Source: Pedobacter psychrophilus
Lineage (GTDB): Bacteria; Bacteroidota; Bacteroidia; Sphingobacteriales; Sphingobacteriaceae
Direction: 5' to 3'
Length of the DNA: 64,000 nucleotides
NCBI RefSeq assembly: GCF_001652725.1
Contig: NZ_LWHJ01000029.1
Coordinates: 248,001-312,000 of the forward strand
In this document: piece after piece, positions 1-64,000 of the stretch
How the letters are laid out: each line of letters opens with the position of its first letter
How positions within the stretch are numbered: position 1 is the first letter of the stretch
Notes under the pieces: model-generated
Told to the model about the DNA's origin: nothing
Databases searched by the model: none
What the model saw: only the letters and a program-made list of their open reading frames with translations
Translations under genes and position numbers: made by a program

Positions 1-543
1 ATGGACGAAGCTCGTTCGTTTTATAAGAAAGCGGTGAAAATGGACACTAAAATGGCGGATGCGTGGTATGGAATTGGTGTAACCTTAGATTTTGAGGATC
101 GCCATTTTGAATCACTTCATTTCTATAAAAAAGCACTAAATATCGATGATGAAAACCCAGACTACTGGTTTGCAATTGCAGATGCTCATTATAAATTGAA
201 TAATTTAACAGAATCTGTTATTGCATATGAAAAAGTAATAGAGTTTAATCCTTTAGATGTTGAAGCTTGGTTAGATTACTCTTCCATCGTTTTTGAACAA
301 AATGATTTAAAAAAATGTGTAGAGATCATCGCCGAAGGCATAAAGAATAATCCAGATTCTGCAGATTTATATTACCGTTTTGTGGCCTATCTTTTTGCAG
401 ACGGACAGTACAATGAAGCATTAAATCAATTACAAATTGCTTTAAGTACAGATGTGGAAAAGCACTTTTTATTATTTGAGTATTTGCCACAATTACAATC
501 TAATAAAGTGATAGTGGATATCATTAACAGCTATTCTAAATAG
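1..543 (+). CDS. TPR-repeat protein, 5' end probably outside the window
   Basis: This is the C-terminal part of a tetratricopeptide-repeat protein. The 180 visible residues hold about four consecutive 34-residue TPR units (roughly residues 20-54, 54-87, 88-121 and 122-150), with the usual W/Y-G/A-L/Y-A spacing and an Asn/Asp-Pro at the helix ends. TPR proteins act as protein-interaction scaffolds, so no specific function can be assigned. An ATG stands at base 1, but TPR proteins of this kind are normally much longer, so the true start is probably upstream. A terminator follows the stop codon. Confidence 0.8.
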   Translation: MDEARSFYKKAVKMDTKMADAWYGIGVTLDFEDRHFESLHFYKKALNIDDENPDYWFAIADAHYKLNNLTESVIAYEKVIEFNPLDVEAWLDYSSIVFEQNDLKKCVEIIAEGIKNNPDSADLYYRFVAYLFADGQYNEALNQLQIALSTDVEKHFLLFEYLPQLQSNKVIVDIINSYSK

Positions 544-571
544 ATTTAATGTAAAATATATAGGTTAAAAC

Positions 572-603
572 AATCCGGATATAAAATTTCGGATTTTTTT
601 TTT
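572..603 (+). terminator. Intrinsic terminator after the TPR gene
   Basis: AATCCG and CGGATT form a 6-bp stem around a 12-nt loop and are followed by a run of about nine T. It lies 30 bp after the TPR stop codon and separates that gene from the ComA-like gene. Confidence 0.7.
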
Positions 604-621
604 GACTTTTGACCCAGAAAT

Positions 622-1386
622 ATGAATTATAATTTAAACGACTTACCAGAACGTACAGTTAAACCAAGACAAAATGGTTTAACAATGGTAATGGATAAAG
701 GCCTTAGCCTTAGACAAGTAGAAGATTTTTTAGAAGTTGCAGGTTCTCATACGGATATTGTAAAATTAGGCTGGACAACTTCTTATGTTACTCCTAATCT
801 TAAGGAAAAACTGAAACTTTACAGAGATAACAACATTCCGGTTTATTTTGGCGGGACATTATTTGAAGCTTTTGTAATTAGAAATCAGTTTGAAGATTAC
901 AGAAAAGTATTGGATGAATTTGACATGAAATTTGCAGAAGTTTCTGATGGCTCAATAGAAATTCCTCATGATGAAAAATGTGAATATATTCGCCAACTAA
1001 GCAGTCAGGTTACCGTAATTTCTGAAGTTGGATCTAAAGACGAAAAGAAAATTTTTGCGCCTTATAAATGGATAAAATTGATGAAAGCCGAAATTGAAGC
1101 CGGTTCCTGGAAGGTAATTGCCGAAGCAAGGGAAGGTGGAAATGTAGGGATTTATAGAGATTCTGGTGAAGTGCGTCAGGGTTTGGTAGATGAAATTTTA
1201 ACCCAAATACCAGAAGAAACCATTATTTGGGAAGCACCACAAAAGGCTCAACAAGTTTGGTTTATAGAATTAATTGGTTCTAATGTAAATTTAGGAAATA
1301 TTGCACCTGCAGAAGTTATTCCTTTAGAAACCATTCGCTTAGGATTGCGTGGAGATACGTTCAATCATTTTTTAAATATGAAATAA
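622..1386 (+). CDS. Phosphosulfolactate synthase (ComA) family protein
   Basis: A 254-residue protein that looks like the ComA/phosphosulfolactate synthase family, a TIM-barrel family that adds sulfite to phosphoenolpyruvate in the first step of coenzyme M synthesis in archaea. Family-like stretches include KLGWTTSYV near residue 50, VYFGGTLFEAF near residue 75, the E-V-S-D-G-S segment near 107 and IAEAREGGNVGIY near 166. Bacteroidota do not make coenzyme M, so the local role is more likely in sulfolactate metabolism or is unknown. Length is normal for the family. The gene ends just before a strong terminator. Confidence 0.8.
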   Translation: MNYNLNDLPERTVKPRQNGLTMVMDKGLSLRQVEDFLEVAGSHTDIVKLGWTTSYVTPNLKEKLKLYRDNNIPVYFGGTLFEAFVIRNQFEDYRKVLDEFDMKFAEVSDGSIEIPHDEKCEYIRQLSSQVTVISEVGSKDEKKIFAPYKWIKLMKAEIEAGSWKVIAEAREGGNVGIYRDSGEVRQGLVDEILTQIPEETIIWEAPQKAQQVWFIELIGSNVNLGNIAPAEVIPLETIRLGLRGDTFNHFLNMK

Positions 1387-1390
1387 GATA

Positions 1391-1416
1391 AAAAAGCGTT
1401 TAATAAACGCTTTTTT
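1391..1416 (+). terminator. Intrinsic terminator after the ComA-like gene
   Basis: AAAAAGCGTTT and AAACGCTTTTTT form a perfect stem of about 11 bp with a 3-nt loop, beginning 5 bp after the stop codon. The A-rich left arm means it could also work on the other strand. Confidence 0.85.
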
Positions 1417-1428
1417 GATTTAGTGACG

Positions 1429-2211
1429 ATGAAAAAATACGGCTTAATTGGGTTTCCCTTAACCCACTCCTTCTCTGAAAAATATTTTACAGAAAAATTT
1501 GAGAAAGAAAACATCGAGGAAACTTCTTATAGTTTAATAACGATGGAAAATATCAACGATTTTCCAAAATTGATTAAAGATAATCCTGATTTAAGAGGAA
1601 TAAATGTTACCATTCCGCATAAAATAAATGTTATTCTTTTTATAGATGAATTAAGCGATGAAGCAAAAGGCGTTGGGGCTGTAAATTGCATTAAAGTTTG
1701 TGCTGGGAAATGTGTTACTTCTTTAATGATGGGCGAATTATCAACGCTAAAAGGTAAAAAATTAATTGGTTACAATACCGATGCTTACGGGTTTGAGACC
1801 TCAATTAGTCCTTTTATTAAACCTCACCATAAACATGCTTTAATTTTAGGAAACGGTGGTGCTGCAAAAGCCATTCAATATGTATTTAAAAAATTAAACA
1901 TTCCATTTAAGTTAGTAAGTAGAAATGCTAATAAAGGAATTTTAAGTTATGATCAACTATCAAAAAAAACACTTGCAGAATATCAAATTATAGTGAACAC
2001 AACGCCTTTAGGCACTTATCCAGCAATAAATGAATGCCCTGATATTCCATATCAATATCTAACTGATAAGCATTTATTATATGACTTAGTTTACAATCCT
2101 GAAGAAACGCTTTTCCTAAAAAAAGGAAAAGAACAAGGGGCAACAACAAAAAATGGAGCTGATATGTTGGTTTTGCAGGCAGAAAAATCCTGGGAAATCT
2201 GGAATAAATAG
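1429..2211 (+). CDS. aroE: Shikimate dehydrogenase
   Basis: AroE reduces 3-dehydroshikimate to shikimate with NADPH in aromatic amino acid synthesis. The N-terminal substrate domain shows GFPLTHSFS, NVTIPHK with the catalytic Lys, and GAVN. The Rossmann part shows the NTDAYGF segment, a GNGGAAKA nucleotide loop and NTTPLG. The frame also opens at a GTG at 1423, but the ATG at 1429 gives the usual MKKYGLIG start and is preferred. An unusual stretch of about 15-20 residues, rich in Cys, Met and Gly, lies between GAVN and NTD where most AroE proteins have a short loop. Confidence 0.92.
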   Translation: MKKYGLIGFPLTHSFSEKYFTEKFEKENIEETSYSLITMENINDFPKLIKDNPDLRGINVTIPHKINVILFIDELSDEAKGVGAVNCIKVCAGKCVTSLMMGELSTLKGKKLIGYNTDAYGFETSISPFIKPHHKHALILGNGGAAKAIQYVFKKLNIPFKLVSRNANKGILSYDQLSKKTLAEYQIIVNTTPLGTYPAINECPDIPYQYLTDKHLLYDLVYNPEETLFLKKGKEQGATTKNGADMLVLQAEKSWEIWNK

Positions 2212-2281
2212 TTGCTTTAAAAATAAAATTTCTTTTCTTAACTGCTTATAATCAACTAGAAATATTTACCTTCAAAGCCTA

Positions 2282-2863
2282 ATGAAATATTTGTTTTTTA
2301 TTCTTTTTTCTGCACTATTTATAGCTGCTTGTGGGCAAAATGAGGATTACTCCCCAAAGCCCAGAGGATATTTCAGATTAGAATTTCCCAAAAAAGAGTA
2401 TGAAACTTTTGATAAAAATCCCTACTACAGTCTTGAATATCCAAAGTATGCAAAAATGTATTTGGATAGTGCCGATGGGAACCAACCGAATTGGTATAAT
2501 TTAACCTATCCACAGTTTAATGGTAGGTTGCACATCAGTTACTATCAAATAAAAAACAAACAAGAGCTAAACAGTTTAATAGAAGATTCTAGAAAATTGG
2601 CTTTTAAACATACCGTTAAAGCAACCGGGATTGATGAAGGCATTATATCTTCTCCGGAAAACAATGTACACGGAATTTACTATACTATAGATGGCAATAC
2701 AGCATCTTCCACTCAGTTTTTTTTAACAGATAGTACCAAAAACTTTTTGCGTGGTGCATTATATTTTAATGAAAAGCCACAAGCAGATTCTATTGAACCT
2801 GTTGTAAATTTTATCAAAACAGATATTGATAAACTGATTAAAACATTAAAGTGGAAAAATTAA
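2282..2863 (+). CDS. gldD: Gliding motility lipoprotein GldD
   Basis: GldD is a lipoprotein specific to Bacteroidota that is needed for gliding and linked to the type IX secretion machinery. The 193-residue product has a short lipoprotein signal ending at Cys17 (IAAC), followed by the characteristic YSPKPRGYFRLEFPKKEY block and a conserved WYNLTYPQFNGRLHISYY segment. Length fits the family. It starts 70 bp after aroE and is followed 12 bp later by the hydrolase gene, so it is probably co-transcribed with that gene. Confidence 0.92.
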   Translation: MKYLFFILFSALFIAACGQNEDYSPKPRGYFRLEFPKKEYETFDKNPYYSLEYPKYAKMYLDSADGNQPNWYNLTYPQFNGRLHISYYQIKNKQELNSLIEDSRKLAFKHTVKATGIDEGIISSPENNVHGIYYTIDGNTASSTQFFLTDSTKNFLRGALYFNEKPQADSIEPVVNFIKTDIDKLIKTLKWKN

Positions 2864-2875
2864 GAAGATTATAAA

Positions 2876-4186
2876 ATGAGAAAATATAAATTAATGTTTT
2901 TGTTTTTGTTGATGGGTTTTTACGCCTCAGCACAAAACATTTTAGCTTACATCAATACTGCTAATGATTTTTTTGACAAGCTAGATCAAGGGAAATATAC
3001 CGAAGCGCAAAATCTTTTTGATGAAAGCGTAAAAGAAAAACTTCCGCCAGAAGCATTAGAGAAAATCTGGAAACAGATTCAAGCTAATTTAGGGAAATTA
3101 GAATCTGTTGAAGGTGCGCAAAATAAAGTACAAGGCGAGTATCAAGTGGTTGTTTTAGATTGCAAGTTTACCAATGATAATCAGCCGTTTCAATTTGTTT
3201 TTAACAAAGCCAATAAATTAGTAGGCTTTTTTGCTTTACCAAAAGATAATAAAGCTGTTTATAAATTACCCGTTTATAACGATCCCAATAGTTATGTAGA
3301 AAAACTGATTTCTATAAAATCTGGAAATCATGAATTACCTGCAATGTTAACTTTGCCAAGAGACAGCATGAACTGCCCGGTTGTGGTCTTGGTTCATGGT
3401 TCTGGTCCTTCAGATATGGACGAAACTGTTGGTGCTCATAAACCTTTTAAGGATATTGCAATTGGCTTGGCTGCAAAAGGAATAGCTTCTGTTAGATATG
3501 TGAAAAGAACAACGCTTTTTCCGTCAGATTTTAAAGGTGCATTCACTACAAAATTAGAGGTAGAGGATGATGCTTTAAATGTAATTGCTTACGCTAAAAA
3601 AGTTCCTCAGGTAGATTCTCAAAAAGTTTATCTTTTTGGACATAGTTTAGGCGGATTGTTAGCCCCAAGAATTGCCTCACAAACAAGTTTAAAAGGTATA
3701 ATCTTAGCTGCAGCACCAGCCAGAAAGCTTCAAGATATTTCGATAGAACAAAACAACTATTTTTATACATTATCAAAAGACACTACAAAAGCCGGCAAAG
3801 TAGCTTTAGTTGATGCAGAAAAACAATTGAATTTTGCCAAAACTTTAAACAGCAAAATGTTAGCTCCAGATTCTTTAATCTTAGGTTTACCAGCTTCTTA
3901 TTGGGTGGATTTAAATGGATATAATCAAATTGCTACAGCAAAAAAATTAGATTCCAGAATTTTAATAATTCAAGGAGGTAACGATTTTCAGGTAAGCCAA
4001 CAGGATTATAATTTATGGGTGAGTGGTTTAAAAGGAAAAAAACAGGTAGATTTTAAATTATATCCGCTATTAAATCATTTATTCTCTTTCGCCAGCGAGA
4101 AAGGAAGTGTTTCCCAATATCAAGAACAAGGAAATGTAGATCAACCTGTAATTGATGATGTGTCTAGTTGGATACTTCAAAAATAA
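2876..4186 (+). CDS. Secreted alpha/beta hydrolase with N-terminal DUF3887-like domain
   Basis: A 436-residue exported hydrolase. Residues 1-20 form a signal peptide ending ASAQ. About residues 24-115 resemble the DUF3887 domain often found before alpha/beta hydrolases in Bacteroidota. The hydrolase core has an oxyanion-type HGSGPSDMDE motif near residue 174, the nucleophile elbow GHSLGG with Ser257, and a C-terminal LLNHLF segment that could carry the catalytic His. The substrate is unknown; an esterase or peptidase is possible. It lies 12 bp after gldD. Confidence 0.82.
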   Translation: MRKYKLMFLFLLMGFYASAQNILAYINTANDFFDKLDQGKYTEAQNLFDESVKEKLPPEALEKIWKQIQANLGKLESVEGAQNKVQGEYQVVVLDCKFTNDNQPFQFVFNKANKLVGFFALPKDNKAVYKLPVYNDPNSYVEKLISIKSGNHELPAMLTLPRDSMNCPVVVLVHGSGPSDMDETVGAHKPFKDIAIGLAAKGIASVRYVKRTTLFPSDFKGAFTTKLEVEDDALNVIAYAKKVPQVDSQKVYLFGHSLGGLLAPRIASQTSLKGIILAAAPARKLQDISIEQNNYFYTLSKDTTKAGKVALVDAEKQLNFAKTLNSKMLAPDSLILGLPASYWVDLNGYNQIATAKKLDSRILIIQGGNDFQVSQQDYNLWVSGLKGKKQVDFKLYPLLNHLFSFASEKGSVSQYQEQGNVDQPVIDDVSSWILQK

Positions 4187-4246
4187 TTTAAAGAAGACAT
4201 ATAATCAACTCAATCTGTGAAATCTTGTAAATCTGTGTAATCATTT

Positions 4247-4888
4247 ATGAAATTAAAAGCTTTTGTAAATAATCCTTATCAAGAAAATACTTATATAGTT
4301 TATGATGCACAAACTAAAGAATGTGCAATTGTAGATCCTGGAATGTACACAGCTGCAGAACAAAATGCAGTAGTAAATTTTATTAAAGAAAATAGCTTAA
4401 AACCTTTAATGTTGCTAAATACACATTGCCACATTGATCATGTTTTGGGTAACAAATTTATTTTTGATCAATATGGCTTAAAGCCGATGTTTAACAAAGG
4501 AGAATTGCAATTACTACAAGCTGTACCTTCTTATGCACCACAACAAGGTCTTAATTACGAACTCTCACCAGAGCCAGAGCATTTTTTACCAGAAAGCGGG
4601 CAAATAAAATTAGGAAATGGCGAGCTAGAATTATTATTTACTCCGGGTCATTCTCCTGCACATCTTTGTTTTTATAGCAAAGCCGATGGTTTTATAATTG
4701 GCGGCGACGCATTATTTAAAGGCAGTATTGGACGTACAGATTTACCCGGCGGCCATCATCAAGCTTTATTGAACAGTATAAATACACAACTATTTACCTT
4801 ACCAGAAAATGTAGCAGTTTATCCCGGTCATGGGCCGCATACTACTATTGGTTTCGAGAAAAATTTCAACCCTTTTTTTAATCATTAA
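4247..4888 (+). CDS. MBL-fold metallo-hydrolase (glyoxalase II-like)
   Basis: A 213-residue cytoplasmic metallo-beta-lactamase-fold hydrolase. The metal-binding HxHxDH motif is THCHIDH (His60, His62, Asp64, His65). Further ligands are likely in FTPGHSP, IGGDALF and YPGHGPHT. The pattern is that of the glyoxalase II-like or YcbL-type subgroup that hydrolyses thioesters, but the exact substrate cannot be told from sequence. It is followed by only 3 bp before the TTG-started permease gene. Confidence 0.85.
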   Translation: MKLKAFVNNPYQENTYIVYDAQTKECAIVDPGMYTAAEQNAVVNFIKENSLKPLMLLNTHCHIDHVLGNKFIFDQYGLKPMFNKGELQLLQAVPSYAPQQGLNYELSPEPEHFLPESGQIKLGNGELELLFTPGHSPAHLCFYSKADGFIIGGDALFKGSIGRTDLPGGHHQALLNSINTQLFTLPENVAVYPGHGPHTTIGFEKNFNPFFNH

Positions 4889-4891
4889 TTT

Positions 4892-6118
4892 TTGAAAACC
4901 GCTTTTTACATAGCCAAAAGGTATCTTTTTTCCAAGAAAAGTACCAATGCCATTAACATCATTTCGGGCATTTCTATGTTAGGTGTTTTTGTAGGGAGCG
5001 CCGCATTAATTGTTATACTTTCTGCATTTAACGGTTTAGAGAATTTAGTCATTTCTTTATCAAACACTTTAAGCCCAGATTTAGTAATTGAACCTGTCCA
5101 AGGCAAAACCTTTGATCCAAATAATAAAGTCCTAATTAATTTATCTAAAGACCCAAAAGTTGCTGTTTATAGCGAAGTGCTGCAAGAAAAAGCTTTATTA
5201 CGTTACGATAAAAATCAATTTATTGGAGAAATTAAAGGGGTAAGTTCCTCATTTTTAAAAAATAAAGAACTAAAGAAAACTTTATTACAAGGAGAATTTA
5301 TCCTGAATGAAGATGGTAAAGATTATGCAGTAATTGGTTCAACAGTTCAATATACATTAGGCATTAATATCAATGATCCTTTACGATTATTAGAAATTTA
5401 TTCGCCAAATAAAAGTACATCTTCAGGCTTTACCCCTGCCGATGAATTTGTTTCCAGATATTTGCCACCTGTAGGCGTTTTTGAGTCTAACCAAGAATCA
5501 GATAATGAGGTAATCATGCCTTTAAGTGTTGCTAGAGCATTATTAAATGAATCAAAAAACATCAGTTCGGCAGAAATTATCTTAAAAGATGCGAACCAAG
5601 GAGACGATTTAAAAAGCGACTTACAAAATAAATTGGGTGCCAAATTTTCTGTTAAAAACCGCATCCAACAAAATGCTTTACTTTATAAAATTTTAAATAC
5701 CGAGAAGTGGGCGGTTTATCTGATCCTTACGTTTGTGTTAGTAATTGCCACTTTTAATATCGTAGGATCTTTAACCATGTTAGTTATCGATAAACAAAAA
5801 GATATTGCCGTCTTAAACAGTTTGGGAGCAGATAAAAGCATGATTCGTCAGATATTTTTATTAGAAGGTTTGATGATTTCATTTATTGGCTGTGCGATAG
5901 GGTTAGTTTTTGGGTGGATTTTCTGCTATCTGCAAATTGAGTTTGGTTTCATTAGCATGTCGCAAGGAAATATGGTTGTAAATGCATATCCAATGGCCAT
6001 TAGATACACAGATTTTATTTTGGTATTTATCACTGTTTCCGTAATTGCATTTATAGCTTCATTCATTAGCTCAAGGCTGAGTGTTAAACGTTTTGAGACT
6101 TTAAAACAGGCTATTTAG
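4892..6118 (+). CDS. FtsX-like ABC transporter permease, LolC/LolE type
   Basis: A 408-residue inner-membrane permease with the architecture of lipoprotein-releasing LolC/LolE proteins. One membrane segment lies near residues 20-48 (IISGISMLGVFVGSAALIVILSAF), followed by a large periplasmic domain and then three membrane segments in the last third (about 272-295, 318-345 and 370-395). The only sensible start is TTG at 4892, which gives the typical KTAFYIAKRYLFSKKS opening. The ATP-binding partner is not adjacent. Its role in lipoprotein export is inferred from the family. Confidence 0.85.
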   Translation: MKTAFYIAKRYLFSKKSTNAINIISGISMLGVFVGSAALIVILSAFNGLENLVISLSNTLSPDLVIEPVQGKTFDPNNKVLINLSKDPKVAVYSEVLQEKALLRYDKNQFIGEIKGVSSSFLKNKELKKTLLQGEFILNEDGKDYAVIGSTVQYTLGININDPLRLLEIYSPNKSTSSGFTPADEFVSRYLPPVGVFESNQESDNEVIMPLSVARALLNESKNISSAEIILKDANQGDDLKSDLQNKLGAKFSVKNRIQQNALLYKILNTEKWAVYLILTFVLVIATFNIVGSLTMLVIDKQKDIAVLNSLGADKSMIRQIFLLEGLMISFIGCAIGLVFGWIFCYLQIEFGFISMSQGNMVVNAYPMAIRYTDFILVFITVSVIAFIASFISSRLSVKRFETLKQAI

Positions 6119-6278
6119 ATCTGGTGATTTTCCTTTCTATTTTTTTGTATTAATGTTTAAAGCGTTATCCATCTTTATAAAAATAGAAAAAATCAGGAAA
6201 AAATCATCTTAAACAAACCGATTTTTCTTAGACAATTTTGGCTACATAATTGCCTATCTAAATGATTATCTTTAAAAT

Positions 6279-8075
6279 ATGGAAGAAAACAAACCTAGAA
6301 AGAAACATACTCTTCTTAAATGGATCGCAGGAATTTTTATAGTAATTCTTATTATTGCCGCAGCTGCAGCCTGGTATATTAATAATCAGTGGAAACCACT
6401 ACTCACCAATGTAATTAAAAACACTTTTACAGATACTACAGATAGCTTATATCGCATAGATTTTTCTGATATCAGCGTCAACATCCTCAGCGGAAGCGTA
6501 ACCGTAGATAGTGTTTCTATAAAACCCGATTTAGATGTTTATCAGAAAATGATTAAACAAGGCATAGCTCCGGAAAACTTAATTTCATTAAAAATTTACA
6601 AGCTATCTATTAAAAACGCAAACCCAATAAAAGTTTATCGTCAGAAAAAACTAGATATTAAAAACATTACTATTCAAAACCCAGAGTTAGCAGTTTTTTA
6701 TACCAAATTAAAAAATCAGAAGAAGAAAAAAGAAGACAACAGAACGGCTTATGAGCGTTTAAAAAGCACATTAAATTCTTTAAAAATTGGAAGTATCTTT
6801 TTAAATAACGTGAAGTTTAAATATATAGACCAAAACTATGAGGAACCAAAAATCACATTTTTGGATAAAATGAATATCCGAATAAATGATCTTTTAATTG
6901 ATTCTACCTCACGTTTTGATAGCACAAGATTATTCGGAACTAAAGATGTTATTGCAGAAATTAGTGATTATTCTTTTGCTACCTCAGATTCTATGTATCA
7001 CATGAAACTTAAACATGCATTGGTATCCACACAAAATAAAAAATTGACTTTAACTGGAGTTGGTTTAATTCCCCGCTATCCAAATAGAACATTTACTGCT
7101 AAATATAAAACCCAACAAGAACGTTATCAACTAACTTTTGACTCTGTTTTAATTAATGATTTAGATTTTGACCAATTACTAGACGAACGGACAATTAAGA
7201 GTAGTAATTTAACTTTAACTAACGGAGATTTAAATGTTTTTATGGACAGAGGCAAACCAGCTAAAACTATTGATAAAGGCAAAAATTTTCCTCATTTGGC
7301 TTTAAGCCGAATTGCCTGGAATATTATTGTTGATACGGTAATCATTAAAAACACAAATGTTGCCTATACCGAGTACAATCCGAAAAGCAAAGCAAATGGG
7401 ACTGTCTTTTTCTCAAACATGAGGGGGCGAATTTTTAATGTCACTAATGATTCAGCCTCATTAAGTAAACAAAATACAGCAAATGCTTACATACAAACAA
7501 ATTTAATGGGCAAAGGCAATATGAATGTTCATATTGGGTTTAATTTAACCGATCCTAATGGAGCCTTTAACTATGATGGTAGCATGGGTGCGATGGAGAT
7601 GTCGGCATTAAACGATTTGTTTAAAAACATGGCATTAGTATCTACAAGTTCGGGACAGATACAAAGTTTTGTTTTTAACATGAAAGGAAACAAAGCAGGT
7701 GCTGGAGGAACAATGACGCTTAAATACCAAGATTTAAAAATTTCGTTAATGAAAAAAGACGATGAAGAAAAGTTTAAAAAATTAGGATTAATTTCGTTTT
7801 TCGCCAATGCTTTGCTAGTTAATAATGGAAATCCCAATGGGAAAGATCCTTTGATAGTTGCAAACAGTTATTATAAACGTCCAAATGAAAGCTCGTTTTT
7901 TAATTTGATGTGGAAGTCTATTTTTGAAGGAATTAAGCAAAGCGTAGGAATTACCAAAGAAAAAGAAGATAGTTTAAAAGCTAAAGCAGATAATTTTAAA
8001 AACGCTAAAGTTGATAGGGAAAAGCGTAAGGAAGAAAGAATTAAACGAAGAGAAGAAAGAAAAAAGGATAAATAA
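6279..8075 (+). CDS. AsmA/DUF748-like membrane-anchored protein
   Basis: A 598-residue protein with a cytoplasmic Lys-rich start and one N-terminal membrane anchor (about residues 15-36), followed by a long domain of repeated beta-strand segments such as DISVNILSGSVTVDSVSI. This pattern resembles AsmA or DUF748 proteins, which span or line the periplasm and are linked to envelope lipid homeostasis. The C-terminus is a highly charged Lys/Arg/Glu tail of about 45 residues, probably a coiled coil. Its stop codon touches the ATG of the next gene, so the two are co-transcribed. Confidence 0.65.
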   Translation: MEENKPRKKHTLLKWIAGIFIVILIIAAAAAWYINNQWKPLLTNVIKNTFTDTTDSLYRIDFSDISVNILSGSVTVDSVSIKPDLDVYQKMIKQGIAPENLISLKIYKLSIKNANPIKVYRQKKLDIKNITIQNPELAVFYTKLKNQKKKKEDNRTAYERLKSTLNSLKIGSIFLNNVKFKYIDQNYEEPKITFLDKMNIRINDLLIDSTSRFDSTRLFGTKDVIAEISDYSFATSDSMYHMKLKHALVSTQNKKLTLTGVGLIPRYPNRTFTAKYKTQQERYQLTFDSVLINDLDFDQLLDERTIKSSNLTLTNGDLNVFMDRGKPAKTIDKGKNFPHLALSRIAWNIIVDTVIIKNTNVAYTEYNPKSKANGTVFFSNMRGRIFNVTNDSASLSKQNTANAYIQTNLMGKGNMNVHIGFNLTDPNGAFNYDGSMGAMEMSALNDLFKNMALVSTSSGQIQSFVFNMKGNKAGAGGTMTLKYQDLKISLMKKDDEEKFKKLGLISFFANALLVNNGNPNGKDPLIVANSYYKRPNESSFFNLMWKSIFEGIKQSVGITKEKEDSLKAKADNFKNAKVDREKRKEERIKRREERKKDK

Positions 8076-9377
8076 ATGAAAGTACAAAATAAGTTAAATC
8101 AGGTTTTAACACTTGTATTATTAAGTGTCATTACACTTTCTGCTTGTTCAGAAAAAACAAATAATGGATTAGTTGCTGCTCCAAATTTAAAAAAACTAAG
8201 CATAGAAGAAAAAAACCTTGATCGGATTGATAGTTTATTAGCGTCTGGTTTGGTAAATAATTGGATGGCAGGCGCAACAGCTTTAGTTGCCGTTAACGGT
8301 AAAGTAATTTACGATAAAGGTTTTGGCTTTAGGGATAGAGAATCAAAAGCTTTGATGCGCCCAATAGAAGAGTTTAGGATAGCATCCATGACAAAACCTA
8401 TAGTTACTGCAGCCGCAATGAAATTGGTTGAAGAAGGGAAGCTTAAATTAAGTGATCCTGTTTCTAAGTACATCCCAGAGTTTGCGAATATGAAAGTGTT
8501 GGCTTCTTTTAACGCTAAAGACACAACTTACACTACTGTAGATGCAAATTCACCAATCACCATAAAAAATTTAATGACGCATACTTCGGGCATTGGTTAT
8601 AGTTTTATTGATCCTCGTTTAGGATTAATTTATAAGCAAAAAGGTATTCCAGATTTAGCTGTAGCCGATAATATCACCATTAAAGATAAAATGCCAAAAC
8701 TAGGTACTTCACCTCTGGGAGTGCAGCCAAACTCGATGTTTTATTATGGATTAAGTATTGATGTATTAGGACAGGTAATCCAAACAATATCTGGTAAAAA
8801 TTTAGATGAATATGTAAATGAAACCATTTTGAAACCTTTAGGAATGACAGATACTTATTTCTTTATTCCCGCAGAAAAAGCAAACAGACTTTCTGTTTTA
8901 TATAGCGAAGAAAAAAACGGAAGGTTAGAAAGGTTACCAAATATTAGCAATGGCTACAATGTTAATTATCCTATAACTGGTGCGAGAACTTATTTTTCTG
9001 GAGGTTCCGGATTAAGTTCTACTGTAGAAGATTATGCTAAATTTTTGCAGATGATTTTAAATGGCGGTTCTTTTGGAGGAAAACAAATTTTATCTGCAGA
9101 AATGGTTAAAGAAATGACGACCAATCAAATTGGAAATTTAAATGTTAATGGTAAAAATAAATTTGGGCTAGGATTTGAAATTGCAACAGAAGCCGGACTT
9201 AAAAATGGAGCTAAAGTTGGGAAGTTGAGTTGGGGAGGCATTTTTAACACTACATTTTGGATAGATCCACAAAGAAAATCAATCGCTATTTTAATGACAC
9301 AAGTTTATCCTTCTATACATCAAAAACAACTGTATTCTCAGTTTGAACAATTAGTTAATGATTCTTTAGATAGATAG
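8076..9377 (+). CDS. Serine hydrolase lipoprotein, class C beta-lactamase family
   Basis: A 433-residue lipoprotein (lipobox LSAC, Cys24) of the beta-lactamase class C / penicillin-binding protein family. The catalytic S-x-x-K is Ser104-Met-Thr-Lys107. A Tyr-containing segment YYGLS near residue 225 fills the YxN position, and KLSWGG near residue 385 resembles the KTG box region. It probably acts in the periplasm on a peptide or ester; family members include D-aminopeptidases and esterases, so beta-lactam hydrolysis should not be assumed. Its ATG directly follows the stop codon of the preceding gene. Confidence 0.85.
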   Translation: MKVQNKLNQVLTLVLLSVITLSACSEKTNNGLVAAPNLKKLSIEEKNLDRIDSLLASGLVNNWMAGATALVAVNGKVIYDKGFGFRDRESKALMRPIEEFRIASMTKPIVTAAAMKLVEEGKLKLSDPVSKYIPEFANMKVLASFNAKDTTYTTVDANSPITIKNLMTHTSGIGYSFIDPRLGLIYKQKGIPDLAVADNITIKDKMPKLGTSPLGVQPNSMFYYGLSIDVLGQVIQTISGKNLDEYVNETILKPLGMTDTYFFIPAEKANRLSVLYSEEKNGRLERLPNISNGYNVNYPITGARTYFSGGSGLSSTVEDYAKFLQMILNGGSFGGKQILSAEMVKEMTTNQIGNLNVNGKNKFGLGFEIATEAGLKNGAKVGKLSWGGIFNTTFWIDPQRKSIAILMTQVYPSIHQKQLYSQFEQLVNDSLDR

Positions 9378-9444
9378 AAGCTGAAAGCAGAATGTCAAAT
9401 GCTACTGATAAACATATAATTGCGGAATTTTTTTAAATAATTAA

Positions 9445-9663
9445 ATGGGTATAGTTAGTAATAGAAGAAAAGATCAAGAGTTAAAGGTTGTTTTTAATGA
9501 TGATAGTTTAATTTTAGAATTAGATGGAAAGGAAACCGCTATCCCATTATTGTGGTATCAATCTTTATTACAGGCATCTGCAGAAGAAAAAGCAAATTGG
9601 ATTTTGAGTGATGATGGCAATAAACTAATTTGGAAAAATTTGAATATCGAAATTTTGATTTGA
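9445..9663 (+). CDS. DUF2442 domain protein
   Basis: A 72-residue protein that fits the small DUF2442 family: a short beta-strand start (ELKVVFNDDSLILEL), the central IPLLWYQSLLQAS block and a C-terminal W-x-x-L-x-I-E segment. DUF2442 proteins are often single-domain proteins without assigned function, and some lie next to toxin-antitoxin-like genes. No partner gene is visible here. It lies 67 bp after the serine hydrolase and 29 bp before the next gene. Confidence 0.65.
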   Translation: MGIVSNRRKDQELKVVFNDDSLILELDGKETAIPLLWYQSLLQASAEEKANWILSDDGNKLIWKNLNIEILI

Positions 9664-9692
9664 AAAAATATCAAAATTAAAGCTCAGCATAA

Positions 9693-10337
9693 ATGACTTT
9701 CCAAGAATTTTTCCTTAAAAAAAAGATAGATTTAGAAGCTTTACAAACTGATAAACCGGATTTGTTTTTGGAGTTTCAAGAGCATTATTCTTTAATGGGA
9801 AACAAAAGTTTTGACCACACCAAAAAATATTGGTTTAATAATCTTCGTCGAGATTTTCCTTTATCAGAAGAAAAAGAAAATAATTTAAAAGAAGCTTTTA
9901 AGCCGAAGGAAATACTGCAAGAAACACCAATTAAATCTGAAGAAATACTAAATGAAACAAAGCCAGCTACTGGTTTCAAACCTCGTTTTAAAGCTTCTGT
10001 GGTTATAAAGTCTGAAGAAAAGAAAGAGGAAGCATTTCCTACAGAAACCCCATCACCAACGTTTTTAAAACCGCCGCCATTTAAACCCAGATTTAAAGCT
10101 GGTGCGACAAAATCTGTTGAGAATTCTGAAATTATTATAGAAAAAGAAACTCTACCTGTAGAAATAGCTCAAGAAAACTTAACAAAACCAGTTGGTTTTA
10201 AACCAAGGTTTAAGGCTGGTACTACAAATTCTACAAAAACTGATGAAAGTGTTGATGATAAAAATATTGTATCATCATTAGACATGGAAAGTATTACTCC
10301 TAAACCTTTAGGGTTTAAACCTAGATTTAAGAAGTGA
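9693..10337 (+). CDS. Hypothetical protein with four FKPRFK motifs
   Basis: I do not recognise this 214-residue protein. The N-terminal 70 residues look folded and helical (MTFQEFFLKKKIDLEAL and then HTKKYWFNNLRRDFPL). The rest is low-complexity and rich in Glu, Lys and Pro, and carries the motif GFKPRFK or PFKPRFK four times, at about residues 92, 130, 170 and 208, the last at the very C-terminus. Spacing is about 38-40 residues. No signal peptide or membrane segment is present. Regularly spaced basic-aromatic motifs in a disordered tail suggest multivalent binding to a partner or nucleic acid; this is inference. Confidence 0.6.
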   Translation: MTFQEFFLKKKIDLEALQTDKPDLFLEFQEHYSLMGNKSFDHTKKYWFNNLRRDFPLSEEKENNLKEAFKPKEILQETPIKSEEILNETKPATGFKPRFKASVVIKSEEKKEEAFPTETPSPTFLKPPPFKPRFKAGATKSVENSEIIIEKETLPVEIAQENLTKPVGFKPRFKAGTTNSTKTDESVDDKNIVSSLDMESITPKPLGFKPRFKK

Positions 10338-10350
10338 TGCTTATTTAAGC

Positions 10351-10386
10351 AAAAAAGCATTAATCTTTATCAGATTGATGCTTTTT
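10351..10386 (+). terminator. Intrinsic terminator after the FKPRFK protein gene
   Basis: AAAAAGCAT and ATGCTTTTT arms extended by AATCT/AGATT give a stem of about 14 bp with one mismatch and a short loop, ending in a T run. It starts 14 bp after the stop codon. Confidence 0.75.
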
Positions 10387-10897
10387 AAGTTTTTGTAGCC
10401 CGTAGGGGAATATATATCTAGACACAATCCACAATGTATCAATAATTTACAAGTTGACAGTTTTGCTGCACACCGAATTTCGCACCGCTTGTATTCAACT
10501 ATTTTTACTATTTGCAAATACTTCACTAAAAATACTAAATCTAGTTGTTTTATAAAAGTAATTTTAATTTTTCTGTTCATTTTTTTTATTAAAAAGACAA
10601 AGAGAGACTAACATACAATCATATCCGATTAGGCAATAAATGAAAAAGAGTTTTACCTGTATGCTAAAGATCGTAACAATGCCAAATGAAATCAACTATA
10701 GTTTGTTATTCTTAGCTAAAACATAATTTACTTGACCTTTTGGAAACCTCATTCTAAATCGTACAATTATTAAAAATAATGGAAAGGTAGATTCAAGTTG
10801 ATAAACAATAAAGTAATCGCAATAAAGCTGCTCGTGTCTGCTATTTTACTTAAAGCCTGTTCGTTTTCTCCTATTTGCTTAGTGGTATGTTTTTATT
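10387..10897. other. Gene-free stretch left of the element relic
   Basis: No supported gene is seen here. The stretch contains a 16-bp segment at 10395-10410 that resembles the 3' end of a tRNA gene read on the - strand, and a short GC-richer patch near 10463-10492. The rest is AT-rich and looks like decayed DNA belonging to the neighbouring mobile element. Confidence 0.4.
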
Positions 10898-11547
10898 TTA
10901 TAGATGTGTATTGTAGTTCTTTATTCTCTTCTTTTTTCGTGTTTTCTTGAGCTGGAAAGGTAACTGCTCATAAGAATTTTCTGCTTGAAGCAGTACCGGT
11001 AAAAAAATATTTTTGAAATTATTTGATGGTTGAGAATTATTGGTGTTTGAGTTTTCATTTCTTTGTGACGAGTCGTAATTAGTTTTCTTAACGCTTTGCT
11101 CTGTGTCTATTTGAAACCCTTCTTGTATGGCTTTTGCGCTATAAATTTTTCCTAGTTTGATACCGTTAAACAGGCATTTATTTTCATGATCTATGTAGGT
11201 TAAACCATAAATTATATCTTCAAGATTTGTTCGGCATATCAGCTGAACTTGCTGTTTTTCGAGTTTTTATTTAACTCATTTATTGATTTTATGTCGGTAT
11301 TTAGAACTTGGTCAAGCTTATTTTTTAGTAAGTTTTTATATGGTTTTTTTTATTCTTCAATCTCTAAAAAGCGTTTTTCTAAGAATTTTAACCCCTGGTT
11401 TGGATAAAATAAAGTGGCTTTGATTGGCGCTGCTATCTTATTTCCATCGGTATCTAACAAACGATAATAGAGTTCATGTTTCTAATAAATTCTTGAGCTT
11501 TTCTTTCCTCTTTCAGTAGCGAAATTATAGTTTTTCAGCACTCCGTT
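10898..11547 (-). pseudogene. Relaxase (MobA-type) C-terminal remnant
   Basis: The - strand reads, with breaks, as the C-terminal part of a Bacteroidota mobilization relaxase. Recognisable pieces are ELYYRLLDTDGNKIAAPIKA, TLFYPNQGLKFLEKRF, DIIYGLTYIDHENKCLFNG and LGKIYSAKAIQEG, and the protein ends in the usual basic tail (PFQLKKTRKKKR). The frame is broken by a TAG at 11482-11484, a TAA at 11350-11352 and a frameshift near 11260. The catalytic N-terminal half with the Tyr and His triad is missing. The assignment rests on remembered family pattern. Confidence 0.6.
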
Positions 11548-11757
11548 TCACTCTGTAATTATCTCATTCATCAACTCGTCCATATAAGCATTCCGATAAG
11601 TTACAATCATAGGTTTTCCTAATAAAATCTTTTTAGCGTAATCACTAATTTTTCTCTGTGTGGTTTTTAGATATGCTTTATGGATTTGTATTTTCTCACG
11701 CTCAGAAAGCCTTAAATGCTACCATTGGTTTCTGATTTCTTTTTTCTCATTTTCCAT
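11548..11757 (-). pseudogene. MobC-like mobilization protein remnant
   Basis: From an ATG at 11757 the - strand reads as the N-terminal part of a relaxosome accessory protein of the MobC family: HLRLSEREKIQIHKAY, then RKISDYAKKILLGKPM and VTYRNAYMDELMNEII. A TAG stop at 11719-11721 interrupts it where the family has the W-L-H start of the ribbon-helix-helix region. The frame then reaches a TGA at 11548-11550 and passes directly into relaxase C-terminal sequence, so the MobC C-terminus and the relaxase N-terminus appear to have been removed in one deletion. Confidence 0.65.
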
Positions 11758-11788
11758 CTTCTTCCTTTCTTATTTTTTTATCGCTTCC

Positions 11789-11817
11789 AGCGCCCACGAC
11801 TTCGGAGTTAGGGCGCT
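11789..11817. other. GC-rich hairpin upstream of the MobC relic
   Basis: AGCGCCC and GGGCGCT form a perfect 7-bp stem. Inside it ACT/AGT pair around TCGG, giving a nested hairpin. It stands out as GC-rich in an AT-rich stretch and lies 32 bp upstream of the MobC relic start, between primase and MobC remains. That is where transfer origins commonly lie in such elements, so it may be a relic of oriT. No poly-T follows on either strand. Confidence 0.3.
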
Positions 11818-11943
11818 TTAAAAAATCGGTTGTGATACAAACGTACATCTTGCCGTTTGTAGGAACGGGGCAAACACCCATGATTTCGAAATTCTGTTAT
11901 AATTTGATTTTGGTGTTCAAATTCCTCGAAGCTTTGGTTAACA

Positions 11944-12330
11944 TCAGCCATTCGTTTAGGTCTTTTTATGGTTCAAAAAGATTGCTTTTATCTTCGTATT
12001 TATTGGAAAGTTTCAAAGCATGGGCTATTAGTTTTCTACCTGTTTGGTCACTGTATTAGAAAAGATTTATTTTACTGTGTGTTTATAGAATACTCTTGCG
12101 CTTTGAAATAAACTTGCACTATTGAGAACAAGAAAATTGGTTTTTCATTTTTTGGTTTAGGAAAACTAAAGTAACTAAGGTAGTCCATAAAGCCCTCAAA
12201 AACTTCAATGTAATTATAACCATTATGAAAAGTGCTGACAGCTTTTGGAGCACTACTGTATTTATAGAATGAACCAGGTACATTTGAGCGCTTTCATCAC
12301 AAAAAATTGCAAGTAGAAAAGCAGATAATA
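11944..12330 (-). pseudogene. Toprim-type primase remnant of a mobilizable element
   Basis: The - strand contains, in shifting frames, pieces of a Toprim primase of the kind found upstream of mobC in Bacteroidota elements: LAIFCDESAQ, YSSAPKAVSTFHNGYNYIEV, the Toprim Glu motif VFEGFMDYLSYF, and the C-terminal TGRKLIAHALKLSNKYEDK followed by KDLNEWLM. Several stops and frameshifts separate them, and the Asp motif upstream of TGRK is degraded. The gene order primase, MobC, relaxase on the - strand matches these elements, which supports the call. Confidence 0.6.
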
Positions 12331-13006
12331 AAAAGCTTGTTAAAACTCCCAAAATATTTTTAGGAGATAATATATTAAAGTCCAAATCGGTGAATTAAAA
12401 CAGCTAATTTTCTTTCCCAATATTTAATTAATAATATTTCCACATAAATAGCCAATTGAGTTTTGTTCCAAACCTCAATATTTTTTATTAAAGATGTTAG
12501 TTACATTGATACTAATATTTTAAAATCTTAAAATTTAATAGCCTCTAATAATGTTTATCATTTTCTTTGGAGTATTAATCACATTTTGCTTATATGTATA
12601 GTTAGGCAAATAAATGCAATACTAATTAAATGTGCCTAGAGACGCTTTTTTGGGTTATGGAAATGCAGGTTTTTACTCTATAGAAATTTAAATGGATGAC
12701 TTACCGTTTAATAATCGAGCATCATTTGATACTCTAGCTATAAATCTAATATGATTTACAGATAAACTAATCTTATTAGTGTTATTTGTTTTATTTTACT
12801 CTACAACACCTTTAAATTTAATCTATTTTATTTGCCTTTGTATGGAATAGTTTCACACTTAACTTATCTTAAACTTAAGGTTCTTAATCGGTAAAAGAAC
12901 ATTTCCAATCTCCACTTATTGGTAAGTGACTATAGGTAAAGAAATAAGAATATACAAAAATTAGTATAATTCTTATTTTGAGTATCAAGCGTTCAGTTTC
13001 AAAATA
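12331..13006. other. Gene-free stretch right of the element relic
   Basis: I see no supported gene in these 676 bases. The sequence is very AT-rich with many stops in all frames. It probably represents the rest of the decayed element or old intergenic DNA. No second copy of the tRNA-like segment and no terminal inverted repeats were found. Confidence 0.4.
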
Positions 13007-14008
13007 TCACACTCCTGAATAAATCAAGAAAGCTAAGCCTACAATAAAAAATAAAAACATGGCAATGATTAGATTATTAACGCTTTTAGAAGAATTTTTA
13101 AACTCTTTCCAAACAAAAACTCCCCATAAAGCAGCAATCAGCGTTGCTCCTTGGCCTAAACCATAAGAAATAGCTGGGCCGGCTTTTCCAGCAGCAATTA
13201 GATTTAGTGAGTTGCCTAATCCCCAAATTAATCCGCCTAAAACACCTGTTAAATGTGTGCTGAAACTTCCGTTAAAATATGCCTTGTAACTGGTAGGTGT
13301 TCCTTCAAACGGCTTCCTTATCAAAATGGTATTAAAAATAAAATTGCTTAAAAATATCCCTACTGAAAAAATAAAAACGGCGGTGTAAGGTGTCATTTTA
13401 CCTGCTGCCGGAGAAACAAAATTATCTAAATCCATAGATGCAGCGATAAATCGATAGAAAAAAGACATCAATACCCCAGCAACCAAGGATAATAAAATTC
13501 CTTTTGCCGATACCTTTTTCTCTGCTATGTTTTTATTTTTATAGGCTATGGCATTAAAAATTATGGCAACGGCCACAAAGGCTACTCCTAAAAAGAGCAA
13601 AACCGGGTCGCCTTTTGCAGCAGCAGAATAATTTACGATAACGCCTAAAACCAGTGCTAAACCTATTGCCACCGGAAAAGCTACCGACATACCAGCGATG
13701 GCAATAGCTGCAGAAAACAAAATATTTGCTGCATTAAATATTACGCCACCCAATAAAGCACTTCCAATATTTGACGAATCTGCTTGCTTTAAATCAGCTA
13801 TAAAACTTCTTCCCTCTGTACCAAAACTCCCTAAAGTAAGAGCAGAAATGATTGAAAAAAGTAAAATACCAATCACATAATCCCAGTAAAATAACTCGAA
13901 ACGCCATGTTTTACTGGCTAGCTTTTGTGTATTTGCCCATGAACCCCAGCAAAGCATGGTAATGACACAAAATAAAATGGCTGTGGAATAAGATTGTATG
14001 ATAAACAT
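13007..14008 (-). CDS. GRP-family sugar transporter
   Basis: A 333-residue membrane protein with about ten hydrophobic segments, starting with ILFCVITMLCWGSWANTQKL near residues 12-31. The W-G-S-W-A-N segment and the FELFYWDYVIG loop are typical of the GRP/RhaT-like drug-metabolite transporter group that takes up glucose, ribose or rhamnose. It lies 3 bp downstream of the PfkB kinase gene and must be co-transcribed with it, so it probably imports the sugar that the kinase phosphorylates. The unit carries the shared TACTCT-N13 motif upstream. Confidence 0.8.
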   Translation of the reverse strand: MFIIQSYSTAILFCVITMLCWGSWANTQKLASKTWRFELFYWDYVIGILLFSIISALTLGSFGTEGRSFIADLKQADSSNIGSALLGGVIFNAANILFSAAIAIAGMSVAFPVAIGLALVLGVIVNYSAAAKGDPVLLFLGVAFVAVAIIFNAIAYKNKNIAEKKVSAKGILLSLVAGVLMSFFYRFIAASMDLDNFVSPAAGKMTPYTAVFIFSVGIFLSNFIFNTILIRKPFEGTPTSYKAYFNGSFSTHLTGVLGGLIWGLGNSLNLIAAGKAGPAISYGLGQGATLIAALWGVFVWKEFKNSSKSVNNLIIAMFLFFIVGLAFLIYSGV

Positions 14009-14011
14009 GGA

Positions 14012-14935
14012 TTATGAGTTTACAGTTTGATTTAAACTTAATTCGTTTCTATAAGGTATGGAAGATTGTGCTCCTAATTTAGTTACTGCAATTGCTGCTG
14101 CTTTGCATGCAAATTCTGTGGAGGCAATTAAATCTTTCCCTTCTGCTAGTGCAACACACAAAGCCCCATTAAATACATCGCCTGCTGCGGTAGTATCTAT
14201 TGCTTTCACTTTTATTGCTGGTATGTGATGAAATTCTCCGGTTGTAAAAACTAAAGCGCCATCTTGCCCTAAGGTGATAATTACATTTTCGACCCCTTTT
14301 TTATGGATGATATTTGCGGCTATTTTGGCACTATCTAAATCTTTAACTTTTGTCCCACTAAGCATTTCTGCTTCTGTTTGATTAGGTGTGATTAGATATA
14401 ATTTCTCAAATAAATTAATTGGTAATGCACATGCTGGAGCAGGATTAAGAATAACTTTAGCACCTAATTCTGTTGCCCTTTCTGATACGTAAACTACCGT
14501 TTCTAAGGGTATTTCTAGTTGCATAATCACATACTCGGCTTTAGCAATTGCGCCGTCTGCCTTTTTTAAGTCATCAGGAGATAGTGTTGCATTAGCGCCA
14601 GAAGCTACAACTATACAGTTTTCTGCTTCACTATCTATGGTAATTAAAGCTACACCCGAAGGATGATTAGGATCAGAGAAAAGATAGGTTTCAATACCTT
14701 CGTCTTGAAATAGTTGCATGGATTGCTTTCCGAAAATATCATTTCCTGTTTTACAAATAAAAGAAACATTACCACCCAATCTTGCTATAGAAACTGCTTG
14801 GTTTGCCCCTTTTCCACCCGGATTCATAAAAAATTCTCCTCCTAAAATGGTTTCACCAGCGGTAGGTAAATGAGCTGCTTTAATTACCATATCGGTATTA
14901 GAACTCCCTACAACCAAAATATTAGATTGATTCAT
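14012..14935 (-). CDS. rbsK: PfkB-family sugar kinase, ribokinase-like
   Basis: A 307-residue kinase with both PfkB signatures: NPGGKGANQAVSIARLGG at about residues 38-56 and DTTAAGDVFNGAL from residue 247, with Asp253 as the expected catalytic base. Overall it matches ribokinases, which convert ribose to ribose 5-phosphate with ATP. Some PfkB kinases in glycan loci use other sugars, so the ribose assignment is tentative. It heads a two-gene operon with a sugar transporter. The regulatory motif at 15002-15032 lies 67 bp upstream of the start. Confidence 0.85.
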   Translation of the reverse strand: MNQSNILVVGSSNTDMVIKAAHLPTAGETILGGEFFMNPGGKGANQAVSIARLGGNVSFICKTGNDIFGKQSMQLFQDEGIETYLFSDPNHPSGVALITIDSEAENCIVVASGANATLSPDDLKKADGAIAKAEYVIMQLEIPLETVVYVSERATELGAKVILNPAPACALPINLFEKLYLITPNQTEAEMLSGTKVKDLDSAKIAANIIHKKGVENVIITLGQDGALVFTTGEFHHIPAIKVKAIDTTAAGDVFNGALCVALAEGKDLIASTEFACKAAAIAVTKLGAQSSIPYRNELSLNQTVNS

Positions 14936-15305
14936 AAAATGATATTAAAAAGGTTTATTTGAGACTGAATGAGAAGATTTAGTTCAATTAGTCTATTTCA
15001 TTTATAAACAATTAAACCTTAGTTGGAGAGTATGGGTATTTAAAATAAACCAAAAAGTTTAAGTAATTAAATTCAAATACATACTTAGATTCGTTTAATA
15101 TAAATTAATCCCTAAAGAAAATTTTCTTAACTATTCCATAAGATTAGATTCGAATAATTGAGTTGGTTAACTAACCGTATATATTTCTATATAAAAAGCC
15201 ATATTGATATATAGGATCAAATGATGTTGATGTAGTGACCAGTTGCTTTGGTTAATAATAAATATGTCTGAGGATGACTTAACAAAAAGTTTTACAAAAC
15301 GGCTA
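14936..15305. other. Intergenic region upstream of the sugar kinase operon
   Basis: This 370-bp stretch holds the promoter region of the kinase-transporter operon, including the TACTCT-N13-AATTGTTTATAA motif on the - strand (15002-15032). The remainder, towards the YdeI-like gene that ends at 15306, shows nothing further that I can support. Confidence 0.5.
15002..15032 (-). promoter_or_regulatory. Shared glycan-regulon motif, site 1 (kinase-transporter operon)
   Basis: On the - strand this reads TACTCT, 13 bp (CCAACTAAGGTTT), then AATTGTTTATAA. It is an exact copy of the consensus and ends 67 bp before the kinase start codon. Six more copies with the same spacer precede the other transcription units of the region. 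Confidence 0.75.
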
Positions 15306-15917
15306 TTATATGCCGTTTTTCTGTCCACGGAATTGTTTTGGTTTTAAATTTTGGTCTGCAAGTTCTACAATTTCGGCAATTCTTTTTTGTCTAGTTTCTT
15401 GTCTTTTTGCAAGTGTAAGCCATTGTAAAATGTTTCTTTTGTCTGACCTGCTTAATCCTAAAAAAAAAGATTTTGCAATCGGTCGCTCTTCAAATTCTTC
15501 GTCTAAGTCCTTCGGGATAATTAAAGCTTCTGCATCGTCTAAAATTGTCCAAGAGCCGTTTTGTTTAGCAATTTCTATAATGTCAAAGCCCGCTTTTGTC
15601 ATTAGTCCTTCATTTGTTAAACGCAAAATTTTTTCTTTGTTTACTTTTGACCAAACGCTATTTTTTTTTCGTTTGCTAAAAAACTGCATAAACCTCTCAT
15701 CGTCTAACGGTTTCGATTTGCTATCAATCCAGCCAAAACAAAGTGCTTCGTCTACCGCTTCGCTATAAATTAATGTCGGAATGTTTGATTTCTTTTTGTA
15801 ATAGATAAGCCAAACTGATTGTTTTTTAAGGTGATTGTCTTGTAGCCATTCTCTCCATTTTTGTCGGCTTTCAGGATAAAATATTTCTATTACATCTTTG
15901 TCCATAAAGTTAATCAA
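15306..15917 (-). CDS. YdeI/OmpD-associated family protein
   Basis: A 203-residue soluble protein of the YdeI family. It shows the conserved WREWLQDNH start, WLIYYKKKS near residue 36, the EALCFGWIDS block near residue 59, RKKNSVWSKVN near residue 87 and a C-terminal RSDKRNILQWLTLAKRQETRQKRI segment. The E. coli relative has been linked to stress and antimicrobial-peptide tolerance, but the biochemical function is unknown. It carries none of the regulon motif and seems to be an accessory gene inside the glycan region. Confidence 0.8.
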   Translation of the reverse strand: MINFMDKDVIEIFYPESRQKWREWLQDNHLKKQSVWLIYYKKKSNIPTLIYSEAVDEALCFGWIDSKSKPLDDERFMQFFSKRKKNSVWSKVNKEKILRLTNEGLMTKAGFDIIEIAKQNGSWTILDDAEALIIPKDLDEEFEERPIAKSFFLGLSRSDKRNILQWLTLAKRQETRQKRIAEIVELADQNLKPKQFRGQKNGI

Positions 15918-16225
15918 CTATGTTTTTTTGTGCTATATTGAATTCCAAATGCTTAAAAAAGCACTTCTACCGCCCCCATTTTCACAAATCCGTGTGCAAG
16001 TATTGTAACCCACCGAATAACTGTACGGGTTCCTGCAAAAAGAGTATTCGGAAGAATACATTTATCTATACAAGGACAAACTTCACACTAAACAAAATAA
16101 AACTTTTTTCTAATTTAAAAAAATAAAAATGTAAGACTTTCTTGATGAATAATAGTGACACCTCATTAGCTGAACTTAAAAAAAATCAGCCCTCAATTCA
16201 ATATTTATTTTTTTAGTTAAACGGA
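15918..16225. other. Intergenic stretch with no supported gene
   Basis: About 308 bases between the divergent-side end of the YdeI-like gene and the stop codon of the GH3 gene. A + strand open frame at 15920-16126 has unusual composition (many Cys, Lys, Asn) and no recognisable domain, so I do not call it. No terminator-like hairpin with a T run was identified. Confidence 0.4.
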
Positions 16226-18424
16226 TTAAATAATTATTGCCTCTTTCAAAAATATCTGTCTACTAGAACCCCCAATAAGAAGTTCATATTTGCCTTTTTC
16301 AGAATCCCAATTTTTGATACTTTCATTATAGTATCTAAATGCTTCAGCGTCAATATTAATGCTTACTATTTTTGATTCGCCAGGCTTTAAAAATATTTTA
16401 TCAAAACCTTTCAATTCTTTTTCTGCTCGTACAATACTCGTCCCTACTTTTTTCACATACAATTGACTTACCTCTGCCCCATAAACTTTACCCGTATTGG
16501 TTACTGTAAAGGTTGCTGTAAAATTCTTTTCATCTGTTTTTGATACTTTTAAATCTTTATAAGAAAAAGTAGTGTAAGACAAACCATACCCAAATTCAAA
16601 TTGTGGAGCAATCTTTTTAGTATCATGCCAGCGGTAACCTACCAAAATATCGTCTTTATAATATTGCTTTAAATTAACACCTGGGTAACTGATTTCGCCA
16701 AAGGAGTGAGCGCCGTTATCGCTTAATTGTTTAGGAAAGGTAAAAGGTAATTTACCTGACGGATTCACATCTCCAGATAAAATAGATGCAATTGCATTTC
16801 CGGATTCGCTACCTAAATACCAAGATTGTACAACCGCCGAAGCTTGATTTAACCAAGGCATAGTAATAGCGTTTCCGCTAATTAATACCACTACTACTTT
16901 TTTATTCACTTTTGCAATTTCTGCAACTAATAAGTTTTGATTATAAGGCAAATCCATTGTCTTTCTATCAGCATCTTCCGAATCTTGAAAACTGTTTTTG
17001 TTTAAACCTCCTACAAATATGACAAGGTCAGATTCGGCAGCTAGCTTGATAGCTTCTTTTCTTAAAGAATCAGCATTTAATTTAGAAGGAAATTCATCAT
17101 TAACATGATAGGCCGTTTCACCAGCGGCATAACCCATTTGGTAATTGATTTGAGCCTGACTGCCAAATCTGTTTTGAATTCCCTTTAAAGGAGATATTTC
17201 ATATTTAACTTTTAAGCCAGAGCTTCCTCCACCAATGGTTAAACTTCTGGTTGCATTTTCGCCAATAACTGCAATTTTCTTTATTCCATTTAAATTTAGA
17301 GGTAAAATACTGTTTTGATTTTTTAGCAATACTATACCCTCTTCTGCAATTTGCTTTGCTGCTTTTGAATGAGCTTCTGAGACAAAACTTCCATAAGGTT
17401 TATCGTTATTCATTGATGTTCTGTACATCAATCTTAAAATTCTCCTTACTTTATCATTTAATGTTGCTACAGATGCCTCTCCATTTGCTAGCATTTTTTT
17501 ATACGGATTAGCCATGTAGTAGTAGTCATATACATTTTTAGCTCCAGATGATAAGCCATCGGTTCCTGTACCCATTTCTATATCCAAACCATGTTCTATG
17601 GCTTGCTTGCTACCATGTACTCCACCCCAATCAGATATTACTGCACCATCAAACTTCCATTCGGTTTTTAAAATTTTGTTCAACAGCAAATCGTTTTGGT
17701 TGCAATATTGCCCTCTAAACAAATTATAAGCACCCATCACCGACCATACTTTTGCTTTGGTTACTCCAGCATGAAAAGCAGGTAAATAAATTTCTCGCAT
17801 CGCTCTATCGCTCATATCAACATCAACAAAAAATCTATTTTTTTCTTGATTATTGAAGGCGTAATGCTTTAAACAAGCAGCAACACCATTCTCTTGAACT
17901 CCGGTAATGTAAGGTACAACCATTATCGAAGCTAAAAACGGATCTTCACCCATGTATTCAAAATTTCGTCCGTTTAAGGGTGTTCTGTAAATGTTAACTC
18001 CTGGTCCTAAAAGCACATTTTTCTCTCTATACCTAGCTTCTTCACCTATAGATCTTCCGTATAGTAAAGACATTTGTGGATTAAATGTTGCCGCTAAACA
18101 AGTTAAAGCTGGAAAAGCCAAGCAAGAGTCTATTGTCCAATCCGCATTTTTCCATCCATCCCAATTCCCTTCTGCTCTTATCCCGTGTGGACCATCACTC
18201 ATTTTAAGGTAAGGAATACCAAGACGAGGAACGCCCGCACTTGTAAAAGTTGATTGAGCGTGACATAAAGCTACTTTTTCATCTACGGTCATTAATGATA
18301 AAGCGTGTTCGATTCTTTTTTCTATTGGCTGATTTTCATCTAAATAAATTGCTTTTTGTGCATTTACTGATGTAAAACAGATTACTAAAGCAGGTAGAAG
18401 TAGAAATATTTTTAATTTTCGCAT
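16226..18424 (-). CDS. Secreted GH3 glycoside hydrolase (beta-glucosidase type)
   Basis: A 732-residue family 3 glycoside hydrolase. Residues 1-22 form a signal peptide (ending SVNAQ), so it acts in the periplasm or beyond. The (beta/alpha)8 domain has KHYAFNNQE at 186-194 and the nucleophile motif VISDWGG with Asp265. The alpha/beta sandwich domain follows from about residue 370 (VLLKNQNSILPLNL). The C-terminal part (from about 640) is a fibronectin III-like domain. GH3 enzymes release terminal beta-linked sugars such as glucose or xylose. It is the second gene of a unit headed by the Asp-rich protein gene, 56 bp upstream. Confidence 0.92.
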   Translation of the reverse strand: MRKLKIFLLLPALVICFTSVNAQKAIYLDENQPIEKRIEHALSLMTVDEKVALCHAQSTFTSAGVPRLGIPYLKMSDGPHGIRAEGNWDGWKNADWTIDSCLAFPALTCLAATFNPQMSLLYGRSIGEEARYREKNVLLGPGVNIYRTPLNGRNFEYMGEDPFLASIMVVPYITGVQENGVAACLKHYAFNNQEKNRFFVDVDMSDRAMREIYLPAFHAGVTKAKVWSVMGAYNLFRGQYCNQNDLLLNKILKTEWKFDGAVISDWGGVHGSKQAIEHGLDIEMGTGTDGLSSGAKNVYDYYYMANPYKKMLANGEASVATLNDKVRRILRLMYRTSMNNDKPYGSFVSEAHSKAAKQIAEEGIVLLKNQNSILPLNLNGIKKIAVIGENATRSLTIGGGSSGLKVKYEISPLKGIQNRFGSQAQINYQMGYAAGETAYHVNDEFPSKLNADSLRKEAIKLAAESDLVIFVGGLNKNSFQDSEDADRKTMDLPYNQNLLVAEIAKVNKKVVVVLISGNAITMPWLNQASAVVQSWYLGSESGNAIASILSGDVNPSGKLPFTFPKQLSDNGAHSFGEISYPGVNLKQYYKDDILVGYRWHDTKKIAPQFEFGYGLSYTTFSYKDLKVSKTDEKNFTATFTVTNTGKVYGAEVSQLYVKKVGTSIVRAEKELKGFDKIFLKPGESKIVSINIDAEAFRYYNESIKNWDSEKGKYELLIGGSSRQIFLKEAIII

Positions 18425-18480
18425 AAATTAAATTGGATTTTATGTATTGAAATTGAGTTTTAGTGCTGTTTATTAGGTAA

Positions 18481-20289
18481 TTAATTATTCATGATTTCCC
18501 ACTTACCGCTGTAATAAGCTTTATCTAGTTTATTCACCAGTTCTGTGTTATTTTTTTGAAGGTAATGCTGCCTTAAATCTTTATAAATGTAGAAGTTAAG
18601 CCAAAAGGCGTAATCGTATTTTTGATGAAGGCTCAATGGTGTTTTATAGAAGTTATACCAATGAGTGTTAACACCTGCCTTTTCTGCAATGGCGATAATT
18701 TCTTGCGCTCTCGACCAGTTTTTATCTGTTATAGTCTTAAAAATTTCTTTTCCATTTTGGTAAGTGAAGGACTCACTTTCTATAGTGGTTTGTTTATCAT
18801 CTATTCCTATTTTGCTAAATGAAACACTATCTTCAAAAATTTTATCTCCATCCAAATCGTAAAGAATTTTATCAATAAAACCATTGTTGTCAGTGTCTTC
18901 ATATTTAATTAGGGCAAATTTATCTGGCTGAATTTGCATTCTTCCTTTGCCTTTCCACCTATCGTACAAACCTCCATATCCCTGAAAAGAATTTGCAATT
19001 TGATCAACTCTCCAAGCACCCCATTCAGCACCATACAAATGGACCTTTCCATCAAAAGACCCAATATAAAGTTTACCTTTTCCAGAAAAGTCAGTATCAA
19101 ATTCTCCTCTATCACCTATTACATCGGCTTGCGGATTGTTATCTAAACCGCCTTTGTTAGCACCCATTTTAAATAAATCTTTAGGCTCATAATACTCCAC
19201 CCGCTCCCATCTGTTACAATCATCATCTTCATCAAAAACTAAACTGGCATAGTTCCAATCTCCTTTTTTAAAGGTTAAGTCCCAGGCATTATCTTTATTT
19301 GGAAAAATCAGCGTATCTAATTCTCTCCAGCGTTTATCGTAGAATAAAAAATCGGCTTGTTTGCCCAAACCTTTTAAACTTTTAAACTTGTTAACCTGTT
19401 TAGAATAATCAAAACCATTACCTTTTAAGAGCAAACTCATATCGAAATCGAACTCATTTGCTGGACTGTTATCGTTATCTAAATCCCATGTAATTCCTAC
19501 ATAATCCATCATCCCATTAAAATGAAGATCACGTTCTTTATCAATATTTTTAAAAATTGGATTTGAATTATCGGCAGGACGAAAAGTAGGCGTATTCACA
19601 AATCTTATAGCCATTTCCGATAAATTATCACCATCATAATCGTAAAAATGGAAAGGATTTTCCCATCCGTATTTTAGGTTATTAATTCTGAAACTAGAGG
19701 CATGGGTTTTTATGAAGGATGTATTACCATGATAGTCTTCAAAAAAGTTTGCATGCCCATTATGTTCCCAGGCAAGCATAGAAATGGTATTCCAATCAAT
19801 ATAATTCATGATTTGATCTTTATCTGTATCTAACACATACATAATTTCAGAATCAAAATCAAAAGCATTTCTTTTATCAATTGCTCCGTTATTTACAATA
19901 ACCTGCAAATCTGCTTTGCCATCCCCATCCTCATCACACCAATCAATACTAAAATCTAAAGGGCCAGCAAATATTCCATCTTTGTTTCTGTCAATTAAAA
20001 GGCAATCACTATCTGCATCGCCTTCTAAATCTGTCCATTTCATATCATCATCATCATCAATCCAAACCACTGGCACATCATTACTAATGGTATAGTAAAG
20101 CAAGTCTGGGTCGCCGTCTTTATCTAAATCAACCATCTTAAAGTTTGATTTTTGAATGTTTAAAGGCATTCTCCAAGGAATTAACTGCGTTTTATTGTTC
20201 CAATAAGTTTGGTTTTGTGAATAGGCAGAAATTATACTAATTAAAATTAGTATGGCTACAACAAAAAGTTTTTTAAAAATTTGATTCAT
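18481..20289 (-). CDS. Secreted Asp-rich calcium-loop protein of unknown function
   Basis: A 602-residue exported protein (signal peptide about residues 1-25, ending SAYSQ). The first 130 residues contain a series of EF-hand-like or FG-GAP-like Asp loops: DLDKDGDPD (54-62), DDDDD (78-82), DRNKDG (100-105) and DEDGDGKAD (119-127). More follow near 220, 335-350 and 465-485. The pattern is that of calcium-stabilised surface proteins. No catalytic domain is recognised. It heads the GH3 operon and carries the regulon motif upstream, so a role in binding or processing the same glycan is likely. Confidence 0.6.
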   Translation of the reverse strand: MNQIFKKLFVVAILILISIISAYSQNQTYWNNKTQLIPWRMPLNIQKSNFKMVDLDKDGDPDLLYYTISNDVPVVWIDDDDDMKWTDLEGDADSDCLLIDRNKDGIFAGPLDFSIDWCDEDGDGKADLQVIVNNGAIDKRNAFDFDSEIMYVLDTDKDQIMNYIDWNTISMLAWEHNGHANFFEDYHGNTSFIKTHASSFRINNLKYGWENPFHFYDYDGDNLSEMAIRFVNTPTFRPADNSNPIFKNIDKERDLHFNGMMDYVGITWDLDNDNSPANEFDFDMSLLLKGNGFDYSKQVNKFKSLKGLGKQADFLFYDKRWRELDTLIFPNKDNAWDLTFKKGDWNYASLVFDEDDDCNRWERVEYYEPKDLFKMGANKGGLDNNPQADVIGDRGEFDTDFSGKGKLYIGSFDGKVHLYGAEWGAWRVDQIANSFQGYGGLYDRWKGKGRMQIQPDKFALIKYEDTDNNGFIDKILYDLDGDKIFEDSVSFSKIGIDDKQTTIESESFTYQNGKEIFKTITDKNWSRAQEIIAIAEKAGVNTHWYNFYKTPLSLHQKYDYAFWLNFYIYKDLRQHYLQKNNTELVNKLDKAYYSGKWEIMNN

Positions 20290-20594
20290 TAAAATATATT
20301 AAACGATTAGGTACTTACCGCTAAAAGTAGTTTTGTAAAACTGCCAAGCTATTTGATACTATAGTTTAATTAAAAACAATTGATAAGGTTAATGAGAGTA
20401 GATAATTGTGAAGAAATTATGACTTTTTTATTTGCGACTTTTAAGGATGCCAACCAAAATCAGCGGTAACTTATTGTAACCATCAAATAGTTTAAAATTA
20501 ATTATTAGCTCAATTCAATTTAAGAGTTAAGATTAAGCTTAAAGACTGATTGATTATATCAAGTTTTTGATATGAAGAGTTGTAAGTAAAATTG
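20290..20594. other. Intergenic promoter region of the Asp-rich/GH3 unit
   Basis: This 305-bp stretch contains the regulon motif at 20370-20400 on the - strand, 81 bp upstream of the Asp-rich protein gene. The remaining part, next to the stop codon of the heparinase-like gene, shows no clear terminator. Confidence 0.5.
20370..20400 (-). promoter_or_regulatory. Shared glycan-regulon motif, site 2 (Asp-rich protein/GH3 unit)
   Basis: On the - strand: TACTCT, 13 bp (CATTAACCTTATC), then AATTGTTTTTAA. One mismatch to the consensus right half. It ends 81 bp before the start codon of the Asp-rich protein gene. Confidence 0.7.
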
Positions 20595-23198
20595 CTAGGG
20601 TTTAAAATTAATTATGATCTCTTTACCATTTTCTATGATTAATGAATTGGCGTTGTACTTTTTATTTTGCCATGTTAAGGTTTTATTATCTAGCGCTAGC
20701 AAAAGAATTTTATCTGTATTATCAATACTTATTTTTAATCCATAGGTATCTGAACTTGTTTCAAGCACATTTAATTTTATAGCTTGTTTAAGTTGATTTG
20801 CTGGAGTAGCAGCGAGAACGTAAGCCATTTGTGTATTTCCACTCTTTTGAACATTATACCTTAGCATCGGAATTGCTTGTTTTTCCCAAGATGTACTTTT
20901 TTCAAATGCCCAGCCTGCAATAAATGGTTTTTCTTGCCCTTTAAATATTTGCATAGTTTGATTTGGAAGTAACAAAGGTGATATAGTTAAAGAAGGTTGT
21001 GAAATGGAAGATATCACTCTATTAAAAGGATCAAATTCGCCCTTTTTTATTTGTATGATAGCTTCTTTTAAATCAAAATTTACATCTAACGTATCATCGC
21101 TACATTGAAATATGGTGCTATATTGATGGCTTTGATTATCAAGTGGTGCAAAAGCATCTACCAAAATCCAAACATCGGGTTTTAGGTAAAGAATATGACG
21201 AGTAATTATTGAAGGTCGGATACGTTCTTTACCCATAGTTTCGGCAGAATCTGCTCCATAAACACCGGCAGTATAATCTAAAGTATTTGAAGTGTACCAA
21301 GCCATTTGCGTTTTTTTATCCATTAAAACTTTTTCGGCTCTTCTATGCTGATCCAAATTATCTACAATAGGGGCACTTTTAGACATTGTTGTGGTAGAAA
21401 ATTCTCTGAAGGGATTTTGCTTTTCCCCATTTTCATAGCTATGTGGTCCACCATCAATAATATGCCTTACTCCGTAACCATCAACACTAATTGATAATTT
21501 ATCTTCATGCCCATGAGAAGTACCAAAAGGACCAGCATCCATAAATAAATAATTATCATCTTTTGTCCATCCAGAACGCATAATTGCCTGCCCACCGTCG
21601 GGAAATATCCAAGAAGTAGCTTTTATTGGTGTGCCAGATTTTCCATGGGTAGCAAACCACTGATAATCTTTACGCTCAGGAAAAAGCGGAACTGCGGAAG
21701 CTAAACGTTTATCCATAAGTGTATACATTCTATGAGAATCATTTAAAAAAGGCATAAGTCCATTAGGTTCAGAAGTGTACATCATATAATCAAACATCTT
21801 TTGTACAGAATTGACAATAATTGGCGAAGTTTCCATATTATTTTTTTTAGCAATTTCATAAAAATGTTGAACTCCAGATAAAGTAAGATCATGGTAACCA
21901 GGTGATAGCTCTTTATAAGATCCATCGGGCAGTACATCATTTTTTAATACATTCTCTAATCGGGTTACACCCAATTTTCTCCACTCTATAGATTCTTTAA
22001 ACTCTGGAAAAAAAACACTGCAGGCAAATAAACCTTCCGCTTGAGCGACTCCTCGGTTGGTAAATAATTCGGCACTTTCTTCTAAAAATCGCTGGTGCAT
22101 ATAAAATGCTTTTAACCAGTCAATCATAATATCATCGCTTAATTTTGGATAATCTTTAAGTGTATTAAATGCAATTAGCCAAGTACTGTTAACTCTAAAG
22201 CCCGTCTCTAAATTTCTCCATCTATTCCCAGCTTCTAATTGTTGTTTTGTAACATCTAAAGTACTACTTGAAAGCCAGTTTTCTAATTCATCAACTACTC
22301 TTTTTGCATATTTATCATTTGCTTTGGGATTGTTGATATAGCCTTGTATTAAATGAGGCCACCATTCAAAACGATTGAAGCCCCATGTCCAGTTAGAATT
22401 ACCTGCAGCAGCAAAAGACCAATCTATAGCTTCTACAGTATTTGGCTCAAAAGTATGAGACACCCCAAAAACGGTATATTTATTATTGAAAACATCATCT
22501 ATAGTTTTCTGATCTATGTAGTTATGAACTCTGCTAGGCATTGGCTTAGCAGGTCTTTGACGAAAATAAGTTGCTAATGCTTTACGAGCTTTTATATAAT
22601 TCCCAGCAGAAACAGCAGACTTAACGGCCTCAAGTTTTGGTAAATTGAGATTTATTTTTGAGAAAAAAACCTGATCTGATGGTAAATTTTTAGGGCTTAA
22701 ATCATTAACGATATTAACCGTTGTTGATGCAATATTATTGATAGCATAATTTGTGTTTTTTACTAAAGAAAGCTTTATTGTTCTGTCTTTACGCATTTTA
22801 CGATAATCTTTAATGCGATAGTCGGTTAAGGGTTGTACAATAATACTAGCAGTAGTTTCTCCAGCTTTAAAAACCACCTTATTAGCTAAAGAAACATAAT
22901 CTTTATCAGGAACTGCATCTCCATCTGAGACAACATAATTTACACTTAAACTGCCTAAACTGCTAGAGCGTTTAACATTTATTATAGCAGGAGTTAATGG
23001 GCCTTCGTAAGCATTGTAAGAATTTTGAACAAAAGTTACCGAGGTTTTAACCGATTGCTTTGCTTTGTTGGTTTGTGCAAAAGAGTAATTGACAAAAAGT
23101 AAAAGACATAAAAATAATTTAAATTTTAATCTTGCTTCTGATAAAATATTGTTTGCTATACACAAAGTAGTTGTGGTTTTCAATCTAAATTTGAACAT
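20595..23198 (-). CDS. Heparinase II/III-like polysaccharide lyase with N-terminal Calx-beta domain
   Basis: An 867-residue secreted protein. A hydrophobic signal lies at about residues 25-42 (FLCLLLFVNYSFAQ), so the true start may be somewhat downstream. About residues 50-170 form a Calx-beta-like domain (PDKDYVSLANKVVFKAGETTASIIVQP). The (alpha/alpha) toroid follows from about 175 to 520 (WTWGFNRFEWWPHLIQGY). The heparinase II/III beta-sandwich holds GTSHGHEDKLSISVDGYG around residues 559-576. Such enzymes cleave uronate-containing glycans by beta-elimination (families PL12, PL15, PL17, PL21). The exact family and substrate are undetermined. It is third in an operon with a lyase-like lipoprotein and a beta-helix protein. 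Confidence 0.8.
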   Translation of the reverse strand: MFKFRLKTTTTLCIANNILSEARLKFKLFLCLLLFVNYSFAQTNKAKQSVKTSVTFVQNSYNAYEGPLTPAIINVKRSSSLGSLSVNYVVSDGDAVPDKDYVSLANKVVFKAGETTASIIVQPLTDYRIKDYRKMRKDRTIKLSLVKNTNYAINNIASTTVNIVNDLSPKNLPSDQVFFSKINLNLPKLEAVKSAVSAGNYIKARKALATYFRQRPAKPMPSRVHNYIDQKTIDDVFNNKYTVFGVSHTFEPNTVEAIDWSFAAAGNSNWTWGFNRFEWWPHLIQGYINNPKANDKYAKRVVDELENWLSSSTLDVTKQQLEAGNRWRNLETGFRVNSTWLIAFNTLKDYPKLSDDIMIDWLKAFYMHQRFLEESAELFTNRGVAQAEGLFACSVFFPEFKESIEWRKLGVTRLENVLKNDVLPDGSYKELSPGYHDLTLSGVQHFYEIAKKNNMETSPIIVNSVQKMFDYMMYTSEPNGLMPFLNDSHRMYTLMDKRLASAVPLFPERKDYQWFATHGKSGTPIKATSWIFPDGGQAIMRSGWTKDDNYLFMDAGPFGTSHGHEDKLSISVDGYGVRHIIDGGPHSYENGEKQNPFREFSTTTMSKSAPIVDNLDQHRRAEKVLMDKKTQMAWYTSNTLDYTAGVYGADSAETMGKERIRPSIITRHILYLKPDVWILVDAFAPLDNQSHQYSTIFQCSDDTLDVNFDLKEAIIQIKKGEFDPFNRVISSISQPSLTISPLLLPNQTMQIFKGQEKPFIAGWAFEKSTSWEKQAIPMLRYNVQKSGNTQMAYVLAATPANQLKQAIKLNVLETSSDTYGLKISIDNTDKILLLALDNKTLTWQNKKYNANSLIIENGKEIIINFKP

Positions 23199-23228
23199 AA
23201 TTTATAATGTTATTTTTCCCTAAGCAAG

Positions 23229-24221
23229 TTACTTTCTCTCTGGCTGCCTATTAGTCCAAAGTTTAAAATCATCCCAATAGATTTGTAAGGTTTTATCTTT
23301 TGATTTCATATAAGCCACTAAATCTTTAGATGTATAAAGTTTCATTGGATTATAACCAGTAATACCGTTAGGGCTTGGATCTTTAGTATTATGAGTAAAG
23401 TTTTTTACATCGAAAATTTCTTGTCGTTTTTCACCATCTGGAATAACGGCTACATAAAAACGACCTGTTTTATCATTCCCTTCTTTAAAGTAATACTCTA
23501 ATGTAAACCACTTACCTATAGGTACTTTAAATTCCTTATTTACTTCTTCCCATATCTCTTTTTGACCTGCATCTTCAGAATTTAGCCTAAAGTATAAATC
23601 GCTTTCTTCTTTTATAGGCTTAGTTATGGTTAATCCTATTCTAAAACCATACTTTTCTTTTGAATCCCACCATTCATTATTCCAAAATTCTGATAAAGTA
23701 AGCCAAGTAAACTTTTCTGGATAATTTCTTAAAACTCTAAAATCTTCTGTCAGATAAACCCTTACAGACTGATAAAACTCTTTTAAACCTGGGTTAATAC
23801 CATAAAGATTAGTCTGTACCCTAGCTTTTTGCTGACCCAAATCTGCAGACCAAGAATCATTAAGCCAAAATTTTAAAACATGGTTATTAGTATTGCCAGG
23901 TTCTGAAACAACTTTAGCATATCTTTTAGTGGAATCGCCTCCTGTATATTGAACCTGTAGTATTCTGTTATTAAAAGCTTTTAAATTCTCTGTCCAATTG
24001 CTATTTTCCAAATTATTATCCTCACCAATAAGCATTTCTACTTTAGCTCCATAATCATTGGTTTCTGGGATAGAAACAACATTTGTTGATCCTTCAAAAT
24101 TAGATTGAAAAATAGGTTGTTGTTCTGTTATTTGATTTTGTTTTAATAATAAGCATGAAGAATTTAAAAATAATATGAATGCGAAACAAAAGATTGATTT
24201 TGATAATTCTCTTCCATTCAT
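23229..24221 (-). CDS. Polysaccharide lyase-like lipoprotein, paralog A
   Basis: A 330-residue lipoprotein (NSSC lipobox, Cys23). The rest looks like a single jelly-roll/concanavalin-like domain resembling the polysaccharide lyase domain family around heparin lyase I and glucuronan lyase. Conserved blocks shared with two paralogs in this window are ARVQTNLYG, EFYQSVRVYLTEDF, EFWNNEWW, IGKWFTLEYYFKEGN, GRFYVAVIPDG, GYNPMKLYTSKDLV and IYWDDFKLW. A lyase activity is inferred from fold-like pattern and context only. It is closest to paralog C (32851-33855). It lies 65 bp after the beta-helix gene and 30 bp before the heparinase-like gene. Confidence 0.65.
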   Translation of the reverse strand: MNGRELSKSIFCFAFILFLNSSCLLLKQNQITEQQPIFQSNFEGSTNVVSIPETNDYGAKVEMLIGEDNNLENSNWTENLKAFNNRILQVQYTGGDSTKRYAKVVSEPGNTNNHVLKFWLNDSWSADLGQQKARVQTNLYGINPGLKEFYQSVRVYLTEDFRVLRNYPEKFTWLTLSEFWNNEWWDSKEKYGFRIGLTITKPIKEESDLYFRLNSEDAGQKEIWEEVNKEFKVPIGKWFTLEYYFKEGNDKTGRFYVAVIPDGEKRQEIFDVKNFTHNTKDPSPNGITGYNPMKLYTSKDLVAYMKSKDKTLQIYWDDFKLWTNRQPERK

Positions 24222-24286
24222 AAATTATTCATTTTATAAAAAAAACCAAATAACATAACGATTAGAGAGAATATGGTTTTTAAAAA

Positions 24287-25726
24287 TTAAAAACTCTCAT
24301 AAGCGCCACAATCCGGTGCAGTTCCTCTGGTTACACCCAAAATATCTTTTATAGAAAACTGACCAGTAACATTAGTTCCAAAATTAGCGGCTGAGCTCAT
24401 TGGTGTTTTGGCGGGGTCTAATCGAAGATCAATTGAGGTAAGATTGGTGTTTCTAAACTGCGGATTACCAGTTACAAAGTTAGTATTGGTAAAGCCTCCG
24501 TTAAGCGACGGTGTTGTTGATCCATTATGCATTACATTTTTGTTAAAAACCACATTTGAGTTTTGTAGGGCAGTATTACCATTATTCGTATAAGTGTTTT
24601 CAACGCATTTCCCTCCAGATTTTGCAAACATAATATTATTGTTAAATCTGATATTCTTACTGGCAAATGAAGCAGTCATTTCGGCATAATCTAGTTCCTG
24701 CCCATTGTTGTAAGATGTATTATTAAAAATATCGCAGTTTACTGCACCTACTAAATTTATTCCTCCACCTCCGTTATTGTAAACTACATTATTTTCTACC
24801 AGCGTTTTTCCATTATAATCAGCACTTACATCGCAAATAATTCCATTTCCATCTGTTAAAGCAGTACCAGTTTTGGTATAAGTTTTAGCTAATGATTTAT
24901 TATTGTAGCTAATGTTTCTTCTAATAATGATTTTATAATCACTTGTATTTGTATCAAAATTATAGGGTCTTAAGTAGCTAATGCCGCTCATGCCATAAAG
25001 AGACAAGGAAGCAGTATTATAAACTTCATTATCCTCAATAGTTATATAATCAGTTTCGTTTGTACCAATTGCACCTCCTGGTAAATCATGTATTTTACAG
25101 TTTCTAATCTCTATGTGGTGGCTATTATTCTGAGTTAATATTCCCATGGTTTGATATGCTGTTTCAGCCTCTGTTAATGTGAAACTGTTGCTTGCAACCC
25201 ACAAAGGACGTACTCTATCATACACAGCATTAGCACCAGACAAATTAAGTGCAGGTCCTCCAAATTGACCGTTTAAATCGCCTATAATTTCTAAGTTTTC
25301 GATTTTAATATAGCTTCTACCACTTAAGGAAACAGCCGCAAACATGCTATAACCACGAATAACTGGTTTTGTACCTCCTACTGGAAAACCCCTAAAAGTG
25401 ATAAATTTACCAGCTTCGCCAGAAACCGTGGTAGAAATAATTGAACCAGAAGTTCCAATCCTTTTGAACTCGCCACCTGTAGACATGATATTTACAAAAT
25501 CACCTGGTTTTGTTAAACCGGCTACTTCTCTAATATTTCCTTTTGGAGAATTTGGCGAAAGACCCGAGTTTGTACTTAAACCATTTGCTGCAACATACCA
25601 TTGCGTACCTTCAGTTGTCGATGGAGGTGGATTAGTTTCAATTATTCCTACTTCTTTTTTCTTACATGCAGATATAAGGGTAAAAAGAACACAAGCGATT
25701 ATTAAAAATGGTTTTGCAATTTTCAT
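24287..25726 (-). CDS. Right-handed beta-helix lipoprotein, possible lyase
   Basis: The start at 25726 is preferred over 25750 because it gives a normal lipoprotein signal (MKIAKPFLIIACVLFTLISAC). The mature part is a parallel beta-helix with repeated short strands such as HIEIRNCKIHDLPGGAIG, YITIEDNEVYNTAS and CDIFNNTSYNNG. The opening WYVAANGLSTNSGLSPNSP is typical of beta-helix proteins of the PL6/chondroitinase B-like or PL9-like type. I cannot place the catalytic residues with certainty. It heads the unit that includes the lyase-like lipoprotein and the heparinase-like lyase. Confidence 0.7.
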   Translation of the reverse strand: MKIAKPFLIIACVLFTLISACKKKEVGIIETNPPPSTTEGTQWYVAANGLSTNSGLSPNSPKGNIREVAGLTKPGDFVNIMSTGGEFKRIGTSGSIISTTVSGEAGKFITFRGFPVGGTKPVIRGYSMFAAVSLSGRSYIKIENLEIIGDLNGQFGGPALNLSGANAVYDRVRPLWVASNSFTLTEAETAYQTMGILTQNNSHHIEIRNCKIHDLPGGAIGTNETDYITIEDNEVYNTASLSLYGMSGISYLRPYNFDTNTSDYKIIIRRNISYNNKSLAKTYTKTGTALTDGNGIICDVSADYNGKTLVENNVVYNNGGGGINLVGAVNCDIFNNTSYNNGQELDYAEMTASFASKNIRFNNNIMFAKSGGKCVENTYTNNGNTALQNSNVVFNKNVMHNGSTTPSLNGGFTNTNFVTGNPQFRNTNLTSIDLRLDPAKTPMSSAANFGTNVTGQFSIKDILGVTRGTAPDCGAYESF

Positions 25727-25773
25727 AATAAGTATAGTTTTAAATATCAATTAATGCGCAACTGATATTTAAA

Positions 25774-25804
25774 TTATAAACAATTGACAGTTAATCTAAG
25801 AGTA
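25774..25804 (-). promoter_or_regulatory. Shared glycan-regulon motif, site 3 (beta-helix/lyase unit)
   Basis: On the - strand: TACTCT, 13 bp (TAGATTAACTGTC), then AATTGTTTATAA, an exact copy of the consensus. It ends 48 bp before the preferred start codon at 25726. Confidence 0.75.
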
Positions 25805-25968
25805 GTAACATCGATAAAATAATTTCACTTAAGTTCAAAGTTAGGGTAAATAAAAGTTTAGATTTAAAATGAAATTCAATAAAAGGCATTGAAAATTAAA
25901 TATGTGTTTGCATTTGAATTACAACTATTGCAATCTTTTATAATACAAACACATATTTATCTTATAAA

Positions 25969-27738
25969 CTATTGCATTTGCAAACCATCTACAAAAGATT
26001 GTTTCATTGAGAATTTACTACAGTTTTTAAATAATACATTATGAATTTGATTTTCTTTTCTTCCCTCTAAAGACACATTTTTTAACCCTGATAAATTTTC
26101 AAAAGTAAAGCCCGAATAATAGGTAGGAAAGTAAAAACCACGGTAATTATAATTTACAAATGTTAAGGCGATACGATCTATTTTTGGGCAATTACGGACA
26201 TATAAATCCTGTACATATCCGCCTCTATCGTAATTAGATTTAATCAGTAATCTACCCCCAGCTCCGTTATCGTCTACAAAAACATTTCGTACTCCCCCAG
26301 CCATTTCGCTACCAATTGCAAAATCTGCACAATCTGTTTTCATGGTATTATTACGTATCACAACATCCTGACAAGGACCTAAAACCTCTCTTCCATCACG
26401 GTCTCTACCTGCTTTTAATACAATACAATCATCCCAAGTATCAATCTTGCAATTTTGTATAAATACATCCTTACAACTTTGAATATCAATACCATCGTTA
26501 TTTGGGCGGAAACCATAAATATCCAAACCATCAATAGTTACGTTATTACAATTTGTAATTAAATGACACCAGAAAGCATAGTTTTCTATTCTGTAATTGC
26601 TTAAAAGCACATTTTCACATTTAATTAAATCTATAGAATTTGGTCTTGCTTCGTTTAAAGGACGGTCTTCTGGAAATAGAGCAACATCGGCGTAAGCATG
26701 AATTTTTCCATCTTTCCACTGTAAAAGTTCTTGTCCAATGTCTAAAACACTTGTAGAACCTTCCCCGGTAATAGCTACATTTTTGAGTTTGTAACCGTAA
26801 ATAATTCCGGCTTTATAGCAAATATTACCTTCGGTACTGGTGTAAACTTTGGTATAATCAGATTTTACTCCTCTAAAATTAAATCTTGCGCCTTCTGCTA
26901 AATGTAGATTAACATTGCTTTGAAGAAATATTGTTCCATGTATGCGATAGATTCCTTTTGGCACTAAAACTCTTCCTCCGCCGGCCATGCTACAGGCTTT
27001 TATAGCATCATTTATTGCTTGAACACAGTTTTTTACTGAATCGCCCACAGCACCAAAACTTGTGATATTGAAATCTTTTTTAGGAAATTGAGGTGCTTTT
27101 ACACGACTTAGAATCTCGGGCATCCTATCCCATCCTTTTGCGCCATCTACGGGTGGTGCAGTTTGCTGTGGCCCATTTGGTCTGATGATGATTTGGTCTA
27201 CGTTTGGTCCTCCGTTTTTATTTTCTACAACCATACGTAAAATATTTTTACCTTTTTTCATTTGCATACCTATGGTAAGGTCTCTCCAAATTACCCATCC
27301 GTTAGTTTTGGCAAAAGCATAAGTCTGTAAAAAAGGATATCCAGATGTTCCGTTTGGTTGAGGATTATCTGTTAACTGACTAGTTCCGTTTATAAATAAT
27401 TTACAAGGATTTAGGCCTTGTCCGCCATTTGCATATCTAAACGTAACCTGATAAACACCATCAGCTGGTACTGTAATGTTATTCCATTCTAAATAATTTC
27501 CGTTCTCACCTAATTCTACATAACCTGTACCTAAATAATTGGAATAAGTTTTTGAAACTTTAGCTCCCGAAAATGATGTAGCCTGCTCTGCTTGGTAAGT
27601 TTTATTCCAGTTTAAATCTATATCTGTTGAAGAATTTTTATTGCTATTAGGAAATGAATCTTTGTTTAGACGCATTGCATTTGCGCTAAAATTTTGTAGT
27701 GAAATTGCTAAAACTGATAATAAAATGTATTTTTTCAT
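25969..27738 (-). CDS. Secreted GH28-family glycosidase with N-terminal CBM-like domain
   Basis: A 589-residue exported protein (signal about residues 1-21). About residues 45-187 form a beta-sandwich resembling CBM35/CBM6 modules (TYQAEQATSFSGAKVSKTYS, GENGNYLEWNNITVP). The GH28 beta-helix starts at FNITSFGAVGDSVKNC near residue 223. The catalytic Asp motifs are NNDGID (413-418) and WDD (435-437). The third GH28 motif, usually G-H-G, appears as AIGSEMAGG, and IKSNYDRGG replaces the R-I-K region. GH28 enzymes cleave galacturonan-type linkages. The gene lies 90 bp after the DUF1961-like gene and is probably co-transcribed with it. Confidence 0.85.
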   Translation of the reverse strand: MKKYILLSVLAISLQNFSANAMRLNKDSFPNSNKNSSTDIDLNWNKTYQAEQATSFSGAKVSKTYSNYLGTGYVELGENGNYLEWNNITVPADGVYQVTFRYANGGQGLNPCKLFINGTSQLTDNPQPNGTSGYPFLQTYAFAKTNGWVIWRDLTIGMQMKKGKNILRMVVENKNGGPNVDQIIIRPNGPQQTAPPVDGAKGWDRMPEILSRVKAPQFPKKDFNITSFGAVGDSVKNCVQAINDAIKACSMAGGGRVLVPKGIYRIHGTIFLQSNVNLHLAEGARFNFRGVKSDYTKVYTSTEGNICYKAGIIYGYKLKNVAITGEGSTSVLDIGQELLQWKDGKIHAYADVALFPEDRPLNEARPNSIDLIKCENVLLSNYRIENYAFWCHLITNCNNVTIDGLDIYGFRPNNDGIDIQSCKDVFIQNCKIDTWDDCIVLKAGRDRDGREVLGPCQDVVIRNNTMKTDCADFAIGSEMAGGVRNVFVDDNGAGGRLLIKSNYDRGGYVQDLYVRNCPKIDRIALTFVNYNYRGFYFPTYYSGFTFENLSGLKNVSLEGRKENQIHNVLFKNCSKFSMKQSFVDGLQMQ

Positions 27739-27828
27739 TGATTGTAATTTTAAAATTTATTGATTGAAAGGTATTCTTTTAGCTATCTATTGATTGATTT
27801 GTAGCTTAAACAATGATTTTTAAAAAAC

Positions 27829-29385
27829 TTATTTACCATAATTTTTAGGATATTTCCCGATGACATCCATCACCTCATAAGGAACATCCTTATTATAAAC
27901 CTTTAAGTTTCTAAACAGGATTTTAGAATTTCGCATACAGCGTATTGCAATCCGGCCGTAATTTAAAACTGGCCCCATTCCCACAAAACTATCGTCTTCT
28001 CCTTCTATAATGATTTTGCCATCAATAGCTCCCACTAGTTTACCGCCAATTTGCCTAAATTGTAATTTATGCCATTTTTCTACTTCAAAATCTGGAGGGA
28101 ATGTACCATAAGCTAAAGCTCGCCCGTATGGATTTTTAATTAAGCCTCCATTATAAATATCATTACGTATATCGTCAACTTCGCGGTAATATTCCCAATG
28201 GTAATTACGCACATCTTCGCCGTAAACCATAGACATTGTCCCTGTTGTGCGCCAAGGATATTCTCCCATAAAATCTTCTCTACTCATTCCCGATGATTGT
28301 AACATTAATAAACTAAGTCCACCACGTATCAATGGTTTAAATTCATACTCTACATAAAGCTCTCCTTCAAAAGGCTTCATAGACCAAAAATATACTTGAT
28401 ACTCGCTGTTTTTCCCAAAACCTGGCAGCTTAGGAGTTTCTATAATTAGGCCTTCGGGCGTAATACGAGACTCTTTACCGTAGCCTTGTACATAAAAACT
28501 ATCAATATCTGTAGGATTTTTTAGACTTAAATCCATCTTTTTTGTCCAATCTTTTCCCGGAGCCCAGTTAAAATTTTTTACTTTTTCACCTGTATGTACA
28601 TGGCGTAACTCCTCGTCTGTTTCTTTGTTAAATGCGGTTACTTCATTTTTGAATTTTTCTTTAACCTGCTCGGCAGTTAAAATTTCATCATAAAAATCAA
28701 TGTTTGAAATACACATACGTGGGCTGCCTGCAAATAACTTTTCGGCAACTTTTTGCTTTTCATAAGGGGCTTTTTTGTATTGGTCTTCTCTACCCACCAA
28801 AATACCATTAGCATAAATATAATGACTTAAAGTTTTGTTATCCCAAGTGAGTACAAACTGATACCATTGGTTAGCTTTTATTGTAAATTCGTTAGTCCAA
28901 GCATAAAGTTTGATGGATGTAGAATCAGAATAGGCGCCTGGATTACTGTATTGAAAACCTTTAAAATATTTAGCTACAACGCCGCCATGCCAATGGTTAT
29001 ACCAGCCAAAAAAGAAAGTTGAGCCGTTGTAATTGTTTGGTGTAGAACTATCAGAAAAAAAAGGAGTTGAGCGATGATTTTTATCACTTTTATCCATACT
29101 TCCGTTAGAAATAGCAGGGAACAAATCTTCTAGAGAATATACCCAAACAGTTACAGAACCTTTTTCCGAATTTAGATTATGCATAGGGATTTCAATTGAT
29201 GAGGTTACGCCGGTAGTTTGAATGCCCACTCTCCCATCTGCCTTTAAAACACGAGCATTTCCATTTACTTTTTCATCAGTTAAATTTGGTAGTTTATCTA
29301 AATAACTTTTAATTGGCTTTTGTGCCCAAGCGTTTAGACTAAGCGTAAGAAATATTAAAATAAATATTTTGGTGTATAATTTCAT
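27829..29385 (-). CDS. Secreted DUF1961-like protein with N-terminal LamG-like domain, paralog 1
   Basis: A 518-residue exported protein (signal ending NAWAQ, residue 22). About residues 55-235 resemble a LamG/concanavalin domain (SVTVWVYSLEDLFP, NQWYQFVLTWDNKTLSHYIYANG). About residues 300-505 resemble DUF1961, the family of B. subtilis YesU from a rhamnogalacturonan cluster, with EDFMGEYPWRTTGTMSMVYG, RNYHWEYYRE and WHKLQFRQIGGKLVGAIDG. Both halves are likely carbohydrate-binding jelly rolls, and the last may be catalytic. The paralog at 33992-35581 has the same layout. It heads the unit with the GH28 gene. Confidence 0.6.
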   Translation of the reverse strand: MKLYTKIFILIFLTLSLNAWAQKPIKSYLDKLPNLTDEKVNGNARVLKADGRVGIQTTGVTSSIEIPMHNLNSEKGSVTVWVYSLEDLFPAISNGSMDKSDKNHRSTPFFSDSSTPNNYNGSTFFFGWYNHWHGGVVAKYFKGFQYSNPGAYSDSTSIKLYAWTNEFTIKANQWYQFVLTWDNKTLSHYIYANGILVGREDQYKKAPYEKQKVAEKLFAGSPRMCISNIDFYDEILTAEQVKEKFKNEVTAFNKETDEELRHVHTGEKVKNFNWAPGKDWTKKMDLSLKNPTDIDSFYVQGYGKESRITPEGLIIETPKLPGFGKNSEYQVYFWSMKPFEGELYVEYEFKPLIRGGLSLLMLQSSGMSREDFMGEYPWRTTGTMSMVYGEDVRNYHWEYYREVDDIRNDIYNGGLIKNPYGRALAYGTFPPDFEVEKWHKLQFRQIGGKLVGAIDGKIIIEGEDDSFVGMGPVLNYGRIAIRCMRNSKILFRNLKVYNKDVPYEVMDVIGKYPKNYGK

Positions 29386-29507
29386 AATACGTGTTTGGTA
29401 ATTATAAACTTTAGAGCGATTTATTTTTATTAGAAACCCACACTCTATTTATTGGTGTTTTTGGTTTTCCATATTCAAAATAGCACTGCCGATTATAAAC
29501 AACTAAT

Positions 29508-29538
29508 CAATAAACAATTCAAACACGCCTAAAGAGTA
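29508..29538 (-). promoter_or_regulatory. Shared glycan-regulon motif, site 4 (DUF1961-like/GH28 unit)
   Basis: On the - strand: TACTCT, 13 bp (TTAGGCGTGTTTG), then AATTGTTTATTG, with the last two bases off consensus. It ends 123 bp before the start codon at 29385. Confidence 0.7.
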
Positions 29539-29660
29539 TTATAATTTTTTAGGTATTGATATTTTTTTACTCTGTTAATATCCTTAATTATAAAATAAAA
29601 CTATGAAACATCTATTTGAAATACAGTTTTTAAAAACTGAAATAAAATTTAAAAATTAAC

Positions 29661-29691
29661 TACTCTCTTAATAATCTCAAATTGTTTATAA
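29661..29691 (+). promoter_or_regulatory. Shared glycan-regulon motif, site 5 (lyase-like paralog B)
   Basis: On the + strand: TACTCT, 13 bp (CTTAATAATCTCA), then AATTGTTTATAA, an exact copy of the consensus. It ends 93 bp before the start codon at 29784. A TAAGATTT about 12 bp further on could be the -7 element. This is the only site of the set on the + strand, matching the only + strand gene of the set. Confidence 0.75.
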
Positions 29692-29783
29692 TGTACTTAG
29701 GATAAGATTTTTAAAAGATTGCTTTTGATGAGTTTTACCTTAATAACCAAAAAACTAAGTACAAAACATTTAAATACAAGATT

Positions 29784-30884
29784 ATGATTACTAAAAAACG
29801 ATTGACGCCAATTTATGTATTCGGTTTATTGGCATTAACCTTATTTTCTCAATGTAAATCAAAGCCAGAGTTAGGTGATATTGTTTCGCCAGTTGTACCG
29901 GTTGTTCCAGTTCCTCCAATTGCTCCATCATCAGGTACACTTATGTTTAAAAATGGATTTGAAGGCACAACCAGGATTGAGGTAAGAACATCGCAACACG
30001 ATAACATTAGAGGGAGTGATGGAGTAGCGCAAAGCGATTGGTTACTTGATCTAGAAAGAAATAAATTTTTTGGAACGGGTCAAATTGTATATGAACAAGG
30101 AGATTACTCTCAGCGAAGAGCCGAAGTTGTGGTAGATCCTGCAAATCCAAATAATAAAGTATTGCGTATGAGAATTCACGAAAAGCATATCACCTTGTTA
30201 AATCCAGATGGTTCTATAAAAGAGCAAAAGGCAAGGATCCAATATGATCTTCAAAACCAAAATGCACCACCATCAGAAGGATTTCTGAAAGAGTATTATC
30301 AAAAAGTACGTATCTATTTTTCTCCTAATTTTTCTGTTCTTAAACAAGCAGGAACTGATAATGTGGGTTGGATGATTATGCAAGAATTCTGGAACGATCC
30401 ATCATTTACTTACACAGGGCAAGCAGCTCACAGGCCTGCCAGAACCGATGTAGGTTTGGCAGTAAAAAGTGGAAAGTTGCATTTTGCAGCAGGTGGCCGC
30501 GATCCAATTATGGAACTTCCTAAGCCAGGTAATAACAGTTGGCATGAAGTGGGCACTGCGCTTGATATCCCTTTGGGAAAATGGATGACCCAAGAAATTT
30601 ATGTTAAAGAAGGTGGTTCTGCCGGCACAGCAAACCCTGGAAGGTTTTATTTAGCGATAACCCCTGATGGTGGCCAAAAAATTGTGTTAGTTGATAAAAT
30701 TGGTATGACAGCAAGCGAGGAGCCAGGCGCTGTTCATGATGGTCAATCGGCTTGGAATCCAATTAAATTTTATTCGGAAGGGAGAGTATTAGACTGGTTT
30801 AAAAATGCGCCAGGTGGTGCAAAAACTATGGATATTTATTGGGATGATTTAGAAATTTGGAGAGATAGAAGACCTGAGAGATAA
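29784..30884 (+). CDS. Polysaccharide lyase-like lipoprotein, paralog B
   Basis: A 366-residue lipoprotein (FSQC, Cys24) with a Pro/Val-rich linker (VVPVVPVPPIAP) after the anchor. It shares the jelly-roll layout of paralogs A and C: KARIQYDLQNQ, LKEYYQKVRIYFSPNF, MQEFWND, LGKWMTQEIYVKEGG, GRFYLAITPDGG, WNPIKFYSEG and IYWDDLEIWRDRRPER. It is the most divergent of the three and has longer loops. A lyase or glycan-binding role is inferred. It is a single-gene unit with its own regulon motif and a strong terminator. Confidence 0.65.
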   Translation: MITKKRLTPIYVFGLLALTLFSQCKSKPELGDIVSPVVPVVPVPPIAPSSGTLMFKNGFEGTTRIEVRTSQHDNIRGSDGVAQSDWLLDLERNKFFGTGQIVYEQGDYSQRRAEVVVDPANPNNKVLRMRIHEKHITLLNPDGSIKEQKARIQYDLQNQNAPPSEGFLKEYYQKVRIYFSPNFSVLKQAGTDNVGWMIMQEFWNDPSFTYTGQAAHRPARTDVGLAVKSGKLHFAAGGRDPIMELPKPGNNSWHEVGTALDIPLGKWMTQEIYVKEGGSAGTANPGRFYLAITPDGGQKIVLVDKIGMTASEEPGAVHDGQSAWNPIKFYSEGRVLDWFKNAPGGAKTMDIYWDDLEIWRDRRPER

Positions 30885-30918
30885 TCTAGAAAAATTTTTT
30901 TGAGCGTTTTGAAAATGG

Positions 30919-30950
30919 GAGATGTGTTTGATAAACACATCTCTTTTTTT
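30919..30950 (+). terminator. Intrinsic terminator after lyase-like paralog B
   Basis: GAGATGTGTTT and AAACACATCTC form a perfect 11-bp stem with a 3-nt loop (GAT), followed by seven T. It lies 35 bp after the stop codon. Confidence 0.9.
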
Positions 30951-31088
30951 GTTTATTGGTATCAAGAGACTATCTTAAAATCTCATTTAAGGCAATAATT
31001 TAACCTAATATTATTTTAAATATTTAGTTTTATAATTAGACGTTTGTATTTCATTCAAATTGCAATTGTTTATTATTAAAAAAATGGA

Positions 31089-31562
31089 ATGATAGAACAA
31101 ATACCCTTAGTTGAAAAAGAATACTTAATTGAGAAATTTCAAGGCAAAGGAGGCTGGACATTTGCCAGAATTCCTGAAATACCTCAAAGTAACAATACTC
31201 CTTTTGGATGGGTTAGAGTTAAAGGAACAATTGATGGATTTGAAATTAAAAACTACAATTTGCAACCAATGGGAAATGGCAGTCTTTTTTTACCGGTAAA
31301 AGCGGAAATTAGAAAGAAGATCAATAAAAAGGAAGGTGATTTAGTCCGTATAATTTTATTTGCCGATCATCTCCCTACAGAAATTCCCGAAGAACTAGCA
31401 CTTTGTTTAAAAGTTGAACCTAATGTTTACGAAACATTTGTGAGCTATACAAACGGAGAACAAAAAACAATTATAGAATGGATTTATACTGCCAAAACAG
31501 ATAAAACAAAAGTAGAGCGTATTGCTAAAATGATAGATAAAATAATTATGGGAAAAGACTGA
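31089..31562 (+). CDS. DUF1905/YdeI-like protein
   Basis: A 157-residue soluble protein. The first 95 residues match the DUF1905 beta-barrel pattern (GWTFARIPEI, FGWVRVKGTIDGFEI, LQPMGNGSLFLPVKAEIRKKINKKEGDLV). The rest (SYTNGEQKTIIEWIYTAKTDKTKVERIAKMI) resembles the C-terminal helical part of YdeI/OmpD-associated proteins. Function is unknown. It is the second YdeI-type gene in the window and lacks the regulon motif, so it appears unrelated to the glycan genes. Confidence 0.75.
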   Translation: MIEQIPLVEKEYLIEKFQGKGGWTFARIPEIPQSNNTPFGWVRVKGTIDGFEIKNYNLQPMGNGSLFLPVKAEIRKKINKKEGDLVRIILFADHLPTEIPEELALCLKVEPNVYETFVSYTNGEQKTIIEWIYTAKTDKTKVERIAKMIDKIIMGKD

Positions 31563-31623
31563 AGGAAAATAATTTTATATGAGGATAATAATTTTTTTTT
31601 TGAAACCACTGTATTACCCACAT

Positions 31624-31659
31624 AAAAAAAGCAACCAAATTTTAATCTGGTTGCTTTTT
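31624..31659. terminator. Bidirectional terminator between convergent genes
   Basis: AAAAAAGCAACCA and TGGTTGCTTTTT form a stem of about 12 bp with a loop of about 10 nt. A and T runs on both sides make it suitable for both the + strand DUF1905 gene and the - strand oxidoreductase gene. Confidence 0.85.
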
Positions 31660-31695
31660 ATTACTTGAATCCACTACTTTATAAATCTATATTAA

Positions 31696-32280
31696 TTACA
31701 AAGCAGCAATTTCTGCTTTGATATCTGAAAGTACTTGTGCTCTTTGTTCATCTGTTGAGCCTACAATACCGAAAAACGTTAATTGTTTTACGTTTTTAAT
31801 TCCGCAATAACCCAAAACACCTTCTGCAACAGGGCGGCTAATCAATTGCTTGCTATCAGGCCATCCGTCATAAATAAATTCAGGAGTTCCTGCTGTGTTG
31901 ATGACAAGTGCTTTTTCATTTTTGAGTAGACCACGAGCTCCGTTTTCATCTGCTGTAAAAGCAAAATTAAAACCGAAAACTCTGTCGAAATAACCTTGCA
32001 TAATTGCTGGGCGACCAATCCACCAAACGGGATACACTAAAACAATGTTTGTTGCCCATGAAATGTGATCACGCTCTATTTGAATATCTGCAGGTGTCTT
32101 GCCTGTTGCAAATGTGCCAAAATCACTACCTGATAAAACTGGATTAAAATTTAACTCATATAAATCACGAACTACAACATTGTGATTTTTACTTTTAAGT
32201 TCTGTAACTACAGTTGCTACGATTCCGTTTTTGTTAAAACTTGCAGGATTTGGGTGTGCTACTACTACTAATGTATTCAT
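31696..32280 (-). CDS. NAD(P)H-dependent flavin oxidoreductase, flavodoxin-like fold
   Basis: A 194-residue flavoprotein of the KefF/MdaB/NQO-like group. It opens with MNTLVVVAHPNPASFN, has a VYPVWWIGRPAIMQGYFDRVF flavin-loop region near residue 80-100, and GLLKNEKALVINTAGTPEF near residue 120. Such enzymes reduce quinones with NAD(P)H and FMN or FAD in the cytoplasm. It is divergent from an HxlR-type regulator, a standard arrangement for quinone- or electrophile-responsive reductases. Confidence 0.85.
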   Translation of the reverse strand: MNTLVVVAHPNPASFNKNGIVATVVTELKSKNHNVVVRDLYELNFNPVLSGSDFGTFATGKTPADIQIERDHISWATNIVLVYPVWWIGRPAIMQGYFDRVFGFNFAFTADENGARGLLKNEKALVINTAGTPEFIYDGWPDSKQLISRPVAEGVLGYCGIKNVKQLTFFGIVGSTDEQRAQVLSDIKAEIAAL

Positions 32281-32392
32281 GTTTACTTGTTAAAATTTAA
32301 TTTAAATTAGAGTATAAAAATGATGTTGTGTTTAAATGATTTGTTGTTAAACGATTAAAAGCTACTATTTTCTGTGTTTGAAAATTTATCGT

Positions 32393-32422
32393 TTTGCAAT
32401 ATCATACAAATATCTACCTTTA
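32393..32422 (+). promoter_or_regulatory. Probable Bacteroidota promoter of the HxlR gene
   Basis: TTTG at 32393-32396 and TACCTTTA at 32415-32422 are separated by 18 bp. This is one base from the TTTG-N19-TAnnTTTG consensus in both spacing and last position. Confidence 0.45.
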
Positions 32423-32450
32423 CATTCATTAAGACAAGTACTTACCTTTA

Positions 32451-32465
32451 AGTAGGATACCTACT
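32451..32465. promoter_or_regulatory. Palindrome, candidate HxlR operator
   Basis: AGTAGG-ATA-CCTACT forms 6-bp perfect arms around three bases, just downstream of the predicted HxlR promoter and in the divergent region with the oxidoreductase. HxlR-type regulators such as YodB bind TACT/AGTA-type palindromes, which supports the assignment. Confidence 0.5.
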
Positions 32466-32508
32466 AAAAAGTTATAAATGCTGAAAATGAGTTAAATAAA
32501 ATAGAAAA

Positions 32509-32823
32509 ATGGATAAAATATTTCTTGAACAATCTAAATGCCCAATTAAAAAAACCTTAGACATTATTGGCGGTAAGTGGAAATTGCGTATTATTTTCCA
32601 AATAGGAAGTGAAATTAGGCGGTATGGAGAGCTAAGGAAATTGATGCCAGATATAAGTGAAAAAATGTTGATTCAAGAATTAAAAAGCTTGGTAGAATAT
32701 GGTGTACTTAGCAAAAAATCATATCACCAAATACCACCTAAAGTTGAATATAATTTAACAGAAAAAGGATTTAAACTAATTCCTATAATAGATTTAATGA
32801 AAGAATTTGGTGCAGAAAATTAG
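32509..32823 (+). CDS. HxlR-family transcriptional regulator
   Basis: A 104-residue winged-helix regulator. It starts with the family-typical C-P-I-K-K-T-L-D-I-I-G-G-K-W-K opening, including the conserved N-terminal Cys12 that serves as redox or electrophile sensor in YodB/HypR. The recognition region is RRYGELRKLMPDISEKMLIQ and the wing contains PPKVEYNLTEKG. It probably controls the divergent flavin oxidoreductase and itself through the palindrome at 32451-32465. Confidence 0.9.
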   Translation: MDKIFLEQSKCPIKKTLDIIGGKWKLRIIFQIGSEIRRYGELRKLMPDISEKMLIQELKSLVEYGVLSKKSYHQIPPKVEYNLTEKGFKLIPIIDLMKEFGAEN

Positions 32824-32850
32824 TTATCATTCTTATGAAAGACGCACTTA

Positions 32851-33855
32851 TTACTCCGGCTTTTTATTCTTCCAAAGTTTAAAATCGTCCCATAAAATTT
32901 GAAGCGTTTTATCTTGAGCTCTTACATAAGAAACAAGTTCTTTTGAGGTGTAAAGCTTCATGGGGTTATAACCAGTAAGTCCGTTTGGTGCTTGATCATA
33001 ACTGCCATGGGTAAAGTCATGAACATCATAAACAACTTGTTTTTTCCCACCATCAGGTGTTATTGCCAAATAAAAACGACCGTTTTCTTTATTACCTTCT
33101 TTAAAATAGTAATCCATGGTAAACCATTTTCCAATAGGCACAGCCACATTTGAAGCTTTATAATCTGCTCGCCATAATAGCTTTTGACCAGCATTTTCTG
33201 CTTCTAAAATAAAATGTAAATCACTTTCTTCTGTTGTATATTTTCCTACTCCTACTGTTATTCTAAAACCATTTTTTTCTCCTTCAACCCACCATTCGTT
33301 GTTCCAAAATTCGGCAATGGTACACCAAGGAATTCTTTTTGGAAAACTTCTTGCTGCATTAAAATCATCGGTTAAGTAAACCCTAACCGATTGGTAAAAT
33401 TCTTTCATTCCGCCTTTAATACCGTACAGGTTCGTTTGAACTCTGGCTTTATTTTGTCCTTCGCTAGCTAACCACGAATCGTTTAACCAAAACTGTAATA
33501 CCGAGTTTTTAGGATCTGTAGGATCGGGAATAACTTTTGCAAAACGTTTTGTACTATCACCACCTGTGTATTGTACTTCCATTACCCCTTTACTTGTTAA
33601 TGCTTTTAAATCTTTATCCCAATCGCTTTTCTTACTGTAAGAATCAACTTTACCTGCAATATGTTCTAAACTTGCGCCGTAATCATTAGTTCCTTTTTCT
33701 TCCACAACTTTAGAAGTTCCTTCAAAACCGCTTTGGAAAATGAGTTCGGGTTTCCCCGATATGGAAGTGGATTTTTGAGTTGTACAGCTAAAAGAAAACA
33801 ATAGTAGAGCGGAAAATAAAATTCCTTTAGTTAAGAATATGTTGTGTTTGATCAT
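32851..33855 (-). CDS. Polysaccharide lyase-like lipoprotein, paralog C
   Basis: The start at 33855 is preferred over 33906 because it gives a compact lipoprotein signal (MIKHNIFLTKGILFSALLLF then SFSC). The mature domain is the same jelly roll as paralogs A and B and is very close to A: ARVQTNLYG, EFYQSVRVYLTDDF, EFWNNEWW, IGKWFTMDYYFKEGN, GRFYLAITPDGG, GYNPMKLYTSKELV and ILWDDFKLW. It is last in the unit with the GH28 and the second DUF1961-like gene. A and C therefore sit in separate units that each also encode other glycan enzymes. Confidence 0.65.
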   Translation of the reverse strand: MIKHNIFLTKGILFSALLLFSFSCTTQKSTSISGKPELIFQSGFEGTSKVVEEKGTNDYGASLEHIAGKVDSYSKKSDWDKDLKALTSKGVMEVQYTGGDSTKRFAKVIPDPTDPKNSVLQFWLNDSWLASEGQNKARVQTNLYGIKGGMKEFYQSVRVYLTDDFNAARSFPKRIPWCTIAEFWNNEWWVEGEKNGFRITVGVGKYTTEESDLHFILEAENAGQKLLWRADYKASNVAVPIGKWFTMDYYFKEGNKENGRFYLAITPDGGKKQVVYDVHDFTHGSYDQAPNGLTGYNPMKLYTSKELVSYVRAQDKTLQILWDDFKLWKNKKPE

Positions 33856-33991
33856 TAGTTTAATTATTAAAAATATTTTATCTAAAGTTTTAATGTTGTT
33901 AGACAACTTATGTTAAAAAAGCGATAATTTGAAACCTGTTTATTGATTTACTGTGAAATAATAGATCAATGGCTTTCCCATTAATATGAAA

Positions 33992-35581
33992 TTAATTCAG
34001 ATTAAACCTTACACCTTCTTGGTTTTTAGGCACTACTTCTCCTTTAAATACTTTTCCAGTTTGTACACCATTTTTATTGTAAACTTTTAAATTCCTAAAA
34101 ACCATTTTTGTGCGTAACATACAACGTATGGCGATGCGTCCAAAATCTAAAACCGGCCCGTTATTGATAAATCCATCATCTTTACAATCAAACATAATTA
34201 TACCATCTATTGCCCCAATTAACCTGTTTCCTATTTGTAAAAATTGCAGTTTGTGCCAAGTATCTTTGGTTAATGGAATACTTTTAGATCCAAATGCCAT
34301 TGGATAGTTCCATGGCTCTTTTACAATGGCCGAGTTGTCTAAATCGTTTCGCATATCAGCCATTTCACGATAATATTCCCAATGATAACTACGTACATCC
34401 TCACCATAAATCATGGTCATGCGTCCGCTTTTTCTCAAGGGATAATCGGCCATAAAATCTTCACGGTTCATCCCCGAAGCTTGTGTAAGCAATAAACTTA
34501 GCCCGCCTGGTCGTAAAGTTTTATACTCATACTCAACATACAAATCTCCTTCAAAAGGTTTACGTGTCCACACATACATTTGAGAGTCTAATACTGCCGA
34601 ATTCATTTCTTTGTTGATGGTTTCAATTAATAGACCTTCTTTGGTAATTGCAACTTCTACTGGCTTTCCTTGTATATAAAAGCTATCTAAATCTGTAGAT
34701 TTTGTAAGTGATAGATTCAATTTAGATTTCCAAGTGTTATCGAGTTTCCAAGTAAAAGGTTTCCTATCTTTCCCAGCATAGGTATGTTGAAGCTCTTGTT
34801 CTAACGCTATGCTTTTTTGAGTGTCCTCTTTTTTAAATTGGCTGTATAATTCATTTTCAGATAAATTAGTATTGTAGAATTTGATATCGCTATAAGCTAA
34901 AGTAGGGTTACCAAGATATAAGGAAGAATTTATGGTATCTCTATGAAATTTGGTAGCTCTGTATTGGTCTTCTTTACCAATTGGAATTCCGTTTACGTAC
35001 ATTCTGTATTCGTCTTTTTCATAATCCCAAGTGAGGGAAAAGTTGTACCAAGTATTTCTTTTGAAACTAAAATGACTAACCTCTACCAATGCTCTATGGG
35101 GGAAATTAAAAGCATTTTCATAAAGCTTATCCTTTGCAAAAAGAGCCATAATGTTAGGATGCCAAGCATTTATCCATACCATTTTAAAATTAGCATTAAT
35201 GATATCTTGTGGGTTTGGATTGTCTGACAATAACGGATAAATAGTCCAATATGGATTACTAATGGCCATGCTTGGTTTCGCATTAGATGTACCCAAATCT
35301 TCTAAAGACATTACCCACATAGAAACTGTACCCTTGTTAGCTTTCATGGTATGCGCCTTTAACTGTAACACGCTTTGAATGCTGGTGGTATTTAAACCCT
35401 CACGTCCGCCTACTTTTACTACTCTGGCCGGACCTTTTAATTTTACCAATGAGGTGTCCTTTAAAGAAAAATCGTTTAGATAGGTATAAGCAGGCTTTGG
35501 TGTTTGAGCTTTTAGATTTGTGCCGCACATCAATAACATGAGGCATATCAGCTGATACTTGATTTTAATTTTTAAGATCAT
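33992..35581 (-). CDS. Secreted DUF1961-like protein with N-terminal LamG-like domain, paralog 2
   Basis: A 529-residue exported protein (signal ending LKAQ, residue 25) with the same two-part layout as the gene at 27829-29385: LamG-like segment (GTVSMWVMSLEDLG, NTWYNFSLTWDYEKDEYRMY) and DUF1961-like segment (GGLSLLLTQASGMNREDFMA, RSYHWEYYREMADMRND, WHKLQFLQIGNRLIGAIDG, GRIAIRCMLRTKMVFRNLKV). It ends in an extra basic tail of about 20 residues. It sits between a GH28 gene (70 bp upstream) and lyase-like paralog C, so it mirrors the arrangement at 25969-29385. Confidence 0.6.
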   Translation of the reverse strand: MILKIKIKYQLICLMLLMCGTNLKAQTPKPAYTYLNDFSLKDTSLVKLKGPARVVKVGGREGLNTTSIQSVLQLKAHTMKANKGTVSMWVMSLEDLGTSNAKPSMAISNPYWTIYPLLSDNPNPQDIINANFKMVWINAWHPNIMALFAKDKLYENAFNFPHRALVEVSHFSFKRNTWYNFSLTWDYEKDEYRMYVNGIPIGKEDQYRATKFHRDTINSSLYLGNPTLAYSDIKFYNTNLSENELYSQFKKEDTQKSIALEQELQHTYAGKDRKPFTWKLDNTWKSKLNLSLTKSTDLDSFYIQGKPVEVAITKEGLLIETINKEMNSAVLDSQMYVWTRKPFEGDLYVEYEYKTLRPGGLSLLLTQASGMNREDFMADYPLRKSGRMTMIYGEDVRSYHWEYYREMADMRNDLDNSAIVKEPWNYPMAFGSKSIPLTKDTWHKLQFLQIGNRLIGAIDGIIMFDCKDDGFINNGPVLDFGRIAIRCMLRTKMVFRNLKVYNKNGVQTGKVFKGEVVPKNQEGVRFNLN

Positions 35582-35651
35582 ATTGATTTTTTTATAAGAT
35601 TCCTTCTTTTTTTAAGTTGTATTAATTGAAATATTTAGCTTTGGAGCATGT

Positions 35652-37136
35652 CTATTTCCTCCGCACTAAGTTATCAACATCTTCTATAACCATAGCCTCC
35701 CGTGGATCATGGCAATTAAGTTTTAATTTTATGTTTTGAAGTTTTAAACAGTTTATATATTTAAAATTGAAACCATAACTAGAAAGATTACCCAATGTAT
35801 GTGATGATGGATAACCCGCTTTCTTTTCTTTAAGCAGCTTGGTCATATCTATATTTCTATCACTAGCATTGCCAGCATGAGAAAGTTCTATATCGATATT
35901 TTTGAGTGTAATGTTTTCTACTCGATTTGTAGTATTTAAACCTGTAACAGAAGAAGATAAAGGTCCTGCTCCTGTTGCTTTAAAATTAGAAATCAATATA
36001 TTATTTATGGTTCCTACAGATGGAACTTTTGCGGTACTTGTATGTTTTCTACTGCGGTTTCCAAGCGTAACAAAAATGGGGGTAACACAATCTGTAGCTG
36101 CTATGTTATCAAACCAAACGTTTTCCATTTTACCACCATCTGTTATTATTAAGGTAATAGCAGTTTGAGTGGTTTCTGTTCCGTTAACGTAATGTAAACC
36201 CGTAACAGATTGTACCACTTTACAATTGCGAAATAGAATATTTTTAAATCCTCCTGTAGTTTCTGTACCGAGTTTTAAAGCGTTACAATGGCTAGATGCT
36301 ATACAATTTTCTACCAATATATTTTCACATAGAGAAGGCCCATTACTTTTTAAACAAATTGCATCATCATCACTATCAACTCGGCAATTACGTATATAAA
36401 CATTTTTACAACCGTCAATATCAATTCCATCATTATTTTGATGCGCATGGTTAAACACATTGATATTTTCTATCATCACGTTCTCACAATTCAAATAATG
36501 CTGCATCCATTGAGCTGAGTTAAGTAACATAATACCCGCAACATAAATATTTTTAGAACTAATGATTCTTATTCCAAATGGCCTACGAATGTCATTATCA
36601 CCCATCCCTAAATACACTGGACTATCCCCTTTAAAATCGATGGTTCCTTTACCAGTTATAGATATTCCATCTACATTTTCGGCATAAAATAAAGATTTAT
36701 CTACCTGTCTATCGGTGTTGTTTTTGTAGGGAGATTTATAAATTGGATAGTCTTTGGTATTTGTACTTCCTAAAATTTTAGCATTTTTATCTAATTCTAT
36801 GTGCAGACCAGATTTTAATTCTAGCGTACCCGTAAGGTAAACGCCAGCAGGAAAGTATAATCGCGAAGGTCCATTTTTGATACAGCTATTAATAGCTTTT
36901 TGAAGTTGTTGAGTGGTGATCTCTAATCCGTTATTTTTAGCGCCAAAATCTGTGACAACATTAAAAACAGGGAGTTTGCTTTTATCAACAAATAATACTT
37001 TTGTTAAATTTTGAGCCATAACTTCTAAGTTTGAAGCTAATTTTTGGTTATCAAAACCTGATGTTTGCCCAAGTAGATTGTTTATTAAAGCGAAAACTAA
37101 AAGGGTAACAAGCTTTAATAAAATTTTAACTCTCAT
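35652..37136 (-). CDS. Secreted GH28-family glycosidase
   Basis: A 494-residue exported beta-helix hydrolase (signal about residues 1-24, ending LLGQ). The GH28 start is PVFNVVTDFGAKNNG near residue 56. The catalytic Asp motifs are NNDGID (234-239) and SDDDAICLKS (255-264). The third motif is ALKLGTETTGGF, with GTE in place of the classic G-H-G. Members cleave polygalacturonan or related uronic-acid linkages. It heads a three-gene unit and carries the regulon motif 61 bp upstream. Confidence 0.87.
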   Translation of the reverse strand: MRVKILLKLVTLLVFALINNLLGQTSGFDNQKLASNLEVMAQNLTKVLFVDKSKLPVFNVVTDFGAKNNGLEITTQQLQKAINSCIKNGPSRLYFPAGVYLTGTLELKSGLHIELDKNAKILGSTNTKDYPIYKSPYKNNTDRQVDKSLFYAENVDGISITGKGTIDFKGDSPVYLGMGDNDIRRPFGIRIISSKNIYVAGIMLLNSAQWMQHYLNCENVMIENINVFNHAHQNNDGIDIDGCKNVYIRNCRVDSDDDAICLKSNGPSLCENILVENCIASSHCNALKLGTETTGGFKNILFRNCKVVQSVTGLHYVNGTETTQTAITLIITDGGKMENVWFDNIAATDCVTPIFVTLGNRSRKHTSTAKVPSVGTINNILISNFKATGAGPLSSSVTGLNTTNRVENITLKNIDIELSHAGNASDRNIDMTKLLKEKKAGYPSSHTLGNLSSYGFNFKYINCLKLQNIKLKLNCHDPREAMVIEDVDNLVRRK

Positions 37137-37446
37137 TTTTATATTTAGTGTTTATTATTATGTACTATTCTCTTTATAGAAAAACTGTATTCTACTTAAT
37201 AAACATCTGGTAAGGGCAAATAGAGTATTAGAAAACGTTATTTATTATCTTTCCTAATTAAACTTATTCAAAGCTACCTTCTTGCATCAAACCAATAAGT
37301 CCTTTTTGATTAATAAAAGCAAAAAATTGGTACTTATATCGTTAACCTACTAAAGTTTAAATTATAACCCCTCAAATATCGAACTTCAAAAATAAACGCA
37401 GCTTAAATGCGTGAATAATTAATTTAATTTTTATAATTTATTATTC
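37137..37446. other. Intergenic promoter region of the GH28/DUF1961/lyase unit
   Basis: This 310-bp stretch carries the regulon motif at 37197-37227. The rest, up to the stop of the sorbosone-dehydrogenase-like gene, has no obvious gene or terminator. Confidence 0.5.
37197..37227 (-). promoter_or_regulatory. Shared glycan-regulon motif, site 6 (GH28/DUF1961/lyase unit)
   Basis: On the - strand: TACTCT, 13 bp (ATTTGCCCTTACC), then AGATGTTTATTA, which keeps the TGTTTAT core. It ends 61 bp before the start codon at 37136. TACAGTTT about 8 bp further on could be a -7 element. Confidence 0.65.
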
Positions 37447-38754
37447 TTATTGCTTACTCACTCTCCAAATCTTCTTGCCGGCATCGTCAGCAATTAATAA
37501 TGAACCATTTTTACTAAAAGCAACGCCTACTGGTCTTCCATAAACTAAACTTCCCTCTATATTGGCAATAAAACCAGTTAAAAAATCTTGTTTTGGCCCA
37601 GAAGGTTTTCCATTTTTAAAAGGAACAAATACTACTTTATATCCACTTAACTCAGTTCTATTCCAAGAACCATGTTGCCCAATAAACATCCCATCTTTGT
37701 AATTATTTCCTAAACCATTCTTATTGTTAAAAGCTAAACCAAGAGAAGCAGTATGGCTACCTAACGAAACATCAGGGACTAAAGTAGAATTTACTAAATC
37801 CATTTTTTCACCTTTCATTCTGGGATCAGGATTTTTACCAAAATAAGCATAAGGCCAGCCATAAAATGCGTTTTCTTTTACACTTGTAGTGTAATCTGGC
37901 ACCAAATCATCGCCTAAACCATCTCTTTCGTTAACTGCAGTCCATAGTACATTAGTGCTGCTCCAGCCCATCCCTACCGGATTTCTTAAACCACTGGCGT
38001 AAATTCTTTGTCCACTTCCATCAGGATTGATTTCTAGAATACAGGCTCTATTAACTTCGTTTGCAATTCCATTTTCGGCAACATTACTTCCAGAACCTAC
38101 CGAAATATAAATTTTAGTCCCATCCTGATTTGCAATGATATTTCTTGTCCAATGGTTATTATAACCACCCGCAGGTAAATCTAAAATCTTTTTGCCTTCG
38201 CCTTTAATCTCTTCCTGCCCGTTTGTATAATCGTAAGTCCAAAGTCCGTTTGTATTTGCTACATAAAACTTTCCGTTAAGTATTAGCATGCCTAATGGTC
38301 GGTTTAAGCCTTTCAAAAAGGTCTTTTTTAATTCTGGAATCCCATCATTATTTTTATCTCTCAACAAAATTATGGTGTTACTGCTTTTTAATCCAGGCTT
38401 CTTCATATTAGCAGTTTTTATAAATCCATCATCAATGGTATTGGCTAATGAAACAAATATATCCCCGTTAGGAGCCGTATAAATCCACCTAGGATTATCC
38501 AAACTATCGGCAAATAAAGACACTTTAAGTCCTTCTGGTGCTTTAGGCATTAGACCTACTGGCCAGCCTACAATCTTTGAATTATTTACTACTGATTTAG
38601 TTGCAAATGGCTTGGGAAGTATTACAGAATCTTTATAAGCTAAAGGCTTAAATTCTGAATTTTGCGACCCCTTGTTTACGCTACATGCAACCGTTGTAGT
38701 TATAATTGTTATTAATATAAATCTTGTATAAATTATTCTCATAGTTTTATTCAC
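37447..38754 (-). CDS. Exported PQQ-dependent sugar dehydrogenase-like (sorbosone dehydrogenase family) lipoprotein
   Basis: A 435-residue beta-propeller protein. A second start at 38742 (MRIIYTRFILI) gives a cleaner signal ending TTVACS (lipobox-like, Cys about 24). Propeller motifs include PRWIYTAPNGDIFVS, GRPLGMLILNGKFYVANTNG, YISVGSGSNVAENG, GLRNPVGMGW, GWPYAYFG and GRPVGVAFSKNGSLLIADD. Relatives oxidise aldoses with PQQ in the periplasm. Whether PQQ is bound here is uncertain, and no partner cytochrome gene is adjacent. It overlaps the upstream nucleoside-hydrolase-like gene by 8 bp. Confidence 0.8.
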   Translation of the reverse strand: MNKTMRIIYTRFILITIITTTVACSVNKGSQNSEFKPLAYKDSVILPKPFATKSVVNNSKIVGWPVGLMPKAPEGLKVSLFADSLDNPRWIYTAPNGDIFVSLANTIDDGFIKTANMKKPGLKSSNTIILLRDKNNDGIPELKKTFLKGLNRPLGMLILNGKFYVANTNGLWTYDYTNGQEEIKGEGKKILDLPAGGYNNHWTRNIIANQDGTKIYISVGSGSNVAENGIANEVNRACILEINPDGSGQRIYASGLRNPVGMGWSSTNVLWTAVNERDGLGDDLVPDYTTSVKENAFYGWPYAYFGKNPDPRMKGEKMDLVNSTLVPDVSLGSHTASLGLAFNNKNGLGNNYKDGMFIGQHGSWNRTELSGYKVVFVPFKNGKPSGPKQDFLTGFIANIEGSLVYGRPVGVAFSKNGSLLIADDAGKKIWRVSKQ

Positions 38755-39700
38755 CTTTTTGTATTTTAATTCTTCTTAAAGCCTCTTCTAATAATTTAAA
38801 AGTAGCTTCTCTTTCTATATCATAAATTCTTGTGAAAGTGCCTTTATTCTTACTAAAATCATACTTATAATCATCTTTTACAGAAGGTAATTTTGCTGTT
38901 TCCCATTTTACTACATTTACATCTATAAGGGCAGCAATGTCGCCTAAATCAAACATTCCTTTATCGGGTAATTGTGCGTATGCCGATTTTTTTCTAATAT
39001 CATGTAAATATTGACCAAAGCTCCCGTTGCTTGCAATTCTTATTTCAGACTCATGCATTGGCATATTTAAATTAGAACCGGTATCAAACAAAATGAATGG
39101 CGCTGTAGCATCAAATAAAACCTGTACCGCTTTAAGATCGTTAGTAGCGTTAAAATTCCAGCAACGTTCTGGCCAAGCTGTTCTGCCATGCCATAAAACA
39201 ATTATGTTTTTATTAATGCTAGAATCTTTTAATATGGCGGCAGCTGCATTTGTTGCAGCACCCAAAGAAATTACCCATAGCGGGTTTTCTGGTGAAGCTT
39301 TTTTAGCTTCTTCGATGATAAAATCTACCCCTTCTGATAGAGGTGGCGCATCTAAATAAGAGATAGGGTCGGAACCCATTTTTATAATAAATTTATCCTT
39401 AAAGCCGGCTTTATCTAAAACCTCCAAAATATTATTGTAAGATTTTTGAATTCCTTTTACTCCGCCTCTTGTGCCATAATGTGCGGCTACAAAGCCTTCA
39501 ATTTGAAAACGTTCTGGATATCCCAGCAATAATGCCATCGCCCATTGGTCGTCCACTTCATTAGCGGCATCGGTATCAATAATGACTTTTAATTTTCCGT
39601 TAGGTACAGGCCAAGTAGGCATTTTCTTTTGCGAGAAAACAAATTGAGAAATTGATAACAAAAAGAAACTCAATATTAAAAATAAACTAAGCTTTCTCAT
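38747..39700 (-). CDS. Secreted nucleoside hydrolase-fold protein, paralog 2
   Basis: A 317-residue exported protein (signal about residues 1-23, ending FVFSQ). It has the metal-binding signature of inosine-uridine nucleoside hydrolases, VIIDTDAANEVDDQWAMALLL at about residues 39-59, and LGAATNAAAAILKD near residue 146. The family uses calcium to hydrolyse N-ribosides. Export and the setting among glycan enzymes are unusual and suggest a furanoside of another kind, which is inference. It overlaps the next gene and is itself overlapped by 4 bp by the upstream paralog. Confidence 0.8.
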   Translation of the reverse strand: MRKLSLFLILSFFLLSISQFVFSQKKMPTWPVPNGKLKVIIDTDAANEVDDQWAMALLLGYPERFQIEGFVAAHYGTRGGVKGIQKSYNNILEVLDKAGFKDKFIIKMGSDPISYLDAPPLSEGVDFIIEEAKKASPENPLWVISLGAATNAAAAILKDSSINKNIIVLWHGRTAWPERCWNFNATNDLKAVQVLFDATAPFILFDTGSNLNMPMHESEIRIASNGSFGQYLHDIRKKSAYAQLPDKGMFDLGDIAALIDVNVVKWETAKLPSVKDDYKYDFSKNKGTFTRIYDIEREATFKLLEEALRRIKIQKGE

Positions 39701-40644
39701 TTGCTTTCCTTTAACTTTTGAATAGATTGGTAATAACTCTCCTTCATTTTTCTGTTATCAAATTTTGTATAAACTGATATTGAGCGAGGTGTATTCTCTA
39801 AAGGTGTTTTAACCTTTTTTATTGTTGCAAACGATGGATTTAAGTATGCTTCTACCAAGGCAACATCCCATAATGTTCTTACTTTATCATCTGGATTAGT
39901 ATCTAACCAGCGTTGCTTTAGGTATTTTAAAACTGGGTTATCACTATCAAAAACAGCGTATAATGAGTCTCTTTCAAACTTAAAAGGTTCTGCAGTAGTT
40001 ATAGGCATTACAATTAGTTGTATTGATTTTTGGTTTAGCAAATAATCAAAAGCGTTTAAATCGTTACGGATATTGAACTCATTTTTATCCCAATATTTAT
40101 TTTTTGCATCATACCTTGCGCCTAATAAATAGCATTCTATATGTTTTGTAATTGAGCTATCCATTGCAACAGCAGATGCAATATTTGTTAATGCTCCTAA
40201 AGAAATTATATGTAATTTTTCATTTGGTGAAAGTGATTTTACAGCCGAAATAATTTGCTTAGCTGCATCAGAACTGCGATAATTTGTTCCACCCCACGCT
40301 CTTCCAATTTGCCTATCGGCACCTATTGGATGTGTGATGTTTAATTTATCGCTTAACGCTAAAATTTCTTCGTTTAGCTGTTGCGATATTTTGACCGTAT
40401 TTATATTTTTTGTGGGATATTGATTCCATTTATCAAAGGCCACCAAATCTGCATTGTTAAAGTGAGCAGAACTTAAACCCACTAAGTTTATGGAGGTATC
40501 ATTCAATAATCTTACAATTGCATAAACATCGTCTGTTTCGTTGCCTGTATCAGCATCTAACCAAACTTTTTGCTTTTGTCCGTAAGCAATTCCCGAATTG
40601 ATGATTAAACAAATTAAACTTAAAAATATAATTACTTTCCTCAT
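39697..40644 (-). CDS. Secreted nucleoside hydrolase-fold protein, paralog 1
   Basis: A 315-residue exported protein (signal about residues 1-22, ending IAYGQ). The metal-binding motif is VWLDADTGNETDDVYAIVRLL at about residues 27-47, with SLGALTNIASAVAMDS near residue 146 and NIRNDLNAFDYLL near residue 190. It is clearly related to the downstream paralog but divergent from it. The ATGA overlap between the two genes shows tight translational coupling. It heads the unit with the sorbosone-dehydrogenase-like gene and carries the regulon motif upstream. Confidence 0.8.
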   Translation of the reverse strand: MRKVIIFLSLICLIINSGIAYGQKQKVWLDADTGNETDDVYAIVRLLNDTSINLVGLSSAHFNNADLVAFDKWNQYPTKNINTVKISQQLNEEILALSDKLNITHPIGADRQIGRAWGGTNYRSSDAAKQIISAVKSLSPNEKLHIISLGALTNIASAVAMDSSITKHIECYLLGARYDAKNKYWDKNEFNIRNDLNAFDYLLNQKSIQLIVMPITTAEPFKFERDSLYAVFDSDNPVLKYLKQRWLDTNPDDKVRTLWDVALVEAYLNPSFATIKKVKTPLENTPRSISVYTKFDNRKMKESYYQSIQKLKESK

Positions 40645-40783
40645 TTTATTAAACCGGCCTAATCAAATTTGTGGTGTTAAATGCCTATTAACTAGGCAAA
40701 ATTTTAAGGTTTTTTAAAAAATCTCTTCTTCTAATTACATTAAAATCTATAATTGATCAAGAAAAATCTTATTTCCTCTACCT

Positions 40784-40814
40784 TTATAAACAAGTAAAAT
40801 ACGTTGAAAGAGTA
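40784..40814 (-). promoter_or_regulatory. Shared glycan-regulon motif, site 7 (nucleoside hydrolase unit)
   Basis: On the - strand: TACTCT, 13 bp (TTCAACGTATTTT), then ACTTGTTTATAA, one mismatch from consensus. It ends 140 bp before the start at 40644. TAAGATTT follows about 12 bp later, as at site 5. Confidence 0.7.
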
Positions 40815-40893
40815 TAAGAAAGAATTAATTATAATTTGGGTTGACTAATTTTCTGATATTCAGTTGTAAAAAAATTGTTTGAAATAACAATAT

Positions 40894-41394
40894 TTAAACA
40901 TTTTCAGTCATTAATATTGTTAAATGCTGTAAATATTCTTTTCCTCGTTTTTCTGCAAAAAAATCTAGCAAAAGCATAAAACCAGCTTGCATAAATAATC
41001 CTAACCCAATACCTTTCCAAAAGGATATGCTTGGGAAATAAAAATACAATATAAGCCCTAAAAGCATGAGCGCAATTTCCACGTATCTGTAAACCACAAA
41101 GTTTTTCATTACCAATTCCATTCTAGGAATTTCTATAGTTTGTATTTTTTCAGGCTCAATTTTTACGATGTTTTGTACTGTTAAAATATCTTTCGGACTT
41201 CTGACATAAACAATTGCTCCTACCGTAATTTGAATAAAAGCAATCAGAATTAATGGTATTGCAATTCCCTTTTGAAATGGTTCTTTAATAACAAACCAAA
41301 AATATATACCTGAGACAATTGCTAAAATCCCAATTCCCACAAAAAAAAGACTTTCAAATTTTTCTGCATTAAAATAATCTGTTATAAATTTCAT
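40894..41394 (-). CDS. Small four-helix membrane protein of unknown function
   Basis: I do not recognise this 166-residue protein. It has four likely membrane segments at about residues 15-35, 43-62, 103-121 and 124-145, with a short polar stretch between the second and third. No catalytic motif is seen. It lies 42 bp downstream of the SDR gene on the same strand, so it may be co-transcribed with it and not with the glycan genes. Confidence 0.65.
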   Translation of the reverse strand: MKFITDYFNAEKFESLFFVGIGILAIVSGIYFWFVIKEPFQKGIAIPLILIAFIQITVGAIVYVRSPKDILTVQNIVKIEPEKIQTIEIPRMELVMKNFVVYRYVEIALMLLGLILYFYFPSISFWKGIGLGLFMQAGFMLLLDFFAEKRGKEYLQHLTILMTENV

Positions 41395-41436
41395 TCGAGT
41401 ATATATTGGAAATGATGAATCTCCTCGCTTTCTTTA

Positions 41437-42252
41437 CTAATTTTTAATTCCTTTTTCTACCTGGCTTCTTACCATTTTTGTAAACCAAGATAATGGCAAT
41501 AACCAACGCATAAAAAGTAATAATGGACCTTGTCCGCCAACAGGGTATCGCAAACGATAAGAACCATCATTTGCTGCCTGCCAAACTTTTTCTGCTACCA
41601 CCTCTGCTGTGGGAGCAGTTTTATAAGAATCTAACATGTTTTTGTGAGCCTGATGCGTATAATTATCATATGCTTTGGTAGAAACATAATCTATTGCGTT
41701 TTCAAATTCGGTTTTGATAGCACCTGGTTCTATATTTTTTACTTTGATGTTGAAGGGTTTTAGCTCGAATTGTAAACTTTCCATAAAGCCTTCTAAAGCC
41801 CATTTGGTGCTATGATAAACACTATATAAAGGAAAAGTGATTAACCCACCCATTGATGTTGTATTGATAATTACACCATCTTTTTTAGCTCTAAAATGTG
41901 GAAGAACGGCTCTGGTTACATTCATTACTCCAAAAACATTGGTATCAAATTGCTTTTTAATTTGGTTTTGATCCATTGCCTCAAAAGCACCTACCAAAGC
42001 GTAACCAGCATTATTAAACAACACATCTATATTGCCAAATGCAGAAATGGTATTATCAATTGCTTGTTTAATACTTCCTTCATCCATCACATCTAAAGCA
42101 AATAATTTAATATTAGTGAAGCTTAATAAATCTTTTCCCTTTTCTACCGTTCGCATGGTTGCAGCAACATTCCACCCTTTTTTTGCAAAATAAATAGCAG
42201 TTAGTTTACCTATGCCTGTTGATGCCCCTGTTATTAAAATTGTCTTTGTCAT
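41437..42252 (-). CDS. Short-chain dehydrogenase/reductase
   Basis: A 271-residue classical SDR. The cofactor motif is TGASTGIGK (TGxxxGxG) at residues 7-15, followed by NNAG near residue 85. The catalytic Ser-Tyr-Lys set is in TTSMGG and YHSTKWALEG (YxxxK). It probably reduces or oxidises a small carbonyl or alcohol with NAD(P)H; the substrate is unknown. It is divergent from a MerR-type regulator and has a good Bacteroidota -7 element (TACTTTTG). Confidence 0.88.
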   Translation of the reverse strand: MTKTILITGASTGIGKLTAIYFAKKGWNVAATMRTVEKGKDLLSFTNIKLFALDVMDEGSIKQAIDNTISAFGNIDVLFNNAGYALVGAFEAMDQNQIKKQFDTNVFGVMNVTRAVLPHFRAKKDGVIINTTSMGGLITFPLYSVYHSTKWALEGFMESLQFELKPFNIKVKNIEPGAIKTEFENAIDYVSTKAYDNYTHQAHKNMLDSYKTAPTAEVVAEKVWQAANDGSYRLRYPVGGQGPLLLFMRWLLPLSWFTKMVRSQVEKGIKN

Positions 42253-42270
42253 TTTCTTTTATTTAAAAAT

Positions 42271-42301
42271 CAAAAGTAAACACTAACTTTGAAACTATAA
42301 A
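42271..42301 (-). promoter_or_regulatory. Probable Bacteroidota promoter of the SDR gene
   Basis: On the - strand TTTA (42298-42301), a 19-bp gap and TACTTTTG (42271-42278) match the TTTG-N19-TAnnTTTG consensus except for one base in the -33 box. The -33 part overlaps the palindrome bound, by inference, by the MerR regulator. Confidence 0.55.
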
Positions 42302-42317
42302 GTATGAAGTATAGTTT
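42292..42317. promoter_or_regulatory. Palindrome, candidate MerR-family operator
   Basis: AAACTATA and TATAGTTT form perfect 8-bp arms around 10 bp, in the divergent region between the SDR and MerR genes and overlapping the SDR promoter. This is the usual type of site for a MerR regulator. Confidence 0.55.
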
Positions 42318-42345
42318 ATAGTTAGTATAAAGTTTTCCACATTAT

Positions 42346-42711
42346 ATGAAATTAATTAATCAACTCGCTAAAGAAACAGGCTTACCGATAGCTACCATTA
42401 GGTTTTATGAAAAATCTGGCTTATTTGTGGGCAAGAAAAAAGACAATATAAAAAGTAATAATTACACCTATTACGATGATGAAGTGATAGATAAATTAGA
42501 ATTAATTAGAGATGCAAAATCTGTAGGGTTTACCTTATCAGAAATTAAAGAACTGATAAACGCTTGGTACAGTAAGAAAATCACAAAAGATGAAAAACTA
42601 TCTATTTTAGATGGTAAACTATTACAGATAGAAAGTAAAATTAAGGAGTTGAAACAAGTTAAAAAACAGATAGCCTTTTTGAAGAGTGAGGTGGAAAAAT
42701 ATGATTGTTAA
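42346..42711 (+). CDS. MerR-family transcriptional regulator
   Basis: A 121-residue regulator with the MerR winged helix-turn-helix at the N-terminus (INQLAKETGLPIATIRFYEKSGL) and the YYDDEVIDKLELIRDAKSVGFTLSEIKEL segment, followed by a long dimerisation coiled coil to the end. There is no long effector domain and a single C-terminal Cys, so the signal is unclear. It probably regulates the divergent SDR gene through the 42292-42317 palindrome. Confidence 0.9.
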   Translation: MKLINQLAKETGLPIATIRFYEKSGLFVGKKKDNIKSNNYTYYDDEVIDKLELIRDAKSVGFTLSEIKELINAWYSKKITKDEKLSILDGKLLQIESKIKELKQVKKQIAFLKSEVEKYDC

Positions 42712-42787
42712 ACAGAGAAAGAATTTCTTTAGTTAATAACTTATCAAACAGCAGCTTGTTATATGCCACTTTAGAACGACATCCGCA

Positions 42788-43603
42788 ATGGAAGAAAACG
42801 ATATTAAATTTTTTCAAATTGATTACAAAACTTACAATAAAGGGTTTGTTAGCAATCCTCATTCGCATAAACATTATGAGATTTTCTATTTTGAAAAAGG
42901 AAATGCAAGTCACTTTATTGACTTTGAAGAATACCCAATTACTGATAACTCACTCTTTTTAGTTTCCTACAATCAGGTACATTACATAACGGCAAAACCT
43001 GACACACATAATTTGGGATATGCAATTTCATTAGAAAAAGAAATATTTGGCTTATTAGGTAATGAACTTAATAATCTTTTTGGCAAGTTTTCAAAATCGC
43101 CTGCCTATTATCTGAAAAAAAACGATTTATTTACCACTCTCTTTCAACAAATCAAAATAGAGCTAGAAGGAAAAAGTCAAAAATCAAACGAACTTGTTTT
43201 CAGTTTTATCAAAATATTGCTTACGTATATTTGGAGAGAAGAAAGAGATATAATTAAAGGAAAAACTCTAACAGATACTCCCTTTTTAAATTTCTTACAC
43301 CTAATTGAAGACAATTTTATAAAATTCAAAGAAGTACAAGAATATGCTCAAATGCTATCAATCACTACCAAACAGTTAAATAGAATTTGCAAAAAAAACA
43401 CTAACCAAACAGCATTATTTATTATTCATGATAGGATAAATTTAGAAGCAAAACGAAAACTTTTTTATAGTGAAAATCAAATAAAAGACATTTGTTATGA
43501 TTTGGGATTTGAAAACACAGGGCATTTCAATAATTTCTTCAAAAGAATGAATGAAAAAACACCATTAGAGTTTAGAATAATAATGTCCCGAATCTTCAAT
43601 TAA
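42788..43603 (+). CDS. AraC-family transcriptional regulator
   Basis: A 271-residue regulator. The N-terminal cupin-like sensing domain contains NPHSHKHYEIFYFEKG and is followed by the AraC DNA-binding domain in the last 100 residues (YAQMLSITTKQLNRICKKNTNQTA and IKDICYDLGFENTGHFNNFFKRMNEKTPLEFR). The second helix-turn-helix is the best conserved part. Its target is not certain; the SnoaL-like genes that follow 73 bp downstream are the nearest candidates. Confidence 0.9.
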   Translation: MEENDIKFFQIDYKTYNKGFVSNPHSHKHYEIFYFEKGNASHFIDFEEYPITDNSLFLVSYNQVHYITAKPDTHNLGYAISLEKEIFGLLGNELNNLFGKFSKSPAYYLKKNDLFTTLFQQIKIELEGKSQKSNELVFSFIKILLTYIWREERDIIKGKTLTDTPFLNFLHLIEDNFIKFKEVQEYAQMLSITTKQLNRICKKNTNQTALFIIHDRINLEAKRKLFYSENQIKDICYDLGFENTGHFNNFFKRMNEKTPLEFRIIMSRIFN

Positions 43604-43641
43604 ACGGACCGTTTATACAATTCAAACAAATATTTGCTCTC

Positions 43642-43649
43642 TACTTTTG
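43642..43649 (+). promoter_or_regulatory. Bacteroidota -7 element before the SnoaL-like gene
   Basis: TACTTTTG is a perfect TAnnTTTG, 27 bp before the ATG at 43677. No TTTG is found at the ideal -33 distance, so this promoter may need an activator such as the upstream AraC protein. Confidence 0.4.
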
Positions 43650-43676
43650 TATTATCATTAAATTTATTTTATAATA

Positions 43677-44162
43677 ATGAGATATGCAGAAGTAGTTTTT
43701 ATTATGTGTGGACTGCTATTCACAGCCACAACTTTTAGTCAAACCCAAAAAAAGAGCAAAATGACAACAGATCAAAAAAAGCATCTGGTTATAAGGTTCG
43801 TAGAACTTATGACAACAAAACAATCGGACAAGTTTGGAGAAATTATTTCACAGGATTATAAGCAGCATAATCCAATGGTAAAAAAAGGATTAGAGGGCAT
43901 TCAGGAAGGCTCGAAATGGTTTGAAAGTATTTTTCCAGATATTTCAGCACATATTGACGCAATTGTAGTAGAAGGAGACATCATAGTTGCTAGAATTTCT
44001 TGGTCAGGGACGCATAAAGCTGAACTTTTTGGAATTCCAGCCTCGAATGTAAAAGTAACTTGGACAGGGACCGATTGGTGGCGTATTGAAAATGGGAAAC
44101 TTGTGGAACATTGGGACGTGGTAGATTGGTCAAGCCTTATGCAACAAATTCAAACTAAATAA
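43677..44162 (+). CDS. Exported SnoaL-like ester cyclase family protein
   Basis: A 161-residue protein with an N-terminal signal (about residues 1-21, ending TTFSQ) and a SnoaL/NTF2-like domain: KHLVIRFVELMTTKQSDKFGEI, QDYKQHNP, GSKWFESIFPDISAHID and TWTGTDWWRIENGKLVEHWDV. SnoaL relatives include polyketide cyclases and many proteins of unknown function. The truncated SnoaL-like pseudogene starts 1 bp after its stop codon. Confidence 0.8.
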   Translation: MRYAEVVFIMCGLLFTATTFSQTQKKSKMTTDQKKHLVIRFVELMTTKQSDKFGEIISQDYKQHNPMVKKGLEGIQEGSKWFESIFPDISAHIDAIVVEGDIIVARISWSGTHKAELFGIPASNVKVTWTGTDWWRIENGKLVEHWDVVDWSSLMQQIQTK

Positions 44163-44163
44163 A

Positions 44164-44547
44164 ATGAAGGCTGAAATAGAATTAGTAAAAAAATTCTATG
44201 AGCACCTTGCAAACGGTGACAAAAAAGGTGCTTATAATTGTTTGTCGGACAACTTCGTTTTAACTCAAGCGAATTCACTTCCGTATGGTGGGAAATAAAT
44301 TGGCATAGATGGATTGAATGATTTTTTCAAAAAATTCTCTTTTTTTTGGAGAGAATTTAAAACGCTAAATACAGAGTATTATTCATCTGACAATAAAGTT
44401 TTTGCTATATCAAAAATTTATGGGACGATTTTTACAACAGACAAAACAATTGAGACAGAGATGATACAGATTTATATAATTAAGAATAATAGACTAATTT
44501 CTGCACAACCATTTTATTTTGACGCGAGTCTATTAACAGAGGAATAA
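44164..44547 (+). pseudogene. SnoaL/NTF2-like gene interrupted by one in-frame TAA
   Basis: From the ATG at 44164 the frame reads as a 127-residue NTF2/SnoaL-like protein: IELVKKFYEHLANGDKKGAY then CLSDNFVLTQANSLPYGGK, a TAA at 44296-44298, and then GIDGLNDFFKKFSFFWREF to the stop at 44547. The second half continues in the same frame with family-like content, so a single substitution (for example GAA to TAA) explains the break. The start lies 1 bp after the preceding gene's stop, which shows it was part of the same operon. Confidence 0.75.
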
Positions 44548-44747
44548 AAACGGCATATAAAAATGGGTTTAGTAAAGTTAGTCTAGTGAATCAAAATTTG
44601 CTTCCAGGCGTAGGAATTCGTTTCAGCATCTTACCGAAGAAAAATCCTATAACATAACTTATTTAAACTCATCGAATACACTCACAGAAAGTAAGTGTTA
44701 ATGCGAATATCCAAATCAGAAAAGTGTAGCACTAACTAAAGATCACT
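44548..44747. other. Short gene-free stretch
   Basis: No supported gene. One frame reads LLPGVGIRFSILPKKNP near 44600-44655, which vaguely resembles the last strand of an outer-membrane barrel, but it is too short to call. Confidence 0.3.
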
Positions 44748-44930
44748 TAATCAAATAAGTATTCATAGCATGTGCACTAATAGCGGTATCAGTTATTGTA
44801 CCGTCCATCCACATTTGAAAATCAATTGGCTTTTAGTTCTTATCTTTATTATCAGTATTTTGATTGTGCTTCGGTTCCAAGTGGACGAAATTCTAATTCC
44901 CAACCCACACAAAGCCCTTTTCATTAGATT
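44748..44930 (-). pseudogene. GH30 C-terminal remnant
   Basis: The - strand reads KPIDFQMWMDGTITDTAISA followed by HAMNTYLIK and a stop. This is nearly identical to the end of the intact GH30 protein at 46766-48241 (KIDFQMWMDGKITDTAISA). The DNA match covers about 95 bp at roughly 80 percent by eye. Upstream the similarity continues weakly in a shifted frame (NRSTIKILIIKIRTKS against NPDGEIVVVVMNNTKG) and then fades near 44930. It is the tail of a second, decayed GH30 copy in the same orientation. Confidence 0.75.
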
Positions 44931-45020
44931 CAACCATGTAGCTACAGTGCAAAGATTAGCAGTAACCGTATAAACACCCTAAAATTAGAAAAGCTGTTTG
45001 AAAACTTAAAAAGAAAAAAT

Positions 45021-45051
45021 TTGCAAATAAAAATAACAGTGTTATATTTGT
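45021..45051 (+). promoter_or_regulatory. Perfect Bacteroidota promoter with TetR-type operator
   Basis: TTTG (45021-45024), exactly 19 bp, then TATATTTG (45044-45051) match the TTTG-N19-TAnnTTTG consensus in every position. The palindrome ATAACA-G-TGTTAT (45034-45046) overlaps the -7 box, so a bound repressor would block the promoter. The TetR start codon follows 14-17 bp later. Confidence 0.75.
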
Positions 45052-45065
45052 AGCTCATTAACCAA

Positions 45066-45617
45066 GTGATGATGAAACTTAGTAGAGACGAAATTATTGA
45101 GAAAACAATTGTGTATGCCAACCAATACGGTTGGGCTAAGACATCTGTTAGAGAGATTTCTAAAGAAATTGGTTACAGCACTATTAAAATCTACTCTGAG
45201 TTTGGCGACAAAGACCAGCTATTGCAGGAGATACAAAAAAAAGGTTTTAGGTTGCTACGAGATGAGTATGTGATGGCAACTTTGTCCAAAGAAAATCCAG
45301 AAGAACAATTGATTGAAATTTGTTTAGCTCATTATCGTTTCGCTTTGAAACACTCAAGATATTACGAATTAATGTTTTCTCAAAATAATAGTTTATGCAA
45401 AAGTATTTCGCCCGAAATACTAACTCAAGCAGCCGAACCAGTTAAGAGTGTGATTGGAAAAATTGCGTCAAGTAAAAATATTGTACATTTTCTACATTGG
45501 TTTAGCTTAGTTCACGGTTTTTACGAAGTAGCTCATAAAAATCTTTCAAAAAAAGAAAAAGAAGCAGAGAAGGTATTGGAGGACATTATCCATAATTTCA
45601 TTAAAGGCATCAAATAG
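45066..45617 (+). CDS. TetR/AcrR-family transcriptional regulator
   Basis: A 183-residue repressor-type regulator. The N-terminal helix-turn-helix is EIIEKTIVYANQYGWAKTSV followed by REISKEIGYSTIKIYSEFGDKDQLL. The C-terminal domain (WHG-like, HFLHWFSLVHGFYEVAH) would bind an unknown ligand. It probably represses its own promoter and that of the quinone oxidoreductase gene 49 bp downstream, since the same ATAACAGTGT sequence precedes both. Confidence 0.9.
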   Translation: MMMKLSRDEIIEKTIVYANQYGWAKTSVREISKEIGYSTIKIYSEFGDKDQLLQEIQKKGFRLLRDEYVMATLSKENPEEQLIEICLAHYRFALKHSRYYELMFSQNNSLCKSISPEILTQAAEPVKSVIGKIASSKNIVHFLHWFSLVHGFYEVAHKNLSKKEKEAEKVLEDIIHNFIKGIK

Positions 45618-45635
45618 TTTTTTTTCTTTGAAAAT

Positions 45636-45648
45636 ATAACAGTGTAAT
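45636..45648 (+). promoter_or_regulatory. Second copy of the TetR operator half-site
   Basis: ATAACAGTGTAAT at 45636-45648 repeats the palindrome at 45034-45046 with one changed arm base. It lies 19 bp before the oxidoreductase ATG and 7 bp after a TTTG, so it probably controls a separate promoter for that gene. Confidence 0.5.
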
Positions 45649-45666
45649 AATTTAAAAAATGAAAAA

Positions 45667-46602
45667 ATGAAAGCAGTAATCATAAACAAGTATGGCTCAG
45701 CAGATGAGCTTAAAGTGGTAGAAATGCCAATTCCCTCTATTAAAGCTGACGAAGTTTTAGTAAAAAACTATTATACTACAGTCAATCCTTGGGATTACAA
45801 GGTAAGAAATGGGAGTATGAAATTTTTTACAGGAAACAAATTTCCTAAAATACTAGGCACAGAAAGTTCAGGTATCATAGAAGAAATAGGTACAAATATT
45901 CACTCATTTAAAAAGGGCGACAGAGTTATAGCCATAACAGGTATGAAGATTGGTAGCTATTCAGAATACATTGCCATTTCTGAAACAGCTATTGCTAAAC
46001 TTCCTGACAATGTAAGTTTTCAGCAAGGTGCAACCTTACCCGTAGTTGCGAGTACTGCCTATAATGCCTTACATCAATTAGGGAAGTTAAAAAAAGGAGA
46101 CGAGGTTTTAATTAATGGTGCTTATGGAGGTGTCGGGATTGCAGCCGTTCAATTAGCTAAATTAGCAGGAGCAAAAGTTACAGCAGTATGTGGCACAAAT
46201 AATATAGAGAATGTGAAAGCTTTGGGTGCAGATGTTATTATTGACTATACGAAGCAAGATATCTATATGCTTAACAAGCAATTCGACATTGTATTTGACA
46301 CTGTAAGTACTTTAGATATAAGTAAAACAAAAATAATAATAAAAAAGGGTGGAATTATGATTAATACACTTCCAACGCCAAAAGCTATGATAGCACAATT
46401 ACTATCTTACTTTGGTTCTAAAAAATTCAAAAGTTTTATGAATAAACCGTCTCCCGAAAACATTGAACTTTTAGCAAAACTAGTTGCTGAAAATAAATTG
46501 AAGGTTATATTTGACAAAGAATATAATCTTGATGAATTGCCTGAAGCACATAGATATAGTGAAACAGGAAAGGCAAAAGGAAAAATAATTATTAAGGTAT
46601 AA
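45667..46602 (+). CDS. NADP-dependent quinone oxidoreductase, zinc-less MDR family
   Basis: A 311-residue medium-chain reductase of the quinone oxidoreductase type. It shows the GroES-like start (VEMPIPSIKADEVLVKNYYTTVNPWDYKVRNG), LGTESSGIIEEIG, the hinge QQGATLPVVASTAYNAL and the nucleotide motif NGAYGGVGIAAVQLAK. Catalytic zinc ligands are absent, as expected for this subfamily. It probably reduces quinones or other electrophiles in the cytoplasm under TetR control. The gene and its regulator are flanked by the GH30 relic and the intact GH30 gene. Confidence 0.88.
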   Translation: MKAVIINKYGSADELKVVEMPIPSIKADEVLVKNYYTTVNPWDYKVRNGSMKFFTGNKFPKILGTESSGIIEEIGTNIHSFKKGDRVIAITGMKIGSYSEYIAISETAIAKLPDNVSFQQGATLPVVASTAYNALHQLGKLKKGDEVLINGAYGGVGIAAVQLAKLAGAKVTAVCGTNNIENVKALGADVIIDYTKQDIYMLNKQFDIVFDTVSTLDISKTKIIIKKGGIMINTLPTPKAMIAQLLSYFGSKKFKSFMNKPSPENIELLAKLVAENKLKVIFDKEYNLDELPEAHRYSETGKAKGKIIIKV

Positions 46603-46718
46603 ACGTGAACAAGGGCAGCAGCTAACAAGGGGGTTAGCAAAGTATGGAAGACGGAATAATCCCGAAGCTTTGTAAAAAGCTATTTTCAGACCCGCTTTTG
46701 TTTGAATTGATCTAGATT

Positions 46719-46757
46719 AACATCGTAAACTTAAAATCATATTAAGTTTACGATGTT
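46719..46757. terminator. Long perfect inverted repeat between convergent genes, probable terminator
   Basis: AACATCGTAAACTTAA and TTAAGTTTACGATGTT form a perfect 16-bp stem with a 7-nt loop. It lies between the + strand oxidoreductase and the - strand GH30 gene, 9 bp from the latter's stop codon. No clear T run follows, so termination may be weak or the hairpin may mainly protect the mRNA 3' ends. Confidence 0.6.
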
Positions 46758-46765
46758 CAATAAAA

Positions 46766-48241
46766 TCACTTAATCACATAAGTATTCATTGCATGCGCAC
46801 TAATTGCAGTATCCGTAATTTTCCCGTCCATCCACATCTGGAAATCTATTTTCCCTTTGGTATTGTTCATTACTACAACCACAATTTCGCCATCAGGGTT
46901 TAAAAATGCGGTGGTTTGCAACTGACTTCTGGTAGGCGAGGCAACAATTCTTTTAGCTCCGGGCTTTATAAACTTAGAGAAATGGCCTATGTAATAATAA
47001 GCATTGGTATAAATCAGTTCTTTCGTTTTTAAATTTGCGTGTATTGGTGCAAAACAATAATTTGCAACATGGTTTGGACCGCCCTTTTCATCTAATAAAA
47101 TGTTCCAATCTGTCCAAGCGGCGGTTCCGTTGTTAAAATCGTTAATCATAGCGTTACCGTATCTTTCTCCTAAAGACCAATTTTGTATGCTATCCAAATT
47201 AAATCTTTCTTGGCAGCCTTCGGTAAAAATTAACTCTTTATCTGGAAAAGCATCTTTGGTGTTTTTAACATTTTGGAAAAGCGGTTCGCTTTTTGTCCAA
47301 GTCTCGTACCAATGAAAACCAATTCCCCAAACGTATTTAGCAGCTTCTGGATCGTTTAAAATTACACTTGCTCTTTGGTAAACTAGGTCGCGGTTATGGT
47401 CCCAAGCAATTAATTTTTTATCTTTCATACCGCTTTTCCATAAAATAGGACCTAAAAAATTCTTAATAAAATCTCGTTCCTCTTCAGCAGTGTACACACA
47501 AGATTCCCATCTTTGCTTTGCCAATGGTTCGTTTTGTACGGTTAAACCCCAAATTGGCAAATTTCTTTTTTCATACTCGTTAATAAATTTCACATAATAA
47601 TTCGCCCAAGATTGCATGAATTCCGGTTTCAATTTACCGCCTTGCAAAACGTTGTTATTGTCTTTCATCCAAGCTGGTGGCGACCAAGGGCTGAAATAAA
47701 GTTTCATTTTCCCTTCGGAAGTTGCAAGTGCTTGTTGAATCATCGGAATTTTAAATTCCTCATCGTGGGCAACACTAAAAGAATTTAGCAGTTTATCATT
47801 TTCATCCACATAAACATAACTAGCGGACGAAAAATCGCAACTATTCATGTTCGTTCTGGTGATGGTGTAGCCAATTCCTTTGCTTGAGCTATAATAAGCA
47901 TCAATTAGTTCTTTTTGCTTTGCCAATGGGAGTTTTGCATAAACCTCTGCAGATGCATCAGTTATTGCTCCGCCAATACCTATAAATGTTTGAAAAGTTT
48001 GTTTTGGATTGATGATAATAGTAGGGACTAATTCAGAAGGTTGAGGATCGGGCCTAAAACTTAAATCTGCTGTTTTATTAAATGTTTTTGATTCGCCTTT
48101 AACGGTAGAATAAACCATGATTTTGGATGAAGCTGTTTTAGAATTTAACCCTAACTGACTTTTGCAGGAAACAATAATTATACTCAGCAATAAGGTAATT
48201 AAAAGAAAGCTAAGTAATTTATTTGCATTAATAATTTTCAT
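46766..48241 (-). CDS. GH30-family glycosidase lipoprotein (glucosylceramidase-like)
   Basis: A 491-residue lipoprotein (lipobox IVSC, Cys26) with a clan GH-A (beta/alpha)8 barrel. The acid/base Glu is Glu238 in GLTVQNEP and the nucleophile is Glu341 in LIFTEGCQE. FIGIGGAITDASAEV near residue 86 and YFSPWSPPAWMKDN near residue 182 are family-typical. A beta-sandwich domain ends the protein. GH30 enzymes cleave beta-1,6-glucan, beta-glucosides, xylan or fucosides; the substrate here is open. It is last in an operon with GH92 and GH5-like genes. Confidence 0.9.
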   Translation of the reverse strand: MKIINANKLLSFLLITLLLSIIIVSCKSQLGLNSKTASSKIMVYSTVKGESKTFNKTADLSFRPDPQPSELVPTIIINPKQTFQTFIGIGGAITDASAEVYAKLPLAKQKELIDAYYSSSKGIGYTITRTNMNSCDFSSASYVYVDENDKLLNSFSVAHDEEFKIPMIQQALATSEGKMKLYFSPWSPPAWMKDNNNVLQGGKLKPEFMQSWANYYVKFINEYEKRNLPIWGLTVQNEPLAKQRWESCVYTAEEERDFIKNFLGPILWKSGMKDKKLIAWDHNRDLVYQRASVILNDPEAAKYVWGIGFHWYETWTKSEPLFQNVKNTKDAFPDKELIFTEGCQERFNLDSIQNWSLGERYGNAMINDFNNGTAAWTDWNILLDEKGGPNHVANYCFAPIHANLKTKELIYTNAYYYIGHFSKFIKPGAKRIVASPTRSQLQTTAFLNPDGEIVVVVMNNTKGKIDFQMWMDGKITDTAISAHAMNTYVIK

Positions 48242-48309
48242 AATTGAGCTTAAAAGAAGGATTTTTGATTTTTTTTAATCGATGATTTTATAGTAAATAC
48301 GCTATTCAA

Positions 48310-50490
48310 TTACAAAGGATTTGGACCCATATTAAACTCAATGGTTCCGCCATTAGCAATCATTTCATGATTGATGATATAACTCTTACATTTCTTTCCA
48401 TTAATAATTACGCCTTGTATATAAATGTTTTTTGCTGATGCATTTGGAGCAGAAATATTTAAGGTAGCACCGTTACTTAAATGTAATTTCACCTCCTTAA
48501 ACAAAGGCCCAGTTAAGTAATAAATATCCTGACCAGCATTTGGAAAAAATCCCATGGCAGAAAAAATATACCACGAGCTCATTGCTCCACTATCATCATT
48601 GCCGGGGTTACCTTTTAAATTAAAAGATTTTTCCATCAATTGTTTAACCCAATAACTAGCTAAATCTGGTCGGTTTGCATAAATAAATTCATGCACTGCT
48701 AAAAAAGCGGGTTCGTTACTGTAATCAATCAAGCGGTTTTTAAAACCATAATTCAATTTTTCTGCAAACTTTTTCTTACCACCGTTTAGCTTCACCAGTT
48801 TATCTATTTGATGTGGAGCAAAAAACGAATAATTCCAAGATGAGCCTTCGTAAAAGTAATTTTTCCAAGAACCAGGGTAAGCTTTTAAATCGACTTCCTT
48901 AAAATTGCCATCTAAATCTTTTGGCATGATAAAACCTTTAAAACCATCGCTTTCCGCATTTTTATTCCAAAGGTTTATCCATTGCTGGCTTCTTTTTAAA
49001 TACTTTTGATAATCTTCTGTTTTTCCCATCTTTTGGGCTACTTGTGCTATACAAAAATCGTTATAAGCGTATTCTAAAGTGATGGAGACATTCATAATTC
49101 CAGATGGAATCCAGCCCAATTCTTTATACACTTTTTGGGTACTATCTTTTGTCCAGATATAACTTCCTAGCCTTTGCTCATCGGCATTATATTTTAAAAT
49201 CTCATAAGCTTTTACCCAGTCTACCCCTTTTACCCCTTTTAAATAAGCCTCGGCAATTACATTATCCACATTATTTCCGCCTTGCTCATTGTTCATATCG
49301 TTGCCATTTACAAAAGCATCTCGTACAACGCCAAATTTTTTAAACCTAGCAATAAAAGAATTCACAGTACCGGCAACTACCTCTTGATTAATGAGATTGT
49401 GTAAAGGATAAACCGTTCGCCAGGTATCCCAAATGGCAAAATGATCGTCCAACATAGGTACACCGTTAGCAAAATTTTTAGTGTCGTTTGTGCGGTTTCT
49501 TGGCATTAACTGAGAATGATAAAGTGCCGTATAAAAAATGGTTTTATCTTTTTCCTCACCGCCATCTACCTCAATTTTTTTTAAGGCATTGTTCCAAATT
49601 TCTTTAGCAGTAGATTTTGTTTTTTGATAATCGAAAGCAGGGATTTCATCGGCTAACCATGCTTTGGCTTGAGCTACGCTTTGATAAGATAAAGACACCT
49701 TCATGGTAATAATTTCATCTTCCTTGGTCGAGAAATTTAGGTATGCTCCTACTCTATCATTTTTTTGTTTTAAAGATTGAAAATCCGATTGCTTTTGAAT
49801 GTTGCCATTACTCCAAGTTCCTATAGCGTTTGGTTTTTTATCTACCTCGCAATAAAAATAAATGGTGTAGGCTCCACCACCAAAACCGCCAATATAAGTT
49901 CCATATCCCGATATTTTTTGATGAGAATCATCATCAAATTTAACTTCGCCAGCTAAAAAAGATCCTGTAATTCTGGTTTTAATATCTTGAGGAATATTGT
50001 GGGTAATATCTAGCAATAGGTTAGCTTCTTCCGACTTTGGGAATTGAAATTGATAAATTGCCGAATGGTAAGAGGGTGTTAATTTAACATCAATATCATA
50101 TCTGTTTAAAGTAACTGCATACTCAAAAGGAGTAGCTTTTTCGTTAGATTTTTCTGAATCATGTTCCTCCTCTCCTACAGCTAAACCTATTTGTGGAGAA
50201 AAAAATATTTGTCCGTTTGTACCCCAGCCTGTACCACTTTGTTGTATTTGTCCAAAACCTCTAATTGGTCTATCAGGATGGTAGCCATCATCCTCGCCAT
50301 CTTTAGTTTGTGGTCCCGGAGCTATAGAACCATGCGGAAGTTGCGGCCCAATAGCACAATTAGAAATTACATCTAATACACCTATTTTATTATCTACATA
50401 ATCAACAGGTTGCTTAGGTAATTTTTGACCAAAAGCTTGTCCAATAATTAAAGTAAAAACTATTGGGCTAAGCCAAGCAATCTTCCTCAT
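48310..50490 (-). CDS. Secreted GH92 alpha-mannosidase
   Basis: A 726-residue exported protein (signal about residues 1-21, ending GQAFGQ). GH92 enzymes are calcium-dependent exo-alpha-mannosidases. Family signatures are VDYVDNKIGVLD near residue 30, HGSIAPGPQTKDGEDDGYHP, IWDTWRTVYPLHNLI, EQGGNNVDNVIAEAYLKG and GNDDSGAMSSWYIFSAMGFF from about residue 630. Length and domain order are normal. It lies between the GH5-like gene (19 bp upstream) and the GH30 gene (68 bp downstream), suggesting joint breakdown of a mannose-containing glycan. Confidence 0.93.
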   Translation of the reverse strand: MRKIAWLSPIVFTLIIGQAFGQKLPKQPVDYVDNKIGVLDVISNCAIGPQLPHGSIAPGPQTKDGEDDGYHPDRPIRGFGQIQQSGTGWGTNGQIFFSPQIGLAVGEEEHDSEKSNEKATPFEYAVTLNRYDIDVKLTPSYHSAIYQFQFPKSEEANLLLDITHNIPQDIKTRITGSFLAGEVKFDDDSHQKISGYGTYIGGFGGGAYTIYFYCEVDKKPNAIGTWSNGNIQKQSDFQSLKQKNDRVGAYLNFSTKEDEIITMKVSLSYQSVAQAKAWLADEIPAFDYQKTKSTAKEIWNNALKKIEVDGGEEKDKTIFYTALYHSQLMPRNRTNDTKNFANGVPMLDDHFAIWDTWRTVYPLHNLINQEVVAGTVNSFIARFKKFGVVRDAFVNGNDMNNEQGGNNVDNVIAEAYLKGVKGVDWVKAYEILKYNADEQRLGSYIWTKDSTQKVYKELGWIPSGIMNVSITLEYAYNDFCIAQVAQKMGKTEDYQKYLKRSQQWINLWNKNAESDGFKGFIMPKDLDGNFKEVDLKAYPGSWKNYFYEGSSWNYSFFAPHQIDKLVKLNGGKKKFAEKLNYGFKNRLIDYSNEPAFLAVHEFIYANRPDLASYWVKQLMEKSFNLKGNPGNDDSGAMSSWYIFSAMGFFPNAGQDIYYLTGPLFKEVKLHLSNGATLNISAPNASAKNIYIQGVIINGKKCKSYIINHEMIANGGTIEFNMGPNPL

Positions 50491-50509
50491 CTTAATTTTA
50501 GGTTTGATA

Positions 50510-52516
50510 TTAACGTTTGCAAGTTAGTACCAAAGCATCGTTTCCGTTTATGCTAATTTTAGTTGCTTTTGGTGTTTCTCCGTATAAACTTCCAGAAATT
50601 TTCCATCCGTCTTTTAATTTCAGTTCAGTCTCCGTGTTTTTCGGGTTATAATTAATTAGAATTACAACTGCTTCGCTTTCGCTGATGTAATGCTCTGTAA
50701 TTCCCACTGAAGTATTTTCTTGCTGAATAATTCTATCCTTTATTATTGGCGCAGCTATCTTTTTATAAATTTTGTTGTATGGATAAGCACCATCATCAAA
50801 AGAACCTGCTTTGCTAATGGCATTCATTTCTAAAGGCAAGGTTAAAAAGTAAATTTTTCCTTTTCCGTAGTTAGATTCTATAAAAGCCGGATTTCCGTCT
50901 GGTTCTTTTCCTAAAATCAAATTGTTTTTAGAAATGATTTCGTATTTCCTTACGGCAGGCATCGCAAAATTCATTTGCTCCGTCATCAACTTAGTATTGG
51001 TAAACTGTAAATCGCCACTTCTTAGCGTATTGGTACTAATTTCTATACCTAATGGTTCTGTAAGGGTAGGTAAATAAGCATCGTCCATAGATAAATATAG
51101 GGCAGCACCATTTTTTACTTTTTCTAGTAATTTATACCAAAAACCTTTAAAAACAGGGTCAATTCCTTTTAAAGATGGTAGCATGTATAATTTAGCATCT
51201 TTTAATTCTTCGTTTGCTTTCTGAAACTCGAAATCGAAGCCAGCTTGTTTAGCTAAAATGAAACTTGAATAAGCTACAGGCCATTGATCTTGTCCTTCTG
51301 TAAGGATGCAAACAGCTTCTGCTTTACGGGTAGGTAAAGTTTTAAAGGGAAGTTTATCTATAAAAGAACTAAATTTTTTAAATTCTGCAAGCACAGGTTT
51401 TGGTGTACGGTCTTCTTTAATTAAACCTAATTCGCCTTCTACAGATGAATAATTATAAGGAGAGAAAGAAAAACTTAACTGATCATAAGCGCACCACCAC
51501 AATGTACCTTGGCATTCGTTTGCCCAATTAGAGAATAAAGCTGTTCTGGCAAAAGCTGCTTTTGTTGTCTCGCTTCCGGTCATTGGACCCATTACTCCGG
51601 TTTCTTCTAACAAGGCAGGTTTTCCTGATAAATCACTGTAAAGACGAGTTTCTGCAGCGCCATGTAATATGGTTCTCATGGTGTTTATCCCAGCTTGGCT
51701 GGCATAAGGAGTCCATAAAGAATAAGGATGGGTAGTTAACAAATCGGTTAATTCGCCTTGGTCTTTAATTCTCCACGCATCCCATTCACCTGCTTTTAAA
51801 CTGTGCATACCTGAAATTACAGGGCGAGTTTGATCTGCACTTCTGATGGCTCCTGAAATTACAGAAGACCACGCGTAAGCTTGATAAGAGTTATCTAACT
51901 TTTGCATCACATTACACTCGTTACCAAAATCCCAAGCAACAATAGATTCTTGGTCTTTAAATCGCTCAATAAAAGTGGTCACAAACTTTCGTTGCCACAT
52001 TAAAGATTCTGGATCGGTTAAAATATCTTTTCCCTCTAACGCTGGCGGAACATAAAGCTGACCGCTCATCCATCCGGTAATTAAACCTACTACCAATTTC
52101 AATTTATATTTTGATGCTAAAACAGTCATTTCTTTAAAATGACCCAATTGCTTTTCACTCATTCCATTTCTGCCAACACCTGTGGTGGGTAAAGGCATAT
52201 CATCACCTAAGCTTATAAATTTCAGTTTACCTTCATCGGCATAAACTCTATGAATGGGCTGAAAATCTGGCCAAAGAGGAAATACTCTCAATACTTTAAT
52301 CCCGTTTTCAGAAAGCTGTTTAAAATCTGCTTCCACAACATCGGCTTTCCAATCTCGCCACATGTGCGTACCCGCATGAGATGCCCAATAGTTACAACCT
52401 ATAGAAAATGTACCGGGTGTAGTTAGGATGTTTTTTTGAGCAAAAGCACTAAAGCTTGCGGATAAAAACAAAAAAGTTAAGGAAAAAATAAACTGAGGAA
52501 TTTTCTTAATATTCAT
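50510..52516 (-). CDS. Secreted GH5/GH42-like clan GH-A glycosidase
   Basis: A 668-residue exported protein (signal ending FSAFAQ, residue 27). The barrel begins with GTFSIGCNYWASHAGTHMWR. The acid/base Glu is Glu200 in WDFGNECN and the nucleophile is Glu304 or Glu305 in ALLEETGVMG, with THPYSLWTPY near residue 262. The C-terminal 270 residues resemble the trimerisation-type and beta-sandwich domains of GH42/GH5-like proteins. The family cannot be settled by eye; beta-mannanase or beta-galactosidase are possible. It heads the GH5-GH92-GH30 operon. Confidence 0.75.
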   Translation of the reverse strand: MNIKKIPQFIFSLTFLFLSASFSAFAQKNILTTPGTFSIGCNYWASHAGTHMWRDWKADVVEADFKQLSENGIKVLRVFPLWPDFQPIHRVYADEGKLKFISLGDDMPLPTTGVGRNGMSEKQLGHFKEMTVLASKYKLKLVVGLITGWMSGQLYVPPALEGKDILTDPESLMWQRKFVTTFIERFKDQESIVAWDFGNECNVMQKLDNSYQAYAWSSVISGAIRSADQTRPVISGMHSLKAGEWDAWRIKDQGELTDLLTTHPYSLWTPYASQAGINTMRTILHGAAETRLYSDLSGKPALLEETGVMGPMTGSETTKAAFARTALFSNWANECQGTLWWCAYDQLSFSFSPYNYSSVEGELGLIKEDRTPKPVLAEFKKFSSFIDKLPFKTLPTRKAEAVCILTEGQDQWPVAYSSFILAKQAGFDFEFQKANEELKDAKLYMLPSLKGIDPVFKGFWYKLLEKVKNGAALYLSMDDAYLPTLTEPLGIEISTNTLRSGDLQFTNTKLMTEQMNFAMPAVRKYEIISKNNLILGKEPDGNPAFIESNYGKGKIYFLTLPLEMNAISKAGSFDDGAYPYNKIYKKIAAPIIKDRIIQQENTSVGITEHYISESEAVVILINYNPKNTETELKLKDGWKISGSLYGETPKATKISINGNDALVLTCKR

Positions 52517-52969
52517 ACTGGTTGCTTAAGTTTTAATAAATAGATAACATTTATAAACTGCTTTAGGAGTATCGGAATTGTTAAAAAAGGGAAATTTAAT
52601 TTTGGTTGAAATTTAAAGGAGTTGTAATGATAAAAAAACTGAATTTAGTTTTAGTTAAAACATATTATGAATTTGATAATTCAATTGATAAAATAATGAT
52701 GAATAAATTCTAAAAATAAATGCGTTGCGTAGATAAATTTATAACTCAACTTAAAAAAGTAATTGTATGATATGGAAAGATAAGTTGTAAAGTAAACTGT
52801 GCATGAAAAATGTAACTAGTAAAGGTTTAAAACTTTACTAATACTGAATCGATGTCCTTTGTATAATATTGCACATTTATAGATTAAATAAATTTCAAAC
52901 TATAATACACCTACCTATAAATCTTCATTTTTTCTACTCTTATAAGGCTGAATGTTTGTATTATAATAT
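52517..52969. other. Divergent intergenic region
   Basis: This 453-bp stretch lies between the - strand GH operon and the + strand GMC pair. A weak match to the regulon motif stands at 52935-52966 on the + strand but ends only 3 bp before the start codon. No match was found facing the GH operon. Otherwise AT-rich with no supported gene. Confidence 0.45.
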
Positions 52970-53500
52970 ATGACTATGACGCGTAGAGATTACCTTCAAA
53001 AACTATTATTGTTAGCGGGCAGCGGTTTACTCATTCCAAGCTGTATAAATGCTGATGGATTAATTTCAAGCAGATTAATTCATATCAAAATTAGTAGTTA
53101 TCAAGAAAGTATATTTTCAGAATATCTGGAGAATTTACTGCCTTCTAATCAAACTTACGGCGCTAAAGAACTTCATTTATCTGCTTTTACACTAAAAATG
53201 TTTGATGATTGCTATTCGGAAGACAATCAAGAGAAGCTTGAGGAAGGCTTTTATGAATTAGAGAAGTTTTTTAAAAGCAATATTATTGATTATTCAAAAC
53301 TAAATACCATTGAGAAAACTGCATTTTATCAACGCTTATGTAAAAAGCATAATCACCCTCAAAACTTACAATTTCTTTTGAAAGAAAGTCACAAATGGGC
53401 AGTTATTGGATACCAAAATTCTGAATACGTGATGACAAAATTTGTTACATATGAATTAGTTCCAGGCAATTACTATGGTTGCGTAAAATTAAAGGCTTAA
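52970..53500 (+). CDS. Gluconate 2-dehydrogenase subunit 3-like protein
   Basis: A 176-residue exported small subunit. The N-terminus TRRDYLQKLLLLAGSGLLIPSC has twin arginines, a hydrophobic stretch and a Cys, so it is a Tat-type or lipoprotein signal. The rest resembles the subunit-3 family that pairs with GMC oxidoreductases: YLENLLPSNQTYGAKELHLS, then FYQRLCKKHNHPQNLQFLL. Start may be 52970 or 52976. It is 6-9 bp upstream of the GMC gene and is expected to carry that folded partner across the membrane. Confidence 0.75.
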   Translation: MTMTRRDYLQKLLLLAGSGLLIPSCINADGLISSRLIHIKISSYQESIFSEYLENLLPSNQTYGAKELHLSAFTLKMFDDCYSEDNQEKLEEGFYELEKFFKSNIIDYSKLNTIEKTAFYQRLCKKHNHPQNLQFLLKESHKWAVIGYQNSEYVMTKFVTYELVPGNYYGCVKLKA

Positions 53501-53509
53501 GATTTATTG

Positions 53510-55198
53510 ATGGAAGAAATATTTGATGCAATTGTGATTGGTTCTGGAATTACAGGGGGCTGGGCAGCAAAAGAGTTGACAGAAAAAGGTTTAAAAACCA
53601 TAATGATAGAGTATGGTAGAAATGTAGAACATATTAAAGACTACCCAACAACCAATATGTATCCATGGGAATTTTCTCATAGAGGGAGCGTACCCTATAA
53701 CATCGCTAAAGAATATCAATCAGTAAATACACATTATATTTTTGGAGAAAGCACTTTACACTTTTTAAAAAAGGATTCGGAACAGGAGTATATACAAGAA
53801 AAACCATTTGCTTGGATAAGAGGTAAACAAATTGGAGGGCGCTCTTTATTATGGGCTAGGCAAACCCAAAGATGGAGTGATTTTGATTTTGAAGGCCCTT
53901 TAAAAGATGGTTTTGCCGTAGATTGGCCCATAAGGTATAAAGATATTGCACCTTGGTACAGTTATGTAGAAAAATTTGTAGGTATCTCTGGCAATAAAGA
54001 TGGCTTAGAAACATTACCTGATGGCGAATTTTTGCCCCCTTTTGAACTCACCTGTTTAGATCAGCATTTTCAGGATTATTTGAAGAAGGAGTATACGGAT
54101 AGACACTTAATTTCCTCTAGAGTTGCCAATCTTTCTACTCCAAATCCAATTCATTTAGAACAAGGGCGAGGACAATGTCAACGAAGAAATTTATGTGAAC
54201 GAGGTTGCCCCTTTGGAGGTTATTTTTCTAGCAATTCATCAACTATTCCGTGGGCGCAAAAAACGGGTAACCTCTCCATTATGCCAAATACAGTAGTTCA
54301 ATCCATTATTTATGACGATGATCAAAAAAAGGCAATTGGTGTAAAAGTGATTGATGTTTTTACTAAAGATGTAAGAACAATTTCGGCAAAAATAATTTTC
54401 TTAAATGCCTCAGCCATGAACAGCAATCTAATCCTGTTAAACTCTAAATCAGATAGATTTCCCAAGGGTTTAGCAAATGATAATGGCTTATTGGGAAAAT
54501 ACATTGCATTTCATAATTATAGAGGAAAAGTAACCGCAGAATTTGATGAGCTAAAAGACACAAATATTGAAGGTAGAAGACCTAATGCGGCTTTTATTCC
54601 AAGATTTGTTAATGTTTATAAACAAGAAAAAGACTTTATAAGAGGCTATAATACCCTGATAAATTCTTCTAGAATGAATTTAATTGAGGAAGGGTTATTT
54701 GGTGATGACTTAAAAGAGAAGTTGTTGAATCCAAAATTAGGTAATTGGGTAATTACTGCCAATATGATGGGCGAAACTATCCCTAAAGAAACAAGCACAA
54801 TTACATTAGATCCGGTTAAAAAAGATAAATACGGAATACCTCAAGCTCGTTTCTCTGTTGATTTTGATGAAAATGACGAGAAAATGCTTAAGGATTTTTT
54901 TAAAGAATTTAGTGACATGTTTACCAAAGCTGGATATTCCAATATTAAAACCATTGATACCAAAAGAGTTCCTGGTCATGAAAATCATGAAATGGGTGGT
55001 GTTAGAATGGGGAGAGATCCAAACACATCTTTACTTAATGAATGGAACCAGTTACATCTATGCAAAAATGTTTATGTAACGGATGGAGCTTGTATGACAT
55101 CTACTGCATCTCAAAACCCATCTTTAACTTATATGGCTTTAACCGCTAGAGCGGCGAACCATGCTATAAATGATTTTAAAAGCAAAAATGTTTTTTAG
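53510..55198 (+). CDS. GMC-family oxidoreductase (sugar dehydrogenase large subunit type)
   Basis: A 562-residue FAD-dependent GMC oxidoreductase. The start is taken at ATG 53510; a TTG at 53507 is also in frame. The FAD-binding motif is AIVIGSGITGGWAAKEL near residue 10. Other features are GGRSLLWARQTQRWSDFDFE, a Cys-rich CQRRNLCERGCPFGG segment near residue 220, and the C-terminal active-site HENHEMGG (about 490-497) with QNPSLT (Asn about 536). It has no signal peptide, fitting Tat hitchhiking on the small subunit. It probably oxidises sugars or sugar acids in the periplasm. No cytochrome subunit is adjacent. Confidence 0.87.
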   Translation: MEEIFDAIVIGSGITGGWAAKELTEKGLKTIMIEYGRNVEHIKDYPTTNMYPWEFSHRGSVPYNIAKEYQSVNTHYIFGESTLHFLKKDSEQEYIQEKPFAWIRGKQIGGRSLLWARQTQRWSDFDFEGPLKDGFAVDWPIRYKDIAPWYSYVEKFVGISGNKDGLETLPDGEFLPPFELTCLDQHFQDYLKKEYTDRHLISSRVANLSTPNPIHLEQGRGQCQRRNLCERGCPFGGYFSSNSSTIPWAQKTGNLSIMPNTVVQSIIYDDDQKKAIGVKVIDVFTKDVRTISAKIIFLNASAMNSNLILLNSKSDRFPKGLANDNGLLGKYIAFHNYRGKVTAEFDELKDTNIEGRRPNAAFIPRFVNVYKQEKDFIRGYNTLINSSRMNLIEEGLFGDDLKEKLLNPKLGNWVITANMMGETIPKETSTITLDPVKKDKYGIPQARFSVDFDENDEKMLKDFFKEFSDMFTKAGYSNIKTIDTKRVPGHENHEMGGVRMGRDPNTSLLNEWNQLHLCKNVYVTDGACMTSTASQNPSLTYMALTARAANHAINDFKSKNVF

Positions 55199-55224
55199 TA
55201 AACTGCTTAATTATAACTACAAGA

Positions 55225-55539
55225 TTTAATTAAACTAAACTAGAATCTTTTTTTATAATTTTTTTTTTTATAAGAATCAAAAACCAAATAACTCATCACA
55301 TCAACTGCAATAACCTGTTGCCCATTTTTTACAGTAAGTTTCACCGTTTTACTCACCGGGATAAGGTCAAAATAATTATCAGAAAAGAATCCATCACTAT
55401 GCTTTAAAGAAAGGATCACCGATTTTACAGGTACATGAGTTTTTAAACTTACAATGTACTTATCGCCCTCTTTTATAATTGAGGAAGTAATTATAGCCTT
55501 TAAATTATTCTTATATAAGCCTAATAACGCTCTTTCTTA
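55225..55539 (-). pseudogene. GH2 beta-mannosidase C-terminal remnant
   Basis: The - strand is open from just after a TAA at about 55540 and reads, in order, ITSSIIKEGDKYIVSLKT, SVILSLKHSDGFFSDNYFDL and VKNGQQVIAVDVMSYLVFDS. This aligns end to end with the C-terminus of the GH2 protein at 62026-64000 (ITSSIIKTGNQYFVDLKT, SVFLSLKDGDGFFSDNYFDL, LKNGQQVKANDVLSYSLFDS), roughly two thirds identical by eye. No catalytic part remains. It lies in the same orientation as the intact gene, 6.8 kb away. Confidence 0.8.
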
Positions 55540-55719
55540 ATTTTTGGAACACTTACACCATTTGGGATAAAGAGGGAATTTTACTATAACTTTTAAAAAA
55601 GGCTTAAATATGATTAATCAAGTCAAAATAAGCCTCATTATAATCTTAAAGTTCAAAAAATTAGATTATGATGAAACTGAGATTCAGATTTTTAGTCGAC
55701 AATTGATATGCTATGAGCC
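55540..55719. other. Gene-free stretch between GH2 relic and terminator
   Basis: No supported gene. A + strand open frame from 55610 runs through the terminator hairpin and has no recognisable domain. Confidence 0.35.
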
Positions 55720-55765
55720 AAAAAAAGCCCTCTACATCAACCATTTTAGATTGGATAGAGGGGGC
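55720..55765 (-). terminator. Intrinsic terminator of the lipoprotein/hydrolase operon
   Basis: On the - strand GCCCCCTCTA pairs with TAGAGGGC and is followed by seven T. It lies about 80 bp after the stop codon of the T9SS tail frame, so it would end transcripts coming from the 61.5-55.8 kb gene row. Confidence 0.8.
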
Positions 55766-55846
55766 ACTGTAATTAGAATTGAGGAGAGTTTAAACTTTCC
55801 TCATTTTTTAGGTAATGGAAAATTGCAGTAGAGCAATCAATTAATG

Positions 55847-56137
55847 TTAATGCTTAATAACAATTTGCTTTTTCTCTACTTTTTCTCCTTCTTTAATATG
55901 CAGATAATAAATACCTTCTGGTAGCTCTTTTGTGGATATTTCTATCTGTTTGTCAGCTGTGTTTTTTAATTGGTAAACTATTTTGGCTTTATCACTATAA
56001 AGTGTAACATCTATATAAGTGTTTTTAGATAGTTTAAGCTCTTTCTCGGCTTTATTAGTAGTTATTGTAAGTGTTTGATCTACCGGGTTTGGGTAAAATC
56101 GATACATCGAACAATTTTCTTGATAGCTCTCATACAA
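55847..56137 (-). pseudogene. T9SS C-terminal sorting domain, frameshifted off the upstream hydrolase
   Basis: This 96-residue frame is a type A T9SS sorting domain: MYRFYPNPVDQTLTITT, then LPEGIYYLHIKEGEKVEKKQ and IVIKH. Such domains are only useful at the C-terminus of an exported protein. The frame has only a TTG as start, and upstream it stays open as IPLAGYTYPNEVLYES up to about 56180. It therefore overlaps the end of the 1013-residue hydrolase in the +1 frame. A single-base indel near 56150-56185 would join them. Alternatives are a sequencing error or a real loss of secretion. Confidence 0.75.
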
Positions 56138-56144
56138 AACCTCA

Positions 56145-59100
56145 TTAGGATATGTGTATCCAGCAAGTGGTATATGCTCTGACGGTCATACTGTGTACGC
56201 CACAATCGTAATTATAATTTATGGTTTGCAGATTAGGTGTTGTAGTTGTAAGAATTAAATTATCTAAATTATCGCCATTATACCATTCGTAAAATTGTGC
56301 ACCTGGAACATCATCAGCTTGTAAAACCATGGTTCCACCCTCTAATACCGGTATACCATACTGTCCAATTGGATTCAAAATCTGGACATTTTGTATAAAA
56401 GCTGGGCTACTAATTACACTCATAGAGGATGTAGTAGTACCACCACATGGAGTAGTAATAGTAGCTGTTATTGTGCCATATCCATTTTGTATGGTAGATA
56501 TTAATTCAGCAAAGCTTCCTGCTGTACTAGATAAATCCAAACTTACATCTCCCGTAGCACTCCATACAACGGTGGAGTTTGCTGGTAAATCATTAATACT
56601 ATAGCTAGCATCGTTACAAAAAATAGAAGGCCCTGAAATTTCATACCTAACAGGTGGCTCAATAGTTTTAGTTAATACAACGGGTGTGTTAATACATGGT
56701 GTAGTTATGGATGCTGTTAGAACACCCGAAGAACCAGAACCATTATAAGTTAAGATAACTGAATTAGTATTTGAAGAACCAGAAATACTTAATGAGCCAG
56801 TTGCAAACCATGTAATTGATGCATTTGAAGGCAATGAAAATATACTGTAAGTGCCATTTAAACAGAATTGATTAGGACCTTGAAGTAAAGAATTATTTAA
56901 AGGAACTGAAATACAATTATTAGAACAATTTAAAGTGTTGTTTGAGACATTTTCCATTTCATTAAAAAGCCATTCTGCATTTCTGGCTGTAAAACGAATA
57001 TGAGTATTATTAGATATTGATGCATTAGTATTATTTTCTTGAGCTATAAATCCATTACTACTTGATGGGTAATTTCCATTAATACTATTAACATATCGAC
57101 TAGTAAGTGAACCTGTATTAAAAGGGCTGACATCTAATGCACTTGAAACGGGCACAAATGTGTAATTAATATTTACACCATTATTATAAGCATAAGCTCC
57201 AAAATATCCTCCTAAGTATGGTCCCAAATTAAATCCTACGTTCAAGTTTAAATTAAAACTTGGTAACCCAGTAATTGCATCCAAACCATCAAAATCTAAT
57301 ATTGGATAATTTGAGCCTGGAACACCATCAATTGCTAAATGGTTTCCTGGTGCGTAGGCAGTTTGATTGTATAATTGTTTTATGATATTTATAAAACCAA
57401 ATAATTTGAGGTTATTAACAGTATATAGCCGAGCGATTTTAGCGGTTGAACCTGTATTTGGCAACGCGTAAGCCTCGACTTCTGCAGCTAATTTATAGGA
57501 GACTATAGGCACCTTAAAAAATAAAATCCTACCATATAATCCCGCGGAAACCCCAGCACCCAAATTAATAAATGTAGAGCCGGGGCTAAATAAAGAGTTG
57601 CCACATTCGTTCCCCAAACTTGTTGCAATAAACCTATAGGAAGGCTGTGGGTCTGATGGCGAAAATGTAATCATACTTCGGTACGCACCATCTAAAAAAG
57701 TGTTATTTGCAAAAGTTGTTTCTGTAACGGCTCTGTATATAAGTAATTGTCGAGTTGCAGGAGCATCCAAAAGTGTTAGCGCTTCATCATAATCAGCATA
57801 AATATCTCTAACGTTTAAGTCAAACAATTCAAAATTTCCCATCATCCTGATGAGATATTGTAAGCCTAGTGGAACATTTGCACCGTGGTGCGGGCTATCA
57901 TGGGTGATTAATAAACGGGTCTGTGTATTTTCATTATTCTTTGTCATTTTTGCTAAGGCATACCTACCAATAAGACCGCCCATGCTTAAACCCATTATTA
58001 CGTTTTGCTGCATAATGTTCCCAAACCTATTGTCCAAAACTTTATTCGCATTTACCCTATTTATAGCTTCTTCTACCACTAAAGCGTTAGCCATTAAATC
58101 ATCAGCACCATCATTAAAATTAATGAAAACTAAATCATACCCTGCAACATCATCTAGCTGATTATTGAAATCGTAAGGTTGTGATTCCCTAATTAGTGCA
58201 CCAATAAAATCATTAATGTTATAGTCTTCAACAATTGTCGGTGCAATGGCACTTACATCATAACCTTCCACAATTATCAGTGGTTTACGTAAGGTATTGG
58301 TGTTATTATTTGCACTATAGGCTACCGTGATAACCGCACCACTGTGTACATTATTAACAGCATTAATTACTCCCCATGTAGGCACCGTTGTATTATTAAC
58401 AGCAAACCTTTGAGCAACCGCTGCGGCTTTTAGTACCCTATAATCGCTATAACATTGTAATATTGAATTATCACTTAATGTGAGTTTAATCGTCCATCTT
58501 CTTAATCCGGTATCGGCATAACTTACCGATATTGGTACATCAAAAGTTAAGCTTTGCAATCCCTGCCCATCGTCAAAATTAATTTGTGCGGCAGTAATAG
58601 TTTTACCAGTATTATTATAAACTAGGTTAGATTTTAAAATAAAATCTTCAGTACCGTTTTTGGTAAAAGGATAAATAGGGCATGCTGCAAAAAGATTGCT
58701 GGTTTGGTATGGGTTTTGGCTACGCCCATTTACATCTGATACTTGTTTAGTGCTATTGTTATAGCTGAGCAGGTTACTACTAAAAGCATTGGTTTTTACA
58801 TTATCATATTGCCCAATTAATAATGGAATAGGTATAGGTAAACCTTCGGCTTTATTTTGTTTAATGGTGGCATTTACGTTAGTGATTATGGGTAGTGGAT
58901 TAGTGCCGTTTTGGCAATAGGCGGTTTGTAATTGATAGTAAAGGGTACGCCACAAATTCAAATCTACCCGGTTACTATCTGTTAAGATACCGTTAAAGGT
59001 AGCCATAGGCAAAATAGGGCAACCATATTCTTCTAAAAACCCAGAGGGTACCTGGCTTTTATCTAAGGGTTGCATAATATAGTGCAATAGTTTTTTTACC

Positions 59101-59186
59101 GTACTCGTATCTGGTGTTTGTGCTTTTACATTAAAACAGCACAGGATTAAGCATCCCAAAACTAAAGTGGTCAATGTTCTTTTCAT
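56145..59186 (-). CDS. Large secreted alpha/beta hydrolase (lipase/PGAP1-like), C-terminus frameshifted
   Basis: A 1013-residue exported protein (signal about residues 1-22, ending FNVKAQ). The middle contains an alpha/beta hydrolase with the nucleophile elbow VIMGLSMGGLIGRYAL (about residues 395-410) and THDSPHHGANVP, as in lipases and PGAP1-like proteins. Residues from about 765 onward hold PKD/Ig-like repeats, for example SGPSIFCNDASYSINDLPAN. The frame ends abruptly in TTCWIHIS where a T9SS sorting domain continues in another frame. The gene follows the four tandem lipoproteins with the same 20-bp-type spacer, so it belongs to that operon. Confidence 0.75.
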   Translation of the reverse strand: MKRTLTTLVLGCLILCCFNVKAQTPDTSTVKKLLHYIMQPLDKSQVPSGFLEEYGCPILPMATFNGILTDSNRVDLNLWRTLYYQLQTAYCQNGTNPLPIITNVNATIKQNKAEGLPIPIPLLIGQYDNVKTNAFSSNLLSYNNSTKQVSDVNGRSQNPYQTSNLFAACPIYPFTKNGTEDFILKSNLVYNNTGKTITAAQINFDDGQGLQSLTFDVPISVSYADTGLRRWTIKLTLSDNSILQCYSDYRVLKAAAVAQRFAVNNTTVPTWGVINAVNNVHSGAVITVAYSANNNTNTLRKPLIIVEGYDVSAIAPTIVEDYNINDFIGALIRESQPYDFNNQLDDVAGYDLVFINFNDGADDLMANALVVEEAINRVNANKVLDNRFGNIMQQNVIMGLSMGGLIGRYALAKMTKNNENTQTRLLITHDSPHHGANVPLGLQYLIRMMGNFELFDLNVRDIYADYDEALTLLDAPATRQLLIYRAVTETTFANNTFLDGAYRSMITFSPSDPQPSYRFIATSLGNECGNSLFSPGSTFINLGAGVSAGLYGRILFFKVPIVSYKLAAEVEAYALPNTGSTAKIARLYTVNNLKLFGFINIIKQLYNQTAYAPGNHLAIDGVPGSNYPILDFDGLDAITGLPSFNLNLNVGFNLGPYLGGYFGAYAYNNGVNINYTFVPVSSALDVSPFNTGSLTSRYVNSINGNYPSSSNGFIAQENNTNASISNNTHIRFTARNAEWLFNEMENVSNNTLNCSNNCISVPLNNSLLQGPNQFCLNGTYSIFSLPSNASITWFATGSLSISGSSNTNSVILTYNGSGSSGVLTASITTPCINTPVVLTKTIEPPVRYEISGPSIFCNDASYSINDLPANSTVVWSATGDVSLDLSSTAGSFAELISTIQNGYGTITATITTPCGGTTTSSMSVISSPAFIQNVQILNPIGQYGIPVLEGGTMVLQADDVPGAQFYEWYNGDNLDNLILTTTTPNLQTINYNYDCGVHSMTVRAYTTCWIHIS

Positions 59187-59206
59187 GGTTTCAAGTATTT
59201 AAATGG

Positions 59207-59755
59207 TTAGTATTTCATATCAAATCTTCCTTGTGTTATATTTACTGGTTCACATCCTTGCTTGGTAAATTTTACCTCGAAAATCCCAGAAAATATTTTT
59301 TTGATTTTATCAATCTTAGTTATCTCACAATAACCGTTTACCATAATAACATCGTTACTTATATAATCGCAACTTTCACTTTGATAAACGACAGTAAGAT
59401 TTTTTCTACCAAAAATTACTTTTTGTGCCGTCTGAATTGAATCACATGCAATTGCAAAGCCTTGTCTATTATTTGAATTATCTCCAAATAGTCTATAAGC
59501 AGAAATATTAAATACACCACCTCTAAAATTTTCATCATAGTAGATACTTAAATTCGCTGTACCATTGAATCCTTTCGGTGTCCAAGCTTCTCCATTTAGC
59601 AAGAAGCCCAAAGTATTTTTACCTTCTTGTGTGGCGGCGGGTAAACCTGGGGTATCAGTTTTATCTTTTTTGCATTTCATACCCGTTGTAAGCGCAAAGC
59701 AGAAGGCTAAAAGCCAAAGGCATAAATTTTGTGTTTTAAATTGTTTTCTTTTCAT
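59207..59755 (-). CDS. Tandem lipoprotein-like paralog 1 (DUF6252-like)
   Basis: A 182-residue exported protein. The hydrophobic signal (LCLWLLAFCFALTTGMKC) is followed by CKKDKTDTPGLPAATQEGK. The pattern ATQEGKNTLGFLLNGEAWTPKG resembles DUF6252 lipoproteins of Bacteroidota. The lipobox is unusual because Lys or Gln precedes the Cys. The C-terminus VNITQGRFDMKY is shared by all four paralogs. It is closest to paralog 4 (GFNGTANLSIYYDE, GGVFNISAYRLFGDNS), not to its direct neighbour. Function unknown; probably anchored at the cell surface. Confidence 0.7.
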   Translation of the reverse strand: MKRKQFKTQNLCLWLLAFCFALTTGMKCKKDKTDTPGLPAATQEGKNTLGFLLNGEAWTPKGFNGTANLSIYYDENFRGGVFNISAYRLFGDNSNNRQGFAIACDSIQTAQKVIFGRKNLTVVYQSESCDYISNDVIMVNGYCEITKIDKIKKIFSGIFEVKFTKQGCEPVNITQGRFDMKY

Positions 59756-59775
59756 GGTTTTAAGTATTTAAATGG

Positions 59776-60342
59776 TTAGTATTTCATATCAAATCTTCCT
59801 TGGGTTATTTTAACATCAGAACAGCCATTCAATGATAAATTAGCATCAAATGTTCCTGAAATTATTCGTTGGACTTTGTCTAGTTTTGTGATGGTTAAAC
59901 TTCCACTACGTTTAATGGAACTATTAAAATAATCTAAGGTGCAGTCATCATTAGAAAAATATACCCCAAACAGGCTTTCATTTGTTAAAAGGTATGTAAC
60001 TGGAATGCTTTGGTTGTTTAAACTATCTTTAATACCCAAACCAAAATATATCACATCAGGTTTGTAGGAAGTGCTATTATAAGCCGAAATATTAAAAACA
60101 CCTTTTTTATATGTCAAATCCACATCAATACTCAAATTAGCACTGCTGCCTAATAACCCTTTTGGTGTCCAAGCTTCGCCATTTAGCAAGAAACCTAATG
60201 TGTTTTTGCCTTCTTGTGTTGCTGTTGGTAAACCGGGTGTGTCTGTTTTGTCTTTTTTGCATTGCATGCCAGTTGTAAGCAAAAAGCATAGGGCTAACAG
60301 ACAGAGGCAAAAGCTTTGTGTTTTAAATTTTTTCCTTTTCAT
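59776..60342 (-). CDS. Tandem lipoprotein-like paralog 2 (DUF6252-like)
   Basis: A 188-residue exported paralog with the same N-terminal half (LTTGMQCKKDKTDTPGLP, then TQEGKNTLGFLLNGEAWTPKG) and the same VKITQGRFDMKY end. The central part (SANLSIDVDLTYKKGVFNIS and then DVIYFGLGIKDSLNNQSIPV) differs strongly from paralogs 1 and 4. Spacers of 20 bp on both sides are nearly identical in sequence to the other spacers in the array. Confidence 0.7.
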   Translation of the reverse strand: MKRKKFKTQSFCLCLLALCFLLTTGMQCKKDKTDTPGLPTATQEGKNTLGFLLNGEAWTPKGLLGSSANLSIDVDLTYKKGVFNISAYNSTSYKPDVIYFGLGIKDSLNNQSIPVTYLLTNESLFGVYFSNDDCTLDYFNSSIKRSGSLTITKLDKVQRIISGTFDANLSLNGCSDVKITQGRFDMKY

Positions 60343-60362
60343 GGTTTTAATTATTTAAATGG

Positions 60363-60935
60363 TTAGTATTTCATATCAAATCTTCCTTGGGTTATTTTAA
60401 TGGTATCACCACAATCTTCGTTATATATAGTCACTTCGAAGCTTCCAGAGACTATTCGTTGTGTTTTATCTAATTTTGAGATTAACAAATAGCCTTTTTG
60501 ATATATCGTGGTGTCAACATGGAGATAATCGCAGAAATTCTTGTCTGAGAAATTTAGAGAACCTAATGATTTGTTTTTAACTTCAAATCTGTAGGGTATA
60601 TTCTTAGTGCTCAAACTATCAACAATACCTAAAGCAAATGAAGTATCATCATCTGAATTCAAGTATCTAAATGCTGAAACACTAAGAACTCCGTTTTTAA
60701 ATGTTGGGTCGTAGCTAATACTTAAATTGGCCTTGCTGCCTTTTAACCCTTTTGGTGTCCACGCTTCCCCATTAAGCAAAAAACCTAAAGTGTTTTTGCC
60801 TTCTTGTGTTGCAGCTGGTAAACCGGGGGTATCAGTATTTTCTTTCTTACATTGCATACCAGTGATAAGCAAAAAGCTTAAGGCTAAAAGCCAAAGGCTT
60901 AAGTTTTGTAGTTTTTTAAATTTTTGTTTTTTCAT
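60363..60935 (-). CDS. Tandem lipoprotein-like paralog 3 (DUF6252-like)
   Basis: A 190-residue exported paralog. The N-terminal half is near identical to paralogs 1 and 2 (ATQEGKNTLGFLLNGEAWTPKG). The variable centre has KANLSISYDPTFKNGVLSVSAFR and IVDSLSTKNIPYRFEV, nearest to paralog 2. It ends IKITQGRFDMKY. The constant ends and variable centre suggest that gene conversion or selection for diversity acts on the middle. Confidence 0.7.
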   Translation of the reverse strand: MKKQKFKKLQNLSLWLLALSFLLITGMQCKKENTDTPGLPAATQEGKNTLGFLLNGEAWTPKGLKGSKANLSISYDPTFKNGVLSVSAFRYLNSDDDTSFALGIVDSLSTKNIPYRFEVKNKSLGSLNFSDKNFCDYLHVDTTIYQKGYLLISKLDKTQRIVSGSFEVTIYNEDCGDTIKITQGRFDMKY

Positions 60936-60955
60936 GATGATTTAGTTTTTATTGG

Positions 60956-61504
60956 TTAATATTTCATATCAAATCTTCCTTGTGTTATATTGATTGGTTC
61001 GCATCCTTGCTTGGTAAATTTGAATTCAAAAACACCTGAGAAAACTTTATTAATTTTGTCTATTTTGGTTATTTCACAATAACCTTCAAGTGAGGAGTTA
61101 TTATTGTTTCCAAAATCACAATTTTCATTTCTGTACACCACTGTGAAATTTTTCTTTCCAAATGTTATTTTTTGTGGCGTTTGTACAGAATCAGATGCAA
61201 TGGTAATTCTTTCTCTTAAATCTGAATTATCTCCAAATAGTCTATACGCAGAAATATTAAATACTCCGCCTCTAAATCCTTCATCATAATAGATACTTAA
61301 ATTTGCAGTACCATTAAAGCCTTTTGGTGTCCAAGCTTCTCCATTAAGCAAAAAACCTAAAGTGTTTTTGCCTTCTTGTGTTACTGCAGGTAGACCTATT
61401 GTATCAGATTTATCTTTTTTACATTGCATACCTGTGGTAAGCAGAAAACTAAAGGCTAAAAACCAAAAGCATACAGTTTTTGGGTTAAATTGTTGTTTTT
61501 GCAT
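60956..61504 (-). CDS. Tandem lipoprotein-like paralog 4 (DUF6252-like), first gene of the array
   Basis: A 182-residue exported paralog at the head of the array. It reads LTTGMQCKKDKSDTIGLP, TQEGKNTLGFLLNGEAWTPK and GFNGTANLSIYYDEGFRGG, then INITQGRFDMKY. It is the near twin of paralog 1 although two different paralogs lie between them. Its upstream region (61505-62025) must hold the operon promoter. Confidence 0.7.
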   Translation of the reverse strand: MQKQQFNPKTVCFWFLAFSFLLTTGMQCKKDKSDTIGLPAVTQEGKNTLGFLLNGEAWTPKGFNGTANLSIYYDEGFRGGVFNISAYRLFGDNSDLRERITIASDSVQTPQKITFGKKNFTVVYRNENCDFGNNNNSSLEGYCEITKIDKINKVFSGVFEFKFTKQGCEPINITQGRFDMKY

Positions 61505-62025
61505 GATATTTTTTTTCTTAAGTAGTACGATGTTTTGTCAAATTAAGATACAAGTTGTTATTTATTAGTTGGGTAGGCTGGTGTTAAGGCTTGATAAATT
61601 ATATTTAGATGTAATAGTTTTGAGTAGCAGAAAGAATATAGAGCGGTTTTTTTTCATGTTTTAAGGTTTAGTTATCTATATAACAACTAATTAAGGCAAT
61701 AGGAATATAAGAATATTTCTTTTTGTAAAAAATTATTTCTTAGGCCTTGGTAATAAGACGTAATCTTAAGCATTTTTTAAGTTTTGATACTTAGCTTATT
61801 TCTTAAATTAAATTTTCCGCTCATTTTTATACACATAAACTATTACAAAGGGGTATAAGTAGCCATTTCCCTTTTTTATGCTTCATTAATCTTGAGGTAA
61901 ACAAATTTAGTTAAGCGTATAAATTTTAAACTTATTTTGCGGGGTGCATTTTCAATGAGGTTACGTTTTTTTTGGCATTCAACAAAGAAGAATAAACATC
62001 TATCAATAACCATTTATATTTTTAA
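61505..62025. other. Intergenic region upstream of the tandem lipoprotein array
   Basis: This 521-bp stretch separates the GH2 gene's 3' end from the array. It is AT-rich. I found no regulon motif copy, no clear TTTG-N19-TAnnTTTG promoter and no supported gene. The promoter of the array should lie here. Confidence 0.45.
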
Positions 62026-64000
62026 TCATTCAACGGTATAAGAATCAAAAAGCGAATAGCTCAATACATCATTTGCTTTAACCTGTTGCCCATTTTTTAA
62101 AGTAAGTTCCACTCGTTTTATCTCGCCGGGAATTAAATCAAAATAGTTATCAGAAAAGAAACCATCCCCATCTTTTAAGGAAAGGAACACAGATTTTGCC
62201 AGTACATTTGTTTTTAAATCTACAAAGTATTGATTACCTGTTTTTATAATGGAAGAAGTAATTTCTGGTTTAGCAAGCCCCAATTCTTTTTCTGCCTCAA
62301 AAAAGTATTCTTTTCTTGCTAAACGCGTTTTACCTTTATTAACATCAATTAACCAAAAAACATTTTTAGGAGATTTACCAGCTAATAAAACAGAAGAATC
62401 TGCCTCAAAATAAATATGACTACTATTTGGCTTAATCGTTAGGTTTTTATTGATTTCAGATAGGATATTACCTTGCAAATCCATCAGTTTAAGGCTTAAC
62501 GTTGCCGCTTGTTCTTTTAAATCATCTGAAACGATATAAACTTTAAGTTTACCTTGCTCGGGCATTACAGAGATTAATTCTTTTTGATACGCTTTTTTAA
62601 CTGTATAATGTAACGCTTTCCATCTGCCATAATAATCAGTACTAGACCATGATGCTGCTGGCCAGCAATCATTCAATTGCCAATATAAAGTCCCCATACA
62701 ATAAGGTATATTACGGCGATGTGCTTCTATTGCTGTATTTATCCCTTTTGCTTGCAATACCTGACTTAAATAAGCAAAGCTGTTTAAATCGGTATATTTT
62801 TTAAAATACAGATCCATATAGTTAGCTATGTTTTTGTTCCCAAAATCTTCCCTTGTTTCATTATTTTTTGCTTTTTGATGAAAAAACAAAACATCTGAAC
62901 CTAGTTTCCTATCCTCTGGCAAGGTAAATTCTTTAATAGATTTATACTCTGGAAAAGACTGAAAGCCATACTCACTCATAAAACGGGCAATATTTTTATT
63001 GTAGCTTTCAAAAGGTTCGTTTCCATTCCATACGCCGTAGTAATGCGCATCGCCTTCATTGCCTTTTATACCATTAAACCCAGTACTAGGAGATGAAGGA
63101 TGGTAATAGCGACTGGTATCTAAAGAGGAAATAACCGATGGTATTTCTACATCAAATAGCTGATGCATCCCCTTTTCATATTCTTTTTGAACACTTTCTG
63201 AATACTTTTTCTTCCAGCCCCATTGGTACCATGCAATTTCGTTTTCATTATTACCACACCAAAGCGCAATGGATGGATGGTTTCTAAGTCGGGTTACGTT
63301 ATCCTTCACCTCTTGTTTTACATTCTCTATATATGCTGCATCATCTGGAAACATTCCACAGGCAAACATCATATCTTGCCAAACCATAATCCCTTTTTTA
63401 TCACATAAATTATAAAAAATATCATTTTCATAAATACCTCCGCCCCAAACTCTTAACATATTCATATTAGCATCTTTAGCTGTATTAATTACTTCTTCAT
63501 AGCGTTGCGGAGTAACTCGGTTTAAAAAATTATCAATAGGGATATAATTAGAACCTTTGGCAAATACTTTTACCCCATTTAGTAAAATGTACATACTTGT
63601 GCCATCTTTATCATTTTCTCTAATCACTTTTATAGTACGTAAACCTGTAGAAATTGCTCTGCTATCTAGTTTCTCTCCATTCTGCTGCAATTCATAAGTA
63701 AGGTTATATAAATTTGGTTCGCCTAAGCCATTACTCCACCATAGTTTAGGGTTTTTAATTTCGTAAGGAACGCTAATCTGGTTTACGCCTTCTGTTAAAT
63801 TTACTGATGTTTTTGAAAGTAATTTTGAACCATTTTTCACAAGCAATATTACTTTTTGCTTGGTATCACTTTCAATATTAAACACAGCGTTAAGCATTGC
63901 TTTATCGGTTTTTATTTGATTTTGAACTACCTGTATGTTGTTTATTTTGGCCTTATCCCTGCCTACAATAGTTATTGGTCGCCAAATCCCGCTTGTAATT
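62026..64000 (-). CDS. GH2 beta-mannosidase, N-terminus beyond the window edge
   Basis: A family 2 glycoside hydrolase whose frame runs to the window edge (first visible residues ITSGIWRPITIVG, typical of the GH2 sugar-binding domain end). The barrel carries the acid/base Glu in WCGNNENEIAWYQW and the nucleophile Glu in RFMSEYGFQSFPEY. YCMGTLYWQLNDCWPAASW is also family-typical. These motifs match beta-mannosidases, which release mannose from beta-1,4 linkages. With the nearby GH92 and GH5-like genes this points to a mannose-containing glycan. A decayed copy of its C-terminus lies at 55225-55539. Confidence 0.88.
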   Translation of the reverse strand, partial: ITSGIWRPITIVGRDKAKINNIQVVQNQIKTDKAMLNAVFNIESDTKQKVILLVKNGSKLLSKTSVNLTEGVNQISVPYEIKNPKLWWSNGLGEPNLYNLTYELQQNGEKLDSRAISTGLRTIKVIRENDKDGTSMYILLNGVKVFAKGSNYIPIDNFLNRVTPQRYEEVINTAKDANMNMLRVWGGGIYENDIFYNLCDKKGIMVWQDMMFACGMFPDDAAYIENVKQEVKDNVTRLRNHPSIALWCGNNENEIAWYQWGWKKKYSESVQKEYEKGMHQLFDVEIPSVISSLDTSRYYHPSSPSTGFNGIKGNEGDAHYYGVWNGNEPFESYNKNIARFMSEYGFQSFPEYKSIKEFTLPEDRKLGSDVLFFHQKAKNNETREDFGNKNIANYMDLYFKKYTDLNSFAYLSQVLQAKGINTAIEAHRRNIPYCMGTLYWQLNDCWPAASWSSTDYYGRWKALHYTVKKAYQKELISVMPEQGKLKVYIVSDDLKEQAATLSLKLMDLQGNILSEINKNLTIKPNSSHIYFEADSSVLLAGKSPKNVFWLIDVNKGKTRLARKEYFFEAEKELGLAKPEITSSIIKTGNQYFVDLKTNVLAKSVFLSLKDGDGFFSDNYFDLIPGEIKRVELTLKNGQQVKANDVLSYSLFDSYTVE

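Follow-up and report, generated by a model that had tools for sequence, protein, structure and literature searches.

A bipartite motif in a glycan region of Pedobacter psychrophilus is probably the core promoter of a nearby ECF sigma factor

In promoters of ECF sigma factors, two blocks stand at a constant distance of about 15-17 bp, and transcription begins a few nt downstream of the -10 block. In Bacteroidota, the known promoter motifs of these sigmas seem to be few. As far as the accessible text of a 2020 paper goes, none was then known for the ECFs of Bacteroides thetaiotaomicron. In the same species, TGTT is found near the -10 position of two promoters assigned to the ECF sigma SigW-1, the accessible text itself giving the SigW-1 motif as statistically non-significant (PMC12596196). 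In the part of its description that is accessible, SM6 of Flavobacterium psychrophilum is an alternative-sigma promoter with a short conserved -10 box, reminiscent of the motif described here; SM6, however, has CGT in its -10 box and drives type IX secretion genes, whereas TGT and glycan genes are found here (PMC9723704).

The window, i.e. the whole stretch of 64,000 nucleotides analysed (C29:248001-312000, C29 being contig NZ_LWHJ01000029.1), contains a glycan region in which an earlier note had listed seven 31-bp motif copies. All seven are present at those positions and in those orientations, with TACTCT in 7/7, TGTTT in 7/7 and 13 bp between the halves as they had been written; the distance from the end of the 31-mer to the ATG, given there as 48-140 bp, was measured as 47-139 bp, in near agreement. 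When up to three mismatches are allowed, the window holds seven matches, against 0.65 expected, and none of 100 shuffles reaches seven; the seven sites are confirmed to be real and not due to chance. The strict form TACTCT-N16-TGTTT-N3-A has eight matches in the 4.0-Mb genome and none for its reversed control, all eight being confined to 56 kb (C29:263002-319230). Six are sites of the earlier note, whose 29508 site lacks the final A, and two lie past the window end. As strict matches continue to C29:319230, the regulon extends beyond the window.

The blocks common to related loci are TACTC[TC] and [TA]TGT[TAC][TA] with a 15-bp spacer (the refined motif), the longer right half AATTGTTTATAA being local to the C29 region. 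The likeness is restricted to these two short blocks, the 15 bp between them differing among copies. The refined motif has nine sites inside the window (Table 1) and five beyond; two of the nine had been missed or excluded before. In particular, the GH30-GH92-GH5 operon had been thought to lack the motif, which does not hold for the refined form, a variant lying just before it. The YdeI, DUF1905, HxlR and MerR units, also said to lack it, indeed have no match to the refined pattern. Beyond the window, strict-type sites precede a GH31 gene (L010:909) and a gene for a 373-aa protein without Pfam match (L010:7200), and weaker ones precede DUF4142, NHL/Por_Secre_tail and GH2 genes.

Table 1. Putative promoters and other features of the region (positions are those of the window unless a contig or locus is given)
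Feature	Position	Strand	Unit preceded or remark
Putative ECF-type promoter TACTCT-N15-TTGTTT	15006..15032	-	PfkB kinase 14012-14935, ureide-permease/sugar-transporter-like gene 13007-14008
Putative promoter TACTCT-N15-TTGTTT	20374..20400	-	18481-20289 (no Pfam match), GH3 (16226-18424)
Putative promoter TACTCT-N15-TTGTTT	25778..25804	-	beta-helix protein, gene without Pfam match, heparinase II/III-like protein (20595-25726)
Putative promoter TACTCT-N15-TTGTTT	29512..29538	-	DUF1961 protein (27829-29385), GH28/CBM6 (25969-27738)
Putative promoter TACTCT-N15-TTGTTT	29661..29687	+	29784-30884 (366 aa, no Pfam match)
Putative promoter TACTCT-N15-ATGTTT	37201..37227	-	GH28 (35652-37136), DUF1961 (33992-35581), 32851-33906 (no Pfam match)
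Putative promoter TACTCT-N15-TTGTTT	40788..40814	-	two nucleoside-hydrolase-like genes, GSDH/DUF7133-like gene (37447-40644)
Variant putative promoter TACTCC-N15-ATGTTA	52545..52571	-	28 bp before GH5-like/GH92/GH30 operon (46766-52516)
Variant putative promoter TACTCT-N15-TTGTAT	52935..52961	+	gluconate 2-dehydrogenase subunit 3 (52970-53500), then GMC oxidoreductase (53507-55198)
ECF sigma, 197 aa	C29:332107-332700 (L019:2107-2700)	-	
70-aa ORF (mini-FecR)	L019:3410-3622	-	
HTCS, 1395 aa	C29:333940-338127 (L019:3940-8127)	+	
Phage-type tyrosine integrase	L019:8589-9806		near contig end
GMC oxidoreductase/gluconate_2-dh3 pairs	52970-55198; G618 C37:15402-20766; G000 C11:528136-535322		G000, own genome
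Four consecutive ORFs, 182-190 aa	59207-61504	-	adjoin 1013-aa PKD-like protein
Two tandem motif copies, 78 bp apart	G000 C11:540957-541061		before full FecR of paralogous locus

GMC oxidoreductase and gluconate_2-dh3 genes are found as pairs at three places, their neighbours being oxidoreductase-like and isomerase-like by eye, and the DUF1961 protein has a weak match to a 3-keto-disaccharide hydrolase; together these features suggest a possible 3-keto-glycoside degradation route. The four consecutive ORFs near the window end are possibly tandem paralogues.

With the letters allowed in the blocks widened after looking at these loci, the spacer was assessed in two sets of sequences. In eight regions (534 kb), some of them (C11:500-537 kb, where C11 is another contig of the same genome, and, in other genomes, G618 C18 beyond 60 kb, G615 C9:270-290 kb and G567) retrieved once matches had been seen in them, 41 instances of the refined motif have the 15-bp spacer; each of 12 other spacers yields 1-5, and the reversed control at 15 bp yields three. 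In 264 kb around sigma homologues, stretches whose choice was free of bias since they were selected before scanning, except for the own-genome part already included in whole-genome scans, TACTCY-Nk-TTGT is matched 10 times when k=15 and 0-3 times at each of 21 other values of k, the reversed control at 15 giving three; the exact core TACTCT-N15-TTGTTT has no match in these 264 kb. Enrichment is thus seen at 15 bp only, as expected of the constant spacing in an ECF promoter. Moreover, 37 of the 41 sites are intergenic and at most 201 bp from a same-strand ATG, with an ORF coverage of 84-90%. The other four comprise two before gluconate-dehydrogenase starts within over-extended ORFs and two inside other G618 ORFs.

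Some sites are conserved at individual genes. The site before the 18481-20289 gene is common to C29 and G618 (80 and 77 bp from the ATG), and a like site also precedes gluconate 2-dehydrogenase subunit 3 in G618; none was seen before the G618 orthologue of PfkB, nor does any match directly precede the C29 SusC gene. At the gluconate 2-dehydrogenase promoter, the end of the -10 block is 9 nt from the ATG in G618 (MTRR start) and 8 and 14 nt from the two possible ATGs in C29; the C11 copy, 28 nt from the MTRR start, does not discriminate. With the -10 end here only 8-14 nt before the ATG, neither a -33 element nor a site for an upstream activator would fit, and transcription would have to start almost immediately.

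Some 20 kb beyond the end of the window is a gene for a 197-aa ECF sigma (Pfam Sigma70_r2, 7e-14; r4_2, 5e-11), next to two SusC/SusD pairs, which are made up of two SusD genes and two TonB-receptor-plug (SusC-like) genes. The cluster also contains a hybrid two-component sensor (HTCS) with Reg_prop, Y_Y_Y, HisKA, HATPase, receiver and HTH_18 domains, and a 70-aa ORF, termed here mini-FecR, which is on the strand of the sigma gene and some 0.7 kb upstream of it. A phage-type tyrosine integrase stands beside the HTCS gene and the cluster may be a mobile island. The clustering of the strict matches, the Pfam assignments of the sigma and HTCS beyond the end and the homologue searches described below all support the earlier proposal of a regulon whose regulator is encoded outside the window.

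The motif is also found at loci of sigma homologues in G618 (71% identical), on the C11 contig (60%), in G615 (55% and 49%), G507 (44%) and G567 (39%). Its co-occurrence with a cognate sigma and close homologues, as for an ECF promoter, is apparent from the sigma tree (30 homologue loci plus two), where the seven sigmas labelled motif-bearing form one clade among 32 (support 0.97), the labels being uneven since 20-105 kb were searched at motif-bearing loci and about 3.5 kb at each of the other 25. When an equal 3.5 kb is taken at all sigma loci, a match occurs in 4/30 (all in the clade, the G615 locus not among them), against 1/30 for the control. The -10 form differs from locus to locus: it is mostly TGTAT in G618, TGTA[AT] or TGTTA at the C11 locus, and TGTCT in G615, G507 and G567. 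In G507 and G567, which have sigma-FecR-SusC loci, the motif lies 30 and 36 bp before the full FecR gene adjoining the sigma gene; in G615, the nearest site is 5 kb from the sigma at 83.6 kb. Two tandem motif copies also stand before the full FecR gene of the paralogous C11 locus.

At the scale of whole genomes, 14 of the 16 own-genome matches to a looser form fall within the sigma/HTCS loci of C29 and C11 (control for the whole genome, 11); the corresponding figures are 8/13 for the two locus contigs of G618 (control, 8), 5/9 for contig C9 of G615 (control, 10) and just 1/12 near the sigma in G507 (control, 7). Class-wide, some strict match exists in 167/395 genomes, the own genome having the largest number (8), followed by G295 (7, six being copies of one repeat). 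On G295 contigs C24 and C32, TACTCTGTTTAGGGTTACTATTTGTTT occurs inside the six copies of this repeat, probably an unrelated likeness. In 251 family genomes, the TACTCC/TTGTCT form shows no enrichment, 17 matches being spread over 16 genomes and the control having 43, and for this reason a family-wide promoter was dropped and the motif-sigma link is limited to the clade. Conservation of the motif with its target genes was likewise rejected, as the best score at 19 DUF1961-relative loci is 14.7 with a ten-site weight matrix, own sites reaching 29-32 with a seven-site matrix of somewhat different scale.

Our results make it highly probable that these sequences serve as the core promoter (-35 TACTC[TC], 15 bp, -10 [TA]TGT[TAC][TA]) of the 197-aa ECF sigma, which would switch on a large, dispersed glycan regulon. 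Of the two possibilities raised in the earlier note, an activator site or an alternative-sigma promoter, the second is favoured because the motif tracks one ECF sigma clade and not the HTCS homologues, because its spacer is fixed and because start codons can stand 9-14 nt off.

The motif could alternatively be a direct-repeat-like operator of the neighbouring HTCS, whose DNA-binding domain is of AraC type, activating sigma-A promoters just downstream. The two halves begin 21 bp from each other, which is the mean given for HTCS sites in the accessible part of the source (PMC3878776), and the HTCS with its HTH_18 domain adjoins the sigma gene. Furthermore, with the best two HTCS candidates and the best 12 or fewer sigma candidates retained per genome, the same three of 251 family genomes, namely this one, G618 and G615, harbour both the nearest HTCS homologues (56-59%) and the nearest sigma homologues (49-71%). 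The two halves TACTCT and TTGTTT, however, have only 3/6 letters in common, no -7 box follows, and two promoters are too near the ATG. If the HTCS were the reader, the motif should occur with HTCS genes regardless of sigma; 31 loci of HTCS homologues (at most 52% identity) gave no spacer-15 match in 341 kb, 27 of them covering about 7 kb each, L042-L045 overlapping the four larger stretches and one in G505 holding a weak sigma fragment (E 6e-8). Conversely, the motif is present in G507 and G567, where the 30 and 20 kb retrieved contain no HTCS match, a distant HTCS (37%) lying elsewhere in the G567 genome. The absence of matches at HTCS-homologue loci makes an HTCS operator improbable.

It is still less probable that an ordinary sigma-A promoter has its -33 element in AATTGTTTATAA, TACTCT being an activator box for some other regulator, even though TTG is similar to the TTTG that forms the -33 element in promoters of Bacteroidetes, in what is accessible of their description (PMC7366714). 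Such a promoter should have a TAnnTTTG box 17-23 bp after TTG; none was found at that distance, the mean agreement over 12 sites being 3.25 of 6 letters (shuffled, 3.62). Together with the start codons 9-14 nt off in two promoters, this -7 test opposes the activator-plus-sigma-A model, and at related loci TGTAT and TGTCT stand in for TGTTT. That the motif is a non-promoter repeat, mobile or structural, scattered over an island would account for the restriction of strict copies to one region, and has a negligible probability given two short blocks alike around 15 differing bp, 37/41 sites upstream and co-oriented, and the same arrangement in other genera.

The C29 locus possesses the ECF sigma of a FecI/FecR system and no full membrane FecR: neither in the 104 kb of C29 nor at the G618 locus was a full-length FecR found, only the 67-70-aa protein, the G618 relative (67 aa, 46% identity) occupying the same place. 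With a profile of 22 FecR N-termini, some of them visibly misaligned, both mini-FecRs rank best among 1291 small ORFs (E 3e-6 and 5e-7; next, 0.09), and hhalign gives a probability of 82% for the match to the FecR N-terminus. These two results make the link between mini-FecR and the FecR N-domain; Pfam gives no FecR match for mini-FecR, and a two-sequence mini-FecR profile reaches the G507 FecR at E 0.007 only. The mini-FecR gene has a separate motif copy upstream, TACTCC-N15-TTGTTA, common to C29 and G618 (24 and 25 bp), so that positive autoregulation of the sigma, encoded about 0.7 kb downstream on the same strand, is possible. In the accessible text of one study, E. coli FecR fragments, from residues 1-59 to 1-85, activate FecI, and a like fragment of FpvR inhibits its sigmas (PMC9249621); mini-FecR could therefore be either an activator or an inhibitor. 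HTCS sensing may have displaced FecR signalling at the C29 locus. As a full FecR is present in the same cluster as HTCS and sigma both at the C11 locus and in G615, FecR loss does not simply follow from HTCS presence.

One scheme would be the following. The HTCS would sense a glycan and raise expression of the sigma, for which PorXY-SigP offers a precedent; mini-FecR would bind the sigma as pro-sigma or anti-sigma; with or without it, the sigma and RNA polymerase would transcribe the dispersed units from about 15 TACTC/TGT promoters, inducing the enzymes and perhaps, judging from gene order, the sigma itself. We infer the promoter strongly, and the HTCS and mini-FecR steps weakly. A more specific version is that signalling has been rewired, FecR having shrunk to a separate, autoregulated N-domain pro-sigma and an HTCS having taken over both glycan sensing and activation of the sigma gene, so that a large, dispersed regulon would be governed by an HTCS-to-ECF relay. 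We regard it as a tentative and rather doubtful proposal, slightly more so since C11 and G615 were seen to hold HTCS, sigma and full FecR together.

The motif would represent a Bacteroidota ECF promoter with a constant -35 and a -10 differing between related sigmas. It provides a ready regulon map which takes in rare DUF1961 and GH28-like genes, and the arrangement of HTCS, ECF and mini-FecR would illustrate a way of combining two modes of glycan sensing. None of the titles retrieved in a literature search to which most subscription journals were closed names this motif or an HTCS-ECF relay, and the novelty of both is provisional.

Like the Bacteroides HTCS regulons, in the accessible part of their description (PMC3878776), the locus has an HTCS gene in a SusC/SusD locus and a 21-bp distance between half starts; unlike them, its motif tracks a sigma clade and not the HTCS. 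As in PorXY-SigP of Porphyromonas gingivalis, from the accessible text (PMC4800418, PMC8265659), a two-component system would act with an ECF sigma, but here the sensor of this putative cascade would be a one-protein HTCS belonging to a glycan locus. The E. coli FecR N-terminal pro-sigma fragments fit the 70-aa protein in length and domain; they are, in the text available, truncation or cleavage products of a full FecR (PMC9249621), whereas mini-FecR apparently has its own gene. Finally, the FecI/FecR sigma/anti-sigma systems beside SusC/SusD resemble this locus in that the ECF sigma, with its regions 2 and 4, is encoded close to SusC/SusD, and the putative promoter stands before a full FecR gene in G507, G567, G615 and at the own C11 locus; C29 and G618 differ in having only a 67-70-aa FecR-N-like protein and an HTCS in the cluster, and about 15 dispersed promoters are found here instead of one operon.
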